A stretch of DNA of 64,000 nucleotides from positions 132,147,325 through 132,211,324 of the forward strand of contig CM068829.1 in the NCBI GenBank assembly GCA_028554795.2. Direction: 5' to 3'. The first letter of the stretch is position 1. Each line of letters starts with the position of its first letter. Below, in pieces: positions 1 to 64,000 of this stretch. The notes beneath the pieces were generated by a model, which was not told where the DNA came from, did not search any database, and saw only the letters and a program-made list of their open reading frames with translations. A program made the translations under genes and the position numbers. The stretch comes from Sinohyriopsis cumingii (Eukaryota > Mollusca > Bivalvia > Unionida > Unionidae).

Positions 1-387
1 GAAAGGGTTTGTGACCGTAATTGTGAAAATAAAGGTTGATTCGCCGGCTTGGATTCATGCGATGGTCGTCCGAGCGTAATGCGTTGGTACGTCACTGTTT
101 TTTGAATGTATATGTGTAGTTTTTCAGTCTTCTTGCGATTCTGAAGCGATAAAAGACCGTGAGAGAAGTCGAATCGAACGGAGGGTTGTGGTCACGCTTG
201 CACTCCTTGTGTTTGCCGTACTTTATTGATAAAACGTCAGACTCCTGTGACTAAACATACACTGATGTCTATCGATGACTGATTTACTCTCTAATAAATA
301 ATCGCAAAGCCATAAAATACAGGAAATTAAAACAAACCATAAATGTAATGTATCGAAAGCAAAGAAGAATACATACAAAATGCTTAC
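1..387. other. Host intron, left window edge
   Basis: This is the intron following exon 7 of the minus-strand host gene; the donor is at 387/386 (exon end, then GTAAGC on the minus strand). No further exon, RNA gene or repeat is recognisable here. The remaining 3' exon or exons of the host gene must lie beyond the left edge. Confidence 0.5.
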
Positions 388-507
388 ATCTTTAACCCCT
401 GGCACTGTTTCTTTGACAAGCAATCTTCGGTACTCTCTGAAAATGTTCCCACCGAGGTCTCGAGCTTTGACTGCTCTTTCAGACATCACCGATGCAGCTT
501 TGTATTT
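388..507 (-). CDS. Host gene exon 7 (internal)
   Basis: A 120-nt exon of 40 codons, starting phase 0 after CTTCTTAG and ending phase 0 before GTAAGC. The peptide starts KYKAASVMSERAVKARDLGG and ends VKETVPGVKD. It joins exon 6 without a phase change across the 22.4-kb intron that contains Polinton element 1, so the element does not break the coding sequence. An internal ATG (VMSER) could be mistaken for a gene start; the splice sites and phase argue for an internal exon. Confidence 0.6.
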
Positions 508-914
508 CTAAGAAGAAAATCCATTTTTTTTCTTCAAGTTTTGTATAACCAATTATGTCACGTATTATATTAGAAATTATATCACGCTTTCCGTAACAAT
601 ATGATTCTATGATAAATTATATCAAGTACTCTATAACAAAATATGTCACATTTTCCATAACACTAGGAGTTGATGTCGAAGATATTAAGTTTTGAGGTAA
701 AGCAGTAGGTACTACACGGCACATATGACTATTTGTAAATTTAAAAACATTATATTTGATGATTAGAATGGCTTATAATGCTTCTTCCTATTATTTAACT
801 AATTACCATTTAATTAATAACATTCCCTACCTGTTCAATACAACGGGTAGGATACGGTGTTGAATAAAATAAATAGGATAAGGTGGTTTCTACTATATAA
901 ACATCACTACAATG
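508..914. other. AT-rich host intron, no gene seen
   Basis: Intron 6 sequence between exon 7 and the minisatellite flanking Polinton element 1. It is AT-rich, with repeated short phrases such as ATATCA/ATGTCA separated by tens of bases around 550-655. I see no coding potential or RNA gene. Confidence 0.5.
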
Positions 915-1018
915 AGGATGATCTTCATGACGATACTGCTTCATAAGCATGACTACAGTGATGATGAAAATGATGACAGACTACTTTAAAAGCATGACTA
1001 CGATGATGATAGACTATT
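915..1018. repeat. GATGA-type minisatellite, left flank of element 1
   Basis: Irregular repeats built on the phrase AAGCATGACTACNNTGATGATGA. The same phrase continues immediately after element 1 (21149-21420), showing the element was inserted inside a pre-existing minisatellite. The 6 bases 1013-1018 (ACTATT) are the left copy of the likely target-site duplication. Confidence 0.75.
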
Positions 1019-1431
1019 AGTAGTGAAAGGGGATACCGTAGCCTCAATGGGAATTAACATTACAGACCCCTCCCCCCGGGACACTATAGCCTCAATGGAA
1101 ATTTAACATGGAGAAAAATCGTTGGACACAATAGCCTCAATGGAAATTTAACATGGAGAAAAATCGTGGGACCATATAGCCTCAAGGGAATTTAACATGG
1201 AGAAAAATTGTGGGACCATATAGCCTCAAGGGAATTTAACATGGAGAAAAAGGGGACTGTATAGCATCAAAAGGAATTTAAAAAGGGTGGGACTGTATAG
1301 CGTCAAGGGAAATTGAACATGGGATTTTTAAAAAAAAAATTAAAAAAAATTTTTTTTAAAAAGGGGTAGGCAATCGAAAGTCATTCTCTTTTCGAGAAAT
1401 GTGGGTGGCCCTGAAAAGGGCCTTTGGGTTT
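1019..1431 (+). repeat. Left terminal inverted repeat, element 1
   Basis: Inverted partner of 20758-21148. It is built from about six tandem subrepeats of roughly 45-50 bp with the core ATAGCCTCAA...GGAATTTAACATGGAGAAAAAT, then a poly-A/T tract (1327-1360). The inner end, 1381-1431, on the minus strand reads as a histone-type stem-loop with downstream purine block. Subrepeats closest to the tip differ slightly from inner ones. The copies differ in length (413 against 391 bp) through subrepeat and homopolymer changes. Confidence 0.9.
1381..1422 (-). terminator. Histone-type 3' stem-loop and HDE-like block, gene 1 of element 1
   Basis: On the minus strand, CAAA precedes GGCCCTTTTCAGGGCC (stem 1407-1422: 6-bp stem, loop TTTC), followed by ACCCA (1402-1406) and then CTCGAAAAGAGAATGA (about 1381-1396), like the purine-rich U7 target. 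It begins 25 nt after the stop codon of the 198-aa gene. It matches the metazoan replication-dependent histone mRNA 3' end in stem length, loop and ACCCA tail. It lies within the left TIR. Confidence 0.85.
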
Positions 1432-1446
1432 CTTCTGCTTCTTCTT

Positions 1447-2043
1447 CTATTTCCTCCATTTCCTCATCCAGCCCCTAATCTTTCTCCAAATTCCTTTGTT
1501 CTTCCTCTTTTCTTTTTCTGGTAACCAGTCTGGGTGACCCATAGCCCTGAACTTCTCTTGTATCTTGATCCAATTTTGATTGACTTTGTCAAAGGCCTCT
1601 TTCTTCTTTATTGTTTCCTTATCCTGTCTTTCTTGACTCCATTTTTCTTTTATCTTTTTCACCTCTTCAGTCATCACTTGTTTCATTATTTCTTCTCCTT
1701 TTTTCAACCTGTCCAGCCCCCTCTTCACATATGACAACTCCGTCCAATACACTATATGTTCTAGGAAGCACCGGACTTGGATGACATAATCCAGTGCTTC
1801 CTTCAAACTCCCCACTCTGACATAAGGTGGGTCAATAAATCCTCTTGATTTGTTGACTTCATCTTCTATCATTCCTTCTATTATATGTCTGGCGGCCTTT
1901 AGACGTTCGACTTGACTGGTTACCAAGTGTTCTTTATCTTCATACTTCCATTCCTTTTGTATCCTTTCTATAACATATTCTGCATCTATCATCCAGAAAT
2001 AGATATGCCTCAATTGATTAAATAAATCAGTCACTTGCCTCAT
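1447..2043 (-). CDS. Left-end helical protein 1 (198 aa), histone-type 3' end
   Basis: Function unknown. It is mostly alpha-helical and charged. Two copies of a helix-loop-helix module of about 50 residues can be seen: roughly residues 6-66, ending EGMIEDEVNKS, and 80-132, ending MKQVMTEEVKK. The module resembles that of gene 3 (3355-3717). A long lysine/glutamate helix follows, then a basic tryptophan-rich tail, WRKIRGWMRKWRK. No signal peptide or membrane segment. A TATA-like CTATAAGAAC lies at 2091-2100 and the shared promoter motif at 2108-2133. The stop is 25 nt before a histone-type stem-loop. Start chosen at the first ATG after the TATA box. The equivalent gene of element 2 (26937-27326) has one module and a similar basic tail. 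Confidence 0.75.
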   Translation of the reverse strand: MRQVTDLFNQLRHIYFWMIDAEYVIERIQKEWKYEDKEHLVTSQVERLKAARHIIEGMIEDEVNKSRGFIDPPYVRVGSLKEALDYVIQVRCFLEHIVYWTELSYVKRGLDRLKKGEEIMKQVMTEEVKKIKEKWSQERQDKETIKKKEAFDKVNQNWIKIQEKFRAMGHPDWLPEKEKRKNKGIWRKIRGWMRKWRK

Positions 2044-2090
2044 CTTGTCTAGATTATTCTATAGAATGGTGCGAACGACGAACTTTGTAT

Positions 2091-2133
2091 GTTCTTATAG
2101 TTAAAGTGCGGACGTGAAGGAAAACATCCCCCT
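2091..2133 (-). promoter_or_regulatory. Shared left-end promoter module, gene 1
   Basis: On the minus strand: AGGGGGATG, then TTTTCCTTCACGTCCGCAC (2108-2133), then the TATA-like CTATAAGAAC (2091-2100) about 50 bp before the start codon. A second motif copy lies at 2177-2202. The same arrangement precedes the two neighbouring small genes and the three equivalents in element 2. Confidence 0.7.
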
Positions 2134-2176
2134 AAGACATAAAATTGATATTACCTAGATCATGACCAAACAACGC

Positions 2177-2202
2177 GCGGACGTGAAGGAAAACATCCCC
2201 CT
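2177..2202 (-). promoter_or_regulatory. Second copy of left-end promoter motif
   Basis: Minus-strand copy of the motif ending TTCACGTCCGCGCG, upstream of the gene-1 copy. The two are separated by a conserved spacer containing TTGGTCATGATCTAGG. Element 2 repeats the pair at 27391-27417 and 27461-27486. It may be a duplicated activator site. Confidence 0.55.
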
Positions 2203-2406
2203 ACTTTCTCATTTCATATAATAAAACCCAAACTATACTCTTCACATACGCTAAGAAACAATAAAACAAACCCATAATCTACTATTCACACAAACTTACT
2301 TGAGCGGTTACAAACACAAACACAAACACATACACTCACACTATGAGAAAAGAGTCCGTGTTTATATTCACACTACTCTACCTACACACATTGGCAAATT
2401 GATGGT

Positions 2407-2446
2407 TATTTCTTTTCTAGAGTATTGGGTAGCCCTGAAAAGGGCT
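2407..2446 (-). terminator. Histone-type 3' stem-loop, gene 2 of element 1
   Basis: Minus strand: AGCCCTTTTCAGGGCT (2431-2446), ACCCA (2426-2430), then CTCTAGAAAAGAAATAA (2407-2422). The outer stem pair is A-T here instead of G-C in gene 1, a compensated change that keeps the 6-bp stem. It lies 32 nt after the gene-2 homologous stop (2478-2480). Confidence 0.85.
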
Positions 2447-2477
2447 GTTTTTTTTTTTGAACTTCATGGACACCTGG

Positions 2478-2849
2478 TTAATGATGGCACCTTCCAGGCC
2501 TGGCGCCACATACACATCTTGTTCCCCAGTTGCTTTTTACTTTTTGGGGGGAGAGAGCAGAGGCGGGATAAATAGCTTCAGAATCCCAATTTTCTGTCTC
2601 TGGGATTCTGAAATTTCTTCTCTCCTTTTCCTCCTATTCTTTGTTTCTTCTCTCCTCCTCCTCCTTTTCTTTGTATCTTCTCTTCGCCTCTTCTTTGTAT
2701 CTTCTCTCCTCCTCTTCTTTGTTTCTTCTCTCCTCCTCTTTCATCCTTCCCTCTTCCACAATGGCTTCCGCGGCCAGTTCGTTCAACAGGTGCCTGGCAT
2801 ATTCCAGATGCACATGAAGTTCCAACAGTTTCGCTAGTCTGGTGTTCAT
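2478..2849 (-). pseudogene. Left-end helical protein 2, in-frame premature stop
   Basis: Homologue of the 125-aa gene 28171-28548. The N-terminus MNTRLAKLLELHVHLEYA forms a short helix, followed by a glutamate/lysine/arginine repeat coil. In element 1 a TAG at 2634-2636 interrupts the frame after 71 codons. The rest of the frame stays open and matches element 2 down to the TAA at 2478-2480, including a C-terminal stretch with RCVCGARPGRC. So the lesion is a single nonsense change, not a frameshift. TATA-like TTAGTATAAA at 2901-2910; promoter motif at 2915-2940. A histone-type stem-loop lies 32 nt past the original stop. Function unknown. Confidence 0.75.
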
Positions 2850-2900
2850 TCTGGTGTTGATCAATCAACAAGGGTAGCTGGACTGACGAGTGACTTTTAA

Positions 2901-2940
2901 TTTATACTAAAAGCGCGGACGTGAAGGAAAACATCCCCCT
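2901..2940 (-). promoter_or_regulatory. Shared left-end promoter module, gene 2
   Basis: Minus strand: AGGGGGATG plus TTTTCCTTCACGTCCGCGC (2915-2940) and TATA-like TTAGTATAAA (2901-2910), about 50 bp before the ATG at 2849. A degenerate second motif copy (CGCGCGGACCTAAAAG on the plus strand) sits near 2985-3001. Confidence 0.7.
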
Positions 2941-3288
2941 AAAAACATAATATTGATCTTACCTAGATCATGACCAAAACAACGCGCGGACCTAAAAGAA
3001 ACACTCACTCACTTTTTTATACTACCCATTACTATTCTAAAAAAATTTCATTAATCACTTCAATATACTATTCACATACGCAAAGCAATCCAATCAAACC
3101 CCCAAATCTACTCTCCCCACACCTCTAACAACAAAAAAAGACATGATCTTAATCTACTATCCACACCAACCTACGTTAGCACTTACAAACACACAATCTT
3201 ATACACAAACACATCAACTCAAACTATGATAAAAGAGTCAGTGTTTATATTCACACTACTCTACCTACACACATTGGCAAATCAATTG

Positions 3289-3329
3289 TTATTTCTTTTC
3301 TAGAGTATTGGGTAGCCCTGAAAAGGGCT
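3289..3329 (-). terminator. Histone-type 3' stem-loop, gene 3 of element 1
   Basis: Minus strand: AGCCCTTTTCAGGGCT (3314-3329), ACCCA (3309-3313), then CTCTAGAAAAGAAATAAC (3289-3305). It starts 26 nt after the stop codon of gene 3. The flanking block is nearly identical to that of gene 2, including a downstream CACACATTGGCAAATC on the plus strand, which suggests duplication of whole gene-plus-3'-end units. Confidence 0.85.
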
Positions 3330-3354
3330 GTTTTTTGTTTGCTATGGCAATCTT

Positions 3355-3717
3355 TTAGTTTCTAAGAATGCGTCGTCCTCTGAGGATAGACTTTCTGACG
3401 ATAGGTCTGCTTCTTCGGAAAGAGAAGAAGAACTCTTTGGTGTCGATACGACAATCGACAAAGCCTCTGTCAGGTTCAGGTTCCTGCTGCTGCTGTTGTT
3501 GTTGTTGTTGCCGTTGCTGCTGTCTCTGAAGTCTGTACTTCTCTGTCCATTCTTCTTTCTCCCTGTTCACTTCTTCTCTGAAGAGCTCTTCTATCAGGTC
3601 TTCAGTGACTTTTAGCATTCTCACATTCTCTATCTCTTCAGCTTTCGGTATCAGACTGTGTCTGACCCTATGCAAATTCACGTAGGCTTCGTTTAGCTCA
3701 GCTAGTTTGGAGCACAT
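3355..3717 (-). CDS. Left-end helical protein 3 (120 aa), histone-type 3' end
   Basis: Function unknown. It has one helix-loop-helix module of about 50 residues (starting MCSKLAELNEAYVNLHRVRH, ending EELFREEVNREKEEW), a glutamine tract, then a basic tail with SFRRSRP and a C-terminal RGRRILRN. The start was placed at the ATG 3715-3717 for two reasons: the homologue in element 2 aligns from MCSKLA, and a longer open frame upstream runs through the TATA-like box (3771-3780) and promoter motif (3787-3811). The stop lies 26 nt before a histone-type stem-loop. The glutamine tract is encoded by unstable CAG/CAA repeats and differs in length in element 2. Confidence 0.75.
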   Translation of the reverse strand: MCSKLAELNEAYVNLHRVRHSLIPKAEEIENVRMLKVTEDLIEELFREEVNREKEEWTEKYRLQRQQQRQQQQQQQQQEPEPDRGFVDCRIDTKEFFFSFRRSRPIVRKSILRGRRILRN

Positions 3718-3770
3718 CTTCGTAGGAGGATGAGTCGACAATGGATGGTTAGACTGGAAAACTGCCCCGG

Positions 3771-3811
3771 TTCTTAAAGTCAAAGCGCGGACGTGAAGGA
3801 AAACATCCCTC
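3771..3811 (-). promoter_or_regulatory. Shared left-end promoter module, gene 3
   Basis: Minus strand: GGAGGGATG plus TTTTCCTTCACGTCCGCGC (3787-3811) and ACTTTAAGAACC (about 3769-3780) in TATA position, 54-63 bp before the start codon at 3717. The TATA is the weakest of the three. Confidence 0.65.
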
Positions 3812-3936
3812 CACGGTTTTCGAGCCGGAACGTTCAATGAGTGACATGAGAGAGATAGAGGGAAGTCAAAGAGCATGAATCAACATTCTTATAGCCAAAC
3901 AAAAGACAAAGACATTTTTTTCAAAACACAACATTT

Positions 3937-3942
3937 TTTATT
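3937..3942 (-). terminator. AATAAA polyadenylation signal of the protease/capsid gene block
   Basis: Minus strand GAATAAAAAATG about 115 nt downstream of the protease stop codon, within a T-rich 3' region (3900-4050). There is no stem-loop here, unlike the neighbouring small genes. This supports two kinds of mRNA 3' end in one element. Confidence 0.6.
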
Positions 3943-4054
3943 CAAAATCACTTAACACTAATCAACAACAACTCTAACATTTTTAACAATAATCCAACAT
4001 TATAACATCAAACATTTTTTTCAAATGACAAACATTTTTTTCTCAATTAACCAT

Positions 4055-4615
4055 CTACTTTAAACAGGGCTGACAACGTTGTGAATGAAATTGTGATTTC
4101 CACTGTTGGAAGTCATTAGGCCATTGATGGACACTACGTTTCCTAGCTTGAGACAAAAGATAAGCATAATGGTCACAGAACCATCGATCTACTTTCACAT
4201 CGTTTCTAGAAGAAGAACGAGGATCAAAATGAGTCACTAAATGTTCTAAGGAATAGCCCAGGCTGCGATGATGCAGAAAATACACACAATATTGTCCACA
4301 CACCAAGGAATCTGTGCCTTGTAATTTCACATTATTGAATCGGGTGGTCTGAGCATTTCTTCTCATAAAGTCGATGATATCGTCTTCCAAAGGGGGCAAT
4401 CCATACGAATCGAAATATTCCACACATCCTTCTTGAGGAAAGTAGACGGCTACCCAGTGGATTCCTGGGAGATGACTTTCGTCCGTGTTGATCACATAAG
4501 CTAGATGGTTTTGAGGTTTGCGATGAGGGAGTTCATCTTTAGCACAGACGACAGGATTCCAAGAAGACGTATACGAACTGTGGTTCAAAAGGTAATAAAG
4601 TTCCCAGGTATCCAT
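4055..4615 (-). CDS. Adenain-like cysteine protease (maturation protease)
   Basis: 186 aa from ATG 4613-4615. Polinton proteases are of the adenovirus adenain/Ulp1 (C48-like) fold and are thought to cleave capsid precursors during maturation. Visible catalytic residues, numbered from MDTW: His53 in GIHWVAVYFP, Asp69 in YFDSYG, Gln99 and Cys106 in LQGTDSLVCGQYC. The Gln to Cys spacing of seven is typical of adenain. Length is usual. An in-frame GTG ten codons upstream overlaps the previous stop codon (4642-4644), but the ATG is the better start. It follows the CYGC gene and ends the late block. Intact here; the whole gene is absent from element 2. Confidence 0.9.
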   Translation of the reverse strand: MDTWELYYLLNHSSYTSSWNPVVCAKDELPHRKPQNHLAYVINTDESHLPGIHWVAVYFPQEGCVEYFDSYGLPPLEDDIIDFMRRNAQTTRFNNVKLQGTDSLVCGQYCVYFLHHRSLGYSLEHLVTHFDPRSSSRNDVKVDRWFCDHYAYLLSQARKRSVHQWPNDFQQWKSQFHSQRCQPCLK

Positions 4616-4641
4616 TGATTTGTGTGGTTTTTTCTTCTTCT

Positions 4642-5121
4642 TCACAGGTAATAATATGTCATCAATTCGATCCTGACTTTTTGCTTGAAAATGTCTGACA
4701 AATAACCGTTTCTTCGTTTCGTCTCCTCACTTTGATTCAGGAGAGCTTCGATACGATGGATCTCTTGAGTGGTTAATGGTGGACAAGAATGTTCACGCAA
4801 GTCTTTATACCACTGGTGCAACACGTCTTCGTCCGAGATGAGACTCCAAGCCTCGTCCAGATACTCGTCCAATTTTTCTTCTTGACTCAACATCAGGCAT
4901 TTATTGTGTTGAATTTGACTGGGATGATCGTTTTGACATCCATAGCAATTGTTCTTGATCAATTCCGTCATTTTTTCGACCAAGTGTTTGGTAAAACAGG
5001 AGACTAAATGGGCTTCTTGTTCTGGCCATCTTGACTTCATCATGATCACTTCTTCCACAGTCTCCTCATATTTCATCTCTAAAGTTTCTCCACTAGGTAA
5101 AGAGGGATAACAGTATTCCAT
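4642..5121 (-). CDS. Conserved Polinton CYGC protein (159 aa)
   Basis: Function unknown. It has a central NNCYGCQNDHPSQIQHNKCL segment whose Cys/His pattern (CxxC...H...H..C) could bind zinc. The rest is helical and acidic; the C-terminus ends MTYYYL. Proteins with this CYGC-PSQ-H-C pattern recur next to the capsid gene in metazoan Polintons (recalled, not searched), so a role in morphogenesis or as a protease partner is plausible. It lies between MCP and protease in a tight minus-strand cluster, with 5 bp to the MCP stop. Only the first bases survive in element 2 (29790-29830). Confidence 0.65.
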   Translation of the reverse strand: MEYCYPSLPSGETLEMKYEETVEEVIMMKSRWPEQEAHLVSCFTKHLVEKMTELIKNNCYGCQNDHPSQIQHNKCLMLSQEEKLDEYLDEAWSLISDEDVLHQWYKDLREHSCPPLTTQEIHRIEALLNQSEETKRRNGYLSDIFKQKVRIELMTYYYL

Positions 5122-5126
5122 GGCTT

Positions 5127-6434
5127 CTAATAGTCTAGAATGACTTCTCTCAAACTGTTGATTTCTATCGTATTGTCAAATTCTGCATACAGGATGACGT
5201 TCACCGTCTCAGTTAGAGCTTCTGCAAACTGAAGTTCCACACGAATCTGACCAGATTTTATAGGGTGGAAATGTCCCTCGTCGCTGCCTTGGTCTGGAGT
5301 GAAATCAAAAGCCCACAAAGCATAGCCTCCTGCATAATTCTCGTACGTAATACCGTGAGTGGTGTTGGTTCCTAACTGCCCCGTGGCTTCGTACAGGGAC
5401 AAGTACGACCTCAAGTAATTCTTCTTCTCAAAGTCAGGTTCGAAAGGTTGGGTACACAAGGTTTTGCCATCGCGACTGACTTCAATCTTGGACACTTTGT
5501 AATGTTTAAACTCAAAAGGATTTTGATCGTGGACTCCGTTGAAGGCTCTATTCTCGACCATACCAAGGATTAAACGTTTGGGTAACTGCCCTTGGAACAG
5601 ATGATCTTCGATCATGGATCGCTGTCCAGCAAGAATGGTGAAGGTTTTCACTTCCACGCGTCGTATGGGATACTTGGCACTCGTTCTGCTCAACGTCTGA
5701 CTAATGTCGTTTCCCACTTTAGGTAACCCTTCCACACGACGTATGTAGAGTCTGGCTTCTTGGATGATGGTTTTGTAATTGTCACTATCAGCCACTAAAT
5801 GGAAAGTGACGCTGCTACGATTCAGTCTCAGGCGAACATTCACCCCGTTCAGCAAATACTTTTCTTGCAACCACATATCCAAATGCAAACGATCCATCAG
5901 TTCTAAACTCTGGCCATTTTTTTATTTTGTCTCTTCGTTCTACAAATCCCTCATTGTAGTCTTTTTTGTATCAATTTCCAATTTGTCAAACTCGCCTGCA
6001 TCGTCAGCTTCCCATAACACACAAGCATTGAGATGAGTGTTTTTGGCGTCTATTCCGTACGTCAAGAGATTTTCCAGGTAGGCACGGTAAGGGTAAGTAT
6101 CCATGCTGCTACTGACTAGTTTGTTATTCAAGTACAAGTCCACTCCGCTAAACAAGGAATGCATGAAATTGTTGACGGGAGCTACTGACTCGTCATCTAT
6201 TACACCGCCTGTTTTATCAAGAATTTTGACTTTCAGGTACAAGTAACTGCTGTTCAAATCGATGTAATCTTCGGGCTGACCTTTGATTTCAAACTCGATG
6301 GGAGCGGAATCCGTCAAAGAGGAGACAGGGTGAAATTCCACCCATTGGGATTCTTGCATGGTAATCATAGTGGGTGGCATGGCAAACAGATCCAGTTCCG
6401 ACTTGGAACAGGCGCAAGACTCTCGGTGCATCAT
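5127..6434 (-). pseudogene. Major capsid protein (double jelly-roll), frameshifted
   Basis: The intact homologue is 29835-31148 (437 aa). In element 1 the N-terminal third (5940-6434) and the C-terminal two thirds (5127 to about 5897) are both well conserved but sit in different frames. Alignment shows at least two indels between about 5898 and 5960, where the sequence reads into TAG and TAA codons. The product would form the hexon-like pseudo-hexagonal capsid lattice; the family is the Polinton/adenovirus double-jelly-roll capsid protein. Flanking late genes are intact, so the break looks recent. The internal ATG at 5897 could permit a truncated product, but not a functional capsomer. Confidence 0.85.
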
Positions 6435-6447
6435 TTTTTTTTGTGTC

Positions 6448-6873
6448 TCAATAATCGAAACCGTCTAAGTCTCGAACGGTTTTTCTTTTCTTTGCCTTTC
6501 TAGCTTTAGACGTGTGAAGTCTGGTGAAAGGGTGTTTTCTTCGTCGTCTCTTTCTTCCTTGTCCTTGCTGAATGCCTGACTCGGTAGCGTGCAGGGCATT
6601 TATAGGTGTTTCTCGTCGGCTCAAAAGGTCTTTGCCGGTTTGCAACAAGACATTTTTGCCTGCCCTCAAGAAAGCTTCTTTGGGGTTTTGTTTGTCGATG
6701 ATGACATTTTGGAGAAATTCTTTGCCGTGTGTCAATGCCGCATCTTTCAAGGCGTGCAATCCGCGTGTCACCATCGGTTTCAAGACTGGGGCCGCCGAAC
6801 GAAAGGCTGATTTTAACATATCTCCTAAACCGTGTCCTCGCTGTCGAGCAACCCCTCGGTACACTGGATACAT
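6448..6873 (-). CDS. Basic virion protein, pX/pVI-like (141 aa)
   Basis: A small basic protein between MCP and penton. The N-terminus MYPVYRGVARQRGHGLGDML leads into an amphipathic helix (LKSAFRSAAPVLKPMV, residues about 20-36). The C-terminal third is arginine/lysine-rich, with RKRRRRKHPF and KARKAKKRKT. Metazoan Polintons carry such a protein in this position, compared with adenovirus core or membrane-lytic minor proteins. That link is by position and composition only. Likely role: DNA condensation or cement, nuclear through its basic tracts. A TATAAAAGG lies inside the upstream penton gene, about 95 bp before the ATG. Intact in both elements. Confidence 0.6.
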   Translation of the reverse strand: MYPVYRGVARQRGHGLGDMLKSAFRSAAPVLKPMVTRGLHALKDAALTHGKEFLQNVIIDKQNPKEAFLRAGKNVLLQTGKDLLSRRETPINALHATESGIQQGQGRKRRRRKHPFTRLHTSKARKAKKRKTVRDLDGFDY

Positions 6874-6876
6874 GAC

Positions 6877-7809
6877 TTACGAGTCGTGAGAGAATCGTTT
6901 TCGAAAATGGAGTTTCACTGTGACTTTCCCTTTGGTGAATGGAATATTTTGTCCCAGATCTCCTTTTATAGCAATGTTGACCGTGTCCAAATAAGATTTG
7001 CTGACGGGCAAATAGTGAGGATGTACAAATTCGCGGTGGACGTGATAAGTGTTTCCACCTTCCTCATCAGCGAGCGTGGCAGAATCCACTTTGAAAGGAA
7101 TGACACGCAGTAACGGCACGGAGGTGTGTCCCACCACGTTGTACTCCACCACATCGGAGTACACAAACATCAAATTCAGTCCTTGGTTCAGTTCTACTGG
7201 GGTACGAAAGAACTTGCTAAAAGAATCGTTGTCGGAAATGACTGGCAATTCGTTTTTCTTCATCATGGCCATCCTCATGTCCATGTCCCCGCCCAACATG
7301 TCAAACAATTCAGGACAAAATAAGAAAGACAACATGTTGTGCCCCTCAGGAAATTTCATTAGGAAGCGACGAGCTACTTTGTGGTACTCCAGGGTGACAC
7401 TTTTTCTGACACTCTCCAAAGCTTTCAGAAACACGACATTAAACCTAGAGCTTATGGTGCTGACCAAATGTTGACCACTAAAATAATAGCCTGGGGGAAT
7501 GATCAAGCGATAGGTCGTCTTTTGAGTTTCTGGGTTATATACTTTGTGATCATGTTTGACGTGGGTATTCAAGTACTGTTGCATTTGCTCGTCATGAACT
7601 TCCACTGAAAAAAAATTTTGATTGGGAAGGACATTGAGGACTTGAGTCGGGTGAATGATTTCTACCAAAGCCACTTCCCAATGGGCTTCGTGATCTAATG
7701 GGATGGCCTGAGGTAATTTGGCCGTGTAACAGCACAACGTGTTATTGGGAAACACCTCCATGGAACTGTCACTGGGTAAGGTTAAGTAAAATTGGTTAAT
7801 GTGACTCAT
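6877..7809 (-). CDS. Penton / minor capsid protein (310 aa)
   Basis: Polinton minor capsid protein, predicted single jelly-roll forming the pentameric vertices. It starts MSHINQFYLTLPSDSSMEVFP and includes LPQAIPLDHEAHWEVALVEI, the N-terminal beta pattern commonly seen in this family. The C-terminus ends in a basic KLHFRKRFSHDS. Length is normal. It overlaps the upstream membrane-protein gene by 4 bp (stop 7806, start 7809) and is 3 bp from the next gene, so the late genes are packed as in a virus. Intact in both elements (93-95 percent alike by eye). Assigned by gene position and recalled family features. Confidence 0.75.
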   Translation of the reverse strand: MSHINQFYLTLPSDSSMEVFPNNTLCCYTAKLPQAIPLDHEAHWEVALVEIIHPTQVLNVLPNQNFFSVEVHDEQMQQYLNTHVKHDHKVYNPETQKTTYRLIIPPGYYFSGQHLVSTISSRFNVVFLKALESVRKSVTLEYHKVARRFLMKFPEGHNMLSFLFCPELFDMLGGDMDMRMAMMKKNELPVISDNDSFSKFFRTPVELNQGLNLMFVYSDVVEYNVVGHTSVPLLRVIPFKVDSATLADEEGGNTYHVHREFVHPHYLPVSKSYLDTVNIAIKGDLGQNIPFTKGKVTVKLHFRKRFSHDS

Positions 7810-8219
7810 AATTCCAGAGTTCTGTGGCTGTCCGAGGGGTTACTGGACGTCAGAGGCGTGTCTCCGCCCAACATGGGGTTGTTGTTGTTGTTGTTGGAGT
7901 GGTGACTGGCACTGGCACTGGACACAAGGTTCCCGTGGTTCCCGTTCGAGGAGAATTTCAGGGAGGGATTAGGAAGCAGGTAATCGATGCAACTCCTCAA
8001 TAAAATGGTCCACAATTGTTTGTCTCCTTGTTGCAAACTCAAATTGGCAATGGCTGCCCCGATGACACAATACACCACGAAGATTTGGCAGAAAAAGACG
8101 ATTTGCGTTTTAGGCACACGTTCTCCACACCACACCCACAAGGGTTGTTTTTGTAAATCTTGCAGAGAAGAACTAGGTGAAGGAGTGGTCGACGTAGCTG
8201 CGTCTGTGTGAAAGGGCAT
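7806..8219 (-). CDS. Conserved Polinton membrane protein (137 aa)
   Basis: Function unknown, but recurrent in metazoan Polintons. One strong membrane helix (VFFCQIFVVYCVIGAAIANL, about residues 41-60) is followed by the conserved pattern LWTILL.SC..YLLPNPSLK. The C-terminal 45 residues are Ser/Asn-rich and variable, with an asparagine tract from an AAC repeat that differs in element 2. The ATG at 8217-8219 is used; a GTG three codons earlier overlaps the integrase stop. A TATAAAAAG lies at 8231-8240 inside the last integrase codons, but it is too near the ATG for normal TATA spacing. Possible roles are virion membrane or exit; undetermined. Confidence 0.65.
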   Translation of the reverse strand: MPFHTDAATSTTPSPSSSLQDLQKQPLWVWCGERVPKTQIVFFCQIFVVYCVIGAAIANLSLQQGDKQLWTILLRSCIDYLLPNPSLKFSSNGNHGNLVSSASASHHSNNNNNNPMLGGDTPLTSSNPSDSHRTLEL

Positions 8220-8224
8220 GATGG

Positions 8225-9333
8225 TCACTTCTTTTTATAGTCGATGACTTGCGAAGCGATGATCCAAGAATCAAAACTGGGTGGATATCCTTTCCAACGT
8301 ACTTTGACTTCTTTGACACGTTGTTTGCCCACTTTACGGGTTCTGCGTTCGAGAATGCTTTCGATGTCGTACACGTCGTCTTCTTTTTTGGTGACACGTT
8401 GTAACTCGGGCAAATAAAACGTTCCTTTGAGTACTTCTCCGTTCATGTCTTCCAATTTATAACGGCAAGATGACGGCCATGCACTCGTCCAGTGACACGA
8501 AACAATTCGGTCGTCCAGTTAGGTAAGTAACCTTTGTCCAAAGTGCGTTTGGTTTTGCCAATGCGCACCCAATCTCCTACGGTCAACTCTCCACTTTTCT
8601 TGGGGACAGCCCTCGTCGTGGACGTACCAAACAGGCGCTCAAACACCAGTACTTCGTTGTCGGGAGTCACTTCTTGCAAGGCACGTCCGATGCTTCGATG
8701 GTAAGATTGGTTGTACGCTTGCACCAGGTGCGGTAAGATGTCGATGTACTTCAGAGTGTGGTGATGCGTAAAATATTTACACATGCGTTCTTTCAAAGTG
8801 CGTTGAAAACGTTCCACGATGCTGGCTTTGGTTTCGGGATTCTCGGTGGTAAAAAAATGAATGTCACGTTTCTTTAATTCTTTTTGGAAAGCTTGGTTCA
8901 GAAATTCGGTGCCTTTGTCCGTTTGCCATCGAAGAGGGTGACGACCGCTTTGTTTCAACACTCGTTGCAGGGCTCGCACTAACTCGCTGCTCGATTTGGA
9001 AGTCAAGGGTACGACCCAGGCAAATTTGGAAAAGACGTCGATGACACAAAACAAATATTTGTAGCCACGATTGTAGCTGGCCAAATGAGAGACATCGGCT
9101 AAATCGGCTTGCCATTGATGATCGATGCCTTCCACTCGGGTGCGACTTCTGGCAAACTTGCGTCGAATGGGTTTGTGCAAAGTGTAGGTAGCTTGTTCTT
9201 GTAACCATCGTTGCACTTGAGGTAAACGGAGACTTTTCAGTTGCGTTTTGGCAGCACGATACAATTTTTGAACTCCTGCGTAACCTGCAGGATGGGAGGG
9301 ATCGTAGTAAATGCTGGCTAAGACTTTTTCCAT
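8225..9333 (-). pseudogene. Polinton integrase with chromodomain, frameshifted
   Basis: Retroviral-type (rve, DDE) integrase. All three acidic residues survive before the break: the D of WQADLADVSHL, the D of WQTDKGTEF and the E of ASIVERFQRT, with the usual 35-residue D-to-E spacing. Compared with element 2 (32930-34039), one base is missing at about 8461-8462, so the frame shifts before the chromodomain (about residues 313-369). The chromodomain remains readable in the other frame (8225-8455). The start MEKVLASIYYDP is at 9333. The catalytic core could still be translated, without its chromatin-reading domain. Confidence 0.9.
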
Positions 9334-9355
9334 TTTTTTTGTGTTGGTTGGTGTG

Positions 9356-9991
9356 TTAATAAGGCACCCACTCTTGGAGGAGGCTACTCTTTTTCTCTTG
9401 GGGTATTTTCTTGGATTGCAATGCTTTGCGTGTGCGACCGGCAATAGGTGTCGAGGAGGAGGAGGATGTGGGAACAGGGGATATCGCTTCTTGTTTCACT
9501 TCTGTCTTCACTTCTGTCTTCACTTTCTTTTTCTCTTGTGATGAAGAAGGGGTGGCCATCATCTTTTTAATCCATCCAATTCTGGAGGTAGGTGGTGTTG
9601 TTAACTTGCGTACTTTTTCTGGTGTAGTTTCAAACCCTTCTTCTTCTTCTCCTTTTTCTGTCTTGGTCATTGGTACTGGTACTGGTACTGGTACTGGTGA
9701 TGGTGCTGGACTTTTCATCAAGGTCTTAAAATCTTTCAGAGTGGGGAGAGCTGTTTCGTCTAAAGCTTTCTGGTGAAAGAGTTGCAGTCGTTGCAAGAGT
9801 TGACCGTACTTTTGCGATTTTTCTGTTTCGGACAAATCTTGGCGATCCATCAAGGACTGCAATTCGTGTTGTAACTGGGACATCTCGCTCAAATGGGGAT
9901 TGGGAGGTAAATGCGGGGTGCGTTGTTCTTGCCAACGATGGTATTCCATCCATCGTTTGTAAGGCACTAAAGCCAGCTTTAGTCCTTCCAT
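9356..9991 (-). CDS. VPYKRW coiled-coil protein (211 aa), Polinton-conserved
   Basis: Function unknown. It starts with MEGLKLALVPYKRWMEYHRW, and a VPY-aromatic motif near the N-terminus is common in proteins at this place in Polintons. A predicted coiled coil follows (residues about 40-75, SQLQHELQSLMDRQDLSETE), then a Pro-Val repeat (PVPVPVPVP, encoded by a GTACTG-like microsatellite that differs in element 2), then a basic Lys/Thr/Ser tail with RKLTTPPTSRIGW. Probably a virion or scaffold protein. TATA-like AAGATAAAAAGG is at 10036-10047, about 45 bp upstream. Intact. Confidence 0.6.
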   Translation of the reverse strand: MEGLKLALVPYKRWMEYHRWQEQRTPHLPPNPHLSEMSQLQHELQSLMDRQDLSETEKSQKYGQLLQRLQLFHQKALDETALPTLKDFKTLMKSPAPSPVPVPVPVPMTKTEKGEEEEGFETTPEKVRKLTTPPTSRIGWIKKMMATPSSSQEKKKVKTEVKTEVKQEAISPVPTSSSSSTPIAGRTRKALQSKKIPQEKKSSLLQEWVPY

Positions 9992-10040
9992 GGGGTTGTC
10001 AGGGGTCGATTCTGAGATCTTGGGACTTCCGAGGGCCTTT

Positions 10041-10445
10041 TTATCTTGCTCCCACCAGTCCTCCCAACATGGTTCCCAAGACTCCTTTCAGTAAGGGACC
10101 TAACAAGAGGGGTAAAATGCCTCCACGTTGGACCAACATCTTCTTCTTTTGACGAATGGGAATTTTCTTTTGAACCATTTGGCGAAGAACGTGACGATGT
10201 TTGCCTAAGCATTGTTTCTGGTGTTTGGACAAAGGGATCGTGCCTTTCAAAACGTTCAAACAACATTCGCACACGGTATCGATGACCTCTTTGGAGGCCG
10301 ATTGAATGAGTTTTTCTCGTAGAGGTGGAGAAGCTTTGGACAGGACAGATAACATGTCCCCATGTTTGACTAAACGAGGAGGCAGTCCTTTTCTTTTCTT
10401 TCCTTGGGGCTGTTGAGAAGAGGGATGTTTTCTGGAGGGTGACAT
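10041..10445 (-). CDS. pX-like core protein with hydrophobic C-terminus (134 aa)
   Basis: A small, very basic protein: N-terminal Pro/Lys/Arg tract, a helical middle with two cysteines (VCECCLNV), KHQKQCLGKHRHVLRQMV, and a C-terminal RGGILPLLLGPLLKGVLGT run of about 25 apolar residues. A basic body with a GG-x-LP-LL membrane-active tail is the pattern of the adenovirus pX-like core proteins proposed for Polintons and adintoviruses. Role inferred: DNA condensation and membrane or core contact. Promoter TATAAAAA at 10501-10508, 57 bp before the ATG. Intact here and in element 2. Confidence 0.65.
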   Translation of the reverse strand: MSPSRKHPSSQQPQGKKRKGLPPRLVKHGDMLSVLSKASPPLREKLIQSASKEVIDTVCECCLNVLKGTIPLSKHQKQCLGKHRHVLRQMVQKKIPIRQKKKMLVQRGGILPLLLGPLLKGVLGTMLGGLVGAR

Positions 10446-10503
10446 CTTTGAGTCTTCAGGAGCACCAAAAACACTGATACCCCGACTTGGTCACAGGCCT
10501 TTT

Positions 10504-11451
10504 TTATACTGGAACGTGTCGCCACTGATTGTCTTTACGTCGTATCAGTTTGAGGACAGGCATGACACGTCGTGCAGGGGTACGCAACGGACTAAATCGA
10601 GCCAGTTCCTGCTTGGACAAACCCAGTAAACTTTGTAACATGCACGATCTTTCTTGAACTTTGATTTTGGGAGAAGGTACTTTGTGAGCAGCAGCCACTG
10701 CCACTAAATTGGAGGGTCCTGCCACTGGGGAAGTTCTTTTTGGGGTCATCAACGGAGAAGTTCTTGGTGTGATCAACGTCTCCAAGTACTCTTCAGTTCT
10801 TGGTGTCATCAACGGAGAAGTTGATGAACGTGAAGCTGCTGGAGACGCAGTCACCGCCGTGGCAGGTCGTGGTTTGCGAGTGTAAGGTTGCGTCCTGGCC
10901 GAAGTGCCTCTCTTGCGACTAGTTTTCTTCTGTGGACTTTTCTTTTTCTGGGGACTTTTTCTCTGTTTCTTTTTCTGGGGGCTTCTTTTCTTTTTCCGGG
11001 GTGGTGTCTGGTAAGAGGAGGGTCCCGCCACTGGAGAAGTTCTCCTTGAGAACCTGGTCTTTTTCTTCTTCTTGGGGCTTCGTTTGACTTTTTTCTTGGG
11101 GATATCTTTGGGGGCATTAGGATCCCATCTTAAGAGAGAGCGAATGATGACCCCTCCTAGAGTACCGCTCCCTCCAGGTTTCAAAATGATTTGTTTTTTG
11201 GTTTTAGTGTTGATGCGGGGATCAGCCAGTTGGGTCAAAGCGACTTTGTTTCGATCAAAAAAGCGTTTGGTTTGATGAGGAATCTGAATGATCCCTTGTA
11301 GTAATTGACGTGCCGTCACCGTGAACCATCGTAAGACTTCTCTGAGACTAGCTTCTAAGACACGAGCTCGTGTTTGTGGATTTTTTTCTCGACTGATGCC
11401 ATACAAGGCACGAATCAATTTGACGGGAAGATGTGATTGAAGGGACGTCAT
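10504..11451 (-). CDS. Basic SP/KKK-repeat protein (315 aa), putative virion core protein
   Basis: N-terminal about 125 residues appear globular (MTSLQSHLPVKLIRALYGIS through GGSGTLGGVIIRSLLRWDPN). Then comes a low-complexity basic region rich in SPKKKK, SPQKKK and TSPVAGPS units (about 130-270), and a C-terminal basic block with ARRVMPVLKLIRR. The SP-K-K repeats resemble DNA-binding motifs of histone and protamine-like proteins and could be phosphorylated. A DNA-packing role is inferred. Repeat number differs from element 2 (306 aa). The ATG at 11449-11451 is preferred to an upstream GTG. TATAAAAA at 11489-11496. Confidence 0.55.
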   Translation of the reverse strand: MTSLQSHLPVKLIRALYGISREKNPQTRARVLEASLREVLRWFTVTARQLLQGIIQIPHQTKRFFDRNKVALTQLADPRINTKTKKQIILKPGGSGTLGGVIIRSLLRWDPNAPKDIPKKKVKRSPKKKKKTRFSRRTSPVAGPSSYQTPPRKKKRSPQKKKQRKSPQKKKSPQKKTSRKRGTSARTQPYTRKPRPATAVTASPAASRSSTSPLMTPRTEEYLETLITPRTSPLMTPKRTSPVAGPSNLVAVAAAHKVPSPKIKVQERSCMLQSLLGLSKQELARFSPLRTPARRVMPVLKLIRRKDNQWRHVPV

Positions 11452-11512
11452 TTTCACACTGTGTGAGACAGACGAAAAGGGTCTGAAGTTTTTATAGATT
11501 TTTTTGGTACGG

Positions 11513-12241
11513 TTAAGTCGAGGACGAAGACGTGTACAGGACAGGCCCTCCGTCTTGACCCCAGTGGTGAAACAAGTGGGTACGAAATCGCAAATCCTCG
11601 GGGGTCGTAGGTTTCAAATCGACGAGTAAATAGGCGTGTGAAGTTTGAGTGGCATCGTCGTACGCCTGAGTCAGCCAAGGCGTTCCTAACTGTTTGGCTA
11701 AGACTTGCACTTGCGATTTATCTCGAGGGCTTTTAAACAAGACCACGTAATGCGCATTGAGACTAATGGTGCGATGGGCTTTACTTTGTTGAAACAAATT
11801 TTGGGTGATGTAAACGACACTGGCATTACGATGATGCCCTTTGCGCGTGAACCACAGTTTAATTTCTTCTTCGTCTTCTCCTAACATGTTGTCGAAAATG
11901 ACCAAATGGGTTTGACGGTAGTCAGAGACGATGCCGTCGTCTTCTTTAGGAATGCCTTCCACAAACACGATGGAATCGCCTTGACTTTCTCGCAAGAGGC
12001 TGTACGCCGATTGCCACTCTTTGTAACACCACACGATCCGCTGAGGTGGTCGATCGATCAAATGATCTTTATGTTCGATCAAACGTTTGACGAATTCGGT
12101 TTTGCCTGAACCGCTAGGTCTAGCAATGAGCATGTTAAAGGGATGGCGAAGATACAAAGCCTCCCAACTGGCACGATCTAAGTGTTCATCGATGACTTTG
12201 ACAGTGGAGGAAGAGGGAGCAGAGACAGCAGAGGTAGCCAT
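11513..12241 (-). CDS. Packaging ATPase (FtsK/HerA type) with damaged Walker motifs
   Basis: 242 aa, full length and open. Genome-packaging ATPase of the Polinton/A32 group, which would drive DNA into the capsid. Walker A at residues 41-48 reads RPSGSGKT, with Arg in place of the first Gly (element 2: GPSGSGKT). Walker B (LVIFDN, residues 113-118) has Asn118 where element 2 has Asp. The downstream VVYITQN sensor-like motif is kept. Two changes at catalytic sites in an otherwise open frame suggest loss of activity without selection. TATATAAA at 12288-12295, about 50 bp upstream, and a GTCACTTGTGAC palindrome at 12254-12265. The next transcript's AATAAA lies just upstream. Confidence 0.85.
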   Translation of the reverse strand: MATSAVSAPSSSTVKVIDEHLDRASWEALYLRHPFNMLIARPSGSGKTEFVKRLIEHKDHLIDRPPQRIVWCYKEWQSAYSLLRESQGDSIVFVEGIPKEDDGIVSDYRQTHLVIFDNMLGEDEEEIKLWFTRKGHHRNASVVYITQNLFQQSKAHRTISLNAHYVVLFKSPRDKSQVQVLAKQLGTPWLTQAYDDATQTSHAYLLVDLKPTTPEDLRFRTHLFHHWGQDGGPVLYTSSSST

Positions 12242-12287
12242 AGTGTCAGAAATGTCACTTGTGACACGAAAACAAACAAGACAAGAG

Positions 12288-12317
12288 TTTATATACTTTT
12301 TTCAGAACACGTTTATT
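12288..12317 (-). promoter_or_regulatory. ATPase TATA box and upstream AATAAA, compact junction
   Basis: On the minus strand AATAAA (12312-12317) is followed within 20 bp by AAAAGTATATAAACTC (TATA 12288-12295). So the polyadenylation signal of the PolB-side transcript abuts the promoter of the ATPase transcript. The same arrangement occurs at 36959-36988 in element 2. Confidence 0.6.
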
Positions 12318-12324
12318 GAATGTT

Positions 12325-12669
12325 TTAAACATGAATACGAAAGACAAAAATACATAAAAGCCAAAGGCTTAAGTACAAGGATAAAAGGCACATGATAACC
12401 ATTAACGTGGAATAAACACAAGTGTCTGTACAACATGTTTTGGGTAAAGTTCTGACCAGTTCTATAGTAGGGGGTAAGGTCACACAAGTGTCCTCCCGAA
12501 AGGGTCTTTCAGGCCTGTCCACGACAGTCATGTCCTGGGTGACGGGTTCTTCTGGCACCGTCACTAACACAGGTTGAAAAGTAACCTTTTTTCTCGAACA
12601 ACTCTCGTGCATACTGGGCCACTTCTTGGGTCCAAGCCTCAAAATCCCATTCTTTCCAGGCACGGACAT
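12325..12669 (-). CDS. Possible small membrane protein (114 aa), overlaps next gene
   Basis: An open frame from ATG 12667-12669 with a threonine/proline-rich middle (TFQPVLVTVPEEPVTQDMT) and a C-terminal membrane helix (STLMVIMCLLSLYLSLWLLC). It overlaps the 3' part of 12509-13048 in another frame. In element 2 the same frame is kept through the middle, but a one-base shorter G run near 37139-37143 removes the membrane helix. Either frame could be the real gene here. Frame conservation in element 2 slightly favours this one for the left part. Confidence 0.35.
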   Translation of the reverse strand: MSVPGKNGILRLGPKKWPSMHESCSRKKVTFQPVLVTVPEEPVTQDMTVVDRPERPFREDTCVTLPPTIELVRTLPKTCCTDTCVYSTLMVIMCLLSLYLSLWLLCIFVFRIHV

Positions 12670-13048
12670 CTGTCCAATGGGGGTGTAAGTCACACGCTAC
12701 ACACACATCGTCATACACGTCTTGGGTAGCTAAAAGTTGACGAATCTTTTTTCCTGTAGAGGTCGAGAAGTATCCAGATGAAACCGTAAGGCTTTGAGCA
12801 AAAGGAGTTTTTCGTGACCATTTAAGGCCATGGGGGTGTGGTAAGTACTGATCGTAAAGAGTCCACAAAGAATCGGCTGGTAAACGAAATCCCAGAAAAC
12901 AAGTCACTAAGACACACACCACTTGTTGACCCAAACTGAATGGATACAGTTCTTGTAATAATCGATGGTAATGATCCACGGTTTGAATATGGTCATTGAG
13001 TTCCTTCCACGGAATCTGTTGGATTACATGTGATAAAAGTCGTGGCAT
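12509..13048 (-). CDS. Uncharacterised accessory protein (179 aa)
   Basis: Not recognised. An alpha-helical N-terminus (RLLSHVIQQIPWKELNDHIQ) and aromatic-rich middle with VYDDVCVACDLHPHW (a possible CxxC...H metal site). No signal peptide; a weak apolar segment at about residues 38-56 (GQQVVCVLVTCFLGFRLPA). A TATAAAAAC lies at 13058-13066 inside the end of the upstream gene. It overlaps 12993-13511 by 56 bp. Part of the accessory block missing from element 2, where only its last third remains readable within a different frame. Probably lineage-specific. Confidence 0.5.
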   Translation of the reverse strand: MPRLLSHVIQQIPWKELNDHIQTVDHYHRLLQELYPFSLGQQVVCVLVTCFLGFRLPADSLWTLYDQYLPHPHGLKWSRKTPFAQSLTVSSGYFSTSTGKKIRQLLATQDVYDDVCVACDLHPHWTDVRAWKEWDFEAWTQEVAQYARELFEKKGYFSTCVSDGARRTRHPGHDCRGQA

Positions 13049-13511
13049 GGCAGCCTGTTTTTATAGTCTCTTTGTTTCGAAAAGAATACACGTACTTTCT
13101 AGCCAGAGATCTTCGTTTTCCAGTGGGGAATTTAAATGTTGCATACTGTAACCGAAACGTCAGAGATCGTTTAGAAGTTTCCTCTTCCACTAAGTAGATT
13201 CCACGTAAAATATGTCGGTAATCCTTTACCTTGTCTTCCTCAATGTATTGCTGTAGGTGAATCTCGAAGTAAACAAAATAATCAACACGTGGATCATCGG
13301 GGTCATAGAAGTATTGAACAAGGTCTGACCACTGAAACAATTTCTGACGAATCAGTTCTCTTATACCATTCAGGTACCAGTGGTTAAAGATCTGGTGACG
13401 TAACGGATGCAACTGTTCTTTACGTTTGACTTGTATTTTGACCAGCTCTCGGTAAATCCGTTCTCTCAACTCCACAGGTAAAGCACGAATGTTCTCTAGC
13501 AAAGTATCCAT
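12993..13511 (-). CDS. Accessory protein, tandem paralogue A (172 aa)
   Basis: Not recognised. It starts MDTLLENIRALPVELRERIY and is a clear tandem duplicate of 13524-13979: the first 60 residues are about 80 percent identical (LPVELRE.IYRELVKIQVKRKEQL). The leucine-rich LPxELRxxIY start resembles the short helical opening of F-box-like segments; I do not claim F-box function. The C-terminal 30 residues differ from the paralogue and overlap the next gene. The two copies are 12 bp apart. Both are missing from element 2, so the duplication belongs to the variable accessory block. Confidence 0.55.
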   Translation of the reverse strand: MDTLLENIRALPVELRERIYRELVKIQVKRKEQLHPLRHQIFNHWYLNGIRELIRQKLFQWSDLVQYFYDPDDPRVDYFVYFEIHLQQYIEEDKVKDYRHILRGIYLVEEETSKRSLTFRLQYATFKFPTGKRRSLARKYVYSFRNKETIKTGCHATTFITCNPTDSVEGTQ

Positions 13512-13523
13512 GAATAGGTCATA

Positions 13524-13979
13524 CTAAATCCTCTTTTGTCTGCCACAAGAAATGTACTGTTTGCACAGACATAGTTTTAATTCATTGTCGAATCGAAATC
13601 GTTTAGTCACTAATTTATACATTACAATTCGTTCAGAAGTTTCCTCTTTCACTAAGTTGACATTGTGTAAAAGATGTCGGTAATTCGTTAACTCTTCCTC
13701 TGGAATTCGATGCAGTACGTTTACATTGTAGAAGATAGAATCATCAATAGCAAACCAATCCTTTTTAAAACCAGGGAGTTGTTGATCAATGTCTGTCCAA
13801 TGGAACACTTTCAACTGAATCAGTCCTTTTATAGCATTCAGGTACCAGTGGTTCAAACACCGGTGACGTAACGGTTGCAATTGTTCTTTACGTTTGACTT
13901 GTATTTTGACCAGCTCTCGGTAAATGAGTTCTCTCAACTCCACAGGCAAAGCACGAATGTTCTCGTATAAAGTATCCAT
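13524..13979 (-). CDS. Accessory protein, tandem paralogue B (151 aa)
   Basis: Not recognised. It starts MDTLYENIRALPVELRELIY and shares the N-terminal helical part and the LNHWYLNAIKGLI segment with paralogue A. The middle, with acidic and aromatic residues, has diverged. The C-terminus is FDNELKLCLCKQYISCGRQK. A TATAAAAGG occurs inside it at about 13825. An LPxELRxxIY start resembles F-box-like adaptors, which viruses use to redirect ubiquitin ligases; this is speculation. It lies directly downstream of the BIR gene. Confidence 0.55.
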   Translation of the reverse strand: MDTLYENIRALPVELRELIYRELVKIQVKRKEQLQPLRHRCLNHWYLNAIKGLIQLKVFHWTDIDQQLPGFKKDWFAIDDSIFYNVNVLHRIPEEELTNYRHLLHNVNLVKEETSERIVMYKLVTKRFRFDNELKLCLCKQYISCGRQKRI

Positions 13980-14001
13980 GAACAGATTATGGTAAGTTAC
14001 T

Positions 14002-14745
14002 TCAGTGTCTCGGTCCCACTAAGGGTAAGTAATGACAATTCGGTGACCATCGAGCATGTTCTACGTAGGCCGAATCTTGCGGTTCCCAGTGGTGAAGTGA
14101 CACACCGCAACTGAAGCACTTGACTTTATCTCCTTCGCCCAAGTAGAACAATCCGGCTCTGGCTAATTCTTCGGGGGTCGGTCCTCCCAGATACTTAGGC
14201 CATTTTCCTTTGAACGATTGAAGACGATTTTCAAAGTCGCAGTATTCCGACAAACGCACAAGAAACGAATATTCGTCATTCACAGGCTCGTTTCGATGAG
14301 GGTTGGGTGACATGAACAGGAGTTTGCTCAGGGCTGGATGACATCCGTAGGGGGGTAAACGTGAAGGTCGACATTCCCCTTTAAAACGAAACCCAGTAAA
14401 ATGTCCAAGAGGACGAGTGGCATCGCTTTCGCATCCCTCAGGTTTGACACGCACATCATCACTTTCCATGATAGGGGTAGTGAGAACAAAGTTCCCATGA
14501 TGCTTTACGGCATCGCTAAGGTCACAACATACAGCATCGTACCCATCGCAAGGCTCACAATCGCACTCGTCTGCAAACTCCGTTACGCAATTACAATGGT
14601 GACCACATGGACAATCGCAGTTTGCTTCCGGACATTTTCCGTCGCAATGCCTGGGTCTTATCCATCCAGTATTAGTCACACTAGAGGAAGATACAACTTT
14701 TTTACAATCCCCAAACTGGAACGATGCCTCTTTCAAAGTATTCAT
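14002..14745 (-). CDS. BIR-domain (IAP-like) protein with Cys-rich N-terminus (247 aa)
   Basis: The C-terminal part (about residues 168-242) is a BIR domain: ENRLQSFKGKWP, then LARAGLFYLGEGDKVKCFSC, then WEPQDSAYVEHARWSPNC. It has the expected zinc ligands Cys-x-x-Cys, His and Cys. Residues about 34-74 form a separate cysteine-rich cluster (CDGKCPEANCDCPCGHHC). No RING follows the BIR. BIR proteins of this kind block caspases or regulate ubiquitin signalling; here it probably protects host cells during replication, by analogy with IAPs of large DNA viruses. Likely captured from a host. TATATAAAAA at 14801-14810 overlaps the last PolB codons. Absent from element 2. Confidence 0.85.
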   Translation of the reverse strand: MNTLKEASFQFGDCKKVVSSSSVTNTGWIRPRHCDGKCPEANCDCPCGHHCNCVTEFADECDCEPCDGYDAVCCDLSDAVKHHGNFVLTTPIMESDDVRVKPEGCESDATRPLGHFTGFRFKGECRPSRLPPYGCHPALSKLLFMSPNPHRNEPVNDEYSFLVRLSEYCDFENRLQSFKGKWPKYLGGPTPEELARAGLFYLGEGDKVKCFSCGVSLHHWEPQDSAYVEHARWSPNCHYLPLVGPRH

Positions 14746-14777
14746 CTTGTTCGCTCGGTCTTGGTAGTCACAATGAA

Positions 14778-17700
14778 CTATCGATCTTGCCTAGAGTTCC
14801 TTTTTATATACAGACCAATACCGACGTGTCCATACGGTAAAGTGAAATGATTGGGAAGTCTCACTCGCTTCTGGTACACGATTTGATAGATTTTTTCCAG
14901 GGGTCGACTGACGATGTGGTGAGTGGGTAAACGTACAATCTTGTTGGGTTGGTGAGTGGTCACTTTAAAGTTTCCATCCTCTCCCGATTGCAAGGCTTCT
15001 TTCAATACCCCAAAGTTGACCACTCGACTGGTACGATAATTCAGAGTCAATCCTTTCACTTTGCACGTCGTGTGCACTTCTCCTTGTTTGTCCCGGTATT
15101 CGTAGCCGTAATTTTTGGGACCGCCACTGACGAAACTTAGAATCTTGTCGTCGGGATGCTCGTCTGTCCAGGCTCCTAAACGGTCTCCTTCGATGTCAGG
15201 GTTCTGTTGACTCGGGTGATGGATGTAAATGCAACTGTCCGTGTCAAAGTACAGGACGCGTTCCCCTAGCAGTTCTAAAGCTTCGTACAATTTTAAGCGA
15301 GCATGAGCTGTCACGTAAGCCGCAATGATGACATTTCCAAAAGGGTCGTCTTGTACAAAGTCCAGATCTTCTTCGTAATTGACCAAGATCAAATCCTCGC
15401 GAACGACGTCCACGTGTTTCATGTATTTGGTTTTGTCGTGAATCATCTGGAAGTAGCGGGAAGGTTCTGTCAAATATTCCGTCTTGGGTAAACACGGTCG
15501 TTGTGCCATTTTACCCCACAAGCAATTTAACATCACTTTGGCAAACGATCGCCTGCCTTCGTTTTTCTCGATGTGGTCTAAAGAGATGCCTTCTTGTTCA
15601 TAGTATTTCTCTTTGAATTTTATTTGGTCTTCGGGAGTGTGACACCAGGAAGGATAGCCGCTGGCTTCTTGCTTCAGTTTCAAAAAGGCATCCACTAGTC
15701 GGCGAAAATGCCTTTCTGACTGGGGTCACCCTTGTGGTATTGTTGTGTCTTGGGAAAGTGACAAATTTCGTACACTTCTAACAGTTGGTATCCCATGTCC
15801 AGAGCTTTGAACAATTCTACGCTGACCCAGGTTCCCGTCAAAGCCCGTTCTTCCTGGGTGTGCTGACAAGGTTGGTCTTGGTTGCACGTTTCGGCACAAG
15901 TACGACACAAAGGAAACATCAGTTTGCCTTGGCAATGGTGAGGTAAGACGGGATGGTATAGGTTCGTGGGAGGCAAAACTTTGCACTTGATCAAGCCTTC
16001 GTATTGTCGAATGTTTTTCAGGTCGATGTGTTCCGTCAACAATTGTGGGTGCCCTACAGGAAAGCGACAATATTTGCACACGTAGGGATACAGCGAACAC
16101 ACGTCCAAGTATTTGATTTCTTCTCCTTTCTCTTCGTCGGCTTGGTACAGCAAACAGGTGGCATTGGTTCTTCCTCCGTACAAACTATCCCTCGGGTTCA
16201 GCGGGTCCATGAACTGGTAACTTTCCACGAGGTGTTTAAATTCGGGATCGGTTTTCATACGGTGATCGTACTCGTGTTCCCACATTTCCACCACTTGGTA
16301 TCCTTCCTGTTCTAACTTTAGGCGTCGCTGACAAGTAGCCTGGTACAAGTCTTCCATGGTTCGTTGTAAAAACTGATTTTTAGTGCCACGGTCAGGGTAA
16401 CAGACGGGACATCCGTGAAATAAACAACCGTTAAACTCGTACACGATCTTGGGGTTTTCTAAGTCCCAGCCATCGACCGAATGCGTTCCGATGGTCTTTT
16501 CGCCCCCTCCGTTGCGGGCATGCTGAATCCATTTGTCTTCTTTGTCGCACAAGTAATGTAACCAACGTAGGGCTTTGACCGAGTATTGACGTTTGACAAA
16601 GTGGGTCGTTTGAGGACTGATGACAGCCACGGTCTTTTCAGGCATGAATCGTTGTCGATACACTAAGGAACACGCTTTGGCAATGGTGCAAGCTTCTTTC
16701 AAAGGATCGACCCCTCCGTGTTCCATGAACAGTTCTCGAAATTTTCCACAGCAATGTCGTAAAATGTCCACGTCGGAACGAAAATACTTTAACATTTCTT
16801 CCTGAAAGTCGAAAGGGTCGAAGGCGTGAGCCTGGTACCAAGCGTAGAAAGCTTCTCGTTGTTCGGTACGCATGTTGTCGGGGTCGTAATAGTGAGCCTC
16901 AGGTAAATGGGGTAGAACGGCATCTTGATTGGCTTCCGTATTGAAAAAGTGTGGAAAGTACCCTTTAGCCATTTCTGTCATTCCAAACGTTTTATGCATT
17001 CGGCTCAAAGGCATGGCCAAGTAACTCATCGAATCTTTAAACTGTACTTGTCCCACTTGCATGAAAATGATTTTGGCTCCGTTCAAAGTCACTTTAGGAC
17101 GCTCAGTGCCTTGTTCCGTATAGTACCTCAAAAGAAACTGTCCATCGTATCCGGAGAAATTGTGAGCCATCACCGTGGCATGACGATGACAATCTCCGTA
17201 ACGTTCGATGTCCTCTTGGCTCCACGTCTTGTGGATGGGGTCTAAAACCCATTTGGCAAAATCGGCTAACGTGTTCGGTCCTCGAAAGATTTTTTCACGC
17301 CCTCCGGGAATCTTACTGCAGTGAGGGCAATGACTGAAGATAGGTTCTTGAATGCACTTCTCGCATGCTCGATGAGCCACGCAGAAATTAGGAAAGTGAA
17401 TGCCGGTCTCTTGCATGCATTCGAAATCAAAAAAGATGAAATTGCCTTTCTTCTTGTGACCGTCCTCTTTCTCTGGTGGAGGTTGGTATTTTTGCACGTA
17501 GCATTGGTGTTCCAAGTCCACGATGTGGTGACAAATGTGACATTTTTTCTTTCCTGAACATACGTGTGCCTTGACATTATTGGTACGTAGGCCTTGTCCA
17601 CACGTAGGGCACAATCTCAGCAGTTGACAAGCACATTTCTGCTGTGAACCTTGCGTCTTCAAATGTTGTTGGTAACAGGTAGGGCTGACAAACGTGCGCA

Positions 17701-18841
17701 GACAAGTTGAACAAGGCACTGGTCCTTCGCTCAGACAGGGTGAAGAGGCCAAACATCCTGAGCATTTCAATCCGCAATGTTTGTGTTGCTCTCGATTATT
17801 ATAACCATGGTCACATTTCTCACAGTAATAACCGTATTCCAGGAATGAAGTGATACTGGTAATCGTATCGAAATGGTCATCGTGATAATAGACATGAATG
17901 TATTTTCCGTCCTTAAAGTCTTTCCCTCGAAACAACAGAGGCCCACGCATTTCTTGAGGGTACACTTTCAAGGTGTATCGTGGAGCTAGGACATCTTGCA
18001 ATTTTTGCATTTCAGGAATGCCACAAGGTTTGTCTTTGGGCAAGTCGGCTTGTTGCAACAGGAGTTCTGCTTCGTTTCGTTGTTTGGCTCGGTCCGATTG
18101 TCGAATAATTTTCCAGGCTCTTTTCCATTCTGTCGTGTCGTTCTTGTTGGCATAGGTTCGTCCCACCACGATGGCTCGGGCTAAACACATCTGGTCTTGA
18201 GGGTTGTGAATTTGGACGAGGCTACGCTTAATGATGCGAAGCTCGTTCACCAATAACATCTTTTTGCGTCCAGTCCCTTGAGGAGGAGAGACGTGGGTCA
18301 TGTCCAGTGTGGCTTTTCCATCGGTGATGTCAAACTGGTCATTAGATTGTTGCACGTGTTGAATTTTGTCCATGACTTTGGAAGTGGTCAATACTGCAGG
18401 GGTGCTAAACTCGATCCAAACAGGGGATTTCAAACCGTCGTGTTGTATGGAAAGTCTCAAGCGATCGTCTTCTTTGGGTTGACATTGTCGCTTGAGTGTG
18501 GTGAGCAAAGAATCCCACACCCCAGTGATGAACCCTTCTGCTTTCTCTAACGGTACTTCAGCCTTGAAATCTTTAAACTTCACTGTGTATTTGTAAGCCG
18601 TGGTTCTAAATTTTCTAGAGGAGCGCTTTTCCGTCTCTCGAATGGAATAGTATTTTTCAGGGTTGACTAAGGGTGGCGAACTTGGTTTAGAGGGTTTGAA
18701 TTCTGGTTCACTCATGTCCTCTTCAAAATCACTGGCATGAATTTGTGCCAAGACTTCAGCCCTGGTACGAGGCGATAGATCACGTTTCTGCCTCTTACTT
18801 TCTTCTTCTTCTTTCTTCTCGAATGAATAGGATCGTTTCAT
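14778..18841 (-). pseudogene. Protein-primed DNA polymerase B, frameshifted
   Basis: Homologue of the 1354-aa intact gene 37407-41471. The 5' 1048 codons (15695-18841) carry an acidic/basic N-terminus, a Cys/His-rich zinc region, the exonuclease motifs and Pol motif A. Element 2 has one extra base at the equivalent of about 15695-15696, so here the frame shifts just before the second part (14778-15695), which holds Pol motifs B and C (YFDTDS). Otherwise all motif residues look intact. Separate translation of the two halves would give an exonuclease plus half a palm domain, not a working polymerase. It shares a divergent promoter with the zinc-knuckle gene. Confidence 0.95.
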
Positions 18842-18884
18842 CTTGAGTAGAAAACGTCAAATGACTCAAGTTTAAACACCATGG

Positions 18885-18925
18885 ACTAATTTATAGTCAT
18901 GGCAGACCAGCGTATATAAAAGGGT
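18885..18925. promoter_or_regulatory. Divergent promoter, PolB (-) and zinc-knuckle gene (+), element 1
   Basis: Minus-strand CTATAAAT (18889-18896) lies about 50 bp before the PolB ATG; plus-strand TATATAAAAG (18913-18922) lies about 55 bp before the zinc-knuckle ATG. The two TATA boxes are under 30 bp apart, so the genes probably share control. Element 2 has the same pair near 41519-41556. Confidence 0.7.
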
Positions 18926-18975
18926 GTGTGTCTTGTCCTTTCACTATTCATTTCACTCTCTAACCGAGCACAACG

Positions 18976-19422
18976 ATGGAAGAGACTAGCCAAATCGAAC
19001 GTTTCATCAGAGCTTTGCGAGGGGTCATTAGAAAATTCTCTTCAGACCAGCCGACGGACTACTCTCCTTCCTTTCGAGATAAAAGTCAAGATACTTGCTA
19101 TATCTGTCAGAAGAAAGGGCATTGGTCTTCAGAGTGTCCAGACCGTCAAAAAAGAAAAAAAGGGGCTAGAAAAGACAAAAGTCAAGATACCTGTTATTAT
19201 TGTCAAGAAAAAGGACATTGGTCTCCAGATTGCCCAAAAAAGAAACAAGAGGAGTCAGAAGAAAAGAGGGATTCTTCAGAAGAAGAGAGGGATTCTTCAG
19301 AGGAAGAAAGCAGACAGGTGAAGAAAAAGAAAGAGGAGAAGAAAAGAAGAAGGGAAGAAAGTGAAGAGGAAGAGGAGGAAAAGTCTGTGACGGTGAAGAA
19401 ATTGAAAAAACAGAGAGACTAA
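18976..19422 (+). CDS. CCHC zinc-knuckle protein (148 aa)
   Basis: Two CCHC zinc knuckles of CX2CX4HX4C type are visible: DTCYICQKKGHWSSEC (about residues 41-56) and DTCYYCQEKGHWSPDC (about 74-89). They are followed by a charged tail with KRDSSEEERDSSEEES repeats and a basic KKLKKQRD end. CCHC knuckles bind single-stranded nucleic acid, as in retroviral nucleocapsid and CNBP proteins. In a protein-primed replicating element a role with ssDNA or RNA is plausible but unproven. It is one of only two plus-strand genes. An AATAAA at 19504-19509 suggests ordinary polyadenylation. Element 2 has four serine-glutamate repeats instead of two. Confidence 0.8.
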   Translation: MEETSQIERFIRALRGVIRKFSSDQPTDYSPSFRDKSQDTCYICQKKGHWSSECPDRQKRKKGARKDKSQDTCYYCQEKGHWSPDCPKKKQEESEEKRDSSEEERDSSEEESRQVKKKKEEKKRRREESEEEEEEKSVTVKKLKKQRD

Positions 19423-19429
19423 ACAAGGA

Positions 19430-19645
19430 GAGAGAAGAAGTCTATGAACTTTTTAAAGTGTTCTGTTGTGAATTGTGAATTGGATTGCAACTATGGATAA
19501 AAGAATAAATTAATTATATAAGGTAAGTGTCTTTGAGTTATGATTTTAAAATAAGAAGCTACACTCACGCACCCATATAAACGTACTATAGGGGTAAAAA
19601 AAATTTTTTTTTTTTTTTTTTGAGTTATTGGCAATTGAAATTGTA
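19430..19645. other. Intergenic region between convergent genes, poly-A/T tract
   Basis: It contains AATAAA at 19504-19509 for the plus-strand zinc-knuckle gene and an A/T tract (19597-19620). No coding potential. Confidence 0.5.
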
Positions 19646-19683
19646 TTTCTTTTCGAGAGACGTGGGTGGCCCTGAAAAGGGCC
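19646..19683 (-). terminator. Histone-type 3' stem-loop, Gln-rich gene of element 1
   Basis: Minus strand: CAAA, then GGCCCTTTTCAGGGCC (19668-19683), ACCCA (19663-19667), then TCTCTCGAAAAGAAA (19646-19660). It starts 28 nt after the stop codon at 19711. It is internal to the element and not part of the TIR, so the match is not merely an effect of TIR conservation. Confidence 0.85.
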
Positions 19684-19710
19684 TTTGGTTTTTTTGGTGT
19701 AAGGGTGAGT

Positions 19711-20289
19711 TTAAGCAATCAACTTTAACTGCCTTAAGCCTTTGCCACGGCCAAGGCCTACTTCTGGACTGCGTAATGTTGATGATGATGATGATTTGGT
19801 TGAAATTACTAAGGGTGGTAAGACAGGCTTAGTCACAGGGTTGACGTGTTTAGCTCGGGAAGGTCGTATTCTCTTCGGTCGTGATAAAGAAGTCTGATAC
19901 ATTTGTTTCAGACTTCTTAACTCCGCTAAAATGTCTAACAGTATCGTGACCGTTTGATTTTCACCCTCTTGTTTCTTTGCTGCTACTTCTTCTTCTTCTT
20001 GCTTTTTTCTTACCTCTTCTTCTTGCTGCTGTTGCTGTTGCTGTAGGAGAAAAGCTTGTTCCGCTTCCTTTTGTCGTTGTATAAATTTCTCCAATTCTTC
20101 TTTCTGACTCTGTCTAAAATTCTCCACTTGCGGTAATGAAGAAGGTGACGAAGGTTCCGGAACAAATTCTTGCGAGGTAAGAAAATCCACAAAATCCCAA
20201 TTTACCTCTTCTGAAAGTAAGTCCGAGTTCCCTTGGGCGGTCTCCACTGCTGGTGCACCCCAATGGATCGTTTTCTGAGTTTCCGTCAT
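19711..20289 (-). CDS. Gln-rich coiled-coil protein (192 aa), histone-type 3' end
   Basis: Function unknown. Residues 1-50 are acidic (MTETQKTIHWGAPAVETAQG...). About 55-110 form a coiled coil with a glutamine tract (EQAFLLQQQQQQQEEEV). About 118-140 is a leucine-heptad helix (TILLDILAELRSLKQMY). The tail is basic, with RPKRIRPSRAKH and GRGKGLRQL. The layout fits a dimeric nuclear or DNA-binding protein. It is divergent from the 77-aa plus-strand gene across a CRE/CCAAT promoter. A TATA box (20336-20343) lies about 50 bp upstream. A histone-type stem-loop follows the stop by 28 nt. Element 2 copy: 186 aa. Confidence 0.7.
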   Translation of the reverse strand: MTETQKTIHWGAPAVETAQGNSDLLSEEVNWDFVDFLTSQEFVPEPSSPSSLPQVENFRQSQKEELEKFIQRQKEAEQAFLLQQQQQQQEEEVRKKQEEEEVAAKKQEGENQTVTILLDILAELRSLKQMYQTSLSRPKRIRPSRAKHVNPVTKPVLPPLVISTKSSSSSTLRSPEVGLGRGKGLRQLKLIA

Positions 20290-20335
20290 GTTGAATCACT
20301 GTCGCATAGATTGACTGCACACAGGCGCTAGCGAA

Positions 20336-20466
20336 TCTATATAGACCACGTGACGTCACAGACTGCTCTCTTCGGATTGGATGCGGGCTGACTGAATTTT
20401 GTCACGCGTGTTCGGATTGGTGAATGAACTCAATCCGTTTCAATCCTTCCTCTACCTATAAATAAG
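20336..20466. promoter_or_regulatory. Right-end divergent promoter: CRE/E-box, two CCAAT boxes, two TATA boxes
   Basis: Minus-strand TATATAGA (20336-20343) serves the Gln-rich gene; plus-strand CTATAAATAAGC (20455-20466) serves the 77-aa gene. Between them lie CACGTG (20347-20352) fused to TGACGTCA (20351-20358), and two TTCGGATTGG blocks (20371-20380, 20411-20420), each an inverted CCAAT box. CCAAT plus TATA, with CRE sites, is typical of S-phase histone gene promoters. The same layout is conserved at about 42970-43105 in element 2. Confidence 0.7.
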
Positions 20467-20508
20467 CGCAGTTCACTGCATTGATTCACCTGTTCTCGTC
20501 GCCTCAAG

Positions 20509-20742
20509 ATGTGGACTACAGTTGAATCATCCACCCTTGTGTCTTCAATGATGTTTAGGACGGACATGCTCATGTATGTCCGGTCCAAGTGGACTGTTGT
20601 TGATAGGACAGATACTAGTCTATGGATGAGAAGAGTTTACATAGAAAGACAAGGATGTCTCAAGAGGGTACTTGTGTATGGACTTGCAGTTAGAAGGAGT
20701 TTAAGAAGAAGAAGAAGATGTGACAGATGCCATCTATGTTAA
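20509..20742 (+). CDS. Arg-rich CxxC mini-protein (77 aa), histone-type 3' end
   Basis: Function unknown. A plus-strand gene of 77 residues, with MWTTVESSTLVSSMMFRTDM at the start and a C-terminus of SLRRRRRCDRCHLC: five arginines followed by a CxxCxxC metal-binding-like triad. The arginine run could act as a nuclear signal or nucleic-acid contact. It is highly conserved in element 2 (78 aa, one extra Arg), which argues it is a real gene. TATA at 20456-20466, 43 bp upstream. The stop codon is 25 nt before the stem-loop in the right TIR, so its mRNA would end inside the TIR. Confidence 0.7.
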   Translation: MWTTVESSTLVSSMMFRTDMLMYVRSKWTVVDRTDTSLWMRRVYIERQGCLKRVLVYGLAVRRSLRRRRRCDRCHLC

Positions 20743-20757
20743 TATTAATATTAACAT

Positions 20758-21148
20758 AAACCCAAAGGCCCTTTTCAGGGCCACCCACATTTCTCGAAAA
20801 GAGAATGACTTTCGATTGCCTACCCCTTTTTTAAAAAAATCCCATGTTCAATTTCCCTTGACGCTATACAGTCCCACCCTGTTTAAATTCCTTTTGACGC
20901 TATACAGTCCCCTTTTTCTCCATGTTAAATTCCCTTGAGGCTATATGGTCCCACAATTTTTCTCCATGTTAAATTCCCTTGAGGCTATATGGTCCCACGA
21001 TTTTTCTCCATGTTAAATTTCCATTGAGGCTATAGTGTCCCACGATTTTCTCCATGTTAAATTTCCATTGAGGCTATAGTGTCCCGGGGGGGGGGGGGGG
21101 TCTGTAATGTTAATTCCCATTGAGGCTACGGTATCCCCTTTCACTACT
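20758..21148 (-). repeat. Right terminal inverted repeat, element 1
   Basis: Inverted partner of 1019-1431, with the same subrepeats (TTGAGGCTATA...TTTTTCTCCATGTTAAATT) in the opposite order and the terminal CCCCTTTCACTACT at 21135-21148. A G-run at about 21085-21101 differs from the left copy. The inner 45 bp carry the plus-strand stem-loop for the 77-aa gene. Confidence 0.9.
20767..20810 (+). terminator. Histone-type 3' stem-loop in right TIR, element 1
   Basis: Plus strand: CCCAAA, then GGCCCTTTTCAGGGCC (20767-20782), ACCCA (20783-20787), then TTCTCGAAAAGAGAATGA (20791-20808). It is the reverse-complement copy of the signal at 1381-1422, here in the right orientation for the 77-aa gene ending at 20742, 25 nt away. 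Confidence 0.85.
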
Positions 21149-21420
21149 ACTACTTCAAAGCATGACTACGATGATGATGAAAATGATGATGACCATACCT
21201 GATAAGCATGACCATCGAGATGATGAGTGGTGAAAATTATATTTCAAAAGCATACATGCAATGATGATGAAGATGAGGACGATACATGTTAATAAACATG
21301 ACTGCAAAGATGATGAAGATAACGACGATACTACTTCACAAGCACGAGTACAAACTGATGAAAATGATGGGAATGACTGTAATGATGATGCAGACGATGA
21401 TATTGATGTATCCTAAGCAA
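21149..21420. repeat. GATGA-type minisatellite, right flank of element 1
   Basis: Begins ACTACT (21149-21154, right copy of the imperfect target duplication) and continues with the AAGCATGACTACGATGATGATGA phrase seen at 915-1018, in at least four degenerate units. Confidence 0.7.
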
Positions 21421-21716
21421 AGTAGGTTAGCACAGACTGGTGTGTAGGATTTTAAAGGACAGAACAATGTGAATATGGTATCCAATGTATAACTGTGGCA
21501 AATGAGCCAAATGAAATAAAAGAGGCAACTCTCATAAATGTTTATGTTTATGTTGCTTAATCCTGGAATACTTAAAACACTTGCGGATTGATTAGTGTCC
21601 TTCTGTCCTTTATTTTAGCTGTAATTGCTTAATTTATATTTCCCTTTTAGAAAGGTATCCTATTACCTATTACTGTATTACCAGTTAATTCTAGTGTAGT
21701 GATTCTAGTATGGTAA

Positions 21717-21834
<118 letters not shown>

Positions 21835-21966
21835 GTGTTCTTACATTTCTGTTGACAGGGTGAGTAAATGTGGGATGAAATATTGTTTCTTCAAGGCTAT
21901 TGATGAATCCTTCTACAGAGTGTCTCTGGTCCTCAGCGACATCATAGCAGAACACATATGCATGCT

Positions 21967-21967
21967 G

Positions 21968-22007
<40 letters not shown>

Positions 22008-22018
22008 TAATAATAATC
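21967..22018. repeat. (AAT)n microsatellite
   Basis: About 16 units of AAT with one GAT interruption. Confidence 0.95.
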
Positions 22019-22894
22019 TATCATTATCAATGTTACCATTATGATCTTCAACACATTTTTGATGAGCGTCCTAAAAAGATTTTTTAAACACTTTCAGTAC
22101 TATAAGTAAGCAGAAGTACGTTGTTTTGTCGAAATTGTCTCTTTTAACGATATGTTTTAACGCCCACAGGATTAACATCGTACGATCCGAAGTTCTACCA
22201 AAATGACTCTCGTGATATGAAAATATCGACTGTCAAGGTCTGGCAATTATTTCTCTCACATGATCCAAACCACTAGTAACTGAAATATTAAATATTCACA
22301 GATATAACAAGAAATAATTAACTTGGCTTCTTCAGCGATTCTAAATTGCCAATAATTAATTCCTTGATTGTGTCATTCTCTATGCATGCATTGACGGTCA
22401 GTTTATTTATACATGAACCAATCTTTAACGTTGAAGGTTGAGAAAAAAATATGAACTTAACATCCCTCACCTAACAGAAATGGGATATAACTAGAGAAAT
22501 ATTTCGATACTTTCCTAATAAATTTATTTCACTACTAAGGTTTTAATGAAGAATACTTATGCAAATGAGACTGTGCATACGAGTCTTGCTTTCAGCTATG
22601 ATTTGCTATCACATGGACAAGTTTCTTCGACTGATAGAATTTTATAGTAGGTATTGACAATTTCTATCTTGGTTCATCAATTTCAAAGAGGAGAAAGGTT
22701 ATCGCTCATGCTTTTATTTCCACTTCTCTTTGAATGTGTTATTGCCTTGTCAAATTTTATGTCTTGCGGATTAAGATTAAGAAAATGAAATTTAAAGACA
22801 TAAAATATTATTTAAAAAACACTGTAAAATAGAAAGATGAAAATGTTTCGAAGGACTGATTCTTTACGAAGTATTTTCTCATTTGCTTACTCAC

Positions 22895-23093
22895 TCGAAC
22901 AACCCTGAACAAGGTATAAATAGCCCTTTCTTGATCCTTCCATGACGTTTTCAGTGTCTCAAAGCAATTTGCCCACTCATTGGAGTACAAGTCACAAAAC
23001 TCGTCTACCAACTGGACGGGTTCCGGTAGAGTGGACAAGTTAGGAATGATAGTGCTCGACTCCTTGGGTTTAGGGACTCCAAGATTCCGAAGC
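22895..23093 (-). CDS. Host gene exon 6 (internal, Mieap-like segment)
   Basis: A 199-nt exon, acceptor TTCCAG at 23095-23094 and donor GTGAGTAAG after 22895, a near-perfect donor consensus. It completes a split Arg codon from exon 5, then codes LRNLGVPKPKESSTIIPNLS, LPEPVQLVDEFCDLYSNEW and ends at LFRVVR. The EFCDLYxNEWxxxFE pattern is what I associate with the segment before the Mieap-type C-terminal domain. It lies between the two Polintons: element 2 is upstream and element 1 downstream in the gene's direction. Confidence 0.7.
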
Positions 23094-23279
23094 CTGGAAC
23101 ACCGAAAAATCAACCAAACGAGAAAATAGCATATTTGTACATACAATATGCCCATCAAAGATGGATGATAATTTCATTCGGCACATCCAAAGCAGCAGAT
23201 TGGCATATTACGAGAGTGTTTCGACTTAAAGTCTTAAACTATGTAAAACAAAGGAAGTGAAAACAACAATTTAAGTACA

Positions 23280-23640
23280 ATTTAACAAACAATTTATTTA
23301 ATCAGGATACAAAGTTAAATTTTGAATGGCACTTACAGTATTGTGAATTAAATTTCAAATAATCCTAAATGTCTTATGACAAGTCCAAAGGCAGAGATTG
23401 TTCAAAATGAATTCCATTAGTCTTGAATGTCCTGATGTACAATAGTACAATTCAGAATGTCTTTGAATGAATTCACAGTAAAATCTCAAAGTAATGTGTT
23501 AGTCCAGAAATCAAGGAACACTTTGTAATTCCAAGGAATAGCTGAAATAAAAAATTCCCCTTAAATTATATTTGGACACAACTGCAAAATTCTGATCAAT
23601 GATTCCCAAAGACTGATATGAAACAAAAATAAATAACTGT
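23280..23640. repeat. Dispersed repeat copy 1
   Basis: Related to 46890-47290. Shared phrases include TAAATGTCTTA followed by ACAAGTCCAAA, TTAGTCC before a GAAAAGTCAA-like stretch, and an AAATTATA end. It is an unclassified interspersed repeat with no coding frame. Confidence 0.5.
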
Positions 23641-24221
23641 TTACCAAATCTCTTTTATATACTTATTTCACTTGTCCAAAATCGCAATAAAATTTTCTTG
23701 AAAACTAACTGAAAATACCACTAACTTTTTACGAAGGTTAGTCCTTGAACTTAAAGTTTAGTAAACGTCTTGTTTACCAATTAAAATCATGCAAACTTTA
23801 GGTAAACAAAATTCCACTACCCTAAATCACGAACATGACAAAAGTCAGGTACACAATATAAATTAAATATACATAACACGAGATATTTTAAAAGTTCTTA
23901 ATATGTGCTTTTAGTTATTACACTTCTATTCCTTTGAACCTATCAATGAATTTAACATCAATCGATAAAAACGTTTCATAAATTAACAGGAGTTGCACGT
24001 ACAGCTCACGAGACGCATGCAGATATATGCGTTACATAAGACTGGTAAATGACAGTTACCTGAGTGTTGGAGAAGGAGAAACAATTCTGCTACAGAGCAA
24101 AGAGCATACCGTAAAATCGAGCACTCTTGTTATAGTCCTGTTTAAGAAGGGTTGTTACCTCCCTTGCGCGAGTTATTGTTATTTGTTAAATCTACTTCCG
24201 GTGAGCAAAAAATCAGATGAA

Positions 24222-24930
24222 ATGACGTCTAACAAAGGAACCGCTGACCCGTACTCTTTTGACAAGCTATCAGTTTGTGAATTGAAGGTTTATTTAAGAG
24301 ATAGAGGTACACACGTGTCAGACTTTGGGGTCATCTGCAAACAACGGGATGACACAAAGCCTGAAAGTGCACTGAGAACAGTTATGGGTTACAGCCATTT
24401 TGAAAAAGCCGCAACACGTTGGGGGAAAAGTCACGAAGCAGCAGCCAGACGAGTTTGTGCCAAGGACATACAAAAAACACACAAAAACTTGAAGCTGTAT
24501 GGAAGTGGTTTAATTGTTTCGCCACACTATCCATACCTTGGAACAAGTCCAGATGGAGTTATAGACTGTTGTGACAAATGTTCAGATAAAAATGGCTTAC
24601 TGGAAATAAAATGCCCCTATAAATCACAGGAAATATCACCCATAGAAGCCTGTAATGATAAAACGTTTTTTTTGTGAATTGGGTAATGAACATTTGCAAC
24701 TGAAAAGAAAACATTCGTACTATTTTCAAATTCAAGGTCAGATAGGTTTGACTGGAAAAAAAGTGGTGCGATTTTTTGTGAGGACTCTGAAAGGTCATTC
24801 CACTGAACGCATATATTTTAATAAAGACATGTGGGACAACATGTTGCCTAGACTTATTTCATTTTACAAGGAAGCGGTAATTCCGGAACTATTTTCTGAG
24901 CGAGTGAACCGTGGAAAAAGTCTTCATTAA
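24222..24930 (+). pseudogene. SAP + YqaJ-like nuclease, internally deleted and frameshifted
   Basis: Starts MTSNKGTADPYSFDKLSVCE, a SAP-like helical DNA-binding motif (ELKVYLRDRG). It then jumps to a YqaJ/lambda-exonuclease-like domain with SPHYPYLGTSPDGVIDC and GLLEIKCPY, which carry the catalytic D...E-x-K residues of that fold. The expected middle region is missing. A T-run of eight (24666-24673) shifts the frame; the second part (from about 24674, with CELGNEHLQLKRKHSYYFQI) continues to 24930. Dead transposon gene, unrelated to the Polintons. Confidence 0.7.
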
Positions 24931-25334
24931 GGTGGACAGTGAATCATATTCATTTAGTGGCTTATATAGAAATTTGCATGAAAAATATATTGGTGGAGAA
25001 AATGAAATTTTGAATAAGGAATGCCATATGCTTTCAGTATCACTTTAACTGTAATATTCTAGTATGCATATGTATTTATCTGAATGTATATCAATATTTT
25101 CCATACTTATTTTTTTTTACATGTTTGCAGGAGTTTTTTTGCACACAAAAAAGAAAAAAGATTATGTATGTTTTTAATGTTATTTGTTTTGGGCAGTTGT
25201 TGAACAGTGGTAAAGGTAATTGCTTTTGGATCAGAAGATTTTTGTTTCCAGTTCCAGTTGACAAGTTTTGCTAGATGAAATTGACTGTCAACTGCTATAA
25301 TCCACCAGCGATCTCATATACTGTACATCGAGTT

Positions 25335-25510
25335 TGTGAGATATGGTGGCCTAGTGGTTTAGGTCCTTGCCTCTGGATTGGAAGGTCAGAGTTCAAATCC
25401 TGTTGTGACATAAATCTGTCTCAGATTTAAGCTAACCGACTATAAATGGCTGAAATACTGTCCATTGGCCTTAAAATGCAAGTTGTACAACCATCTGTTT
25501 CATTTACAGC
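25335..25510 (+). mobile_element. tRNA-derived SINE (family 1)
   Basis: Pol III box A-like GGTGGCCTAGTGGTTTAGG and box B-like AGAGTTCAAATCCTG at tRNA spacing (about 25344-25408), followed by a non-tRNA body ending near 25510. Not a tRNA gene, because the acceptor arms do not pair and the 3' part continues. Confidence 0.6.
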
Positions 25511-25879
25511 CAAAAACCCAACTTGTCCATCCACACAAATAGTTAAGTAAATGAACGAAATAGAAAGAAAGGAAAGAATATATTCTGACCAAGTATATAT
25601 TTATTAATCTGAAATATATTATCAACATGTATTTACACTTTTTAACACTCGTTGCATTATGGAAGCTACAAAGTGTACTGAATAAACTAATTGTAGCGAT
25701 TTTTCTCTCAGAAACATCAGGTTTTACGTCTGCCATTTTTGCTCCCCAAAATATTGTGAACAGGTCAATTTTATCTTTATTTATGAAGAGCATGCAAGGG
25801 GAGGTAATAAACCAGGGGAGATAACAACCCTTATTGAACAGGGCTATACTCTCCAAATCATATCAAAGCAAATATGCTA

Positions 25880-26540
25880 CAATTCTGAAGTACATCGAAG
25901 ATAACCCTCGTTTCGGAAGACCGCCGTCTGCGATTGGTGAGCGGGAAGTAGCTGCTGTGAAGGGAGCAATTGATGAAGATGTTCGATACACGGGTTAAGA
26001 TATTTCTAGTATCATGGGTATTATTTTGTCAGATGTTTTTAATATCTCGACAAATTATTTGTAGCATGGAAAGATTCGTTGAAGACGGATCACGTAGTTG
26101 TTGAAGACCGACCTAAAAAATAAACTGGGATTGAATCGGCAATAACATCTACTTCCCAAATATCAAACATCGTGGACTTTTGAACGTGATTCTCACAAAT
26201 GATGGACCTTGGATTTACGTTCATGGACCAGATTCAAAATAAAAAGTCTGGATCGGAGAAAACGAGCAGAGACCACAAATCGTGCCACGTAGACTGTCAG
26301 AAGAGGTTTATACGTATCATGCTTTATGCAAAGGGCACGGTCTTCCTGATACTTGTGTCTGACAAGCGTGTGTCAATAAAAATTTGTATAGCTACAAAGT
26401 GTTGCCCAAAGGAGCGGAACACACATGCACATGCACCTGAGGTATCCATCTACACCATGACAACGCACTAGAGCATAAATCCACTACGCTAAAAACCTCT
26501 TGAAGGAGCGCATCATCGAAATATCATTTATACATCCATG
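25880..26540 (+). pseudogene. mariner-type transposase remnant, 5' part, split by element 2
   Basis: Many-frame remnants of a Tc1/mariner transposase: an RFGRPPSAIGEREVAAVKGA-like helix-turn-helix region, a DGPWIYVHGPDSK segment matching the usual catalytic-Asp neighbourhood, and HLHHDNALEHKSTT matching the second conserved HHDNA motif. Stops and shifts throughout. The frame is cut at 26540 by Polinton element 2 and resumes at 43796 with DLALNVWLNPVFKEG-like sequence. Confidence 0.75.
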
Positions 26541-26920
26541 AGTAGTAAATGGGGTCACCCTAGCGACAATGGGAATTAGCATTACAGAGACCCCTGGGTC
26601 ACTCTAGCGACAATGGAAATTTAACATGGAGAAAAATCGTGGGTCACTCTGGCGACAAGGGAAATTTAACATAGAGAAAAATCGTGGGTCACTCTGGCGA
26701 CAAGGGGAATTGAACATGGAGAAAAATCGTGGGTCACTCTAGGGACAAGGGGAATTGAACATGGGGAATAGAGTTTGGGTCTGTCTAGGGACAAGGGGAA
26801 TTGAATATGGGATATTTTTTTTTTAATTTTTTTAAATTTAAATTTAAAAAAAGGGTAGGCAATGGAAAGGCTATCTCTTTTCGAGAAATATGGCTGGCCC
26901 TGAAAAGGGCCTTTGGGTTT
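26541..26920 (+). repeat. Left terminal inverted repeat, element 2
   Basis: Inverted partner of 43404-43795. It is made of about five subrepeats with the core TCTAGCGACAA...GGAAATTTAACATGGAGAAA, distinct from the TATAGCCTCAA core of element 1. An AT tract (26814-26848) and then the stem-loop block follow at the inner end. Confidence 0.9.
26876..26911 (-). terminator. Histone-type 3' stem-loop, gene 1 of element 2
   Basis: Minus strand: CAAA, GGCCCTTTTCAGGGCC (26896-26911), then AGCCA (26891-26895, one change from ACCCA), then TTTCTCGAAAAGAGATAG. It begins 26 nt after the gene-1 stop. Confidence 0.8.
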
Positions 26921-26936
26921 TCTTCTTCTTCTGCTT

Positions 26937-27326
26937 CTAATTTCTTCTTTTTCTCCACCAAGTTCTTATTTTATCTCCAACACTCTTTCTCTTCTTCTCT
27001 TTCTTTTTCTCCTGCTCTTCTTTCTTCTTCTTCTCTTCCTCCTCTTCTTTCTTCCTCTTCTCATTTTCTTCTTCTTTTTCAATCTTTTCGTTCCATTTGC
27101 TTATTCTTATTCTTTCCTCTTCATCCTCCTTCTCCTCCTTTATCTCTTTCATGACACCACTAATCTTGTCCTTTACCTTTTTTAAGTTATTAATTTCCAT
27201 CTTTACACGATGGGGACTATAGGAATAATGGTCTTCAACCAGTCTTATTAACATCTGCTCCATCATTCCTAAGTTGTCTAAAACGTCTTGTAATGTTTGT
27301 ATTTTGTCCATTTGGTTAGAAGCCAT
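26937..27326 (-). CDS. Left-end helical protein 1, element 2 (129 aa)
   Basis: Function unknown. One helix-loop-helix module (MDKIQTLQDVLDNLGMMEQM to VMKEIKEEKED), then a long Glu/Lys helix with four KEEE-type blocks, then a basic tryptophan tail KIRTWWRKRRN, parallel to KIRGWMRKWRK in element 1. The modules differ so much between elements that the gene must evolve fast, while its promoter and 3' signal are conserved. ATG at 27326; promoter motif 27391-27417; TATA-like AAGTATAAGAACCC at about 27376-27388. Stop 26 nt before the stem-loop in the left TIR. Confidence 0.75.
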   Translation of the reverse strand: MASNQMDKIQTLQDVLDNLGMMEQMLIRLVEDHYSYSPHRVKMEINNLKKVKDKISGVMKEIKEEKEDEEERIRISKWNEKIEKEEENEKRKKEEEEEKKKKEEQEKKKEKKRKSVGDKIRTWWRKRRN

Positions 27327-27375
27327 CTTCTTTTTTTATTCTTTGCAGAATGGTTTGAACGACGAATACTGTGGG

Positions 27376-27486
27376 TTCTTATACTTAAAGCGCGTAAGTG
27401 AAGGAAAACATCCCCCTAAAACGTAAAATTGATCTTACCTAGATCATGACCAAACAACGCGCGAACGTGAAGGAAAACATCCCCCT
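27376..27486 (-). promoter_or_regulatory. Shared left-end promoter module, gene 1 of element 2
   Basis: Two motif copies on the minus strand (27391-27417 and 27461-27486; GGGGGATG then TTTTCCTTCACGTTCGCGC) and a TATA-like AAGTATAAGAACC at about 27376-27388. One copy carries a point change (CTTACG in place of CGTCCG). Confidence 0.65.
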
Positions 27487-27499
27487 ACTTTTTTCGTTT

Positions 27500-27965
27500 C
27501 ATATAACAAAACCCAAACTATACTTTCTCATTTCATATAATAAAAACCCAAACTATACTCTCCACATACGCTAAGAAACAATAAACAAAATCCATAATCT
27601 ACTATCCACACAATCTTACGTGAGCGCTTACAAAACCCAAACTATACTCTTCACATACGCTAAGAACAATAAACAAATCCATAATCTACTATTCACACAA
27701 TCGTACGTGAGCGGGTACAAACACACAAACACAAACACACAAACACAAACACACAAACACATACGCTAAGAAACAATAAACAAATCCATAATCTACTATC
27801 CACACAATCGTACGTGAGCGGTTACAAAACCCAAACTATACTCTCCACATACGCTAAGAACAATAAACTAATCCATAATCTACTATCCACACAATCGTAC
27901 GTGAGCGCTTACAGAACCCTAACTATACTCTTCACCTACGCTAAGAAACAATAAAGAAACCCATA
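27500..27965. repeat. Tandem repeat of about 90 bp, 4-5 copies, expanded spacer
   Basis: Units share AACCCAAACTATACTC, CACATACGCTAAGAA, AATCCATAATCTACTAT and CGTACGTGAGCG. Element 1 has one unit (about 2215-2300). It is interrupted at 27720-27760 by (CAAACA)n. Non-coding spacer upstream of gene 1. Confidence 0.75.
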
Positions 27966-28100
27966 ATCTACTATTCCCACAAACATACCTTAGCTCTTAC
28001 AAGCACCAACACACAAACACATACCCTCACACTATCTTAAAAAAAAGTTAGTGTTTATAATCACACTACTCTACCTACACACATTGGCAAATCGATCGTT

Positions 28101-28139
28101 ATTTCTTTTCTAGAGTATTGGGTAGCCCTGAAAAGGGCT
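28101..28139 (-). terminator. Histone-type 3' stem-loop, gene 2 of element 2
   Basis: Minus strand: AGCCCTTTTCAGGGCT (28124-28139), ACCCA (28119-28123), then CTCTAGAAAAGAAATAAC. 32 nt after the gene-2 stop. Confidence 0.85.
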
Positions 28140-28170
28140 GTTTTTTTTTTGGAACTTCATGGACACCTGG

Positions 28171-28548
28171 TTAATGGTGGCACCTTCCAGGCCTGGCGCC
28201 ACATACACATCTTGTCCCCCAGTTACTTTTTACCTTTTTGGGGGAGAGAGCAGAGGCAGGATATGTTGCTTCAGAATCCCAATTTTCGCTCTCTGGGATT
28301 CTGAAATTTCTTCTTCTTCTCTCCTTTTCCTCCTCCTCCTCTTCTTTGCATCTTCTCTCCTCCTCTTTGTATCTTCTTTCCTCTTCTTCTTTATATCTTC
28401 TCTCCTCCTCTTCTTTGTTTCTTCTTTCCTCCTCCTCTCTTATCCTTCCCTCCTCCACAATGGCTTCCGCGGCCAGTTCATTTAATATGCGCCTGGCATA
28501 TTCCAGATGCACATGAAGTTCCAACAGTTTCTCCAGTCTCGTGTTCAT
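28171..28548 (-). CDS. Left-end helical protein 2, element 2 (125 aa)
   Basis: Intact homologue of the interrupted 2478-2849 gene. A short N-terminal helix (LEKLLELHVHLEYARRILNE), then Glu/Arg/Lys repeats with EERRYKEEE and EERRNKEEE blocks of about 7 residues, and a C-terminal part ending VCGARPGRCHH, with three cysteines. Helix-coil protein of unknown function. TATA-like TCACTATAAA at 28601-28610; promoter motif at 28615-28639. The stem-loop lies 32 nt past the stop. Confidence 0.75.
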   Translation of the reverse strand: MNTRLEKLLELHVHLEYARRILNELAAEAIVEEGRIREEEERRNKEEEERRYKEEEERRYKEEERRCKEEEEEEKERRRRNFRIPESENWDSEATYPASALSPKKVKSNWGTRCVCGARPGRCHH

Positions 28549-28600
28549 TTTTGGTGTTGATCAATCAACAAGGGTAGCTGGACTGCCGAACGAGTTTCAA

Positions 28601-28639
28601 TTTATAGTGAAAGCGCGGACGTGAAGGAAAACATCCCCT
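28601..28639 (-). promoter_or_regulatory. Shared left-end promoter module, gene 2 of element 2
   Basis: Minus strand AGGGGATG plus TTTTCCTTCACGTCCGCGC (28615-28639), and TATA-like TCACTATAAA (28601-28610), about 55 bp before the ATG. Confidence 0.7.
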
Positions 28640-28977
28640 AAAAACATAAAATTGATCTTACCTACATCACGACCAAAAAACAACAACGCGCGGACCTAAA
28701 AGAAACACTCACTCACTTTTTATGCTGCCCATCACTATTTTAAAATTTTTTATAAATCACTTCAATAGACTATCCACATACGCAAAGCAATCCAATCTAA
28801 CCCCAAATTTACACCTCAAACACCAAAAAAAAGACATCATTTTAATCTACTATCCATACCAACTTACTTAACCACTTACAAACACAAACACACAAACACA
28901 TACACTCTCACTATCAATAAAGAGTTAGTGTTTATTTTCACACTACTCTACCTACACACATTGGCAAATCGATTGTT

Positions 28978-29016
28978 ATTTCTTTTCTAGAGTATTGGGT
29001 AGCCCTGAAAAGGGCT
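28978..29016 (-). terminator. Histone-type 3' stem-loop, gene 3 of element 2
   Basis: Minus strand: AGCCCTTTTCAGGGCT (29001-29016), ACCCA (28996-29000), then CTCTAGAAAAGAAATAAC. 33 nt after the stop, the longest of the ten spacings. Confidence 0.85.
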
Positions 29017-29048
29017 GTTTTTTTTTTTTGTTTGCTATGGCATTCTTT

Positions 29049-29405
29049 TTAGTTTCTAAGAATGCGATGTCCTCTGAGGATAGACTTTCTGGCGATAGGT
29101 CTGCTTCTTCGGAAAGAGAAGAAGAACTCTTTGGTGTCGATACGACAATCGACAAAGCCTCTGTCAGCTTCAGGTTGCTGCTGCTGCTCTTGTTGTTGTT
29201 GTTGCTGCTGTCTCTGAAGTCTGTACTTCTCTGTCCATTCTTCTTTTTCCCTGTTCATTTCTTCTCTGAAGAGCTCTTCTATCAGGTCTTCAGTGATTTT
29301 TAACATTCTCACATTCTCTATTTCTTCTGGCTTCGGTATCAGACTGTGTCTGACCCTATGCAAATTCACGTAGGCTTCGTTGAGTTTAGCTAGTTTGGAG
29401 CACAT
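29049..29405 (-). CDS. Left-end helical protein 3, element 2 (118 aa)
   Basis: Starts MCSKLAKLNEAYVNLHRVRH (ATG 29403-29405). One helix-loop-helix module ending EELFREEMNREKEEW, glutamine tract, then DRGFVDCRIDTKEFFFSFRR and a basic C-terminus (RKSILRGHRILRN). It is the best conserved of the left-end trio and close to 3355-3717. A TATA-like ACTTTAAGAACC is near 29455-29467; promoter motif at 29473-29497. The stem-loop is 33 nt downstream. Function unknown. Confidence 0.75.
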   Translation of the reverse strand: MCSKLAKLNEAYVNLHRVRHSLIPKPEEIENVRMLKITEDLIEELFREEMNREKEEWTEKYRLQRQQQQQQQEQQQQPEADRGFVDCRIDTKEFFFSFRRSRPIARKSILRGHRILRN

Positions 29406-29454
29406 CTTCTTAGGAGGATGAGTCGACAATGGATGGTTAGACTGGAAACAACCC

Positions 29455-29497
29455 GGTTCTTAAAGTCAAAGCGCGGACGTGAAGGAAAACATCCCCC
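29455..29497 (-). promoter_or_regulatory. Shared left-end promoter module, gene 3 of element 2
   Basis: Minus strand GGGGGATG plus TTTTCCTTCACGTCCGCGC (29473-29497) and ACTTTAAGAACCGGG in TATA position, as in element 1. Confidence 0.65.
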
Positions 29498-29559
29498 ACA
29501 CGGTTTTTGAGTCGCAACGTTTAGTGAGTGTCATGAGAGGGATAGTAAGAAATGAAAGA

Positions 29560-29832
29560 GCATCAATCCAACATTCTTATAGCTAAACAAAAGACAAAGG
29601 CATTTTTTTTCAAAACACAACATTTTTTATTCAAAAATCACTTAACGCTAAACAACAACTCTAACATTTTTAACAATAATCCAACAATATAACATCAAAC
29701 AATTTTTTTCAAAACACATTTTTTATTCAAAAATCACTTAACACTAAACAACAACAACTCTAACATTTTTAACAATAATCCAACACTAAAAGTTTCTCCA
29801 CTAGGTAAAGAGGGATAACAGTCTTCCATGGT
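29560..29832. other. Deletion scar: protease and CYGC genes missing in element 2
   Basis: The T-rich 3' region equivalent to 3900-4050 is present and partly duplicated (two AATAAA blocks on the minus strand, 29626-29631 and 29722-29727). It then joins directly, at about 29790, to a sequence matching the first 40 bp of the CYGC gene (5085-5125 in element 1). So about 1.1 kb, including the whole protease gene, was lost. Confidence 0.8.
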
Positions 29833-29834
29833 TT

Positions 29835-31148
29835 CTAGTAATCTAGGATGACTTCTCTCAAACTGTTGATTTCTATGGTATTATCGAATTCTGCATACAG
29901 GATGACGTTCACCGTTTCATCAGGGTCTCGGTCTTTAAACTGAATTTCCACACGAATCTGGCCGGATTTTGTAGGGTGGAAATGTCCCTCGTCGCTGCCT
30001 TGGTCTGGAGTGAAATCGAAAGCCCACAAAGCGTAGCCTCCTGCATAATCCTCGTACGTAATACCGTGACTGGTATTGGTTCCTAACTGTCCGGTGGCTT
30101 CGTACAGGGACAAGTACGATCTCAAGTAATTCTTCTTGGTAAAGTCAGGTTCGAAAGGTCGGGTACACAAGGTCTTGCCATCGCGACTGACTTCGATTTT
30201 GGACACGCCAAAGTGTTGAAAGTAGAAAGGATTTTTTTCGGCAGCTCCGTTGAAGGCTGTATTCTCGACGATACCAACGATCAAACGTTTGGGTAACTGT
30301 CCTTGGAACAGATGATCTTCGATCATGGATCGCTGTCCCTTGGGAATAGTGAAGGTTTTCACTTCCACGCGTCGTATGGGATACTTGGCAGTCGTTCTGC
30401 TCAACGTCTGACTGATGTCGTTTCCCACTTTAGGTAACACTTCCACACGGCGTACGTAGAGTCTGGCTTCTAGGATTTTGGTTTTGTAACCGTCACTATC
30501 AGCCATCAAATGGAAAGCGGCACTGCTACGATTCAGTCTCAGGCGGACATCCACCCGGTTCAGCAAATACTTTTCTTGCAACCACATGTCCAAATGCAAA
30601 CGATCCATCAGTTCTAAACTTGTGTCGGCTCCCGTGATTCTCTTTCTTCGTTCTAGAAATCCATCATTGTTGTCTTTCTTTTCATCAGTTTCCAATATTT
30701 CAAACTTGGTAGGTTCGTCAGCTTCCCATACCACACAGGCATTGAGATGAGTGTTCTTGGCATCTATTCCGTACGTCAAGAGATTTTCCAGGTAGGCACG
30801 ATAAGGGTAAGTATCCATGCTGCTACTGACCAGTTTGTTATTCAAGTACAAGTCCACTCCACTGAACAAGGAATGCATGAAATTGTTGACGGGAGCTACT
30901 GCTTCATCGTCTATAGCACCTCCAGTCTTATCTAGAATTTTGACTTTCAGGTACAAGTAACTGCTATTCAGATCGATGTAATCTTCGGGCTGTCCCTTGA
31001 TTTCAAACTCGATGGGAGCGGAATCGGTCAGTGAGGAGACGGGGTGAAATTCCACCCACTGGGATTCTTGCATCGTCATCATCGTGGGGGGCATGGCAAA
31101 CAGATCCAGTTCCGTCTTGGAACAAGCGCAAGATTCTCGGTGCATCAT
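29835..31148 (-). CDS. Major capsid protein (double jelly-roll), intact (437 aa)
   Basis: Full-length Polinton MCP. It begins MMHRESCACSKTELDLFAMP. Conserved stretches include ESQWVEFHPVSSLTDSAPIE and PEDYIDLNSSYLYLKVKI (first jelly-roll strands), NFMHSLFSGVDLYLNNKLVS, and a C-terminal region with YALWAFDFTPDQGSDEGHFH and ILYAEFDNTIEINSLREV. It would assemble trimers forming the capsid lattice in the host nucleus. 16 bp separate it from the basic virion protein. No frameshift, unlike element 1. The presence of an intact MCP without a protease is unusual. Confidence 0.85.
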   Translation of the reverse strand: MMHRESCACSKTELDLFAMPPTMMTMQESQWVEFHPVSSLTDSAPIEFEIKGQPEDYIDLNSSYLYLKVKILDKTGGAIDDEAVAPVNNFMHSLFSGVDLYLNNKLVSSSMDTYPYRAYLENLLTYGIDAKNTHLNACVVWEADEPTKFEILETDEKKDNNDGFLERRKRITGADTSLELMDRLHLDMWLQEKYLLNRVDVRLRLNRSSAAFHLMADSDGYKTKILEARLYVRRVEVLPKVGNDISQTLSRTTAKYPIRRVEVKTFTIPKGQRSMIEDHLFQGQLPKRLIVGIVENTAFNGAAEKNPFYFQHFGVSKIEVSRDGKTLCTRPFEPDFTKKNYLRSYLSLYEATGQLGTNTSHGITYEDYAGGYALWAFDFTPDQGSDEGHFHPTKSGQIRVEIQFKDRDPDETVNVILYAEFDNTIEINSLREVILDY

Positions 31149-31164
31149 TTTTTTGTCTCTTTTC

Positions 31165-31581
31165 TCAATAATCGAAAACGTCTAAGTCTCGAACGGTTCT
31201 TCTTTTCTTGGCCTTTCTCGCTTGAAGTCTGGTGAAAGGGTGTTTTCTTCGTCGTCTCTTTCTGCCTTGTCCTTGCTGAATGCCTGACTCGGTAGCGTGC
31301 AGGGCATTTATAGGTGTTTCTCGTTGGCCTAAAATGTCTTTGCCCGCTTGCAGCAAGACATTTTTGCCTGCCCTCATGAAGGCTTCTTTAGGGTTTTGTT
31401 TGTCGATGATGACATTTTGGAGAAATTCTTTGCCTTGAGTCAGTGCCGCATCTTTCAAGGCGTGCAATCCGCGTGTCACCATCGGTTTCAACACCGGGGC
31501 CACCGAACGAAAGGCCGATTTTAACATATCTCCTAATCCGTGTCCTCGCTGTCGAGCAACCCCCCGGTACACTGGATACAT
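31165..31581 (-). CDS. Basic virion protein, pX/pVI-like, element 2 (138 aa)
   Basis: Close homologue of 6448-6873. RQRGHGLGDMLKSAFRSVAP starts the helix; three residues are lost in the basic tail (RLQARKAKKRRTVRD). The stop falls 16 bp before the MCP start. As in element 1, the basic C-terminus suggests nucleic-acid contact; the amphipathic N-terminal helix could be membrane-active. Assignment by position and composition. Confidence 0.6.
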   Translation of the reverse strand: MYPVYRGVARQRGHGLGDMLKSAFRSVAPVLKPMVTRGLHALKDAALTQGKEFLQNVIIDKQNPKEAFMRAGKNVLLQAGKDILGQRETPINALHATESGIQQGQGRKRRRRKHPFTRLQARKAKKRRTVRDLDVFDY

Positions 31582-31584
31582 AAC

Positions 31585-32514
31585 TTAAGAATCGTGAGAG
31601 AACCGTTTCCGAAAATGGAGTTTCACCGTGACTTTTCCTTTGGTGAATGGAATATTTTGTCCCAGATCTCCTTTTATAGCAATGTTGACCGTGTCCAAAT
31701 ACGACTTGCTGACAGGCAAATAGTGAGGATGGACAAATTCGCGGTGGACGTGGTAAGTGTTTCCACCTTCCTCGTCAGCGCCCGTGGCAGAATCTACTTT
31801 GAAAGGAATGACACGCAGTAACGGTACGGAGGTGTGTCCCACCACGTTGTACTCCACCACATCGGAATACACGAACATCAAATTCAGTCCTTGGTTCAGT
31901 TCTACCGGGGCACGAAATAACTTGCTAAAAGACTCGTTGTCGTAAACGATGGGTAATTCGTTTTTCTTGAGCATGGCCTTTCTCATGTCCATGTCTCCGC
32001 CCAACATGTCAAACAATTCAGGACAAAATAAAATGGACACGATTTTACTTCGTTCAGATTTCATCAAGAAGCGACGAGCTGCTTTGTGGTACTCCATGGT
32101 GACACTTTTGTTGACATGCTCCAAAGCTTTCAGAAACACGACATTAAACCTGGAGGCTATGGTGCTGACCAAATGTTGACCACTAAAATAATAGCCTGGG
32201 GGAATGAACAAGTGATAGGTGGTGTACTTTTGATTTTGTGTACGGGTTTTCTTGTCATATTTGACATTGCTATCCATCCACTGTTGCATTTGCTCGTCAT
32301 GAACTTCCACATCAAAAAAATTTTGATTGGGAAGGACATTGAGGACTTGGGTCGGGTGAATCATTTCTACTAAAGCCACTTCCCAATGGGCTTCGTGATC
32401 TAACTGGATGGCCTGAGGTAATTTGGCCGTGTAACAGCACAACGTGTTCTTGGGAAACACCTCCATGGAACTGTCACTGGGTAAAGTTAAGTAAAATTGG
32501 TTTTGGTGACTCAT
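31585..32514 (-). CDS. Penton / minor capsid protein, element 2 (309 aa)
   Basis: Intact single-jelly-roll candidate. N-terminus MSHQNQFYLTLPSDSSMEVF; the central region differs from element 1 in a loop (around residues 100-115 and 165-180), while the C-terminal third (GLNLMFVYSDVVEYNVVGHT to KRFSHDS) is almost identical. Variation concentrated in two loops would fit surface exposure. The 4-bp overlap with the membrane-protein gene is conserved. Confidence 0.75.
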   Translation of the reverse strand: MSHQNQFYLTLPSDSSMEVFPKNTLCCYTAKLPQAIQLDHEAHWEVALVEMIHPTQVLNVLPNQNFFDVEVHDEQMQQWMDSNVKYDKKTRTQNQKYTTYHLFIPPGYYFSGQHLVSTIASRFNVVFLKALEHVNKSVTMEYHKAARRFLMKSERSKIVSILFCPELFDMLGGDMDMRKAMLKKNELPIVYDNESFSKLFRAPVELNQGLNLMFVYSDVVEYNVVGHTSVPLLRVIPFKVDSATGADEEGGNTYHVHREFVHPHYLPVSKSYLDTVNIAIKGDLGQNIPFTKGKVTVKLHFRKRFSHDS

Positions 32515-32924
32515 AATTCCAGAGTTCTGTGGCTGTCCGAGGGGTTACTGGACGTCAGAGGCGTGTCTCCGTCTACAATGGGGTTCTGGTTGTGGTTGAA
32601 GTGGTGACTGGCACTGGTACTAGACACAAGGTTCCCGGGGTTCCCGTTCGAGGTGAATTTCAAGGAGGGATTAGGAAGCAGGTAACCGATGCAACTGCTC
32701 AATAAAATGGTCCACAATTGTTTGTCTCCTTGTTGCAAACTCAAATTGGCGATGGCTGCCCCGATGACACAATACACCACGAAGATTTGGCAGAAAAAGA
32801 CGATTTGCGTTTTAGGCACACGTTCTCCACACCACACCCACAAGGGTTGTTTTTGTAAATCTTGCACAGAAGAACTGGGTGAAGGAGGAGTGGTCGACGT
32901 AGCTGCGTCTGTGTGAAAAGGCAT
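32511..32924 (-). CDS. Conserved Polinton membrane protein, element 2 (137 aa)
   Basis: Homologue of 7806-8219 with the same membrane helix (VFFCQIFVVYCVIGAAIANL) and LWTILLSSCIGYLLPNPSLK. The C-terminal Ser/Asn region differs (no long Asn tract). Start ATG 32922-32924. It lies directly downstream of the integrase; its start overlaps that region by the same spacing as in element 1. Confidence 0.65.
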   Translation of the reverse strand: MPFHTDAATSTTPPSPSSSVQDLQKQPLWVWCGERVPKTQIVFFCQIFVVYCVIGAAIANLSLQQGDKQLWTILLSSCIGYLLPNPSLKFTSNGNPGNLVSSTSASHHFNHNQNPIVDGDTPLTSSNPSDSHRTLEL

Positions 32925-32929
32925 GATGG

Positions 32930-34039
32930 TCACTTCTTTTTATAGTCGATGACTTGCGAAGCGTCGATCCAAGAATCAAAACTGGGCGGATATCCTTTCC
33001 AACGTACTTTGACTTCTTTGACACGTCGTTTGCCCACTTTACGGGTTCTGCGTTCGAGAATGCTTTCGATGTCGTACACGTCGTCTTCTTTTTTGGTGAC
33101 ACGTTGTAACTCGGGCAAATAAAACGTTCCTTTGAGCACTTCTCCGTTCATGTCTTCCAATTTATAGACGGCAGGATGACGGCCATGCACTCGTCCAGTG
33201 ACGCGAAACAGTTCGGTCGTCCAGTTAGGTAAGTAACCTTTGTCAAAAGTGCGTTTGGTTTTGCCAATGCGCACCCAATCTCCTACGGCCAACTCTCCAC
33301 TTTTCTTGGGGACAGCCCTCGTCGGGGACGTACCAAACAGGCGCTCAAACACCAGCACTTCGTTGTCGGGAGTCACGTCTTGCGGGGCACGTCCGATGCT
33401 TCGATGGTAAGATTGGTTGTACGCTTGCACCAGGTGCGGTAAGATGTCGATGTACTTCAGAGTGTGGTGATGCGTAAAATATTTCCACATGAGTTCTTTC
33501 AAAGTGCGTTGAAAACGTTCCACGATGCTGGCTTTGGTTTCGGGATTCTCGGTGGTAAAAAAATGAATGTCACGTTTCTTTAATTCTTTTTGGAAAGCTT
33601 GGTTCAGAAACTCGGTGCCTTTGTCCGTTTGCCATCGAAGAGGGTGACGACCGCTTTGTTTCAACACCCGTTGCAGGGCTCGCACTAACTCGCTGCTCGA
33701 TTTGGAAGTCAAGGGCACGACCCAGGCAAATTTGGAAAAGACGTCGATGACACAAAACAAATATTTGTAGCCACGATTGTAGCTGGCCAAATGAGAGACA
33801 TCGGCTAAATCGGTTTGCCATTGATGATCGATGCCTTCCACTCGGGTGCGACTTCTGGCAAACTTGCGTCGAATGGGTTTGTGTAAAATGTAGGTAGCTT
33901 GTTCTTGTAACCATCGTTGCACTTGAGGTAAACGGAGACTTTTCAGTCGCGTTTTGGCAGCACGATACAATTTTTGAACTCCTGCGTAACCTGCAGGATG
34001 GGAGGGATCGTAGTAAATGCTGGCTAAGACTTTTTCCAT
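32930..34039 (-). CDS. Polinton integrase with chromodomain, intact (369 aa)
   Basis: DDE integrase that would insert the element with 6-bp duplications. Catalytic residues seen: Asp77 (WQTDLADVSHL), Asp139 (WQTDKGTEF) and Glu174 (ASIVERFQRT), giving D-x61-D-x34-E. C-terminal chromodomain at about residues 313-369 (YDIESILERRTRK, then EVKVRWKGYPPSFDSW), with aromatic cage-like Y, W and W positions. Chromodomains can target integration to methylated histone tails. Start MEKVLASIYYDP at 34037-34039, fitting element 1. No lesions. Confidence 0.95.
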   Translation of the reverse strand: MEKVLASIYYDPSHPAGYAGVQKLYRAAKTRLKSLRLPQVQRWLQEQATYILHKPIRRKFARSRTRVEGIDHQWQTDLADVSHLASYNRGYKYLFCVIDVFSKFAWVVPLTSKSSSELVRALQRVLKQSGRHPLRWQTDKGTEFLNQAFQKELKKRDIHFFTTENPETKASIVERFQRTLKELMWKYFTHHHTLKYIDILPHLVQAYNQSYHRSIGRAPQDVTPDNEVLVFERLFGTSPTRAVPKKSGELAVGDWVRIGKTKRTFDKGYLPNWTTELFRVTGRVHGRHPAVYKLEDMNGEVLKGTFYLPELQRVTKKEDDVYDIESILERRTRKVGKRRVKEVKVRWKGYPPSFDSWIDASQVIDYKKK

Positions 34040-34060
34040 TTTTTTGTGTTGGTTGGTGTG

Positions 34061-34699
34061 TTAATAAGACACCCACTCTTGGAGGATGATACTCTTTTTC
34101 TCTTGGGGTATTTTCTTGGATTGCAATGCTTTGCGTGTGCGGCCAGCAATAGGTGTCAAAGAGGAGAAGGATGTCTGAGCGGGGAATATAGGTTCTTGTT
34201 TCACTTCTGTCTTCACTTCTGTCTTCACTTTCTTTTTCTCTTGTGAGGAAGAAGGGGTGGCCATCATCTTTTTAATCCATCCAATTCTGGAGGTAGGTGG
34301 TGTTGTTAACTTGCGTACTTTTTCTGGTGGAGTTTGAAACCCTTCCTCTTCTTCTCCTTTTTCTGTCTTGGTCACGGGTACTGGTGGTACTGGTACTGGT
34401 ACTGGTGATGGTGCTGGACTTTTCATCAAGGTCTTAAAATCTTTCAGAGTGGGGAGAGCTGTTTCGTCTAAAGCTTTCTGGTGAAAGAGTTGCAGTCGTT
34501 GCAAGAGTTGACCGTACTTTTGCGATTTTTCTGTTTCGGACAAATCTTGGCGATCCATCAAGGACTGCAATTCGTGTTGTAACTGGGACATCTCGCTCAA
34601 ATGGGGATTGGGAGGTAAATGCGGGGTGTGTTGTTCTTGCCAACGATGGTATTCCATCCATCGTTTGTAAGGCACTAAAGCTAGTTTTCGTCCTTCCAT
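34061..34699 (-). CDS. VPYKRW coiled-coil protein, element 2 (212 aa)
   Basis: Homologue of 9356-9991. MEGRKLALVPYKRWMEYHRW; coiled coil around residues 40-75; Pro-Val repeat shorter and shifted (PVPVPVPPVPV); basic tail with RKLTTPPTSR. Stop 21 bp upstream of the integrase start. Intact. Probably a virion or scaffold component; function not known. Confidence 0.6.
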   Translation of the reverse strand: MEGRKLALVPYKRWMEYHRWQEQHTPHLPPNPHLSEMSQLQHELQSLMDRQDLSETEKSQKYGQLLQRLQLFHQKALDETALPTLKDFKTLMKSPAPSPVPVPVPPVPVTKTEKGEEEEGFQTPPEKVRKLTTPPTSRIGWIKKMMATPSSSQEKKKVKTEVKTEVKQEPIFPAQTSFSSLTPIAGRTRKALQSKKIPQEKKSIILQEWVSY

Positions 34700-34747
34700 G
34701 GGGTTGTCAGGGGTCGATTCTGAGATCTTGGAACTTCCGAGGCCTTT

Positions 34748-35134
34748 TTATCTTGCTCCCATCAGTCCTCCCAACATAGTTCCCAAGACTCCTTTCAGTA
34801 TGGGGCCTAACAAGAGAGGTAAAATACCTCCACGTTGCACTAACATCTTCTTTTTTTGACGAATGGGAATTTTCTTTTGAACCATTTGGCGAAGAACGTG
34901 ACGATGTTTGCCTAAACATTGTTTCTGGTGTTTGGACAAAGGGATCGTGCCTTTCGAAACGTTCAAACAACATTCGCACACGGTATCGATGACCTCTTTG
35001 GAAGCTGTTTGAATGAGTTTGTTTCGTAGGGGTGGAGAAGCTTTGGACAGGACAGATAACATGTCCCCATGTTTGGCTAAACGTGGTGGCAGTCCTTTCC
35101 TTTTCTTTCCTTGGGGTTTTCTGGAGGGTGACAT
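34748..35134 (-). CDS. pX-like core protein, element 2 (128 aa)
   Basis: Homologue of 10041-10445. Starts MSPSRKPQGKKRKGLPPRLA; lacks six residues of the N-terminal SQQ stretch. Cysteine pair and hydrophobic tail (RGGILPLLLGPILKGVLGT) are conserved. A longer frame ten codons upstream begins in the promoter region and is less likely. Very basic; suggested DNA-condensing virion core protein. Confidence 0.65.
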   Translation of the reverse strand: MSPSRKPQGKKRKGLPPRLAKHGDMLSVLSKASPPLRNKLIQTASKEVIDTVCECCLNVSKGTIPLSKHQKQCLGKHRHVLRQMVQKKIPIRQKKKMLVQRGGILPLLLGPILKGVLGTMLGGLMGAR

Positions 35135-35192
35135 CTTTGAGTCTTCAGGAGCACCAAAAAACACTGATACCCGACTTGGTCACAGGCCTTTT

Positions 35193-36113
35193 TTATACTG
35201 GAACGCGTCGCCACTGATTGTCTTTACGTCGTATTAGTTTGAGGACAGGCATGACACGTCGTGCAGGGGTACGTAACGGACTAAATCGAGCTAGTTCTTG
35301 CTTGGACAAATCCAGTAAACTTTGTAACATGCCCGATCTTTCTTGAACTTTGATTTTGGGAGAAGGTACTTTGTGAGCAGCAGCCACTGCCACTAAATTG
35401 GAAGGTCCTGCCACTGGGGAAGATCTTTTGGGGGTCATCAACGGAGAAGTTCTTGGTGTGATCAACGTTTCCAAGTACTCTTCAGTTCTGGGTGTCATTA
35501 ACGGAGAAGTGGACAAACGTGAAGCTGCCGGAGACGCAGTCACCGCCGTGGCAGGTCGTGGTTTGCGAGTGTAAGGTTGCGTCCTGGCCGAAGTGCCTCT
35601 CTTGCGACTAGTTTTCTGTGGACTTTTCTTTCTCTGGGGGCTTCTTTTCTTTTTCCGGGGTGGTGGTGGTGTCTGGTCAGAGGAGGGTCCTGCCACTGGA
35701 GACGTTCTCCGTGGGGACCTGGTCTTTTTCTTCTTGGGGCTTCGTTGGACTTTTGTCTTGGGTATAACTTTGGGGGCATTAGGATCCCATCTTAAGAGTG
35801 AGCGAATGATGACCCCTCCTAGAGTACCGCTCCCTCCAGGTGTCAAAATGATTTGTTTTTTGGTTTGAGTGTCGATGCGGGGATCGGCCATTTGGACCAA
35901 AGCGACTTTGTTTCGATCGAAAAAGCGTTTGGTTTGATGAGGAATCTGAATGATTCCTTGGAGTAATTGACGTGCCGTCACCGTGAACCATCGTAAGACT
36001 TCTTTGAGACTAGCTTCTAAGACACGAGCTCGTGTTTGTGGATCTTTTTCTCGACTGATGCCATACAAGGCACGAATCAATTTGACGGGAAGATGCGACT
36101 GAAGGGACGTCAT
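35193..36113 (-). CDS. Basic SP/KKK-repeat protein, element 2 (306 aa)
   Basis: Homologue of 10504-11451. Globular N-terminal third conserved (MTSLQSHLPVKLIRALYGIS); the low-complexity SPxKKK region is shorter, with PPPPRKKKRSP in place of a KKK block. C-terminal block conserved. Repeat-number variation indicates replication slippage. TATAAAAA at 36154-36161. Inferred virion DNA-binding protein. Confidence 0.55.
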   Translation of the reverse strand: MTSLQSHLPVKLIRALYGISREKDPQTRARVLEASLKEVLRWFTVTARQLLQGIIQIPHQTKRFFDRNKVALVQMADPRIDTQTKKQIILTPGGSGTLGGVIIRSLLRWDPNAPKVIPKTKVQRSPKKKKTRSPRRTSPVAGPSSDQTPPPPRKKKRSPQRKKSPQKTSRKRGTSARTQPYTRKPRPATAVTASPAASRLSTSPLMTPRTEEYLETLITPRTSPLMTPKRSSPVAGPSNLVAVAAAHKVPSPKIKVQERSGMLQSLLDLSKQELARFSPLRTPARRVMPVLKLIRRKDNQWRRVPV

Positions 36114-36167
36114 GTTCGCACTGAGAGTGAGACAGACGAAAAAGGGTCTGAGGTTTTTATAGATTTT

Positions 36168-36912
36168 TTATGGGGAGTGAAATGAAGTCGAGGACGGAGA
36201 CGTGTACAGGACAGGCCCTCCGTCTTGGCACCAGTGGTGAAACAAGTGGGTACGAAATCGCAAATCCTCGGGAGTCGTAGGTTTCAAATCGACGAGTAAA
36301 TAGGCGTGTGGCGTTTGAGTGGCATCGTCGTACGCCTGAGTCAGCCAAGGCGTTCCTAACTGTTTGGCTAAGACTTGCACTTGCGATTTATCTCGAGGGC
36401 TTTTAAACAAGACCACGTAATGCGCATTGAGACTGATGGTGCGATGGGTTTTACTTTGTTGAAACAAATTTTGGGGTGATGTAAACGACACTGGCATTAC
36501 GGTGATGCCCTTTCCGCGTGAACCACAGTTTAATTTCTTCTTCGTCTTCTCCTAACATGTCGTCGAAAATGACCAAATGGGTTAGACGGGAGTCAGAGAC
36601 GATGCCATCGTCTTCTTTAGGAATGCCTTCCACAAACACGATGGAATCGCCTTGACTTTCTCGCAAGAGGCTGTACGCCGATTGCCACTCTTTGTAACAC
36701 CACACGATTCGTTGAGGGGGTCGATCGATCAAATGATGTTTATGTTCGATCAAACGTTTGACGAATTCGGTTTTGCCTGAACCGCTAGGTCCAGCAATGA
36801 GCATGTTAAAGGGATGGCGAAGATACAAAGCCTCCCAACTGGCACGATCTAAGTGTTCGTCGATGACTTTGACAGTGGAGGAAGAGGGAGCAGAGACAGC
36901 AGAGGTAGCCAT
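36168..36912 (-). pseudogene. Packaging ATPase, one-base frameshift
   Basis: Starts MATSAVSAPSSSTVKVIDEH at 36912. Both nucleotide-binding motifs look ideal: Walker A GPSGSGKT (residues 41-48) and Walker B LVIFDD (113-118). An extra G in the run at 36473-36476, compared with element 1, shifts the frame after residue about 146, just past the sensor VYIT. The C-terminal third continues in the other frame to 36168. So element 2 keeps the motifs and loses the frame, while element 1 keeps the frame and has lost the motifs. Confidence 0.9.
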
Positions 36913-36958
36913 GGTGTGAGAAATGTCACTTGTGACACGAAAAACAAACAAGACAAGA

Positions 36959-36988
36959 GTTTATATACTTTTTCAGAACACGTTTATT
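36959..36988 (-). promoter_or_regulatory. ATPase TATA box and upstream AATAAA, element 2
   Basis: Minus strand AATAAA (36983-36988), then AAAGTATATAAACTC (TATA at about 36959-36966). Conserved with 12288-12317. Confidence 0.6.
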
Positions 36989-37132
36989 GAATGTTTCAAA
37001 CATGAATACGAAAGACAAAAATACATAAAAGCCAAAGGCTTAAGTACAAGAATAAAAGGCACATGATAACCATGAACGTGGAATAAACACAAGTGTCTGT
37101 ACAACATGTTTTGGGTAAAGTTCTAACCAGTT

Positions 37133-37414
37133 CTATAGTAGGGGTAAGGTCACACAAGTGTCCTCCCGAAAGGGTCTTTCAGGCCTGTCCACGACAGTCC
37201 TGTCCTGGGTGACGGGTTCTTCTGGCACCGTCACTAATACAGGTTGAAAAGTAACTTTTTTCCTTGAATAACTCTCGTGCATACTGGGTCGCCTCTTGTG
37301 TCCAAGCCTCAAAACCCTGGTCTCGGTGATGTCCAACATTTGACTCCTAACCAATCTGGTTTCTTCTACGTCAACGACATGGTAAGTTACTTCAATGAAC
37401 AACGAACTATCCAT
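37133..37414 (-). CDS. Rearranged small protein (93 aa) at deletion junction
   Basis: Residues about 46-90 (MHESYSRKKVTFQPVLVTVP and onward) match the middle of 12325-12669. The first 40 residues (MDSSLFIEVTYHVVDVEETR) have no counterpart there; they derive from sequence next to the PolB end. The C-terminal membrane helix of the element-1 frame is lost through a shorter G run. The start overlaps the PolB stop by 8 bp and uses its TATATAAAAAGG (37428-37439). The accessory block of about 2.1 kb, including BIR, is missing between these points. Product doubtful. Confidence 0.4.
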   Translation of the reverse strand: MDSSLFIEVTYHVVDVEETRLVRSQMLDITETRVLRLGHKRRPSMHESYSRKKVTFQPVLVTVPEEPVTQDRTVVDRPERPFREDTCVTLPLL

Positions 37415-40400
37415 CTTGCCTAGGGTTCCTTTTTATATACAGACCAATACCGACGTGACCGTACGGTAAGGTGAAGTGATTGGGAAGTCGCACTCGCTTC
37501 TGGTATACAATTTGATAGACTTTTTCCAAGGGTCGACTGACGATGTGGTGAGTGGGTAAACGTACAATCTTGTTGAGTTGATAGGTGGTCACTTTAAAGT
37601 TTCCATCCTCGCCCGATTGCAAGGCTTCTTTCAATACCCCAAAGTTGACCACTCGACTGGTACGATGATTCAGAGTCAGTCCTTTCACTTTGCACGTCGT
37701 GTGCACTTTTCCTTGTTTGTCCCGGTATTCGTAGCCGTAATTTTTGGGACCACCACTGACGAAACTTAGAATCTTGTCGTCGGGATGCTCGTCTGTCCAG
37801 GCTCCTAAACGGTCTCCTTCGATGTCAGGATGCTGTTGAATCGGGTGATGGATGTAAATGCAACTGTCCGTGTCAAAGTACAGGACGCGTTCTTCTAACA
37901 GTTCTAAAGCTTCGTACAATTTTAAGCGAGCATGAGCTGTCACGTAAGCCGCAATGATGACATTTCCAAAAGGGTCGTCTTGTACAAAGTCCAGATCTTC
38001 TTCGTAATTGACCAAGATCAAATCCTCTCGAACGACGTCCACGTGTTTCATGTATTTGGTTTTGTCGTGAATCATCTGGAAGTAGCGGGAAGGTTCTGTC
38101 AAATATTCCGTCTTGGGTAAACACGGTCGTTGTGCCATTTTACCCCACAAGCAATTTAACATCACTTTGGCAAACGATCGCCTGCCTTCGTTTTTTTCGA
38201 TGTGGTCTAAAGAGATGCCTTCTTGTGCGTAGTACTTCTCTTTGAATTGTATTTGGTCTTCGGGAGTGTGACACCAGGAAGGATAGCCGCTGGCTTCTTG
38301 CTTCAGTTTCAAAAAGGCATCCACGTAGTCGGTGAAAATGCCTTTCTGAGTAGGGTCACCCTTGTGGTACTGTTGTGTCTTGGGAAAGTGGCAAATTTCG
38401 TACACTTCTAACAGTTGGTATCCCATGTCCAGAGCTTTGAACAATTCCACGCTGACCCAGGTTCCCGTCAAGGCACGTTCTTCCTGGCTGTGATGGCAAG
38501 GTTGGTCCTGGTTGCACGTTTCGGCACAAGTACGGCACAATGGAAACATCAGTTTGCCTTGACAATGGTGAGGTAAGACGGGATGGTATAGGTTCGTGGG
38601 AGGCAAAACTTTACACTTGATCAAGCCTTCGTATTGTCGAATGTTTTTCAGGTCGATGTGTTCCGTGAACAATTGCCGGTGCCCTACAGGAAAGCGACAA
38701 TATTTGCACACGTAGGGATACAGCGAACACACGTCCAAGTATTTGATTTCTTCTCCTTTCTCTTCGTCGGCTTGGTACAGCAAACAGGTGGCATTGGTCC
38801 TTCCTCCGTACAAACTATCCCTCGGGTTCAGCGGGTCCATGAACTGGTAACTTTCCACGAGGCGTATAAACTCGGGATCGGTTTTCATACGGTGATCGTA
38901 CTCGTGTTCCCACATTTCCACCACTTGGTATCCTTGCTGTTCTAACTTTAGGCGTCGCTGACAAGTGTCCTGGTACAAGTCTTCCATGGTTCGTTGCAAA
39001 AACTGATTTTTAGTGTCACGGTCAGGGTAACAGACGGGACATCCGTGAAATAAGCAACCGTTAAACTCGTACACGATCTTGGGGTTTTCTAAGTCCCAGC
39101 CATCTACCGAATACGTTCCGATGGTCTTTTCGCCTCCTCCGTTGCGGGCATGCTGAATCCATTTGTCTTCCTTGTCGCACAAGTAATGTAACCAACGTAG
39201 GGCTTTGACCGAGTATTGACGCTTGACATAGTGGGTCGTTTGAGGACTGATGACAGCCACGGTCTTTTCAGGCATGAATCGTTGGCGGTACACTAAGGAA
39301 CACGCTTTGGCAATGGTGCAAGCTTCTTTCAAAGGATCGACCCCTCCGTGTTCCATGAACAGTTCTCGAAATTTTCCACAGCAACGTCGTAAAATGTCCA
39401 CTTCGGAACGACAATACTTTAACATTTCTTCCTGAAAGTCGAAGGGGTCAGAGGCATGAGCCTGGTACCAAGCGTAGAAATCTTCTCGTTGTTCGGTACG
39501 CATGTTGTCGGGGTCGTAATAGTGAGCCTCAGGTAAATGGGGTAGAACGGCATGTTGATTGGCTTCCGTATTGAAAAAGTGTGGAAAGTACCCTTTAGCC
39601 ATTTCTGTCATTCCAAACGTTTTAGGCATTCGACTCAAAGGCATGGCCAAGTAACTCATCGAATCTTTAAACTGTACTTGTCCCACTTGCATGAAAATGA
39701 TTTTGGCTCCGTTCAAAGTCACTTTAGGACGTTCGGTGCCTTGTTCCGTATAGTATCTGAGAAGAAACTGTCCATCGTATCCGGAGAAATTGTGAGCCAT
39801 CACCGTGGCATGACGATGACAATCTCCGTAACGTTCGATGTCCTCTTGGCTCCACGTGTTGTCGATGGGGTCTAAGACCCATTGGGCAAAATCGGCTAAC
39901 GTGTTTGGTCCCCGAAAGATTTTTTCACGTCCTCCAGGAATCTTGCTGCAGTGAGGGCAATGACTGCAGATAGGTTCTTGAATGCACTTCTCGCACGCTC
40001 GATGAGCCACGCAGAAATTAGGAATGTGAATGCCAGTCTCTTGCATGCATTCGAAATCGAAAAAGATGAAATTGCCTTTCTTCTTGTGACCGTCCTCTTT
40101 CTCTGGTGGGGGTTGGTATTTTTGCACGTAGCATTCGTGTTCCAAGTCCACGATGTGGTGACAAATGTGACATTTTTTCTTTCCTCGACATACGTGTGCC
40201 TTGGTACTATTGGTACGTATGCCTTGTCCACAGGTAGGGCACATTCTCAGCAGTTGACAAGCACATTTCTTCTGTGAACCTTGTGTTTTCAAATGTTGTT
40301 GGTAACAGGTAGGACTGACAAACGTGCGCAGACAAGTTGAACAAGGCACTGGTTCTTCGCTCAGACAGGGTGGAGAGGCCAAACATCCTGGGCATTTCCA

Positions 40401-41471
40401 TCCACAATGTTTGTGTTGCTCTCGATTGTTATAACCATAGTCACATTTCTCACAATAATAAACATATCCCAGGAATCCGGTGATACTGGTAATGGTATCG
40501 AAATGTTCATCGTGATGATAGACATGAATGTATTTTCCGTCCTTAAAATCTTGGCCTCGAAACAACAGAGACCCACGCATTTCTTGAGGGTGCACTTTCA
40601 AGGTGTAGCGTGGAGCTAGGGCATCTTGCAATTTTTGCATCTCAGGAATGCCACAGGGTGTGTCTTTGGACAGTCCGGCTTGTTGTAACAGGAGTTCTGC
40701 TTCGTTTCGTTGTTTGGCTCGGTCCGATCGTTGAATAGTTTTCCAGGTTCTTTTCCATTCTACCGTGTCGTTCTTGTTGGCATAGGTTCGTCCCACCACG
40801 ATGGCACGGGCTAAACACATCTGGTCTTGAGGGTTGTGAATTCGGACGAGACTTGTTTTGGTGTTGCGAAGGTTGTCCACCAATAACATCTTTTTGCGTC
40901 CTGTCCCTTGAGGAAGAGATACGTGGGCCATTTTCAGTGTGGCTTTACCATCGGTGATGTCAAACTGGTCATTAGATTTTTGTACGTGTTGAATCTTGTC
41001 CATGATTTTGGAAGGGGTTAGTTCTGCGGGTCTGCTAAACTCGATCCAAACAGGGGATTTCAAACCGTCGTGATCTATGGATAGTGTCAAGCGATCGTCT
41101 TCTTTGGCTTGACATTGTCGCTTGAGTGCGGTGAGCAAAGAATCCCACATCTCGGTGATAAACCCTTCTGCTTTCTCCAAGGGTACGTCGGCCTTGAAAT
41201 CTTTAAACTTCACCGTGTAGGTGTAAGCCGTGGTTCTAAATTTTCTAGAGGAGCGCTTTTCCGTCTCTCGAATGGAATAGTACTTTTCAGGGTTGACTAA
41301 GGGTGGTGAACTTGGTTTAGAGGGTTCGGATTCTGGTTCACTCATGTCCTCTTCAAAATCACTGGCATGAATTTGTGCCAAGATTTCAGCCCTGGTACGA
41401 GGCGATAGATCACGTTTCTGCCTCTTACTTTCTTCTTCTTCTTTCTTCTCGAATGAATAGGATCGTTTCAT
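37407..41471 (-). CDS. Protein-primed DNA polymerase B, intact (1354 aa)
   Basis: Replicates the linear element from protein-primed ends. Features in order: charged N-terminus; Cys/His-rich zinc region about residues 339-448 (YYCEKCDYGYNN, CPTCGQG, CHICHH); Exo I D472-x-E474 (FFDFEC), Exo II HNFSGYD (560-566), Exo III YCRSEVD (686-692). At about 800-860 sits an insertion with YEFNGCLFHGCPVCYP and MWEHEY, like the Vsr-type endonuclease domain found in Polinton polymerases. Pol A DVCSLYP (913-919), Pol B KVMLNCLWG (1102-1110), Pol C YFDTDS (1198-1203). Length is usual for the long Polinton type. Divergent promoter with the zinc-knuckle gene. Confidence 0.97.
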   Translation of the reverse strand: MKRSYSFEKKEEEESKRQKRDLSPRTRAEILAQIHASDFEEDMSEPESEPSKPSSPPLVNPEKYYSIRETEKRSSRKFRTTAYTYTVKFKDFKADVPLEKAEGFITEMWDSLLTALKRQCQAKEDDRLTLSIDHDGLKSPVWIEFSRPAELTPSKIMDKIQHVQKSNDQFDITDGKATLKMAHVSLPQGTGRKKMLLVDNLRNTKTSLVRIHNPQDQMCLARAIVVGRTYANKNDTVEWKRTWKTIQRSDRAKQRNEAELLLQQAGLSKDTPCGIPEMQKLQDALAPRYTLKVHPQEMRGSLLFRGQDFKDGKYIHVYHHDEHFDTITSITGFLGYVYYCEKCDYGYNNREQHKHCGWKCPGCLASPPCLSEEPVPCSTCLRTFVSPTCYQQHLKTQGSQKKCACQLLRMCPTCGQGIRTNSTKAHVCRGKKKCHICHHIVDLEHECYVQKYQPPPEKEDGHKKKGNFIFFDFECMQETGIHIPNFCVAHRACEKCIQEPICSHCPHCSKIPGGREKIFRGPNTLADFAQWVLDPIDNTWSQEDIERYGDCHRHATVMAHNFSGYDGQFLLRYYTEQGTERPKVTLNGAKIIFMQVGQVQFKDSMSYLAMPLSRMPKTFGMTEMAKGYFPHFFNTEANQHAVLPHLPEAHYYDPDNMRTEQREDFYAWYQAHASDPFDFQEEMLKYCRSEVDILRRCCGKFRELFMEHGGVDPLKEACTIAKACSLVYRQRFMPEKTVAVISPQTTHYVKRQYSVKALRWLHYLCDKEDKWIQHARNGGGEKTIGTYSVDGWDLENPKIVYEFNGCLFHGCPVCYPDRDTKNQFLQRTMEDLYQDTCQRRLKLEQQGYQVVEMWEHEYDHRMKTDPEFIRLVESYQFMDPLNPRDSLYGGRTNATCLLYQADEEKGEEIKYLDVCSLYPYVCKYCRFPVGHRQLFTEHIDLKNIRQYEGLIKCKVLPPTNLYHPVLPHHCQGKLMFPLCRTCAETCNQDQPCHHSQEERALTGTWVSVELFKALDMGYQLLEVYEICHFPKTQQYHKGDPTQKGIFTDYVDAFLKLKQEASGYPSWCHTPEDQIQFKEKYYAQEGISLDHIEKNEGRRSFAKVMLNCLWGKMAQRPCLPKTEYLTEPSRYFQMIHDKTKYMKHVDVVREDLILVNYEEDLDFVQDDPFGNVIIAAYVTAHARLKLYEALELLEERVLYFDTDSCIYIHHPIQQHPDIEGDRLGAWTDEHPDDKILSFVSGGPKNYGYEYRDKQGKVHTTCKVKGLTLNHRTSRVVNFGVLKEALQSGEDGNFKVTTYQLNKIVRLPTHHIVSRPLEKVYQIVYQKRVRLPNHFTLPYGHVGIGLYIKRNPRQDG

Positions 41472-41518
41472 CTTGAGTGCAAAACGTCAAATGACTCAAG
41501 TTCAAACACCATAGACTA

Positions 41519-41556
41519 ATTTATAGTCATGGCAAACCAGCGTATATAAAAAGGGT
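41519..41556. promoter_or_regulatory. Divergent promoter, PolB and zinc-knuckle gene, element 2
   Basis: Minus CTATAAAT (41519-41526) and plus TATATAAAAAGGG (from about 41543) in the same arrangement as element 1, about 50 bp and 55 bp from the two ATGs. Confidence 0.7.
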
Positions 41557-41604
41557 GTGTCTTGTCCTTTCACTATTCATTTCACTCTCAAACCGAGGAG
41601 AACG

Positions 41605-42087
41605 ATGGAAGAGACTAGCCAAATCGAACGTTTCGTCAGAGCTTTGCGAGGGGTCATTAGAAAATTCTCTTCAGACCAGCCGACAGACTACTCTCCTTCC
41701 TTTCGAGATAAGAGTCAGGATACTTGCTATACCTGTCAGAAGAAAGGGCATTGGTCTTCAGAGTGTCCAGACCGTCAAAAAAGAAAAAAAACAGGGGCTA
41801 AAAAAGACAAAAGTCAAGATACCTGTTATTATTGTAAAGAAAAAGGACATTGGTCTCCAGATTGCCCAAAAAAGAAACAAGAGGAGTCAAAAGAAAAGAA
41901 GGATTCTTCAGAAGAAGAGAGGGATTCTTCGGAAGAAGAGAGGGATTCTTCGAAAGAAGAGAGGGATTCTTCAGAGGAAGAAAGAAGACAATTCTATTTA
42001 AAAGAAGCAAAGAAACAGGAGAAGAAAAGAAGAAGGGAAGAAAATGAGGAAAAAACGGTGAAGAAATTCAAAAAACAGAGAGACTAA
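41605..42087 (+). CDS. CCHC zinc-knuckle protein, element 2 (160 aa)
   Basis: Homologue of 18976-19422, start at ATG 41605 (an upstream in-frame ATG lies in the 5' leader). Knuckles DTCYTCQKKGHWSSEC and DTCYYCKEKGHWSPDC are conserved at all eight ligands. The DSSEEER repeat is expanded to four copies (two in element 1), and FYLKEAKKQEKKRRREE follows. Expansion within a charged linker with constant knuckles fits a flexible nucleic-acid chaperone-like protein; that role is inferred. Its AATAAA is degraded (AATACA) near 42170. Confidence 0.8.
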   Translation: MEETSQIERFVRALRGVIRKFSSDQPTDYSPSFRDKSQDTCYTCQKKGHWSSECPDRQKRKKTGAKKDKSQDTCYYCKEKGHWSPDCPKKKQEESKEKKDSSEEERDSSEEERDSSKEERDSSEEERRQFYLKEAKKQEKKRRREENEEKTVKKFKKQRD

Positions 42088-42312
42088 ACAAGGAGAAAGA
42101 AGAAGTCAATGAACTTTTAATTAAAGTGTTGTGCTGTGAATTGGATTGTAAAAAATGGATAAAAGAATACATGAATGATATAAGGTAAGTGTCTTTGAGT
42201 TTTGATTTTAAAATAAGAAGCTACACTCACGCACTCATACACAGACACGTACTATAAGGGTAAAATGGGTGGGGTTTATTTTTGAGTTATTGGCAAATTG
42301 AAATTGTATTTC

Positions 42313-42346
42313 TTTTCGAGAAATGTGGGTGGCCCTGAAAAGGGCC
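42313..42346 (-). terminator. Histone-type 3' stem-loop, Gln-rich gene of element 2
   Basis: Minus strand: GGCCCTTTTCAGGGCC (42331-42346), ACCCA (42326-42330), then TTTCTCGAAAAGAAATA. 26 nt after the stop at 42372. Confidence 0.85.
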
Positions 42347-42371
42347 TTTTTATTTTGGTGTAGGGGTGAGT

Positions 42372-42932
42372 TTAACCTATCAACTTTAACTGCCTTAAGC
42401 CTTTGCCACGGCCAAGGCCTACTTCTGATGATTGGGTTGAAATCACTAAGGGTGGTACGATAGGCTTAGTCACAGGGTTGGCGTGTTTAGCTCGGGAAGG
42501 TCGTATTCTCTTCGGTCGTGATAAAGAAGTCTGATACATTTGTTTCAGACTTCTTAACTCCGCTAAAATGTCCAACAGTACCGTAGCCGTTTGATTTTCA
42601 CCCTCTTGTTTCTTTGCTGCTACTTCTTCTTGCTGTTGTTGCTGTTGTTTTTTTCTTACCTCTTCTTGTTGCTGTTGCTGTTGCTGTAGGAGAAAAGCTT
42701 GTTCCGCTTCCTTTTGTCGTTGCATAAATTTCTCCAATTCTTCTTTCTGTCTCTGTCTAAAATTCTCCACTTGCGGTAATGAAGAAGGTAACGAAGGTTC
42801 CGGAACAAATTCTTGCGAGGTAAGAAAATCCACAAAATCCCAATGTACCTCTTCTGAAAGTAAGTCCGGGTTCCCTTGGGCAGTCTCCCCTGCTGGTGCA
42901 CCCCAATGGATCGTTTTCTGAGTTTCCGTCAT
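42372..42932 (-). CDS. Gln-rich coiled-coil protein, element 2 (186 aa)
   Basis: Homologue of 19711-20289. Coiled coil with EQAFLLQQQQQQQEEVRKKQ and an added glutamine tract; the leucine-heptad helix (VLLDILAELRSLKQMYQTS) is unchanged; the Ser run near the C-terminus of element 1 is missing; the C-terminus GLGRGKGLRQLKLIG is conserved. Constant helix and tail against variable Gln/Ser tracts suggests that dimerisation and binding regions are under constraint. Divergent promoter with the 78-aa gene at 42970-43105. Stem-loop 26 nt downstream. Confidence 0.7.
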   Translation of the reverse strand: MTETQKTIHWGAPAGETAQGNPDLLSEEVHWDFVDFLTSQEFVPEPSLPSSLPQVENFRQRQKEELEKFMQRQKEAEQAFLLQQQQQQQEEVRKKQQQQQQEEVAAKKQEGENQTATVLLDILAELRSLKQMYQTSLSRPKRIRPSRAKHANPVTKPIVPPLVISTQSSEVGLGRGKGLRQLKLIG

Positions 42933-42969
42933 GTTGAATCACTGTCGCATAGATTGACTGCACACAAGC

Positions 42970-43107
42970 GCTAACGAATCTATATAGACCACGTGACGTC
43001 ACAGACTGTTCTCTTCGGATTGGATCCGAGCTGACTGAATTTTGTAACGCGTGTTCGGATTGGTGAATGAATTCAATCCGTTTCAATCCTTCCTGTACCT
43101 ATAAATA
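42970..43107. promoter_or_regulatory. Right-end divergent promoter, element 2
   Basis: Minus-strand TCTATATAGATT TATA, CACGTG fused to TGACGTCA near 42990-43001, two inverted CCAAT boxes (TTCGGATTGG near 43014-43023 and 43054-43063) and plus-strand CTATAAATAAGC near 43098-43109. All elements are conserved with element 1. Confidence 0.7.
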
Positions 43108-43151
43108 AGCGCAGTTCACTGCATTGATTCACCTGTTCTCGTCGCTTCAAG

Positions 43152-43388
43152 ATGTGGACCACAGTTGAGTCATCCACCCTTGTGTCTTCCATGATGTTTA
43201 GGACGGACATGCTCATGTATGTCAGGTCCAAGTGGACTGTTGTTGATAGGACAGATACTAGTCAATGGATGAGGAGAGTTTACATAGAAAGACAAGGATG
43301 TCTCAAGAGGGTACTTGTGTATGGACCGGCAGTTAGAAGGAGTTTAAGAAGAAGAAGAAGAAGATGTGACAGATGCCATCTATGTTAA
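43152..43388 (+). CDS. Arg-rich CxxC mini-protein, element 2 (78 aa)
   Basis: Homologue of 20509-20742, differing at about three residues plus one extra Arg (SLRRRRRRCDRCHLC). Such strong protein conservation, compared with the fast-changing left-end genes, points to a required function. The stop is 25 nt before the right-TIR stem-loop. Function unknown; the CxxCxxC end may bind metal. Confidence 0.7.
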   Translation: MWTTVESSTLVSSMMFRTDMLMYVRSKWTVVDRTDTSQWMRRVYIERQGCLKRVLVYGPAVRRSLRRRRRRCDRCHLC

Positions 43389-43403
43389 TATTAATATTAA
43401 CAT

Positions 43404-43795
43404 AAACCCAAAGGCCCTTTTCAGGGCCAGCCATATTTCTCGAAAAGAGATAGCCTTTCCATTGCCTACCCTTTTTTTAAATTTAAATTTAAATTTAAAT
43501 TTAAAAAAATAAAAAAAAAAATATCCCATATTCAATTCCCCTTGTCCCTAGACAGACCCAAACTCTATTCCCCATGTTCAATTCCCCTTGTCCCTAGAGT
43601 GACCCACGATTTTTCTCCATGTTCAATTCCCCTTGTCGCCAGAGTGACCCACGATTTTTCTCTATGTTAAATTTCCCTTGTCGCCAGAGTGACCCACGAT
43701 TTTTCTCCATGTTAAATTTCCATTGTCGCTAGAGTGACCCAGGGGTCTCTGTAATGCTAATTCCCATTGTCGCTAGGGTGACCCCATTTACTACT
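43404..43795 (-). repeat. Right terminal inverted repeat, element 2
   Basis: Inverted partner of 26541-26920, ending CCCCATTTACTACT. Subrepeats have the TTGTCGCTAGAGTGACCC core. It carries an AAATTT-type AT tract longer than the left copy, and the plus-strand stem-loop block at its inner end. Confidence 0.9.
43413..43450 (+). terminator. Histone-type 3' stem-loop in right TIR, element 2
   Basis: Plus strand: CAAA, GGCCCTTTTCAGGGCC (43413-43428), AGCCA (43429-43433), then TTTCTCGAAAAGAGATAG (43436-43453). 25 nt after the stop of the 78-aa gene. It shares the C-to-G change in the tail with the left TIR copy of the same element. Confidence 0.8.
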
Positions 43796-43990
43796 TCCAT
43801 GATTTAGCTCTAAATGTTTGGCTGAATCCTGTTTTCAAAGAGGGGCAGGTGATCCGGAAGTCACAGTACATTTGGGAGTGAAGTTTTCCAGTGTATGAAC
43901 AACGTACCAATAAAAAAAGCGAATACAATTCATATTTAACAAATGCCTAATCAGGCTGAGAAAGTGGATGGTAGAAATTTGAGGGGATGC
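43796..43990 (+). pseudogene. mariner-type transposase remnant, 3' part
   Basis: Resumes the transposase remnant cut at 26540: DLALNVWLNPVFKEG-like sequence matches the conserved SPDLAP-region and following WLFPKLKE-type segment of mariner. Degenerate, with stops. Its first 6 bp (TCCATG) are the target duplication of element 2. Confidence 0.7.
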
Positions 43991-44723
43991 ACTGATTTAC
44001 TATTTACTGATTAACTGTGTTGCACAACACACTAATACTCATAACCTGTACATATATTCTCATCGAATCTATAGGAAATGTCATTACAAACAGACAAACA
44101 GCATTATAGAAGTCACTATTTTTGATTTGTACCCAGGCGGATCAAGTCAAAATCGTAGAAGTCTTAAGAATTTTTGGTTTTTAATATCACTGAACTCGAC
44201 ATCACATTAGATGTAAAATAATGAGTGAAACTGTAATTATCCTTATTTGCAATTTCTGCTAACTGAAGTGATAAAAGAACGTTTACATTCCAATGTCATT
44301 GTCGTTGACACTGATTGGTCAGTAATGCTTAACCGTATCTTTATAAGTGGATTCTCGTGTGTTTTAAAGAAAGGTTGTAAAACAAATATCAAAGTTTTGG
44401 AATCGGGTCGCGGGCTGCTTCGTAAGTGGACGAAACCAGAGTGCCTCGTTCAGAGCAGGAACATCGCAGGAGCATCCATAAATACTTGGAGATAGACATC
44501 ACATTGAAAAGCCGATGACAAAACTGAAGAGTTTACACATTATTGGATATATCATGCTTAGTCAATGGGAGTTATGTGCCCAAACCCGGGCTGCCTCTGG
44601 CGGTTATTAAACAAGAGACCCTTTGATATCAAGTTCGACTCTTTTCCAACTAAGCTACATTTGGTTATAAGTCAACAGATACTGCCAAAAATGACCTTAA
44701 CAATAATTCAGTCAATTAACTAC
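43991..44723. other. Host intron 5, no gene seen
   Basis: Includes a possible SINE-like or tRNA-related fragment near 44560-44640 (AAGTTCGACTCTTTTCC), but no coding or confident RNA gene. Confidence 0.4.
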
Positions 44724-44884
44724 CTTCTTTGTAGCTCCTCAATCTGACTTTCTCTGTGAGTAATTCTTTCCAATAGTTTGTCATAATCTTCTCTGAACAA
44801 AACCACCACATCTGGGTTAGTTTCTGTTCCTTTACTCCACTTATCTCGGGGTGGTGGGGTCGGTTCTTTCCTCTTTTGGTTCGC
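44724..44884 (-). CDS. Host gene exon 5 (coiled coil)
   Basis: 161-nt exon, acceptor CCACAG at 44886-44885, donor GTAGTT after 44724. Codes ANQKRKEPTPPPRDKWSKGT then FREDYDKLLERITHRESQIE, a coiled coil. Phase 0 in, split Arg codon out. Followed (downstream in the gene) by the 21.6-kb intron containing element 2. Confidence 0.7.
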
Positions 44885-45635
44885 CTGTGGAGAACAATCA
44901 AACTTTAAAACAAACTAAACCGAAGCTGCTAAAAGTAATGATATAATCTCCTGGGAATTGCGGTACATATTTACAACTGATGATGATATTTATTTATTTA
45001 TTTACTTATTTATTTGTATGTCTTCAGAACGGTTATATAACATTTTAGATATGCAAAAAAACTTCTCCAAACCGGCCACTTATGTACAGCAGCTAGAGGA
45101 CAGACAGGCCCATCCAAGCCATTGCAGTGTAAATCAAACCTCCCTAATTAAACCATCTCTCTAAACCAGCATAACATGTGGTTCCCAAAAGTCTTGAAAA
45201 AGTTTGAACATGTACTTCATATGCGATTATTTACCAAAAGTAAGGTCTTGTTCCGCAAATCTCACAAAGTGTCTCGAATGTCAAACTGAGAATATTTATC
45301 AACTTGTCATTCGTATAGCCACCGCTTGCCGATGGGAGTGGCTTTAACAAGGGGAATATAGATTCTTCGTGAGAATTTTTGTTTAAAACAAAAGTCTTTA
45401 AATGTTTATTTTAATGAAAAAGAGTGGGATATTGTTTGCAATGACATCATATTTTTACGTAAAATTTTGCATAATATGGGTAAACGTTTGAATTATGTAT
45501 CGGGCTCAGTCCACGTGATTATTAGAACTACGTGTAACATATTATAATCTAGTATAGTTCATTTAAAGCATGTACAGTAGCATGATTACCTTCATTCGGA
45601 CGGTATTTAAAACAAATATTTCAACAACAGCAGCA

Positions 45636-45680
45636 GCAATAATAATAATAATAATAACAATCATCATCATCATAATAATA
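45636..45680. repeat. (AAT)n/(CAT)n microsatellite in intron 4
   Basis: Short trinucleotide arrays just past the exon 4 donor, including (AAT)n and (ATC)n. Confidence 0.85.
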
Positions 45681-45706
45681 AAACATGTACTGGTACTGAC
45701 TCTTAC

Positions 45707-45902
45707 CTCCACGTCTTCAATCCTCCTTTGTAGGTGTTCTAGCTCTATACAGAGCTGGTTATATTCTCTGAGTGCCCCAGAGACCTCGTGCTGCGAGAGC
45801 ACGTCCCCGGCGTGCATTTTCTCTAGAACATATCCCAGCTTCTTCTTTTTCTTCCCGAAAAATGCAATGGTTCCGTTGACTAGTTTGACGGCCTCCCACA
45901 TC
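45707..45902 (-). CDS. Host gene exon 4
   Basis: 196-nt exon, acceptor TTTAG at 45904-45903 and donor GTAAGA after 45707. Codes MWEAVKLVNGTIAFFGKKKK and a coiled coil ELEHLQRRIEDVE. It takes up the split Arg codon from exon 3 and ends at a codon boundary. Confidence 0.7.
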
Positions 45903-45987
45903 CTAAAGTGCATATTCGTTTCAGAACAGATTATATCAATATTTTAAGAATTAACGGTGTGGATGCAACCTAAGAATGATCTATAAA

Positions 45988-46085
45988 TATTACTACTACT
46001 ACTACTACTACTACTACTAATAATAATAATAATAATAAGAAGAAGAAGAAGAAGAAGAATGAGCTGCTGCTGATGATGATGACGA
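45988..46085. repeat. (TAC)n-(AAT)n-(GAA)n compound microsatellite
   Basis: TAC, AAT, GAA and GAT trinucleotide arrays run in series. Confidence 0.85.
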
Positions 46086-46634
46086 CGATGGTGATAGCTG
46101 TACCGAAAACGAAGATGAACGAGTTGATGATTCTAAATATATTGTCGATAATTAAACAATTATCTCGTTTGTCAAACCTATTTGTTACGTTATCTCGTTG
46201 TCCCAGTTTATCTGGTTCAATAATGCATCTCCAAAGCCGTTTATACGTTTTCTTGTTGGTTTAAACATAGACAAGCTTTGAGACATGATTGATAAGACTC
46301 GTGTGTTTTAAATGTATGTTAATTATAAAGAGAAAATCTGGACAATTCACATTAGTCCGGGATGCTAACAGTTGTCATCAGAAACAAATGTCGGAACTGT
46401 TTTTGTGAGACAAGAATGAAACTTTTAGGCATCTAACTTAATTGTTTGCATTTGTGATGTAGACTCTCTCTCTCTCTCTCTTAATTTGTCTCAAAAAATA
46501 AAACAGGTATTTTATAACTTCCTGATAATTGTATTTTATTAATGAAAAAGGCAAAATCTGATGTTAATCATTTATATGTCAAATACTACGAGTTTGTCGT
46601 CATTCATTCTGCCTGAAAGCAAAAGATATCTGAC

Positions 46635-46747
46635 CTTTTCCATTCTGTATTGTGCAGACCATCCCGATACTCGTCAGCATCCTCTTGCTTAGGGTCATCA
46701 GTTTGAATCAGCCTGCCTTTGGAGATGGCTTCATGCTGTTGTTCTGT
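46635..46747 (-). CDS. Host gene exon 3
   Basis: 113-nt exon, acceptor TTGTAG at 46749-46748 and donor GTCAGA after 46635 (a weaker donor). Codes TEQQHEAISKGRLIQTDDPK and EYRDGLHNTEWK. Phase 0 in, two bases of an Arg codon out. Confidence 0.6.
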
Positions 46748-46889
46748 CTACAATGATTCACCCAATATTCAGATCAATCCTAATCGTTCTCTAAACCACA
46801 TGCTGCACATAGGTATTTAACATATTACGATTCTATCTTCTTATCCTAAGTAATCGAATAGATCGGAAACCAAAATGTTTGTAAAATTC

Positions 46890-47290
46890 AACAAATAATT
46901 TATTTCCCTTGAATCAAAGGTGAAAATGTAAAAGAAACTTATAGTGTTATGAATTCAATCACAGACATTTATAAATGTCTTACTACAAGTCCAAAAGCCT
47001 AAAGTGTTCCAAATAAATTTCAGTGGTGTTTCGAATGAATTCCAATCTTGAATGCGATGATATACCTTGAATATGTCTACGTGCTAACAGTCTTGATATA
47101 TCACAATGATATAATCTAGAACGAATTTAAATTAAATTACAATAATCTCCACATAATGATTTAGTCCGAAAAGTCAATGAGCATTGTATAATTCCAATGA
47201 GTAATTTCAATAAATAAATACTCTCAAATTATAACTAAATACAAGTAAAAGACTGATTCAACTATAGATGTTAAGATAGGAACGAATACT
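46890..47290. repeat. Dispersed repeat copy 2
   Basis: Related to 23280-23640, another intron of the same gene. It shares the ACAAGTCCAAA phrase and flanking TTAGTCC and AAATTATA phrases. Unclassified. Confidence 0.5.
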
Positions 47291-47299
47291 CATGACGTA

Positions 47300-48990
47300 A
47301 ACAATCCTAATATATAAACCTAAGACACAATAAGTGAACCAGGATGAGGGTCAAAGTACATTTCCAGAATATTTTAAGTTGTAACAAGGTTAGGTCCCTT
47401 ACTAAAATTTGAGAAAAGAATATAACAAATACAGACCAGGAATTTCCGAGGGGAAAACCGATATCCTGAACTCAGATGCAAGTAAACATGTTTATAAAAA
47501 TGACATTAGTCCGGTAGGTTCAAACGTCTGTCCTCAATTATTGACAAAAGGCAATCAAATAATACAAAATCAATACGCATAACAAACATTAAAATCCTAA
47601 CTTCTAATCCGACCCAAATGTAGCACGTTATAAGTGACCCTGAGACCAAGATCTTCTCAGATCAAATGAGGTGTGAAAATCTTGGACTTTTTTGTCAATC
47701 TTAAATAGAACTACGTTGTAGCCTGATTACCCTCTCTTTACAACCACTCGACATTGATAGGTGATCAGTTTGATTCCTATTTCACATATCAATTAATTTG
47801 TAAGAAACTACTATGGCCACAGTGACAAACAAAACCACAATGAAGTGCAACTGTACTCGATGGCAGCTATAATCAGACTTAGCTTAAGCAGTATACGCTC
47901 CATGTTACAATAGCATCTCAACCTTTAAGGTCGGTATGAACGTTAAATCGATTGATAGGCTCATTTTCTGCAGCTTCATCAACAGTACTCACAGACCTTT
48001 TATATTTTGTTGGTCTTTAAATATATACAAGATGCAGTGAAAGACAGAGTATCAAACAACAGCATCAGAAGAGGAGTATGACTAAAAGATACACAAAAAG
48101 AATAGATTCATAAAAAGAAAATACAGGAGAAAGTATATACACGTATGTTAGGTCGCATGAGTCACAACTATTACACCCTGTGTACTGATGACATACGGTT
48201 CGTTGGGTGGTGTTTAGCGGTACTTTCAAACACTGACTGTATAATAGCGAGGCAATGTGAACCTTTACCAGGTTCTTACCGAGGTAGATGACAGTGGCTG
48301 GCCTGTCGTATTCAAACCTGAACTCTTTGCTTTACAAGCCAAAACGCTCTATCAACAGAGCGACCGCAGCTCCAATATAACTTGATTTCTTTTTTTCTTC
48401 TTTTTTTTTACGGCATACATACAGTTAGTGCCGGGAAATTAGGGTTAAGTGTCTAACCCGAAGTCACACCCACAGTAGCCATCATGGTTTCCTCCAATCG
48501 TAGGATTCGAAACCCGTACCATTTAGGTTGCGAGTCCGGCACGCTAACGGCTTCCAGACAGACAGTATGAAAACGTACCAAGATATATAAACCATCGAGA
48601 CAGGTAGGTACTTCTAGGAAATAAATATACGTGGACAAGTTAAGTGGAGGGGAACAGAAGGAAGAGAGAGCACTTTGCAATTGAGACACGCATGAAGAAA
48701 ATGCTAATAAGATGGCCAAATAGAAATAGACAAGGCATTAGATGAAAACAATTTGGACACCGAAGGGAATATTACGTACACTACACGCTTGTCTGAGCCA
48801 TTAAACGTTCTAACATTACGTGTTGCACCAGTGACACAAAACAAATAGTTCCAAACACGTTTAATAAAAGGATACTGAAGAAATGACGGAATTTGGACGC
48901 CTACAAAAGAACAATTATAACTTTATTGTCAAATTTGACGCACTAGATTATTTTATGGATACAAAGAGCATTCAACCAAAATAATATGAA
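47300..48990. other. Host intron 2, no gene seen
   Basis: AT-rich. It includes a tRNA-related SINE-like fragment near 48290-48370 (minus-strand box B-like sequence) and another near 48470-48560. No coding frame of substance. Confidence 0.4.
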
Positions 48991-49000
48991 TATACTATAC

Positions 49001-49068
49001 CTCTTCTTCGTCCTTTTTCTTTTCCGCTTTTCCTTTCCTGACATCTTTTCTGGCAGCCATGAGATATG
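49001..49068 (-). CDS. Host gene exon 2
   Basis: 68-nt exon, acceptor CTATAG at 49070-49069 and donor GTATAG after 49001. Codes LMAARKDVRKGKAEKKKDEEE. It contains an in-frame ATG that could serve as an alternative start if exon 1 is not used. The phase fits exon 1 (one base in, two completing the codon). Confidence 0.6.
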
Positions 49069-49637
49069 CTATAGATGATATATTAGCTGACAAATAGAGC
49101 AATACATATCGTATTGGCAATAAAAGGAAGTAAATTGATTACAATTGTTTAAGGATCGGTTCCATGAGGGTTTGCTTTGCAATCGGTTAAAGCGAAATTG
49201 CTCTACGTTTCTCCATAAAGTGCTTGTTCATGCCCAACGTTTGTTTCAACGCATCAAGTAATTTCAATAGAGTTAATTATGATTCTTCGTTGCCTTTTGG
49301 TTTATGATCAGAGTTTCACCTTACACTATTCTACATATATATAGATCTGTTCAACCGAAGAGACACATCTGCTTTAACAACAAACCCTACTGACAACAGA
49401 CAACCTTCTAATTCGATACGAGTCTTGACGTATTTCCTCCAACGGGGTGATTTTCCGTTTTACAGGTATATTTGCATAAAATTGACACGAATTAGAGTCC
49501 AATATCACCAACTCTTAAAAGAATAGATTTTGTCAGATAATGTTCAGACACATGTCCCCCTGAGTCGTGGGTTTTAGAAGGTTTCAGAAGGGTTCTAGAA
49601 AACGTTAACCGTATCGATCAGTTTTTGCATATATTAC

Positions 49638-49830
49638 TTTCAGTCGAAACAGAATGATAAAGATCAAAAGCATCTAATTGTCCGGAGATCGGAGTGGGTG
49701 GGGCGATGTGCAATGTCTCTTCGCAGAGGAGGGGGATGGGCTGGTTGTGGAGTCCGAACTTAGGTATATCATCGTATTTGTTTATGTACCGCCCATTTAG
49801 GTCCGTTGATGGAAGATCAATAGGTGTCAT
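49638..49830 (-). CDS. Host gene exon 1 (probable first coding exon)
   Basis: 193 nt from ATG at 49828-49830, with a stop directly upstream in frame (TAA then ATG), ending before GTAATA. Codes MTPIDLPSTDLNGRYINKYD, then a proline-rich segment LLCEETLHIAPPTPISGQLD. The phase (one base left over) fits exon 2. No clear promoter found upstream. This exon is the weakest of the chain. Confidence 0.45.
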
Positions 49831-50163
49831 TTAATGAAATGCGCAATGCATGACTGGGCAATTTTTTCAGATTATCTCAGATGAATATGTTCTTGATTAA
49901 ATATATAGTTTGTAATTCCCTAGTCTAAACAAAGGACAAAAAATGAGAGAATTTCATATCGAACTCTACACATTTGTTTACAGCATAATTTATACTATGA
50001 ATTAGGCTATACTAACCAGTACTGGTACTTACAAGTAACGAGGGAATTAAATAATTACACAAATTAATATTTTTTCTTTGACATATTTGGGTACATTTTT
50101 GGGACTCTTTCCGGTACATTCCGATTCGGTATAATATAATTCACGTCCCCACCTCCAAGTCTA

Positions 50164-50167
<4 letters not shown>

Positions 50168-50204
<37 letters not shown>
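50168..50204. repeat. (GA)n microsatellite
   Basis: About 18 uninterrupted GA units. Confidence 0.95.
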
Positions 50205-50206
<2 letters not shown>

Positions 50207-50413
50207 TCAATAGACATCCAGAGAAAAACCAAGATATAGTTTTGAATTGACAAATACACATATATTCGATAACGTTGCATATGGAACCCAGATAATTCTG
50301 CGACTCTTTATTTAATGCCGTGGCCCATCTTCTGTGGTAACAAACGTTATGAGCAAAAATATGCACATTCTTCGTTTTAATAATTGGCAAGATGCATAAC
50401 CCTTTTCCAAAGC

Positions 50414-50430
50414 GTGTGTGTGTGTGTGTA

Positions 50431-50473
<43 letters not shown>

Positions 50474-50504
50474 AAGAAGAGAGAGAGAGAGAGAGAGAGA
50501 GAGA
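50414..50504. repeat. (GT)n-(GA)n microsatellite next to SINE
   Basis: GT array with one GTAT interruption, then GA array. It lies immediately 5' of the SINE at 50517, as also happens at 63617 and at 55973; probably the SINE's simple-repeat tail. Confidence 0.9.
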
Positions 50505-50516
50505 CTTTTAACCTAT

Positions 50517-50762
50517 TTCTGACAATTTTTCAGCTACGATGTCTGCGGTGTGAGAGTCTAGCACTGGGGTATCATGTTCCACTCAGTCACATTATCCTGA
50601 CACCAGGCCGACCAGTCCTAACACTGACCTCTTAATGATGAGCGCCCAGCGAGGCAGCTGCTAGTACCATTTTAGGTCTTTGGTATGACTCGGCCGGGTT
50701 TCGAACTCGCGACCTCCCACATCGGAGGCGGACGCTCTAACCACTAAGCCGACAGAGCGGTC
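50517..50762 (-). mobile_element. tRNA-derived SINE (family 2), copy 1
   Basis: On the minus strand: TCTGTCGGCTTAGTGGTTAG (box A), GCGAGTTCGAAACCCGG (box B), then a body with GCTGCCTCGCTGGGCGCTCA and AGTCATACCAAAGACCTAAA. The 3' end is a (GA/GT)n repeat. Other copies are at 55987 and 63675. The conserved central body resembles SINEs widespread in bivalves (recalled). Confidence 0.75.
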
Positions 50763-54655
<3,893 letters not shown>

Positions 54656-54937
54656 CATAGAAATAGCGGACCTCACTTAATATCCCCAAAATGTTTTGTT
54701 GTAGATACCAACAGTATATATGCTCAAAATGTGTTACCAATAGAACAGCAAGAGGAAGGCATAGATGTTTTACAATAAAGCCGAGTATATAATATACTCA
54801 TTCATGCGCGCGCTGGGGATGCCTCGTCCAAAACGAGTTGCACAAAGTAAATATTAAAATGTAATTGAAGGCTTCATATTGAATTTCAATGTTGATGTGA
54901 ATTTTGCCTAAGGCAGTGCATGTCAATAAATTATTGG

Positions 54938-55178
54938 ATCTCGAGTGGTCTAAAGCGCTCTCCGTTCTGGATCACTGCCATCTCACCGCTGTCTTTGTGG
55001 GTTCGAATCTCCAGCTCGGCTAACGCTGGTACATGAGAAAGCTTGCCAGTAGCTTCTCGTGGGTCGGTGGTTCTTCCCGGGGTTTTCCAGGGTTCTTCCT
55101 CTATGATTTATACTGGCCGCCATGTATAGCCTATACTGTACTGAAAAATGGCGTTAAACCCTGCAACAACAAAAACAG
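54938..55178 (+). mobile_element. tRNA-derived SINE (family 3), copy 1
   Basis: Box A-like GAGTGGTCTAAAGCGCTC and box B-like GTGGGTTCGAATCTCC, body with GGTTCTTCCCGGGGTTTTCC and TGGCGTTAAACCCTGCAACA, A-rich end. Same family as 58572-58823 (opposite strand). A truncated head follows at 55186-55226. Confidence 0.75.
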
Positions 55179-55185
55179 GGGTCCC

Positions 55186-55226
55186 AAGTGACCAAGTGGT
55201 CTAAAGCGCTCTCCGCTAACCTGAGA
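55186..55226 (+). mobile_element. Truncated SINE (family 3) head
   Basis: CCAAGTGGTCTAAAGCGCTC only, directly after the full copy at 54938. Confidence 0.6.
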
Positions 55227-55359
55227 TATCACATAAAATGGCGACGATTCAAAAAGAAACATACAAGTGTATCAGGTAAAACTATCTAAAGAAAACTGGC
55301 TTGGTTGTGTCGGTTTTAACGGCCCTTTTAACACACTAAGGACTACGTCATGTTGAGAA

Positions 55360-55485
55360 AAACGGAGTCAAGTGGCCCATCCAAGGCCACACCAAGGCAG
55401 CCGATTCAGGTTGGCCTGGGCGGGAGTCCAACTCACTACCTTTGGATAACGAGACTGACACTCTACCAAATGAGCTACCGTTTCT
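55360..55485 (-). mobile_element. tRNA-derived SINE (family 4) fragment
   Basis: Minus strand GGTAGCTCATTTGGTAGAGT (box A) and GTAGTGAGTTGGACTCCC (box B) at tRNA distance, then a body ending in GGATGGGCCACTTGACTCC. It resembles a tRNA-like head; not a tRNA gene. Confidence 0.55.
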
Positions 55486-55522
55486 ACCTGTTTATAAGAG
55501 TCAAAATATTTGTACTTATTTA

Positions 55523-55572
55523 TAATAATAATAATAATAATAATAACAATAACAATAATAATAATAATAATG
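55523..55572. repeat. (AAT)n microsatellite
   Basis: AAT array with two AAC interruptions. Confidence 0.9.
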
Positions 55573-55986
55573 AAGACTTTGTATAGCGCCTAATCTTTAG
55601 AGGCTCTAAGCGCTTTACAACATTAGACAACACCTATAGCATAAAAAACATATATAATGATATTATTCATAAAGAAAAGTACCATGAAATTAAAAAACAT
55701 AAAAACATGCTGTAAATATTTAAGGTAGGGAACATTATTAGGTCTTTAAGTTTGTTCTTACAGTCGCAATATGTGAGCTTTAAGAGCACTCTTGAATGGG
55801 ATCACTGTGTATTTGTGTCTAAGTTCAGTGGGCAATTCATTCCACGTTGCCGGGTCCTGGTATGCAAAAGAACGTTGTCCAAATGACTTCATTTTCGTAG
55901 TGGGAATAATCATTGTCAGAAGAGGAGTGTACCATACTAGTTATGGTAGTAAATTTCATGTATGTGAATGTGTGTGTGTGTGTGTG

Positions 55987-56252
55987 ATTATAATTCATAA
56001 CGCAGCTTTTACAATTTTTCAGTCATATCGCTGCGATGTCTGCAGTGAAGCAGTTTATGGTGATGTCTAGCACTAGGGCATCATGTAGCAGATAAGTGGC
56101 GTCATGTCCCACTCAATCACATTATTCTGACACCAGGGCGGCCAGTCCTCACTAACCTCTTAATGCTGAGCGCCTAGAGAGGCAGCTGCTAGCACCATTT
56201 TTTTTATAAGTCTTTGGTATGACTCAGCCGGGGTTCAAACCCGCGACCTCAG
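55987..56252 (-). mobile_element. tRNA-derived SINE (family 2), copy 2
   Basis: Body matches copy 1: CCAGTCCTCACTAACCTC, TTAATGCTGAGCGCC, GAGGCAGCTGCTAGCACC and AAGTCTTTGGTATGACTC on the plus strand. The tRNA head is truncated after GGGTTCAAACCCGCG. Confidence 0.7.
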
Positions 56253-57223
56253 CAAATTGTATAACACATATATCTCCATAGGTATCTCAGTGACTATATC
56301 ATTATGCATAGTAGTTTTTTTAATACCGCATATCTACATCCAGTTCATAGAATAGTGAAACAAAAGAAATATTAAATTCAAATATTAATCTACCACATCA
56401 ATCTATCCATCCATATAATTGATTCACCCATATAGTAACCACTAATATTTATAACTGCGTTTATTATTTCATGTACACTCACATAAAAATGCAAGCATTT
56501 ACATTAGAGTCCAACAAAAAACGTAGGTAAAATGTTAGAACACTGCACAATATGATTATTATTAAGCAACTGTCAAAATGGCAACTCAGCTTCTAATTAA
56601 TATAGTTTAATCATGTGATAATGCACACAAGCTAGCATGTGTTTCCCGTTGAAATATTTAATTTGGAGATGCAGGCAGTTCTCCAGGTCTTTAATAAATA
56701 TAAATTCAACATAACCTCGACCTCACAAGGTCAAGAAAAGGAATAAACTTTTTGTCAATATGTTGGACACTCTGTCATGTATTTCAATGTTTCTAGCTAA
56801 AAAAAATGAATGAAATATGAATATCGATAACCGTCATTTTTAATTTCACGTATCTCTTACTGCGCATGTCAAAAATAGTTTAAGACAAAGTTAGCTTACT
56901 GTGACATCCGTTAATGTATTTTGGAAAGGAAAAAAAGTGAAAAGAGAGAGCATCCTAGATATATCATACAAGGGAATCTTCGAATTGTTAGTGTGGTTAA
57001 CCTCATTTCTAGTGAAATGTACAATTTATTAACCTTGTGCTTAATTAGGGCACTTCCACTGGTTGTTTAGTTGTGAAGAAAACCTCTGCACGTGTAGCCA
57101 TGCCTTCGTCTGCTAAGCATTATTCTTAATGGATCCCACCGGAAGTGAAAACGATTCTATATGCTGAGAAAATGACTTTTGCGTGTATCATATGACTAAT
57201 TGGTGGAATTGTAAATGAAGCTA
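56253..57223. other. Intergenic, AT-rich, no gene seen
   Basis: Downstream of the upstream Mieap-like gene. No coding, RNA gene or repeat array recognised. A poly-A signal for that gene would be expected here, but I cannot pick one confidently. Confidence 0.4.
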
Positions 57224-57507
57224 TCATGTCACCGTAACAACTATCCCTTTGGCAAAAACATGCCCGCCATCGTGTGACGTTACAGCAGGCCAGATCGTCC
57301 AATCCACAGTCTTGCCACCTTTTGATTTAACATGGAAATAGTCTGATTTTAGATTATCTCCCTTGGGCAGCCAAAAAATGGTCATGGGTGGATCCTGAAC
57401 ACTCATTAGCCACACTAAGGCGATTGTCACTTGCACAAAAATGCTGACATCATCGTTATAATGCTGAACGTCGAAAATTCCAGGAATGCGCTCTTTAATG
57501 AATTTCT
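57224..57507 (-). CDS. Last exon of upstream Mieap-like gene
   Basis: 284-nt exon with acceptor TTTGCAG at 57509-57508 and a stop at its end. Codes FIKERIPGIFDVQHYNDDVS, IALVWLMSVQDPPMTIFWLP and WPAVTSHDGGHVFAKGIVV. The WLMxxQDPPM and WPAxxxHxGGxxxAKGI patterns fit the C-terminal end of Mieap/SPATA18-like proteins, by recalled family features. It is upstream of and parallel to the interrupted gene at 388-49830, suggesting a tandem cluster. A KAYKAAS-like exon equal to exon 7 of that gene was not found. Confidence 0.6.
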
Positions 57508-58095
57508 GCAAATATAAAAAGACAAGTACGCAAAATATTTTATATTAACGAATATGAATACATGGATGAAAGTTTGATTTTGCCTGTGTACAAGATTGAA
57601 AACTGGAAATGTGCTAAAAAAATGTGCCCCCCCCCCCAATATTTTCTTTGCAATGTTTGAATTTCTTGAAAAACTGACTGAAACACAAAATTAATAAAGC
57701 ATAAAACTATAGGTTACTGTTAAAAAATTTCTACGAGAGCGTTTTACCAAGATGCATCCACTCACAAAGCTGTATCACACTCAGGCAGCAGTAGGCTGTA
57801 AAAAGTGAAATGAGAAACTTAATCATGGCCATATAAATTTGTAATATAGGCCGCGAGGACTTGCATTTGGAGATTGGGTGTTCAACTAAACGAGAGCCGT
57901 TCTCATACACTCAATTGACCCGGCTGCAAAACTGTATGCTAAACTGAAGTAATTATTAAACACAACCATGGCATGACTGACGGGTCTTTGGTTCAAATGA
58001 CAGAGGGACGGGGCGACAACAATATACTCCTTCCACATTTGCAGCGCGGCCTAACAAAGAGAAGCAACAGTCCAATGTATCTCAAACGAGACACT
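57508..58095. other. Intron of the upstream gene, no exon seen
   Basis: Contains a C-run near 57627-57637. Possible small exon at about 57755-57800 (acceptor TTTTTACAG, donor GTAAAA), but too short to support. Confidence 0.35.
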
Positions 58096-58910
58096 AAACT
58101 ACAACGGTACTATCTGAAGATGGATATGTCATATGTGAACTATGTGGATCACCTTTTTTTAGAAGGATATCGTGCCATATATAAAATTCATGGATCACTA
58201 TCTGTAGACTGATACAGTGCTATAAATAAAAAACGTAGATCACTATTTGTAGATTGATATCATGCCATATATAAAATACGTGGATCACTATTTGTAGGTT
58301 GATACAATGCTATATATAAAATACGTGGATCACTATTTGTAGATTGATATCATGCCATATATAAAATACGTGGATCACTGTTTGTTGATTGATATCATGG
58401 CATATATAAAATACGTGGAACACTATTTGTAGATTCATATCATGTCACATATAAAATACGTGGATCGCTATTTGTAGATGGATATCGTGCTATAAATAAA
58501 ATACGTAGATCACTATTTGGAGATTGATATCATGCCATATATAAATTACGTGGATCACTATTTGTAGATTGTTGTTGTTGTTGTTTTAGGGTTTAACGCC
58601 ATTTTTCAGCACACGATAGGCTATACATGGCGGCCAGTATTAATGGTGGAGGAAGAACCCGGGAAAACCCCGGAAAGAACCACCGACCCACGAGAAACTA
58701 CTGGCAAGCTTTCTCACATACCCACATAGGCTGAATCCGAGACTCGAACCCACGCAGACAGAGGTGAGATGGCAGTGATCTGTAACGGAGAACGCTTTAG
58801 ACCACTCGGCCACTCAGGGCCCCATTTGTAGATTGATATCATGCCATATATAAAATACGTGGATCACTATTTGTAGATGGATATAATGCTATAAATGAAA
58901 TATGTGGAGA
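58096..58910. repeat. 45-bp satellite array, 11 or more units, interrupted by a SINE
   Basis: Units of 45 bp: CATATATAAAATACGTGGAT, then CACTATTTGTAGATTGATAT, then CATGC. The array runs from about 58140 to 58570 and resumes at 58824, where the SINE inserted. Units differ by point changes, with higher identity in the middle. Confidence 0.9.
58572..58823 (-). mobile_element. tRNA-derived SINE (family 3), copy 2, with target duplication
   Basis: Reverse of 54938-55178, including GGTTTAACGCCATTTTTCAG and CCGGGAAAACCCCGG-like sequence. The 12-bp ATTTGTAGATTG occurs on both sides (58560-58571, 58824-58835) and is part of the satellite unit. So it inserted into a pre-existing array and duplicated 12 bp, as in LINE-mediated retrotransposition. 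A TTG repeat forms its tail. Confidence 0.85.
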
Positions 58911-59048
58911 AGAAATGATCTTAAAATTTTGAAATATACTAAAACTCTGAACTCCGTGCACTTTTAGCTATAAATATCCAACCAACAATTGGCGACACCT
59001 ACACCTGTCAATTGCAACGCTAGCGTGGGATTTCAATCAATACCAATA

Positions 59049-59050
<2 letters not shown>

Positions 59051-59111
<61 letters not shown>

Positions 59112-59117
59112 GACTGG

Positions 59118-59158
<41 letters not shown>
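59051..59158. repeat. (CT)n followed by (TA)n microsatellite
   Basis: CT array 59051-59107, then TA array 59121-59158 after a short interruption. Confidence 0.95.
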
Positions 59159-59162
<4 letters not shown>

Positions 59163-59394
59163 CATACATGTACATAAATGTTTCTATATCATGCTTTCTC
59201 TCCAGGTCAATATGTCAGTCATTGGTATCAGGAGTAGATAAGACAGTGCTGGAGTGTGCTGATATCAATCGTTGTTAAGACCCGTTGCTTCAGCCCTCAT
59301 TTATCATTCCCTTCATATATTTATGAGTATATGAACATATAATGTGTCTGCTAAAAAAAGTAATAGATTTGCTCCATACAAATATGCTAAATAT

Positions 59395-59585
59395 GCTAAA
59401 GCTCACCCAAATAACCTAATGGACCACACAAATAACCTCATACTCAAAACAAATAACCTAATGTTCAATACAAATAACTTAATGCTCATACATAAACGTA
59501 ATGCTTATACAAATAACTTAATGCTCATACATAAACGTAATGCTTATACAAATGACTTAATGCTCCATACAAATAACCTAAATCC
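59395..59585. repeat. Short tandem repeat AATAACNTAATGCTC-type
   Basis: Units of about 18-24 bp built on ACAAATAACCTAATG and ACATAAACGTAATGCTTAT. The repeated Asn-Asn-Leu-Met open frame in it has no other support. Confidence 0.7.
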
Positions 59586-59618
59586 TCCAAAAAACTACTG
59601 CAAACCCTTGCAGATTAC

Positions 59619-59721
59619 CTCCTGGACAGCTGGTATGGATGCGGCCGCATTCAGACATCTATAACTGATAACATGCTGAACTCCTTGCTTCAGAGACGGT
59701 TCATTCTGGATAGCATTTAGC
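59619..59721 (-). CDS. Possible exon of the upstream gene (103 nt)
   Basis: Minus strand with acceptor TTGCAG (59723-59722) and donor GTAATC after 59619. Codes LNAIQNEPSLKQGVQHVISY and CLNAAASIPAVQE. An additional open frame, 59779-59964 (SFETQHLYDPEKKRVLAKCA), lies upstream, but no clear acceptor was found for it. Weak support, by splice signals only. Confidence 0.25.
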
Positions 59722-60098
59722 TGCAATTAAACGGGTTATTGTATTTTGTTATAAATCCAACATGATCTCTGCTGACCGTCAAAGATACGATGTCCTTAAT
59801 CCCCCCCACCACCACCCGATTACAGGATATAATTCTAAATCAAGGTCAATATAGCCTTTAAGAAGCATGTCCGTGATGTATTGTGCACATTTTGCTAGTA
59901 CTCGTTTCTTTTCGGGATCGTACAAGTGTTGAGTTTCAAACGATTGGTCGAACACGAGAGACAATTTTTAATTTGCGGGCAACACCTAGGATACCAAATT
60001 CTTCACTCTGATGGTACGAAAATTGTTGTAACTTAAATAAAAAAACTGAAAAAAGTTATAAATAGGTGATACATACACGCACGCACTCACACACGCTA

Positions 60099-60375
60099 AC
60101 ATACATACATACATACGTACATACATACCTACCTACCTACCTGCATGCATACACACACACACACACACATACATACATACATACATACATACATACGTAC
60201 GTACGTACGTACGTACATACATACCTAAATTCTACCTACCTACCTACCTACATGCATGCATACACACACACACACACATACATACATACATACATACATA
60301 CATACATACATACATACATACATACATACATACATACATACGTACGTACATACATACCTACCTACCTACATGCAT

Positions 60376-60464
<89 letters not shown>

Positions 60465-60476
60465 CATACATACATA
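60099..60476. repeat. (CATA)n/(CACA)n/(CCTA)n tetranucleotide arrays
   Basis: Several mixed tetranucleotide and dinucleotide arrays over nearly 400 bp, giving a spurious 182-codon His/Thr/Tyr frame. Confidence 0.95.
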
Positions 60477-62040
60477 TTGATACTGGGTCTTAATGTCCAC
60501 TACCGACGACTCTGTCAGACTATTTTACATCTTCTAATGCCCAAAAAATGCCAGGATGCTAAACACAGTGCTCTGTCGATAATGCCGAAGCTAGTTTGTG
60601 GTAGCTTAAGATGACGGTATAATAACAAGGGCTCGTATCATTACTTACAATTTAACTATCAGACATGCATATAATAATACAAAGGAGGACACTTCTTTCT
60701 TGCGCGACCTATTTAATAAGCAGTCTGATATTTCAAGCTACATTTAAGGTAGTGTAATAAATTTGGTACCGATGTGTAGCTCAGGCATTCGACTTTGTAT
60801 GCATATCCAAAGTTTGGCTTACTATCATAACTTTAACGAACACCAGGCCATTTTCCCCACGCTACCACTCTAGAATGACTGTCAGGTTATCATGACCGAA
60901 ATACAGCATGCATATTGGTATAATAGACAATAAATCAAAATGACAATGCTGAATCAGCCAGTTCGTCCAATACAAAGGACGATATTTATCCCAGCGTATT
61001 TCTACAGATACATGTCGGATGCAGGCAATTATGTGAAAAGCTTAACTTGCCTAAACATGACAATCGATTTCCCTTGTGATACCGATAAGATCTAAATAAG
61101 AATTACCTCTTAAAATATCAAAGCCAACAAACTTCTTACTTTAAATAAGAAAATTACATGTTATCAGCGAGGGCACATTGGAGACAGACAGCATTAAACA
61201 GCCAACGAACGTGGGTTTTGAATATCGTAGCGGTAAAGCGCTAGCTTTACAAAAACTGTTGTCCCGATTTCGATTCACGGTTCAGACGTGTGAGAAGATA
61301 AGTGGCTGTTCACCTAAGGTCAGTGGTTCCCTCTTTCATGACTAATTTTTAAAGAATAAGGGTATGTTCAAATTTAAACACAAGCCTTATCGAATGACCG
61401 AAAAAATAAATACGTTTAAATCAATAGAAAATACTACAGATTTTTAATGTGTATATTTTGTTCGGCAGAAAACAAAACTGTCGTTGACCTTGCTACCATA
61501 CAGACAAATAAACAATGCGAAACAAAGAACAAAAACGGAACAAAAAAAACCCCATAAATGCTTATAATATTGAAACTGTTTCTTTTATTCATGTCGTAAA
61601 TTCAGGCACGAATGATAGTTTTATTTACTTTGCCGAGACAGACCACACATAGCAATTACATCTGCGGCTCCAGCGACAAAAATCGTCCTTCTTGTGGTAC
61701 AAAATTCAAAACCCTAAACCACAGGATCAGATATAATAAACGAATTCCAGGAAATGGTGACGTCTGCCTTTCTTTGAAAGCAGGGAAGCATACTTTTGTG
61801 GATAAGACAATGTTGATATAGCAAATGAGTTAAATTATATTTATAAAGAAAAAAACTACTTATGACGTTACACACTGTTAATCGAACTTTTGTGAGCTCT
61901 CATCAATATGAAGTTGCAAATAAAATATGATGCAACATGAGGCGGGATAACTCTAAACGGTGTCATATGGAGCTGCTGGTTAAATTCTGTTAAAGTTATA
62001 TTCGATACAATGCTGCGTGTAATTTTTTGGGCTGTTGTTG
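60477..62040. other. Intergenic/intronic, no gene seen
   Basis: AT-rich sequence without a recognisable gene, RNA or repeat array. A tRNA-like fragment may be present near 61200-61320. Confidence 0.35.
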
Positions 62041-63560
62041 CCGTCGTTGTCAAATGAAAATCCAGGAACAAGTAAGGATATTCATCAGGTGTGTATGGTA
62101 CGACAATCGTGGGCCAAATTCCGCTGAATCGTAATTCAGATCGAACAATGAATACTCAAAACAATCCAAGGTATCATCATCACAAGTTCCTCATCAAATC
62201 TGATAGACTAGGAACGAATTTGACAATCATAGGCCATAACTCCGCTAAAGATGATATTGTGTGCTGAAAATGTACGTAAGCAATAGTGACAATCAGAATC
62301 AGTCGAAATCTCAGTAATATCAAGCTACCTACGAAATTTGTTTAAAATCAAGGGGCCACACTTCTGTTACATGATATTCAATACTCACAACTTAATTTAG
62401 CTGAAGCAGGATCAGCCGAAGCATGATCAATAATCAAGCTGCATTCTAAACTTGGCGGATATCCACTTAAGGACAATATGAGTTAGTGTGCAGAATAAAA
62501 AGTGAATGGGTTCGACAACCTGGGGCTACAAGTCCGCTAAATAATGACGTCAAAAGCTGATAATCAAAATAATCCGATGTACTATCAATATCAAGATGTG
62601 TAATTACTTTGATTGAACACCAGTCCTAACGGAGTTGTTGTGGAAATAATATGTGGGTATAACCATAAATCTGGGGTTATAATTCCGCTAGATGATGCTG
62701 TGAAACATTGACAATCAAACTATAATGAGGCCACAGCAATATCAAGCGGCTTATAAAACGTAGATAAAATTCAATAATACTCAAGCTGCTTACAAAATCT
62801 GACTGAAATTCAATAAAATAAGGGAATTACTATCAAAATACGATAAGTTATACCTCCCTCATTGAATTAGAAGAGAACTGATAATCGACAACAGCCATGT
62901 ACTCGTAAAACTCATGCTGTACACCAACTTTCTGGGTGAAACTCAATGATGCTTAAGAGAGTTATCGTGCGAAGAAGAACGCTTGCGGACCAGGCATTCA
63001 GGGGCTATAACTCTGTTCAACGGTCACGGATAACGCTGATAATTAAATTCATCCAAGGTGTCATGAAATCAAGTCGCATAACAATTAGCCAGTGATATTC
63101 AAAAGTGTGATTTAATAATGCGGAAACAAAATTGAGATGGATTGAAAATCAGGGGCTTTAACTCCAAAAATCGATGACGTTGAAAGCCAACAATCGAACT
63201 CATCCAAATTTTTTTTTCTCAATATCCAGTTCCATACCAGATCTGTTCGATATACAGAGATAATTGAGGACATTAATCTACTTAAACAAAAGATGATGTA
63301 TCTGACAATAAGGGATGATGAATGATGACGCAGAATCCTGACAATGGAACTCAGTCCATGCCTCATCGATATCAAGATGCATATCAATTCGGCTGATATT
63401 CAATCATAGTCAGTGTAATTTAATGTGTGGCAAGAAAAATGTAGGTAGGGGCCTTAACTCTGTAAATGGATAAAGCAGAAGGACAAAACTTGAACCCAGG
63501 CAAGGTGTCATCAATATCAAGACACGTACTAAATTTCCATCAAGTAAAACTTTAGTGACA
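62040..63560. repeat. Degenerate tandem repeat, about 150-300 bp period
   Basis: The phrase GGGGCTATAACTCCGCTAAA and the later phrase ATCAATATCAAGCTGCNTAC recur about eight times (62113, 62231, 62352, 62523, 62672, 63001, 63151, 63450). Units are diverged and irregular in length. Non-coding. Confidence 0.65.
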
Positions 63561-63616
63561 TACATACATTTCAAGTGTCATAATTCTTCTATCCAATATC
63601 GGGCTTTAGAGCACAA

Positions 63617-63637
63617 GTGTGTGTGTGTGTGTGTGTG

Positions 63638-63669
<32 letters not shown>

Positions 63670-63675
63670 AGTGTG
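63617..63675. repeat. (GT)n microsatellite
   Basis: GT array with GTGAGT interruptions, next to the SINE at 63675. Confidence 0.95.
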
Positions 63676-63960
63676 ATTTGGATTTTTAACGTAGCTTTGA
63701 CAATTTTTCAATCATATCGCTACGACGTCTACATTGTGGCAGTTTATAGTGATGTCTAGCACGGGCATAATGCAGCAGACATGTAGCACTCAGTCACATT
63801 ATCCTGACACCAGGCAGACCACTCCTAACACTAACCTCTTAATGCTGAGCGCCTATCGAGGCAGCTGTTAGTACCATTTTATAAGTCTTTGGTATGACTC
63901 GGCCTTGGTTCGATCCCGCAACCTCCGCGCATACGAGGCGGACGCTCTATCCAGATCTCA
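63675..63960 (-). mobile_element. tRNA-derived SINE (family 2), copy 3
   Basis: Same body as copies 1 and 2 (CAGTCACATTATCCTGACACC, AATGCTGAGCGCC, TTTGGTATGACTCGGCC), then a tRNA-like head with GGTTCGATCCCGC and GAGGCGGACGCTCT. Confidence 0.75.
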
Positions 63961-64000
63961 AGTCAGAGACTGATGCTTAAAACTTAAGCTTAAAAAAGCA

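Follow-up and report, generated by a model that had tools for sequence, protein, structure and literature searches.

Outside histone genes, histone-type 3′ ends are hardly known in animals. Hairpin-based 3′ ends are also known from giant viruses, and some histone genes, when expressed outside S phase, form their mRNA ends mostly at downstream poly(A) sites and keep the stem-loop as a conditional alternative. Histone 3′UTR stem-loops have been counted in the genomes of Polinton-like viruses and virophages (n = 6), in a section that gives the count without analysis (PMC12220804, 2025). Apart from this count, none of the papers listed by our literature search dealt with histone-type 3′ ends or promoters in Polintons. 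A first-pass annotation of the DNA studied here knew of no report of the signal in Polintons, a statement that the six counted cases qualify. The window, a stretch of 64,000 nucleotides of the genome of the bivalve Sinohyriopsis cumingii, contains two Polintons with ten such signals. New here are the match of a GAAAAGA element to the host histone unit, an H1-type promoter module in three of the five gene classes concerned (A–C), 50,760 copies of the 3′ pattern in the genome, and the persistence of the signal in diverged copies.

Results

Element 1 (1019–21148) is an older Polinton copy, recognized by its inverted arms, terminal sequences, flanks, and frames. Its termini are AGTAGTGAAAGG and CCTTTCACTACT, and the arms of its terminal inverted repeats (TIRs) are 97% alike over a 223-nt stretch. 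The flanks ACTATT and ACTACT match at five of six positions when compared as a 6-bp target site duplication, and the reading frames of both the DNA polymerase and gene B are interrupted. Element 2 (26541–43795) is a young copy, recognized by its TIRs, target site duplication, and Pfam families. The outer 308 nt of its TIRs are 100% complementary and are flanked on either side by the 6-bp duplication TCCATG. It encodes a polymerase that belongs by sequence to the protein-primed type B DNA polymerase family (pPolB, 37407–41471; PF03175, E 3e-39), an rve integrase (32930–34039; PF00665, E 8e-15) with a chromodomain (PF00385), and a Pox_A32-type packaging ATPase (PF04665, above the Pfam cut-off). 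The protease match, to PF00770, is below the Pfam cut-off. The putative capsid protein matches no Pfam family; it was recognized solely through its bivalve homologs, which we take to be Polinton capsid proteins.

Each element carries five small genes, A–E, each with a 3′ cassette composed of a stem-loop, a short tail, and a downstream element. In element 1, genes A1 (1447–2043, 198 aa with a basic C-terminus; cassette 1385–1427), B1 (2478–2849; 2409–2451), C1 (3355–3717, 120 aa; 3292–3334), and D1 (19711–20289, 192 aa; 19646–19688) are on the minus strand. Gene E1 (20509–20742, 77 aa, basic; 20762–20804) is on the plus strand, divergent from D1 across a 219-bp gap. The frame of B1 is broken by an early stop, which leaves an open part of 71 aa (2634–2849). 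In element 2, genes A2 (26937–27326, 129 aa; 26874–26916), B2 (28171–28548, 125 aa; 28102–28144), C2 (29049–29405, 118 aa; 28979–29021), and D2 (42372–42932, 186 aa, related to D1; 42309–42351) are on the minus strand, and E2 (43152–43388, 78 aa; 43408–43450) is on the plus strand. Within the cassettes of A1 to E1, the stem-loops are located at 1407–1422, 2431–2446 (stem AGCCCT/AGGGCT), 3314–3329, 19668–19683, and 20767–20782, with the downstream elements at 1385–1393, 2409–2417, 3292–3300, 19646–19654, and 20796–20804. The corresponding stem-loops of A2 to E2 are at 26896–26911, 28124–28139, 29001–29016, 42331–42346, and 43413–43428, and the downstream elements are at 26874–26882, 28102–28110, 28979–28987, 42309–42317, and 43442–43450.

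A pattern search of the window with at most three mismatches found exactly these ten stem-loops, six GGCCCTTTTCAGGGCC and four AGCCCTTTTCAGGGCT, against a chance expectation of 0.29 and a maximum of 4 in 100 dinucleotide shuffles. Each of the ten has the orientation of the gene before it. The first-pass annotation had proposed both this strand agreement and the arrangement of five stem-loops per element after small genes, and both are borne out. The distance from stop codon to stem-loop is 24–32 nt in nine of the genes. The tenth is B1, where the early stop lies 187 nt ahead of the stem-loop and the position homologous to the B2 stop about 31 nt ahead. The tail reads ACCCA in eight cassettes, including that of A1, and AGCCA in those of A2 and E2, which are the TIR copies of element 2. 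The cassettes of genes A and E form the exact inner ends of the TIRs in each element (left for A1, right for E1), and both TIR copies suit their own gene, as had been claimed; those of B, C, and D are situated outside the TIRs. Two features go beyond the first-pass annotation: a GAAAAGA downstream element 13 nt past the stem in all ten cassettes, and a histone-type promoter module upstream of genes A–C.

The identification of the hairpins as the histone 3′ signal was supported by the Rfam model RF00032 (Histone3) for six of the ten, which scored above the gathering score (35.6–41.2 bits, E 1.2e-6 to 9.6e-9). The four stem-loops closed by an A-U pair, in genes B and C, fell below it (31.0 bits versus 34, E 6.4e-5). 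The histone genes of the host were located in tandem, and one unit of H1, H2A, H2B, H3, and H4 was read. All five genes contain the same type of stem-loop, followed 13–14 nt past the stem by GAAAAGA, or GAAAAGG in H2A, which upholds the histone reading of the signal. The Polinton downstream element matches that of the host in sequence and in spacing (13 versus 13–14 nt). Therefore, the match is to the complete host histone 3′-processing signal, beyond the hairpin alone. Judged from sequence, the element occupies the place of the predicted U7 snRNA target. A host U7 snRNA gene was not found with the Rfam model, a weak test in which the controls gave nothing either; a loose U7 pattern matched 458 places versus 348 in the control, and a tighter one 28 versus 40. 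The host SLBP gene was not identified in a similarly weak test with blank controls, which gave one sub-threshold SLBP-like match (21.4 versus 27 bits).

Genes A–C share a histone-type promoter module on the minus strand. It is located at 2106–2128 (proximal) and 2175–2197 (second copy) for A1, 2913–2935 for B1, 3785–3807 for C1, 28613–28635 for B2, and 29471–29493 for C2. Gene A2 has two imperfect copies (27390–27412 and 27459–27481, within 27390–27481). Beside this module of host H1, gene B has one of the host H4 promoter, with the H4-type TTTTAGGTCCGCGCG at 2983–2997 in B1 and 28687–28701 in B2. In the window, all six upstream regions of A, B, and C outscored every one of 500 shuffled versions of the host H1 promoter, whereas none of the four D and E regions and none of 29 other upstream regions did. 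Among distinct upstream regions in the host genome, the module is present in 14 of 14 for A, 11 of 11 for B, 8 of 9 for C, 0 of 39 for D, and 0 of 40 for E. The host promoters compared were those of H1, H2A, and H4. We take HINFP to be the reader of ACGTCCGC; our literature search, at the level of its listings, returned no documentation of this reading. A histone promoter for D and E, considered because of a likeness to host H2A (ATTGG plus TTCAATCC), was rejected, since it was equaled by 33 and 8 of 500 shuffles for E and by 395 and 218 of 500 for D. The lack of the module in D and E counts against a full imitation of histone genes by all five.

Proteins A–E have no Pfam family above the cut-off, A1 included, and no histone family matched the ten proteins at E 1 in Pfam (B1 through its open part only). 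The A–E genes would work like histone genes, yet they encode no histones. No solved structural relative of A1 was found, and apart from ten residues at the C-terminus (E 0.72) it shows no detectable similarity to A2. An influenza polymerase subunit matches A1 below the Pfam cut-off (14.4 versus 26.4 bits). The D2 protein has 20 homologs among 5.8 billion proteins searched, and the predicted structure of the D protein is a long helix (mean pLDDT 69, pTM 0.28). A first look at its own genome gave 34,020 candidates for D2; the best 150 of these loci were scored, and every one is 99–100% identical.

The genome contains 50,760 exact copies of the pattern of stem-loop plus downstream element, which implies about 10,000 elements, and 31,228 exact copies of the promoter module; reversed-pattern controls gave 0 for both. 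A stem-loop, counted in other copies when at least five of six pairs and a TTT loop were present, accompanies genes found by protein similarity in 50 of 50 cases for E, 48 of 48 for D, 13 of 14 for B, and 9 of 10 for C. When the stem-loop that had recruited a locus is subtracted, the tally is 36 of 36 for E, 46 of 46 for D, 13 of 14 for B, 9 of 10 for C, and 4 of 5 for A. In fragments with a stem-loop, pairwise identity is 0.77–0.94 in the downstream element versus 0.39–0.68 in the far flank (+61 to +94). In a chosen set of 15 sequences from the host and from Polintons, of which 10 are distinct, changes at two of the six stem pairs are compensated and 100% of cells are paired. Losses occur in some copies, of the downstream element in gene E of L002 and L016 and gene C of L052, and of a stem arm in B of L057 and C of L054. 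Nevertheless, the histone-type 3′ signal persists in diverged Polinton copies. At position A, the module and cassette are retained, although the A1 and A2 proteins have no detectable similarity.

The first-pass annotation had named histone-model matches in related elements as a check. Four Polinton contigs of other hosts, found in bacterial MAGs and possibly without element ends, gave none to RF00032 at E 0.1 and no cassette in a looser scan. This suggests that Polintons can do without the histone-type signal and that it is not general to them. In a viral contig collection, a pPolB query, a capsid alignment, and the cassette pattern gave no matches. The stem-loop alone matched seven viral contigs, which were rejected, as none had ACCCA and the downstream element after it.

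Discussion

Genes A–E are very probably transcription units that imitate the replication-dependent histone genes of the host, with histone 3′ processing in all five and histone promoter modules in A–C (in B also that of H4). Their 3′ signals are complete, agree with the host histone genes, follow each gene's strand at regular spacing, and are kept in diverged copies. From these features we infer a probable use of SLBP and U7, mRNAs without poly(A), and S-phase timing. Host RNA polymerase II would produce short, apparently intronless transcripts, and host SLBP should bind their stem-loop, with ACCCA or AGCCA and then GAAAAGA next to it. The host U7 snRNP should pair with the GAAAAGA element, and the 5′ end of its U7 snRNA with CTAGAAAAGA. 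Cleavage about 4–5 nt past the stem would then leave mRNAs that end in the stem-loop and have no poly(A). The factors that act on host H1 probably also link the transcription of A–C to S phase, because these genes carry its promoter module (B also that of H4).

Alternatively, the A–E mRNAs could be mostly polyadenylated downstream, the stem-loop serving conditionally as another 3′ end. We saw no depletion of poly(A) signals in the stem-loop class: four of its ten genes have AATAAA or ATTAAA at up to 400 nt from the stop, versus 10 of 34 other genes, and D2 has one AATAAA ahead of its stem-loop. However, six of the ten genes have neither motif within that distance, and a bypassed site would have no need of the complete cleavage signal that is conserved here. 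We consider predominant polyadenylation downstream unlikely. It is improbable that the hairpins are a signal of the element's own for termination or mRNA ends, resembling giant-virus palindromes, with a convergent likeness to histone genes and no involvement of SLBP or U7. The hairpin-based 3′ ends of giant viruses speak for such a signal. So does the earlier count in Polinton-like viruses and virophages (PMC12220804). Nevertheless, the match covers the TTTC loop, the tail, and GAAAAGA at host spacing, the promoter module is common to host H1 and H4, and no RNA polymerase family scored above the Pfam cut-off in the 20 element proteins scanned, a subset of the reading frames.

The cassettes might also be relics of a capture of histone-gene DNA that hitch-hike along, have no present use, and are uniform only through the youth of the copies. 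The identity of the 150 best-scored D loci would fit this, as would the position of the A and E cassettes at the inner TIR ends, where they would be copied along. We find it very improbable, as three of the five cassettes (B, C, and D) are not part of the TIRs, the signal is retained while flanks and proteins diverge, the A-U closing pair in B and C is compensated, and position A keeps its module and cassette despite unrelated-looking proteins. That the hairpins function at the DNA level, perhaps when the element is replicated or packaged from the TIR border, is scarcely credible: two of the five per element lie exactly at that border, but three are internal, all track a gene's strand and stop codon, and the downstream element is strand-specific.

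A wider reading, on which we are evenly divided, is that a virus-like transposon has clothed its small terminal genes in the regulatory dress of host histone genes, with an SLBP/U7 3′ end on all five and S-phase promoter modules on three of them, and in this way couples them to host replication. With about 10,000 copies, the signal in this genome would be mostly the transposon's, and its transcripts may compete with histone mRNAs for SLBP and U7. Histone-type 3′ ends here serve a great many unrelated mobile-element genes, some of which have a histone promoter module as well. They offer a natural system to ask what suffices for S-phase control of mRNAs, and a candidate mechanism by which Polinton expression could be timed to host replication. 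In such genomes, histone surveys based on Rfam or on non-poly(A) RNA may be dominated by transposons. Expression of A–E may have been overlooked, because poly(A)-selected RNA-seq would miss their transcripts.

The Polinton-like viruses and virophages of PMC12220804 share the reported histone 3′UTR stem-loop with the elements described here. That report differs in that it only counts the stem-loop among its ncRNA hits, in genomes other than the cryptophyte PLVs, and in a section that does not mention a downstream element, promoter, or gene class. With Polintons/Mavericks, the elements share pPolB, the rve integrase with chromodomain, the A32-type ATPase, TIRs, the 6-bp target site duplication, and a putative capsid protein with bivalve homologs; they differ in a terminal gene class with histone-type 3′ ends, of which A–C have a histone-type promoter module. 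The closest resemblance in gene ends is to metazoan replication-dependent histone genes, as described by RF00032 and the U7 snRNP: the stem-loop, the ACCCA-type tail, the purine-rich downstream element at matched spacing, the short distance from stop to signal, the small, apparently intronless genes, and, in A–C, the promoter module of host H1 (in B also that of H4). In contrast to histone genes, A–E encode non-histone proteins, belong to a mobile element present in thousands of copies, and in B and C have a stem closed by A-U.

Two Polintons with histone-type gene ends

The window contains two Polintons, each with five small genes (A–E, numbered by element). The TIR arms of element 1 (1019-21148) are 97% alike over a 223-nt stretch, and its flanking bases match at 5/6. 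Element 2 (26541-43795) has TIRs that match perfectly over their outer 308 nt and is flanked by TCCATG as a 6-bp target site duplication. It encodes pPolB, an rve integrase with a chromodomain, and an ATPase of the A32 type; the adenovirus-type protease was tested in element 1 and stays below the Pfam cut-off. The pPolB reading frame is a single open 1354-aa frame in element 2 and is interrupted in element 1 (15695-18841 and 14778-15533). The element 1 fragment is adjoined by a gene for a BIR (inhibitor-of-apoptosis) domain protein (14002-14745, minus strand; PF00653, E 1.5e-22); inspection by eye of the ORF list of element 2 revealed no BIR-type ORF. Another gene, whose product has two CCHC zinc knuckles (18976-19422 and 41605-42087, plus strand; PF00098 tested in element 2), lies back to back with pPolB and has no histone-type signals. 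Outside the Polintons, a further inverted repeat has 236-nt arms (54942-55177 and 58573-58808) that are 86% complementary and lie 3.4 kb apart.

The ten histone-type stem-loops described in the first-pass annotation are all present at the positions given there, against 0.29 expected. Nine of them follow a small gene on their own strand, 24-32 nt beyond its stop codon; the tenth belongs to B1, the frame of which is broken by an early stop. The gathering score of the Rfam histone 3' stem-loop model RF00032 is passed by six, and the four A-U-closed stem-loops reach 31.0 bits (gathering 34; E 6.4e-5). A GAAAAGA downstream element follows 13 nt past the stem in all ten 3' cassettes. In each element, the inner TIR border coincides with the two outermost cassettes: the sides turn identical at AAACCCAAAGGCCC. 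Transcription of A and E therefore runs outwards, and both genes end at the TIR.

Conservation of the 3' cassette in other copies

We searched the genome (2.90 Gb, 1,138 contigs) with RF00032. Among the 75 of 589,472 candidates that were scored, the best eight (L001-L008) and the following 20 (L046-L065) are Polinton copies, not histone genes. Genes A–E were placed by tblastn in 58 loci of the same genome and in the window, and the next 130 nt were inspected for a stem-loop with at least 5/6 pairs and a TTT loop; matches short of the protein's end or too close to the locus end were excluded. The stem-loop is present in E 50/50, D 48/48, B 13/14, and C 9/10, and has the exact form [AG]GCCCTTTTCAGGGC[CT] in 48, 46, 11, and 9 of these, respectively. 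Gene A gave 44 matches, 15 with a stem-loop. We take 28 of the other 29, which are 30-36% identical, as apparent low-complexity matches to the CCHC gene; the last (L059, 57% identity) overlaps its own stem-loop. A strong RF00032 match was the reason for fetching 28 of the 58 loci, so we recounted without each locus's recruiting stem-loop and without A matches below 45%, which gave E 36/36, D 46/46, B 13/14, C 9/10, and A 4/5, the 30 loci fetched with D being mutually close, with 100% identical proteins.

The downstream element accompanies the stem-loop in D 48/48, E 48/50, A 15/15, B 13/13, and C 8/9. Mean pairwise identity, computed over distinct stem-loop-bearing fragments, is 0.95-1.00 for the stem and loop, partly by selection, as the stem-loop was required. 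For the downstream element it is 0.77-0.94, for the intervening spacer 0.64-0.89, and at +61..+94 0.39-0.68; counter to a simple fall-off, class B keeps a high value (0.91) at +41..+60 as well. The A1 (1447-2043) and A2 (26937-27326) proteins have no detectable similarity, while both genes retain their promoter module and 3' cassette, as if position A were an exchangeable slot.

Histone-type promoter modules

Host core-histone genes are arranged in tandem, with a repeat unit of about 8.3 kb (150 of 662 candidates scored). We used parts of one unit for comparison, with H3, H2B, H2A, H4, and H1 assigned from sequence. Genes A, B, and C are preceded by GATGTTTTCCTTCACGTCCGCGC or a closely related variant, with a counterpart, GATGTTTTCAATCACGTCCGCGC, in the host H1 promoter. 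The host H4 promoter and gene B have TTTCTTTTAGGTCCGCGCGTT in common, and H2A has a third copy from the host, ATGTTTTCCATTACGTCCGC, upstream of it on the opposite strand. The distance from the GTCCGC core to the ATG is 70 nt in host H4, 90 nt in host H1, and 70-75 nt in A1, B1, C1, B2, and C2; the A2 promoter contains only imperfect copies of the module. The core ACGTCCGC is similar to the binding site of HINFP, a transcription factor for histone H4.

Local alignment to the host H1 promoter exceeded all 500 shuffles in 6/6 A/B/C upstream regions of the window, in 0/4 of D/E, and in 0/29 other upstream regions, many of them made up of coding sequence from the neighboring gene. With up to three mismatches and A matches below 45% identity dropped, the module occurs in distinct upstream regions of the same genome in A 14/14, B 11/11, and C 8/9, and in D 0/39 and E 0/40. 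The D and E promoters contain only TATA-like boxes and ATTGG motifs.

Copy number and distribution

The exact pattern GCCCTTTTCAGGGCYA-N11-13-GAAAAGA occurs 50,760 times in the genome (25,147 + 25,613), and exact matches to the promoter module number 31,228 (15,420 + 15,808); both reversed controls gave 0. Among the first 100 cassettes listed, 18 neighboring pairs are divergent with 1.09-1.13 kb between them, as in the D/E layout; all 18 have at least one cassette in A/B/C orientation 12-20 kb off on the D side. Because each element has five cassettes, these counts suggest approximately 10,000 Polinton copies, fragments among them. Loci of protein D2 are 99-100% identical across the 150 scored, a very recent expansion.

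The presence of the signal in related elements holds for Polinton copies of the same genome, but four Polinton contigs from other hosts, in which element ends may be missing, have no signal. The histone-type signal therefore seems not to be a general feature of Polintons. Bivalves (Mercenaria, Crassostrea, Ostrea, Saccostrea) account for nearly all named capsid protein relatives among the 120 of 929 matches listed, which makes a mollusc likely as host; one listed record comes from a bacterial MAG. Four bacterial MAG records (L072, L073, L074, L075) contain Polinton capsid genes, with 43-45% identity in three and 26% in the fourth, which are probably contaminating animal or protist DNA. The first-pass annotation knew of no report of the signal in Polintons, and we found none in the open-licence literature on histone stem-loops in Polintons or transposable elements; however, PMC12220804 gives a count of six stem-loops of the histone 3'UTR type for Polinton-like virus and virophage genomes, without comment in the passage concerned.

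Proposed use of the host histone pathway

As judged from sequence, genes A–E carry a complete host-type 3' processing signal and three of the five a host-type promoter module, both kept in other copies. As the first-pass annotation proposed, A–E RNAs would be bound by the host stem-loop-binding protein (SLBP) and the mRNAs would lack poly(A). Their transcripts would be cleaved under U7 direction, and the mRNAs may accumulate in S phase. Depletion of poly(A) signals was not seen in the stem-loop genes (4/10 versus 10/34 other genes), and weak tests for host U7 and SLBP identified neither. A likely benefit to the element is that A–E are expressed during host replication and that transcripts end cleanly at the TIRs. 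The predicted structure of D is a single long helix followed by a basic region, a fold that would suit a DNA-binding regulator.

Comparison with host histone genes

The host stem-loops at the 3' ends are GGCCCTTTTTAGGGCC in H3 and H4, GGCCCTTTTCAGGGCC in H2B, GGCCCTTTTAAGGGCC in H2A, and GGTCCTTTTCAGGACC in H1. In 15 chosen host and Polinton stem-loops (10 distinct), all stem cells are paired, and two of the six stem pairs have compensated changes, in Polinton B/C at one pair and in host H1 at the other. According to PMC7026596, the U7 snRNP cuts 4-5 nt past the stem. Judged by its position, GAAAAGA in the Polinton cassettes takes the place of the histone downstream element that pairs with U7 snRNA: it lies 13 nt after the stem, compared with 13-14 nt in all five host histone genes (GAAAAGG in H2A).
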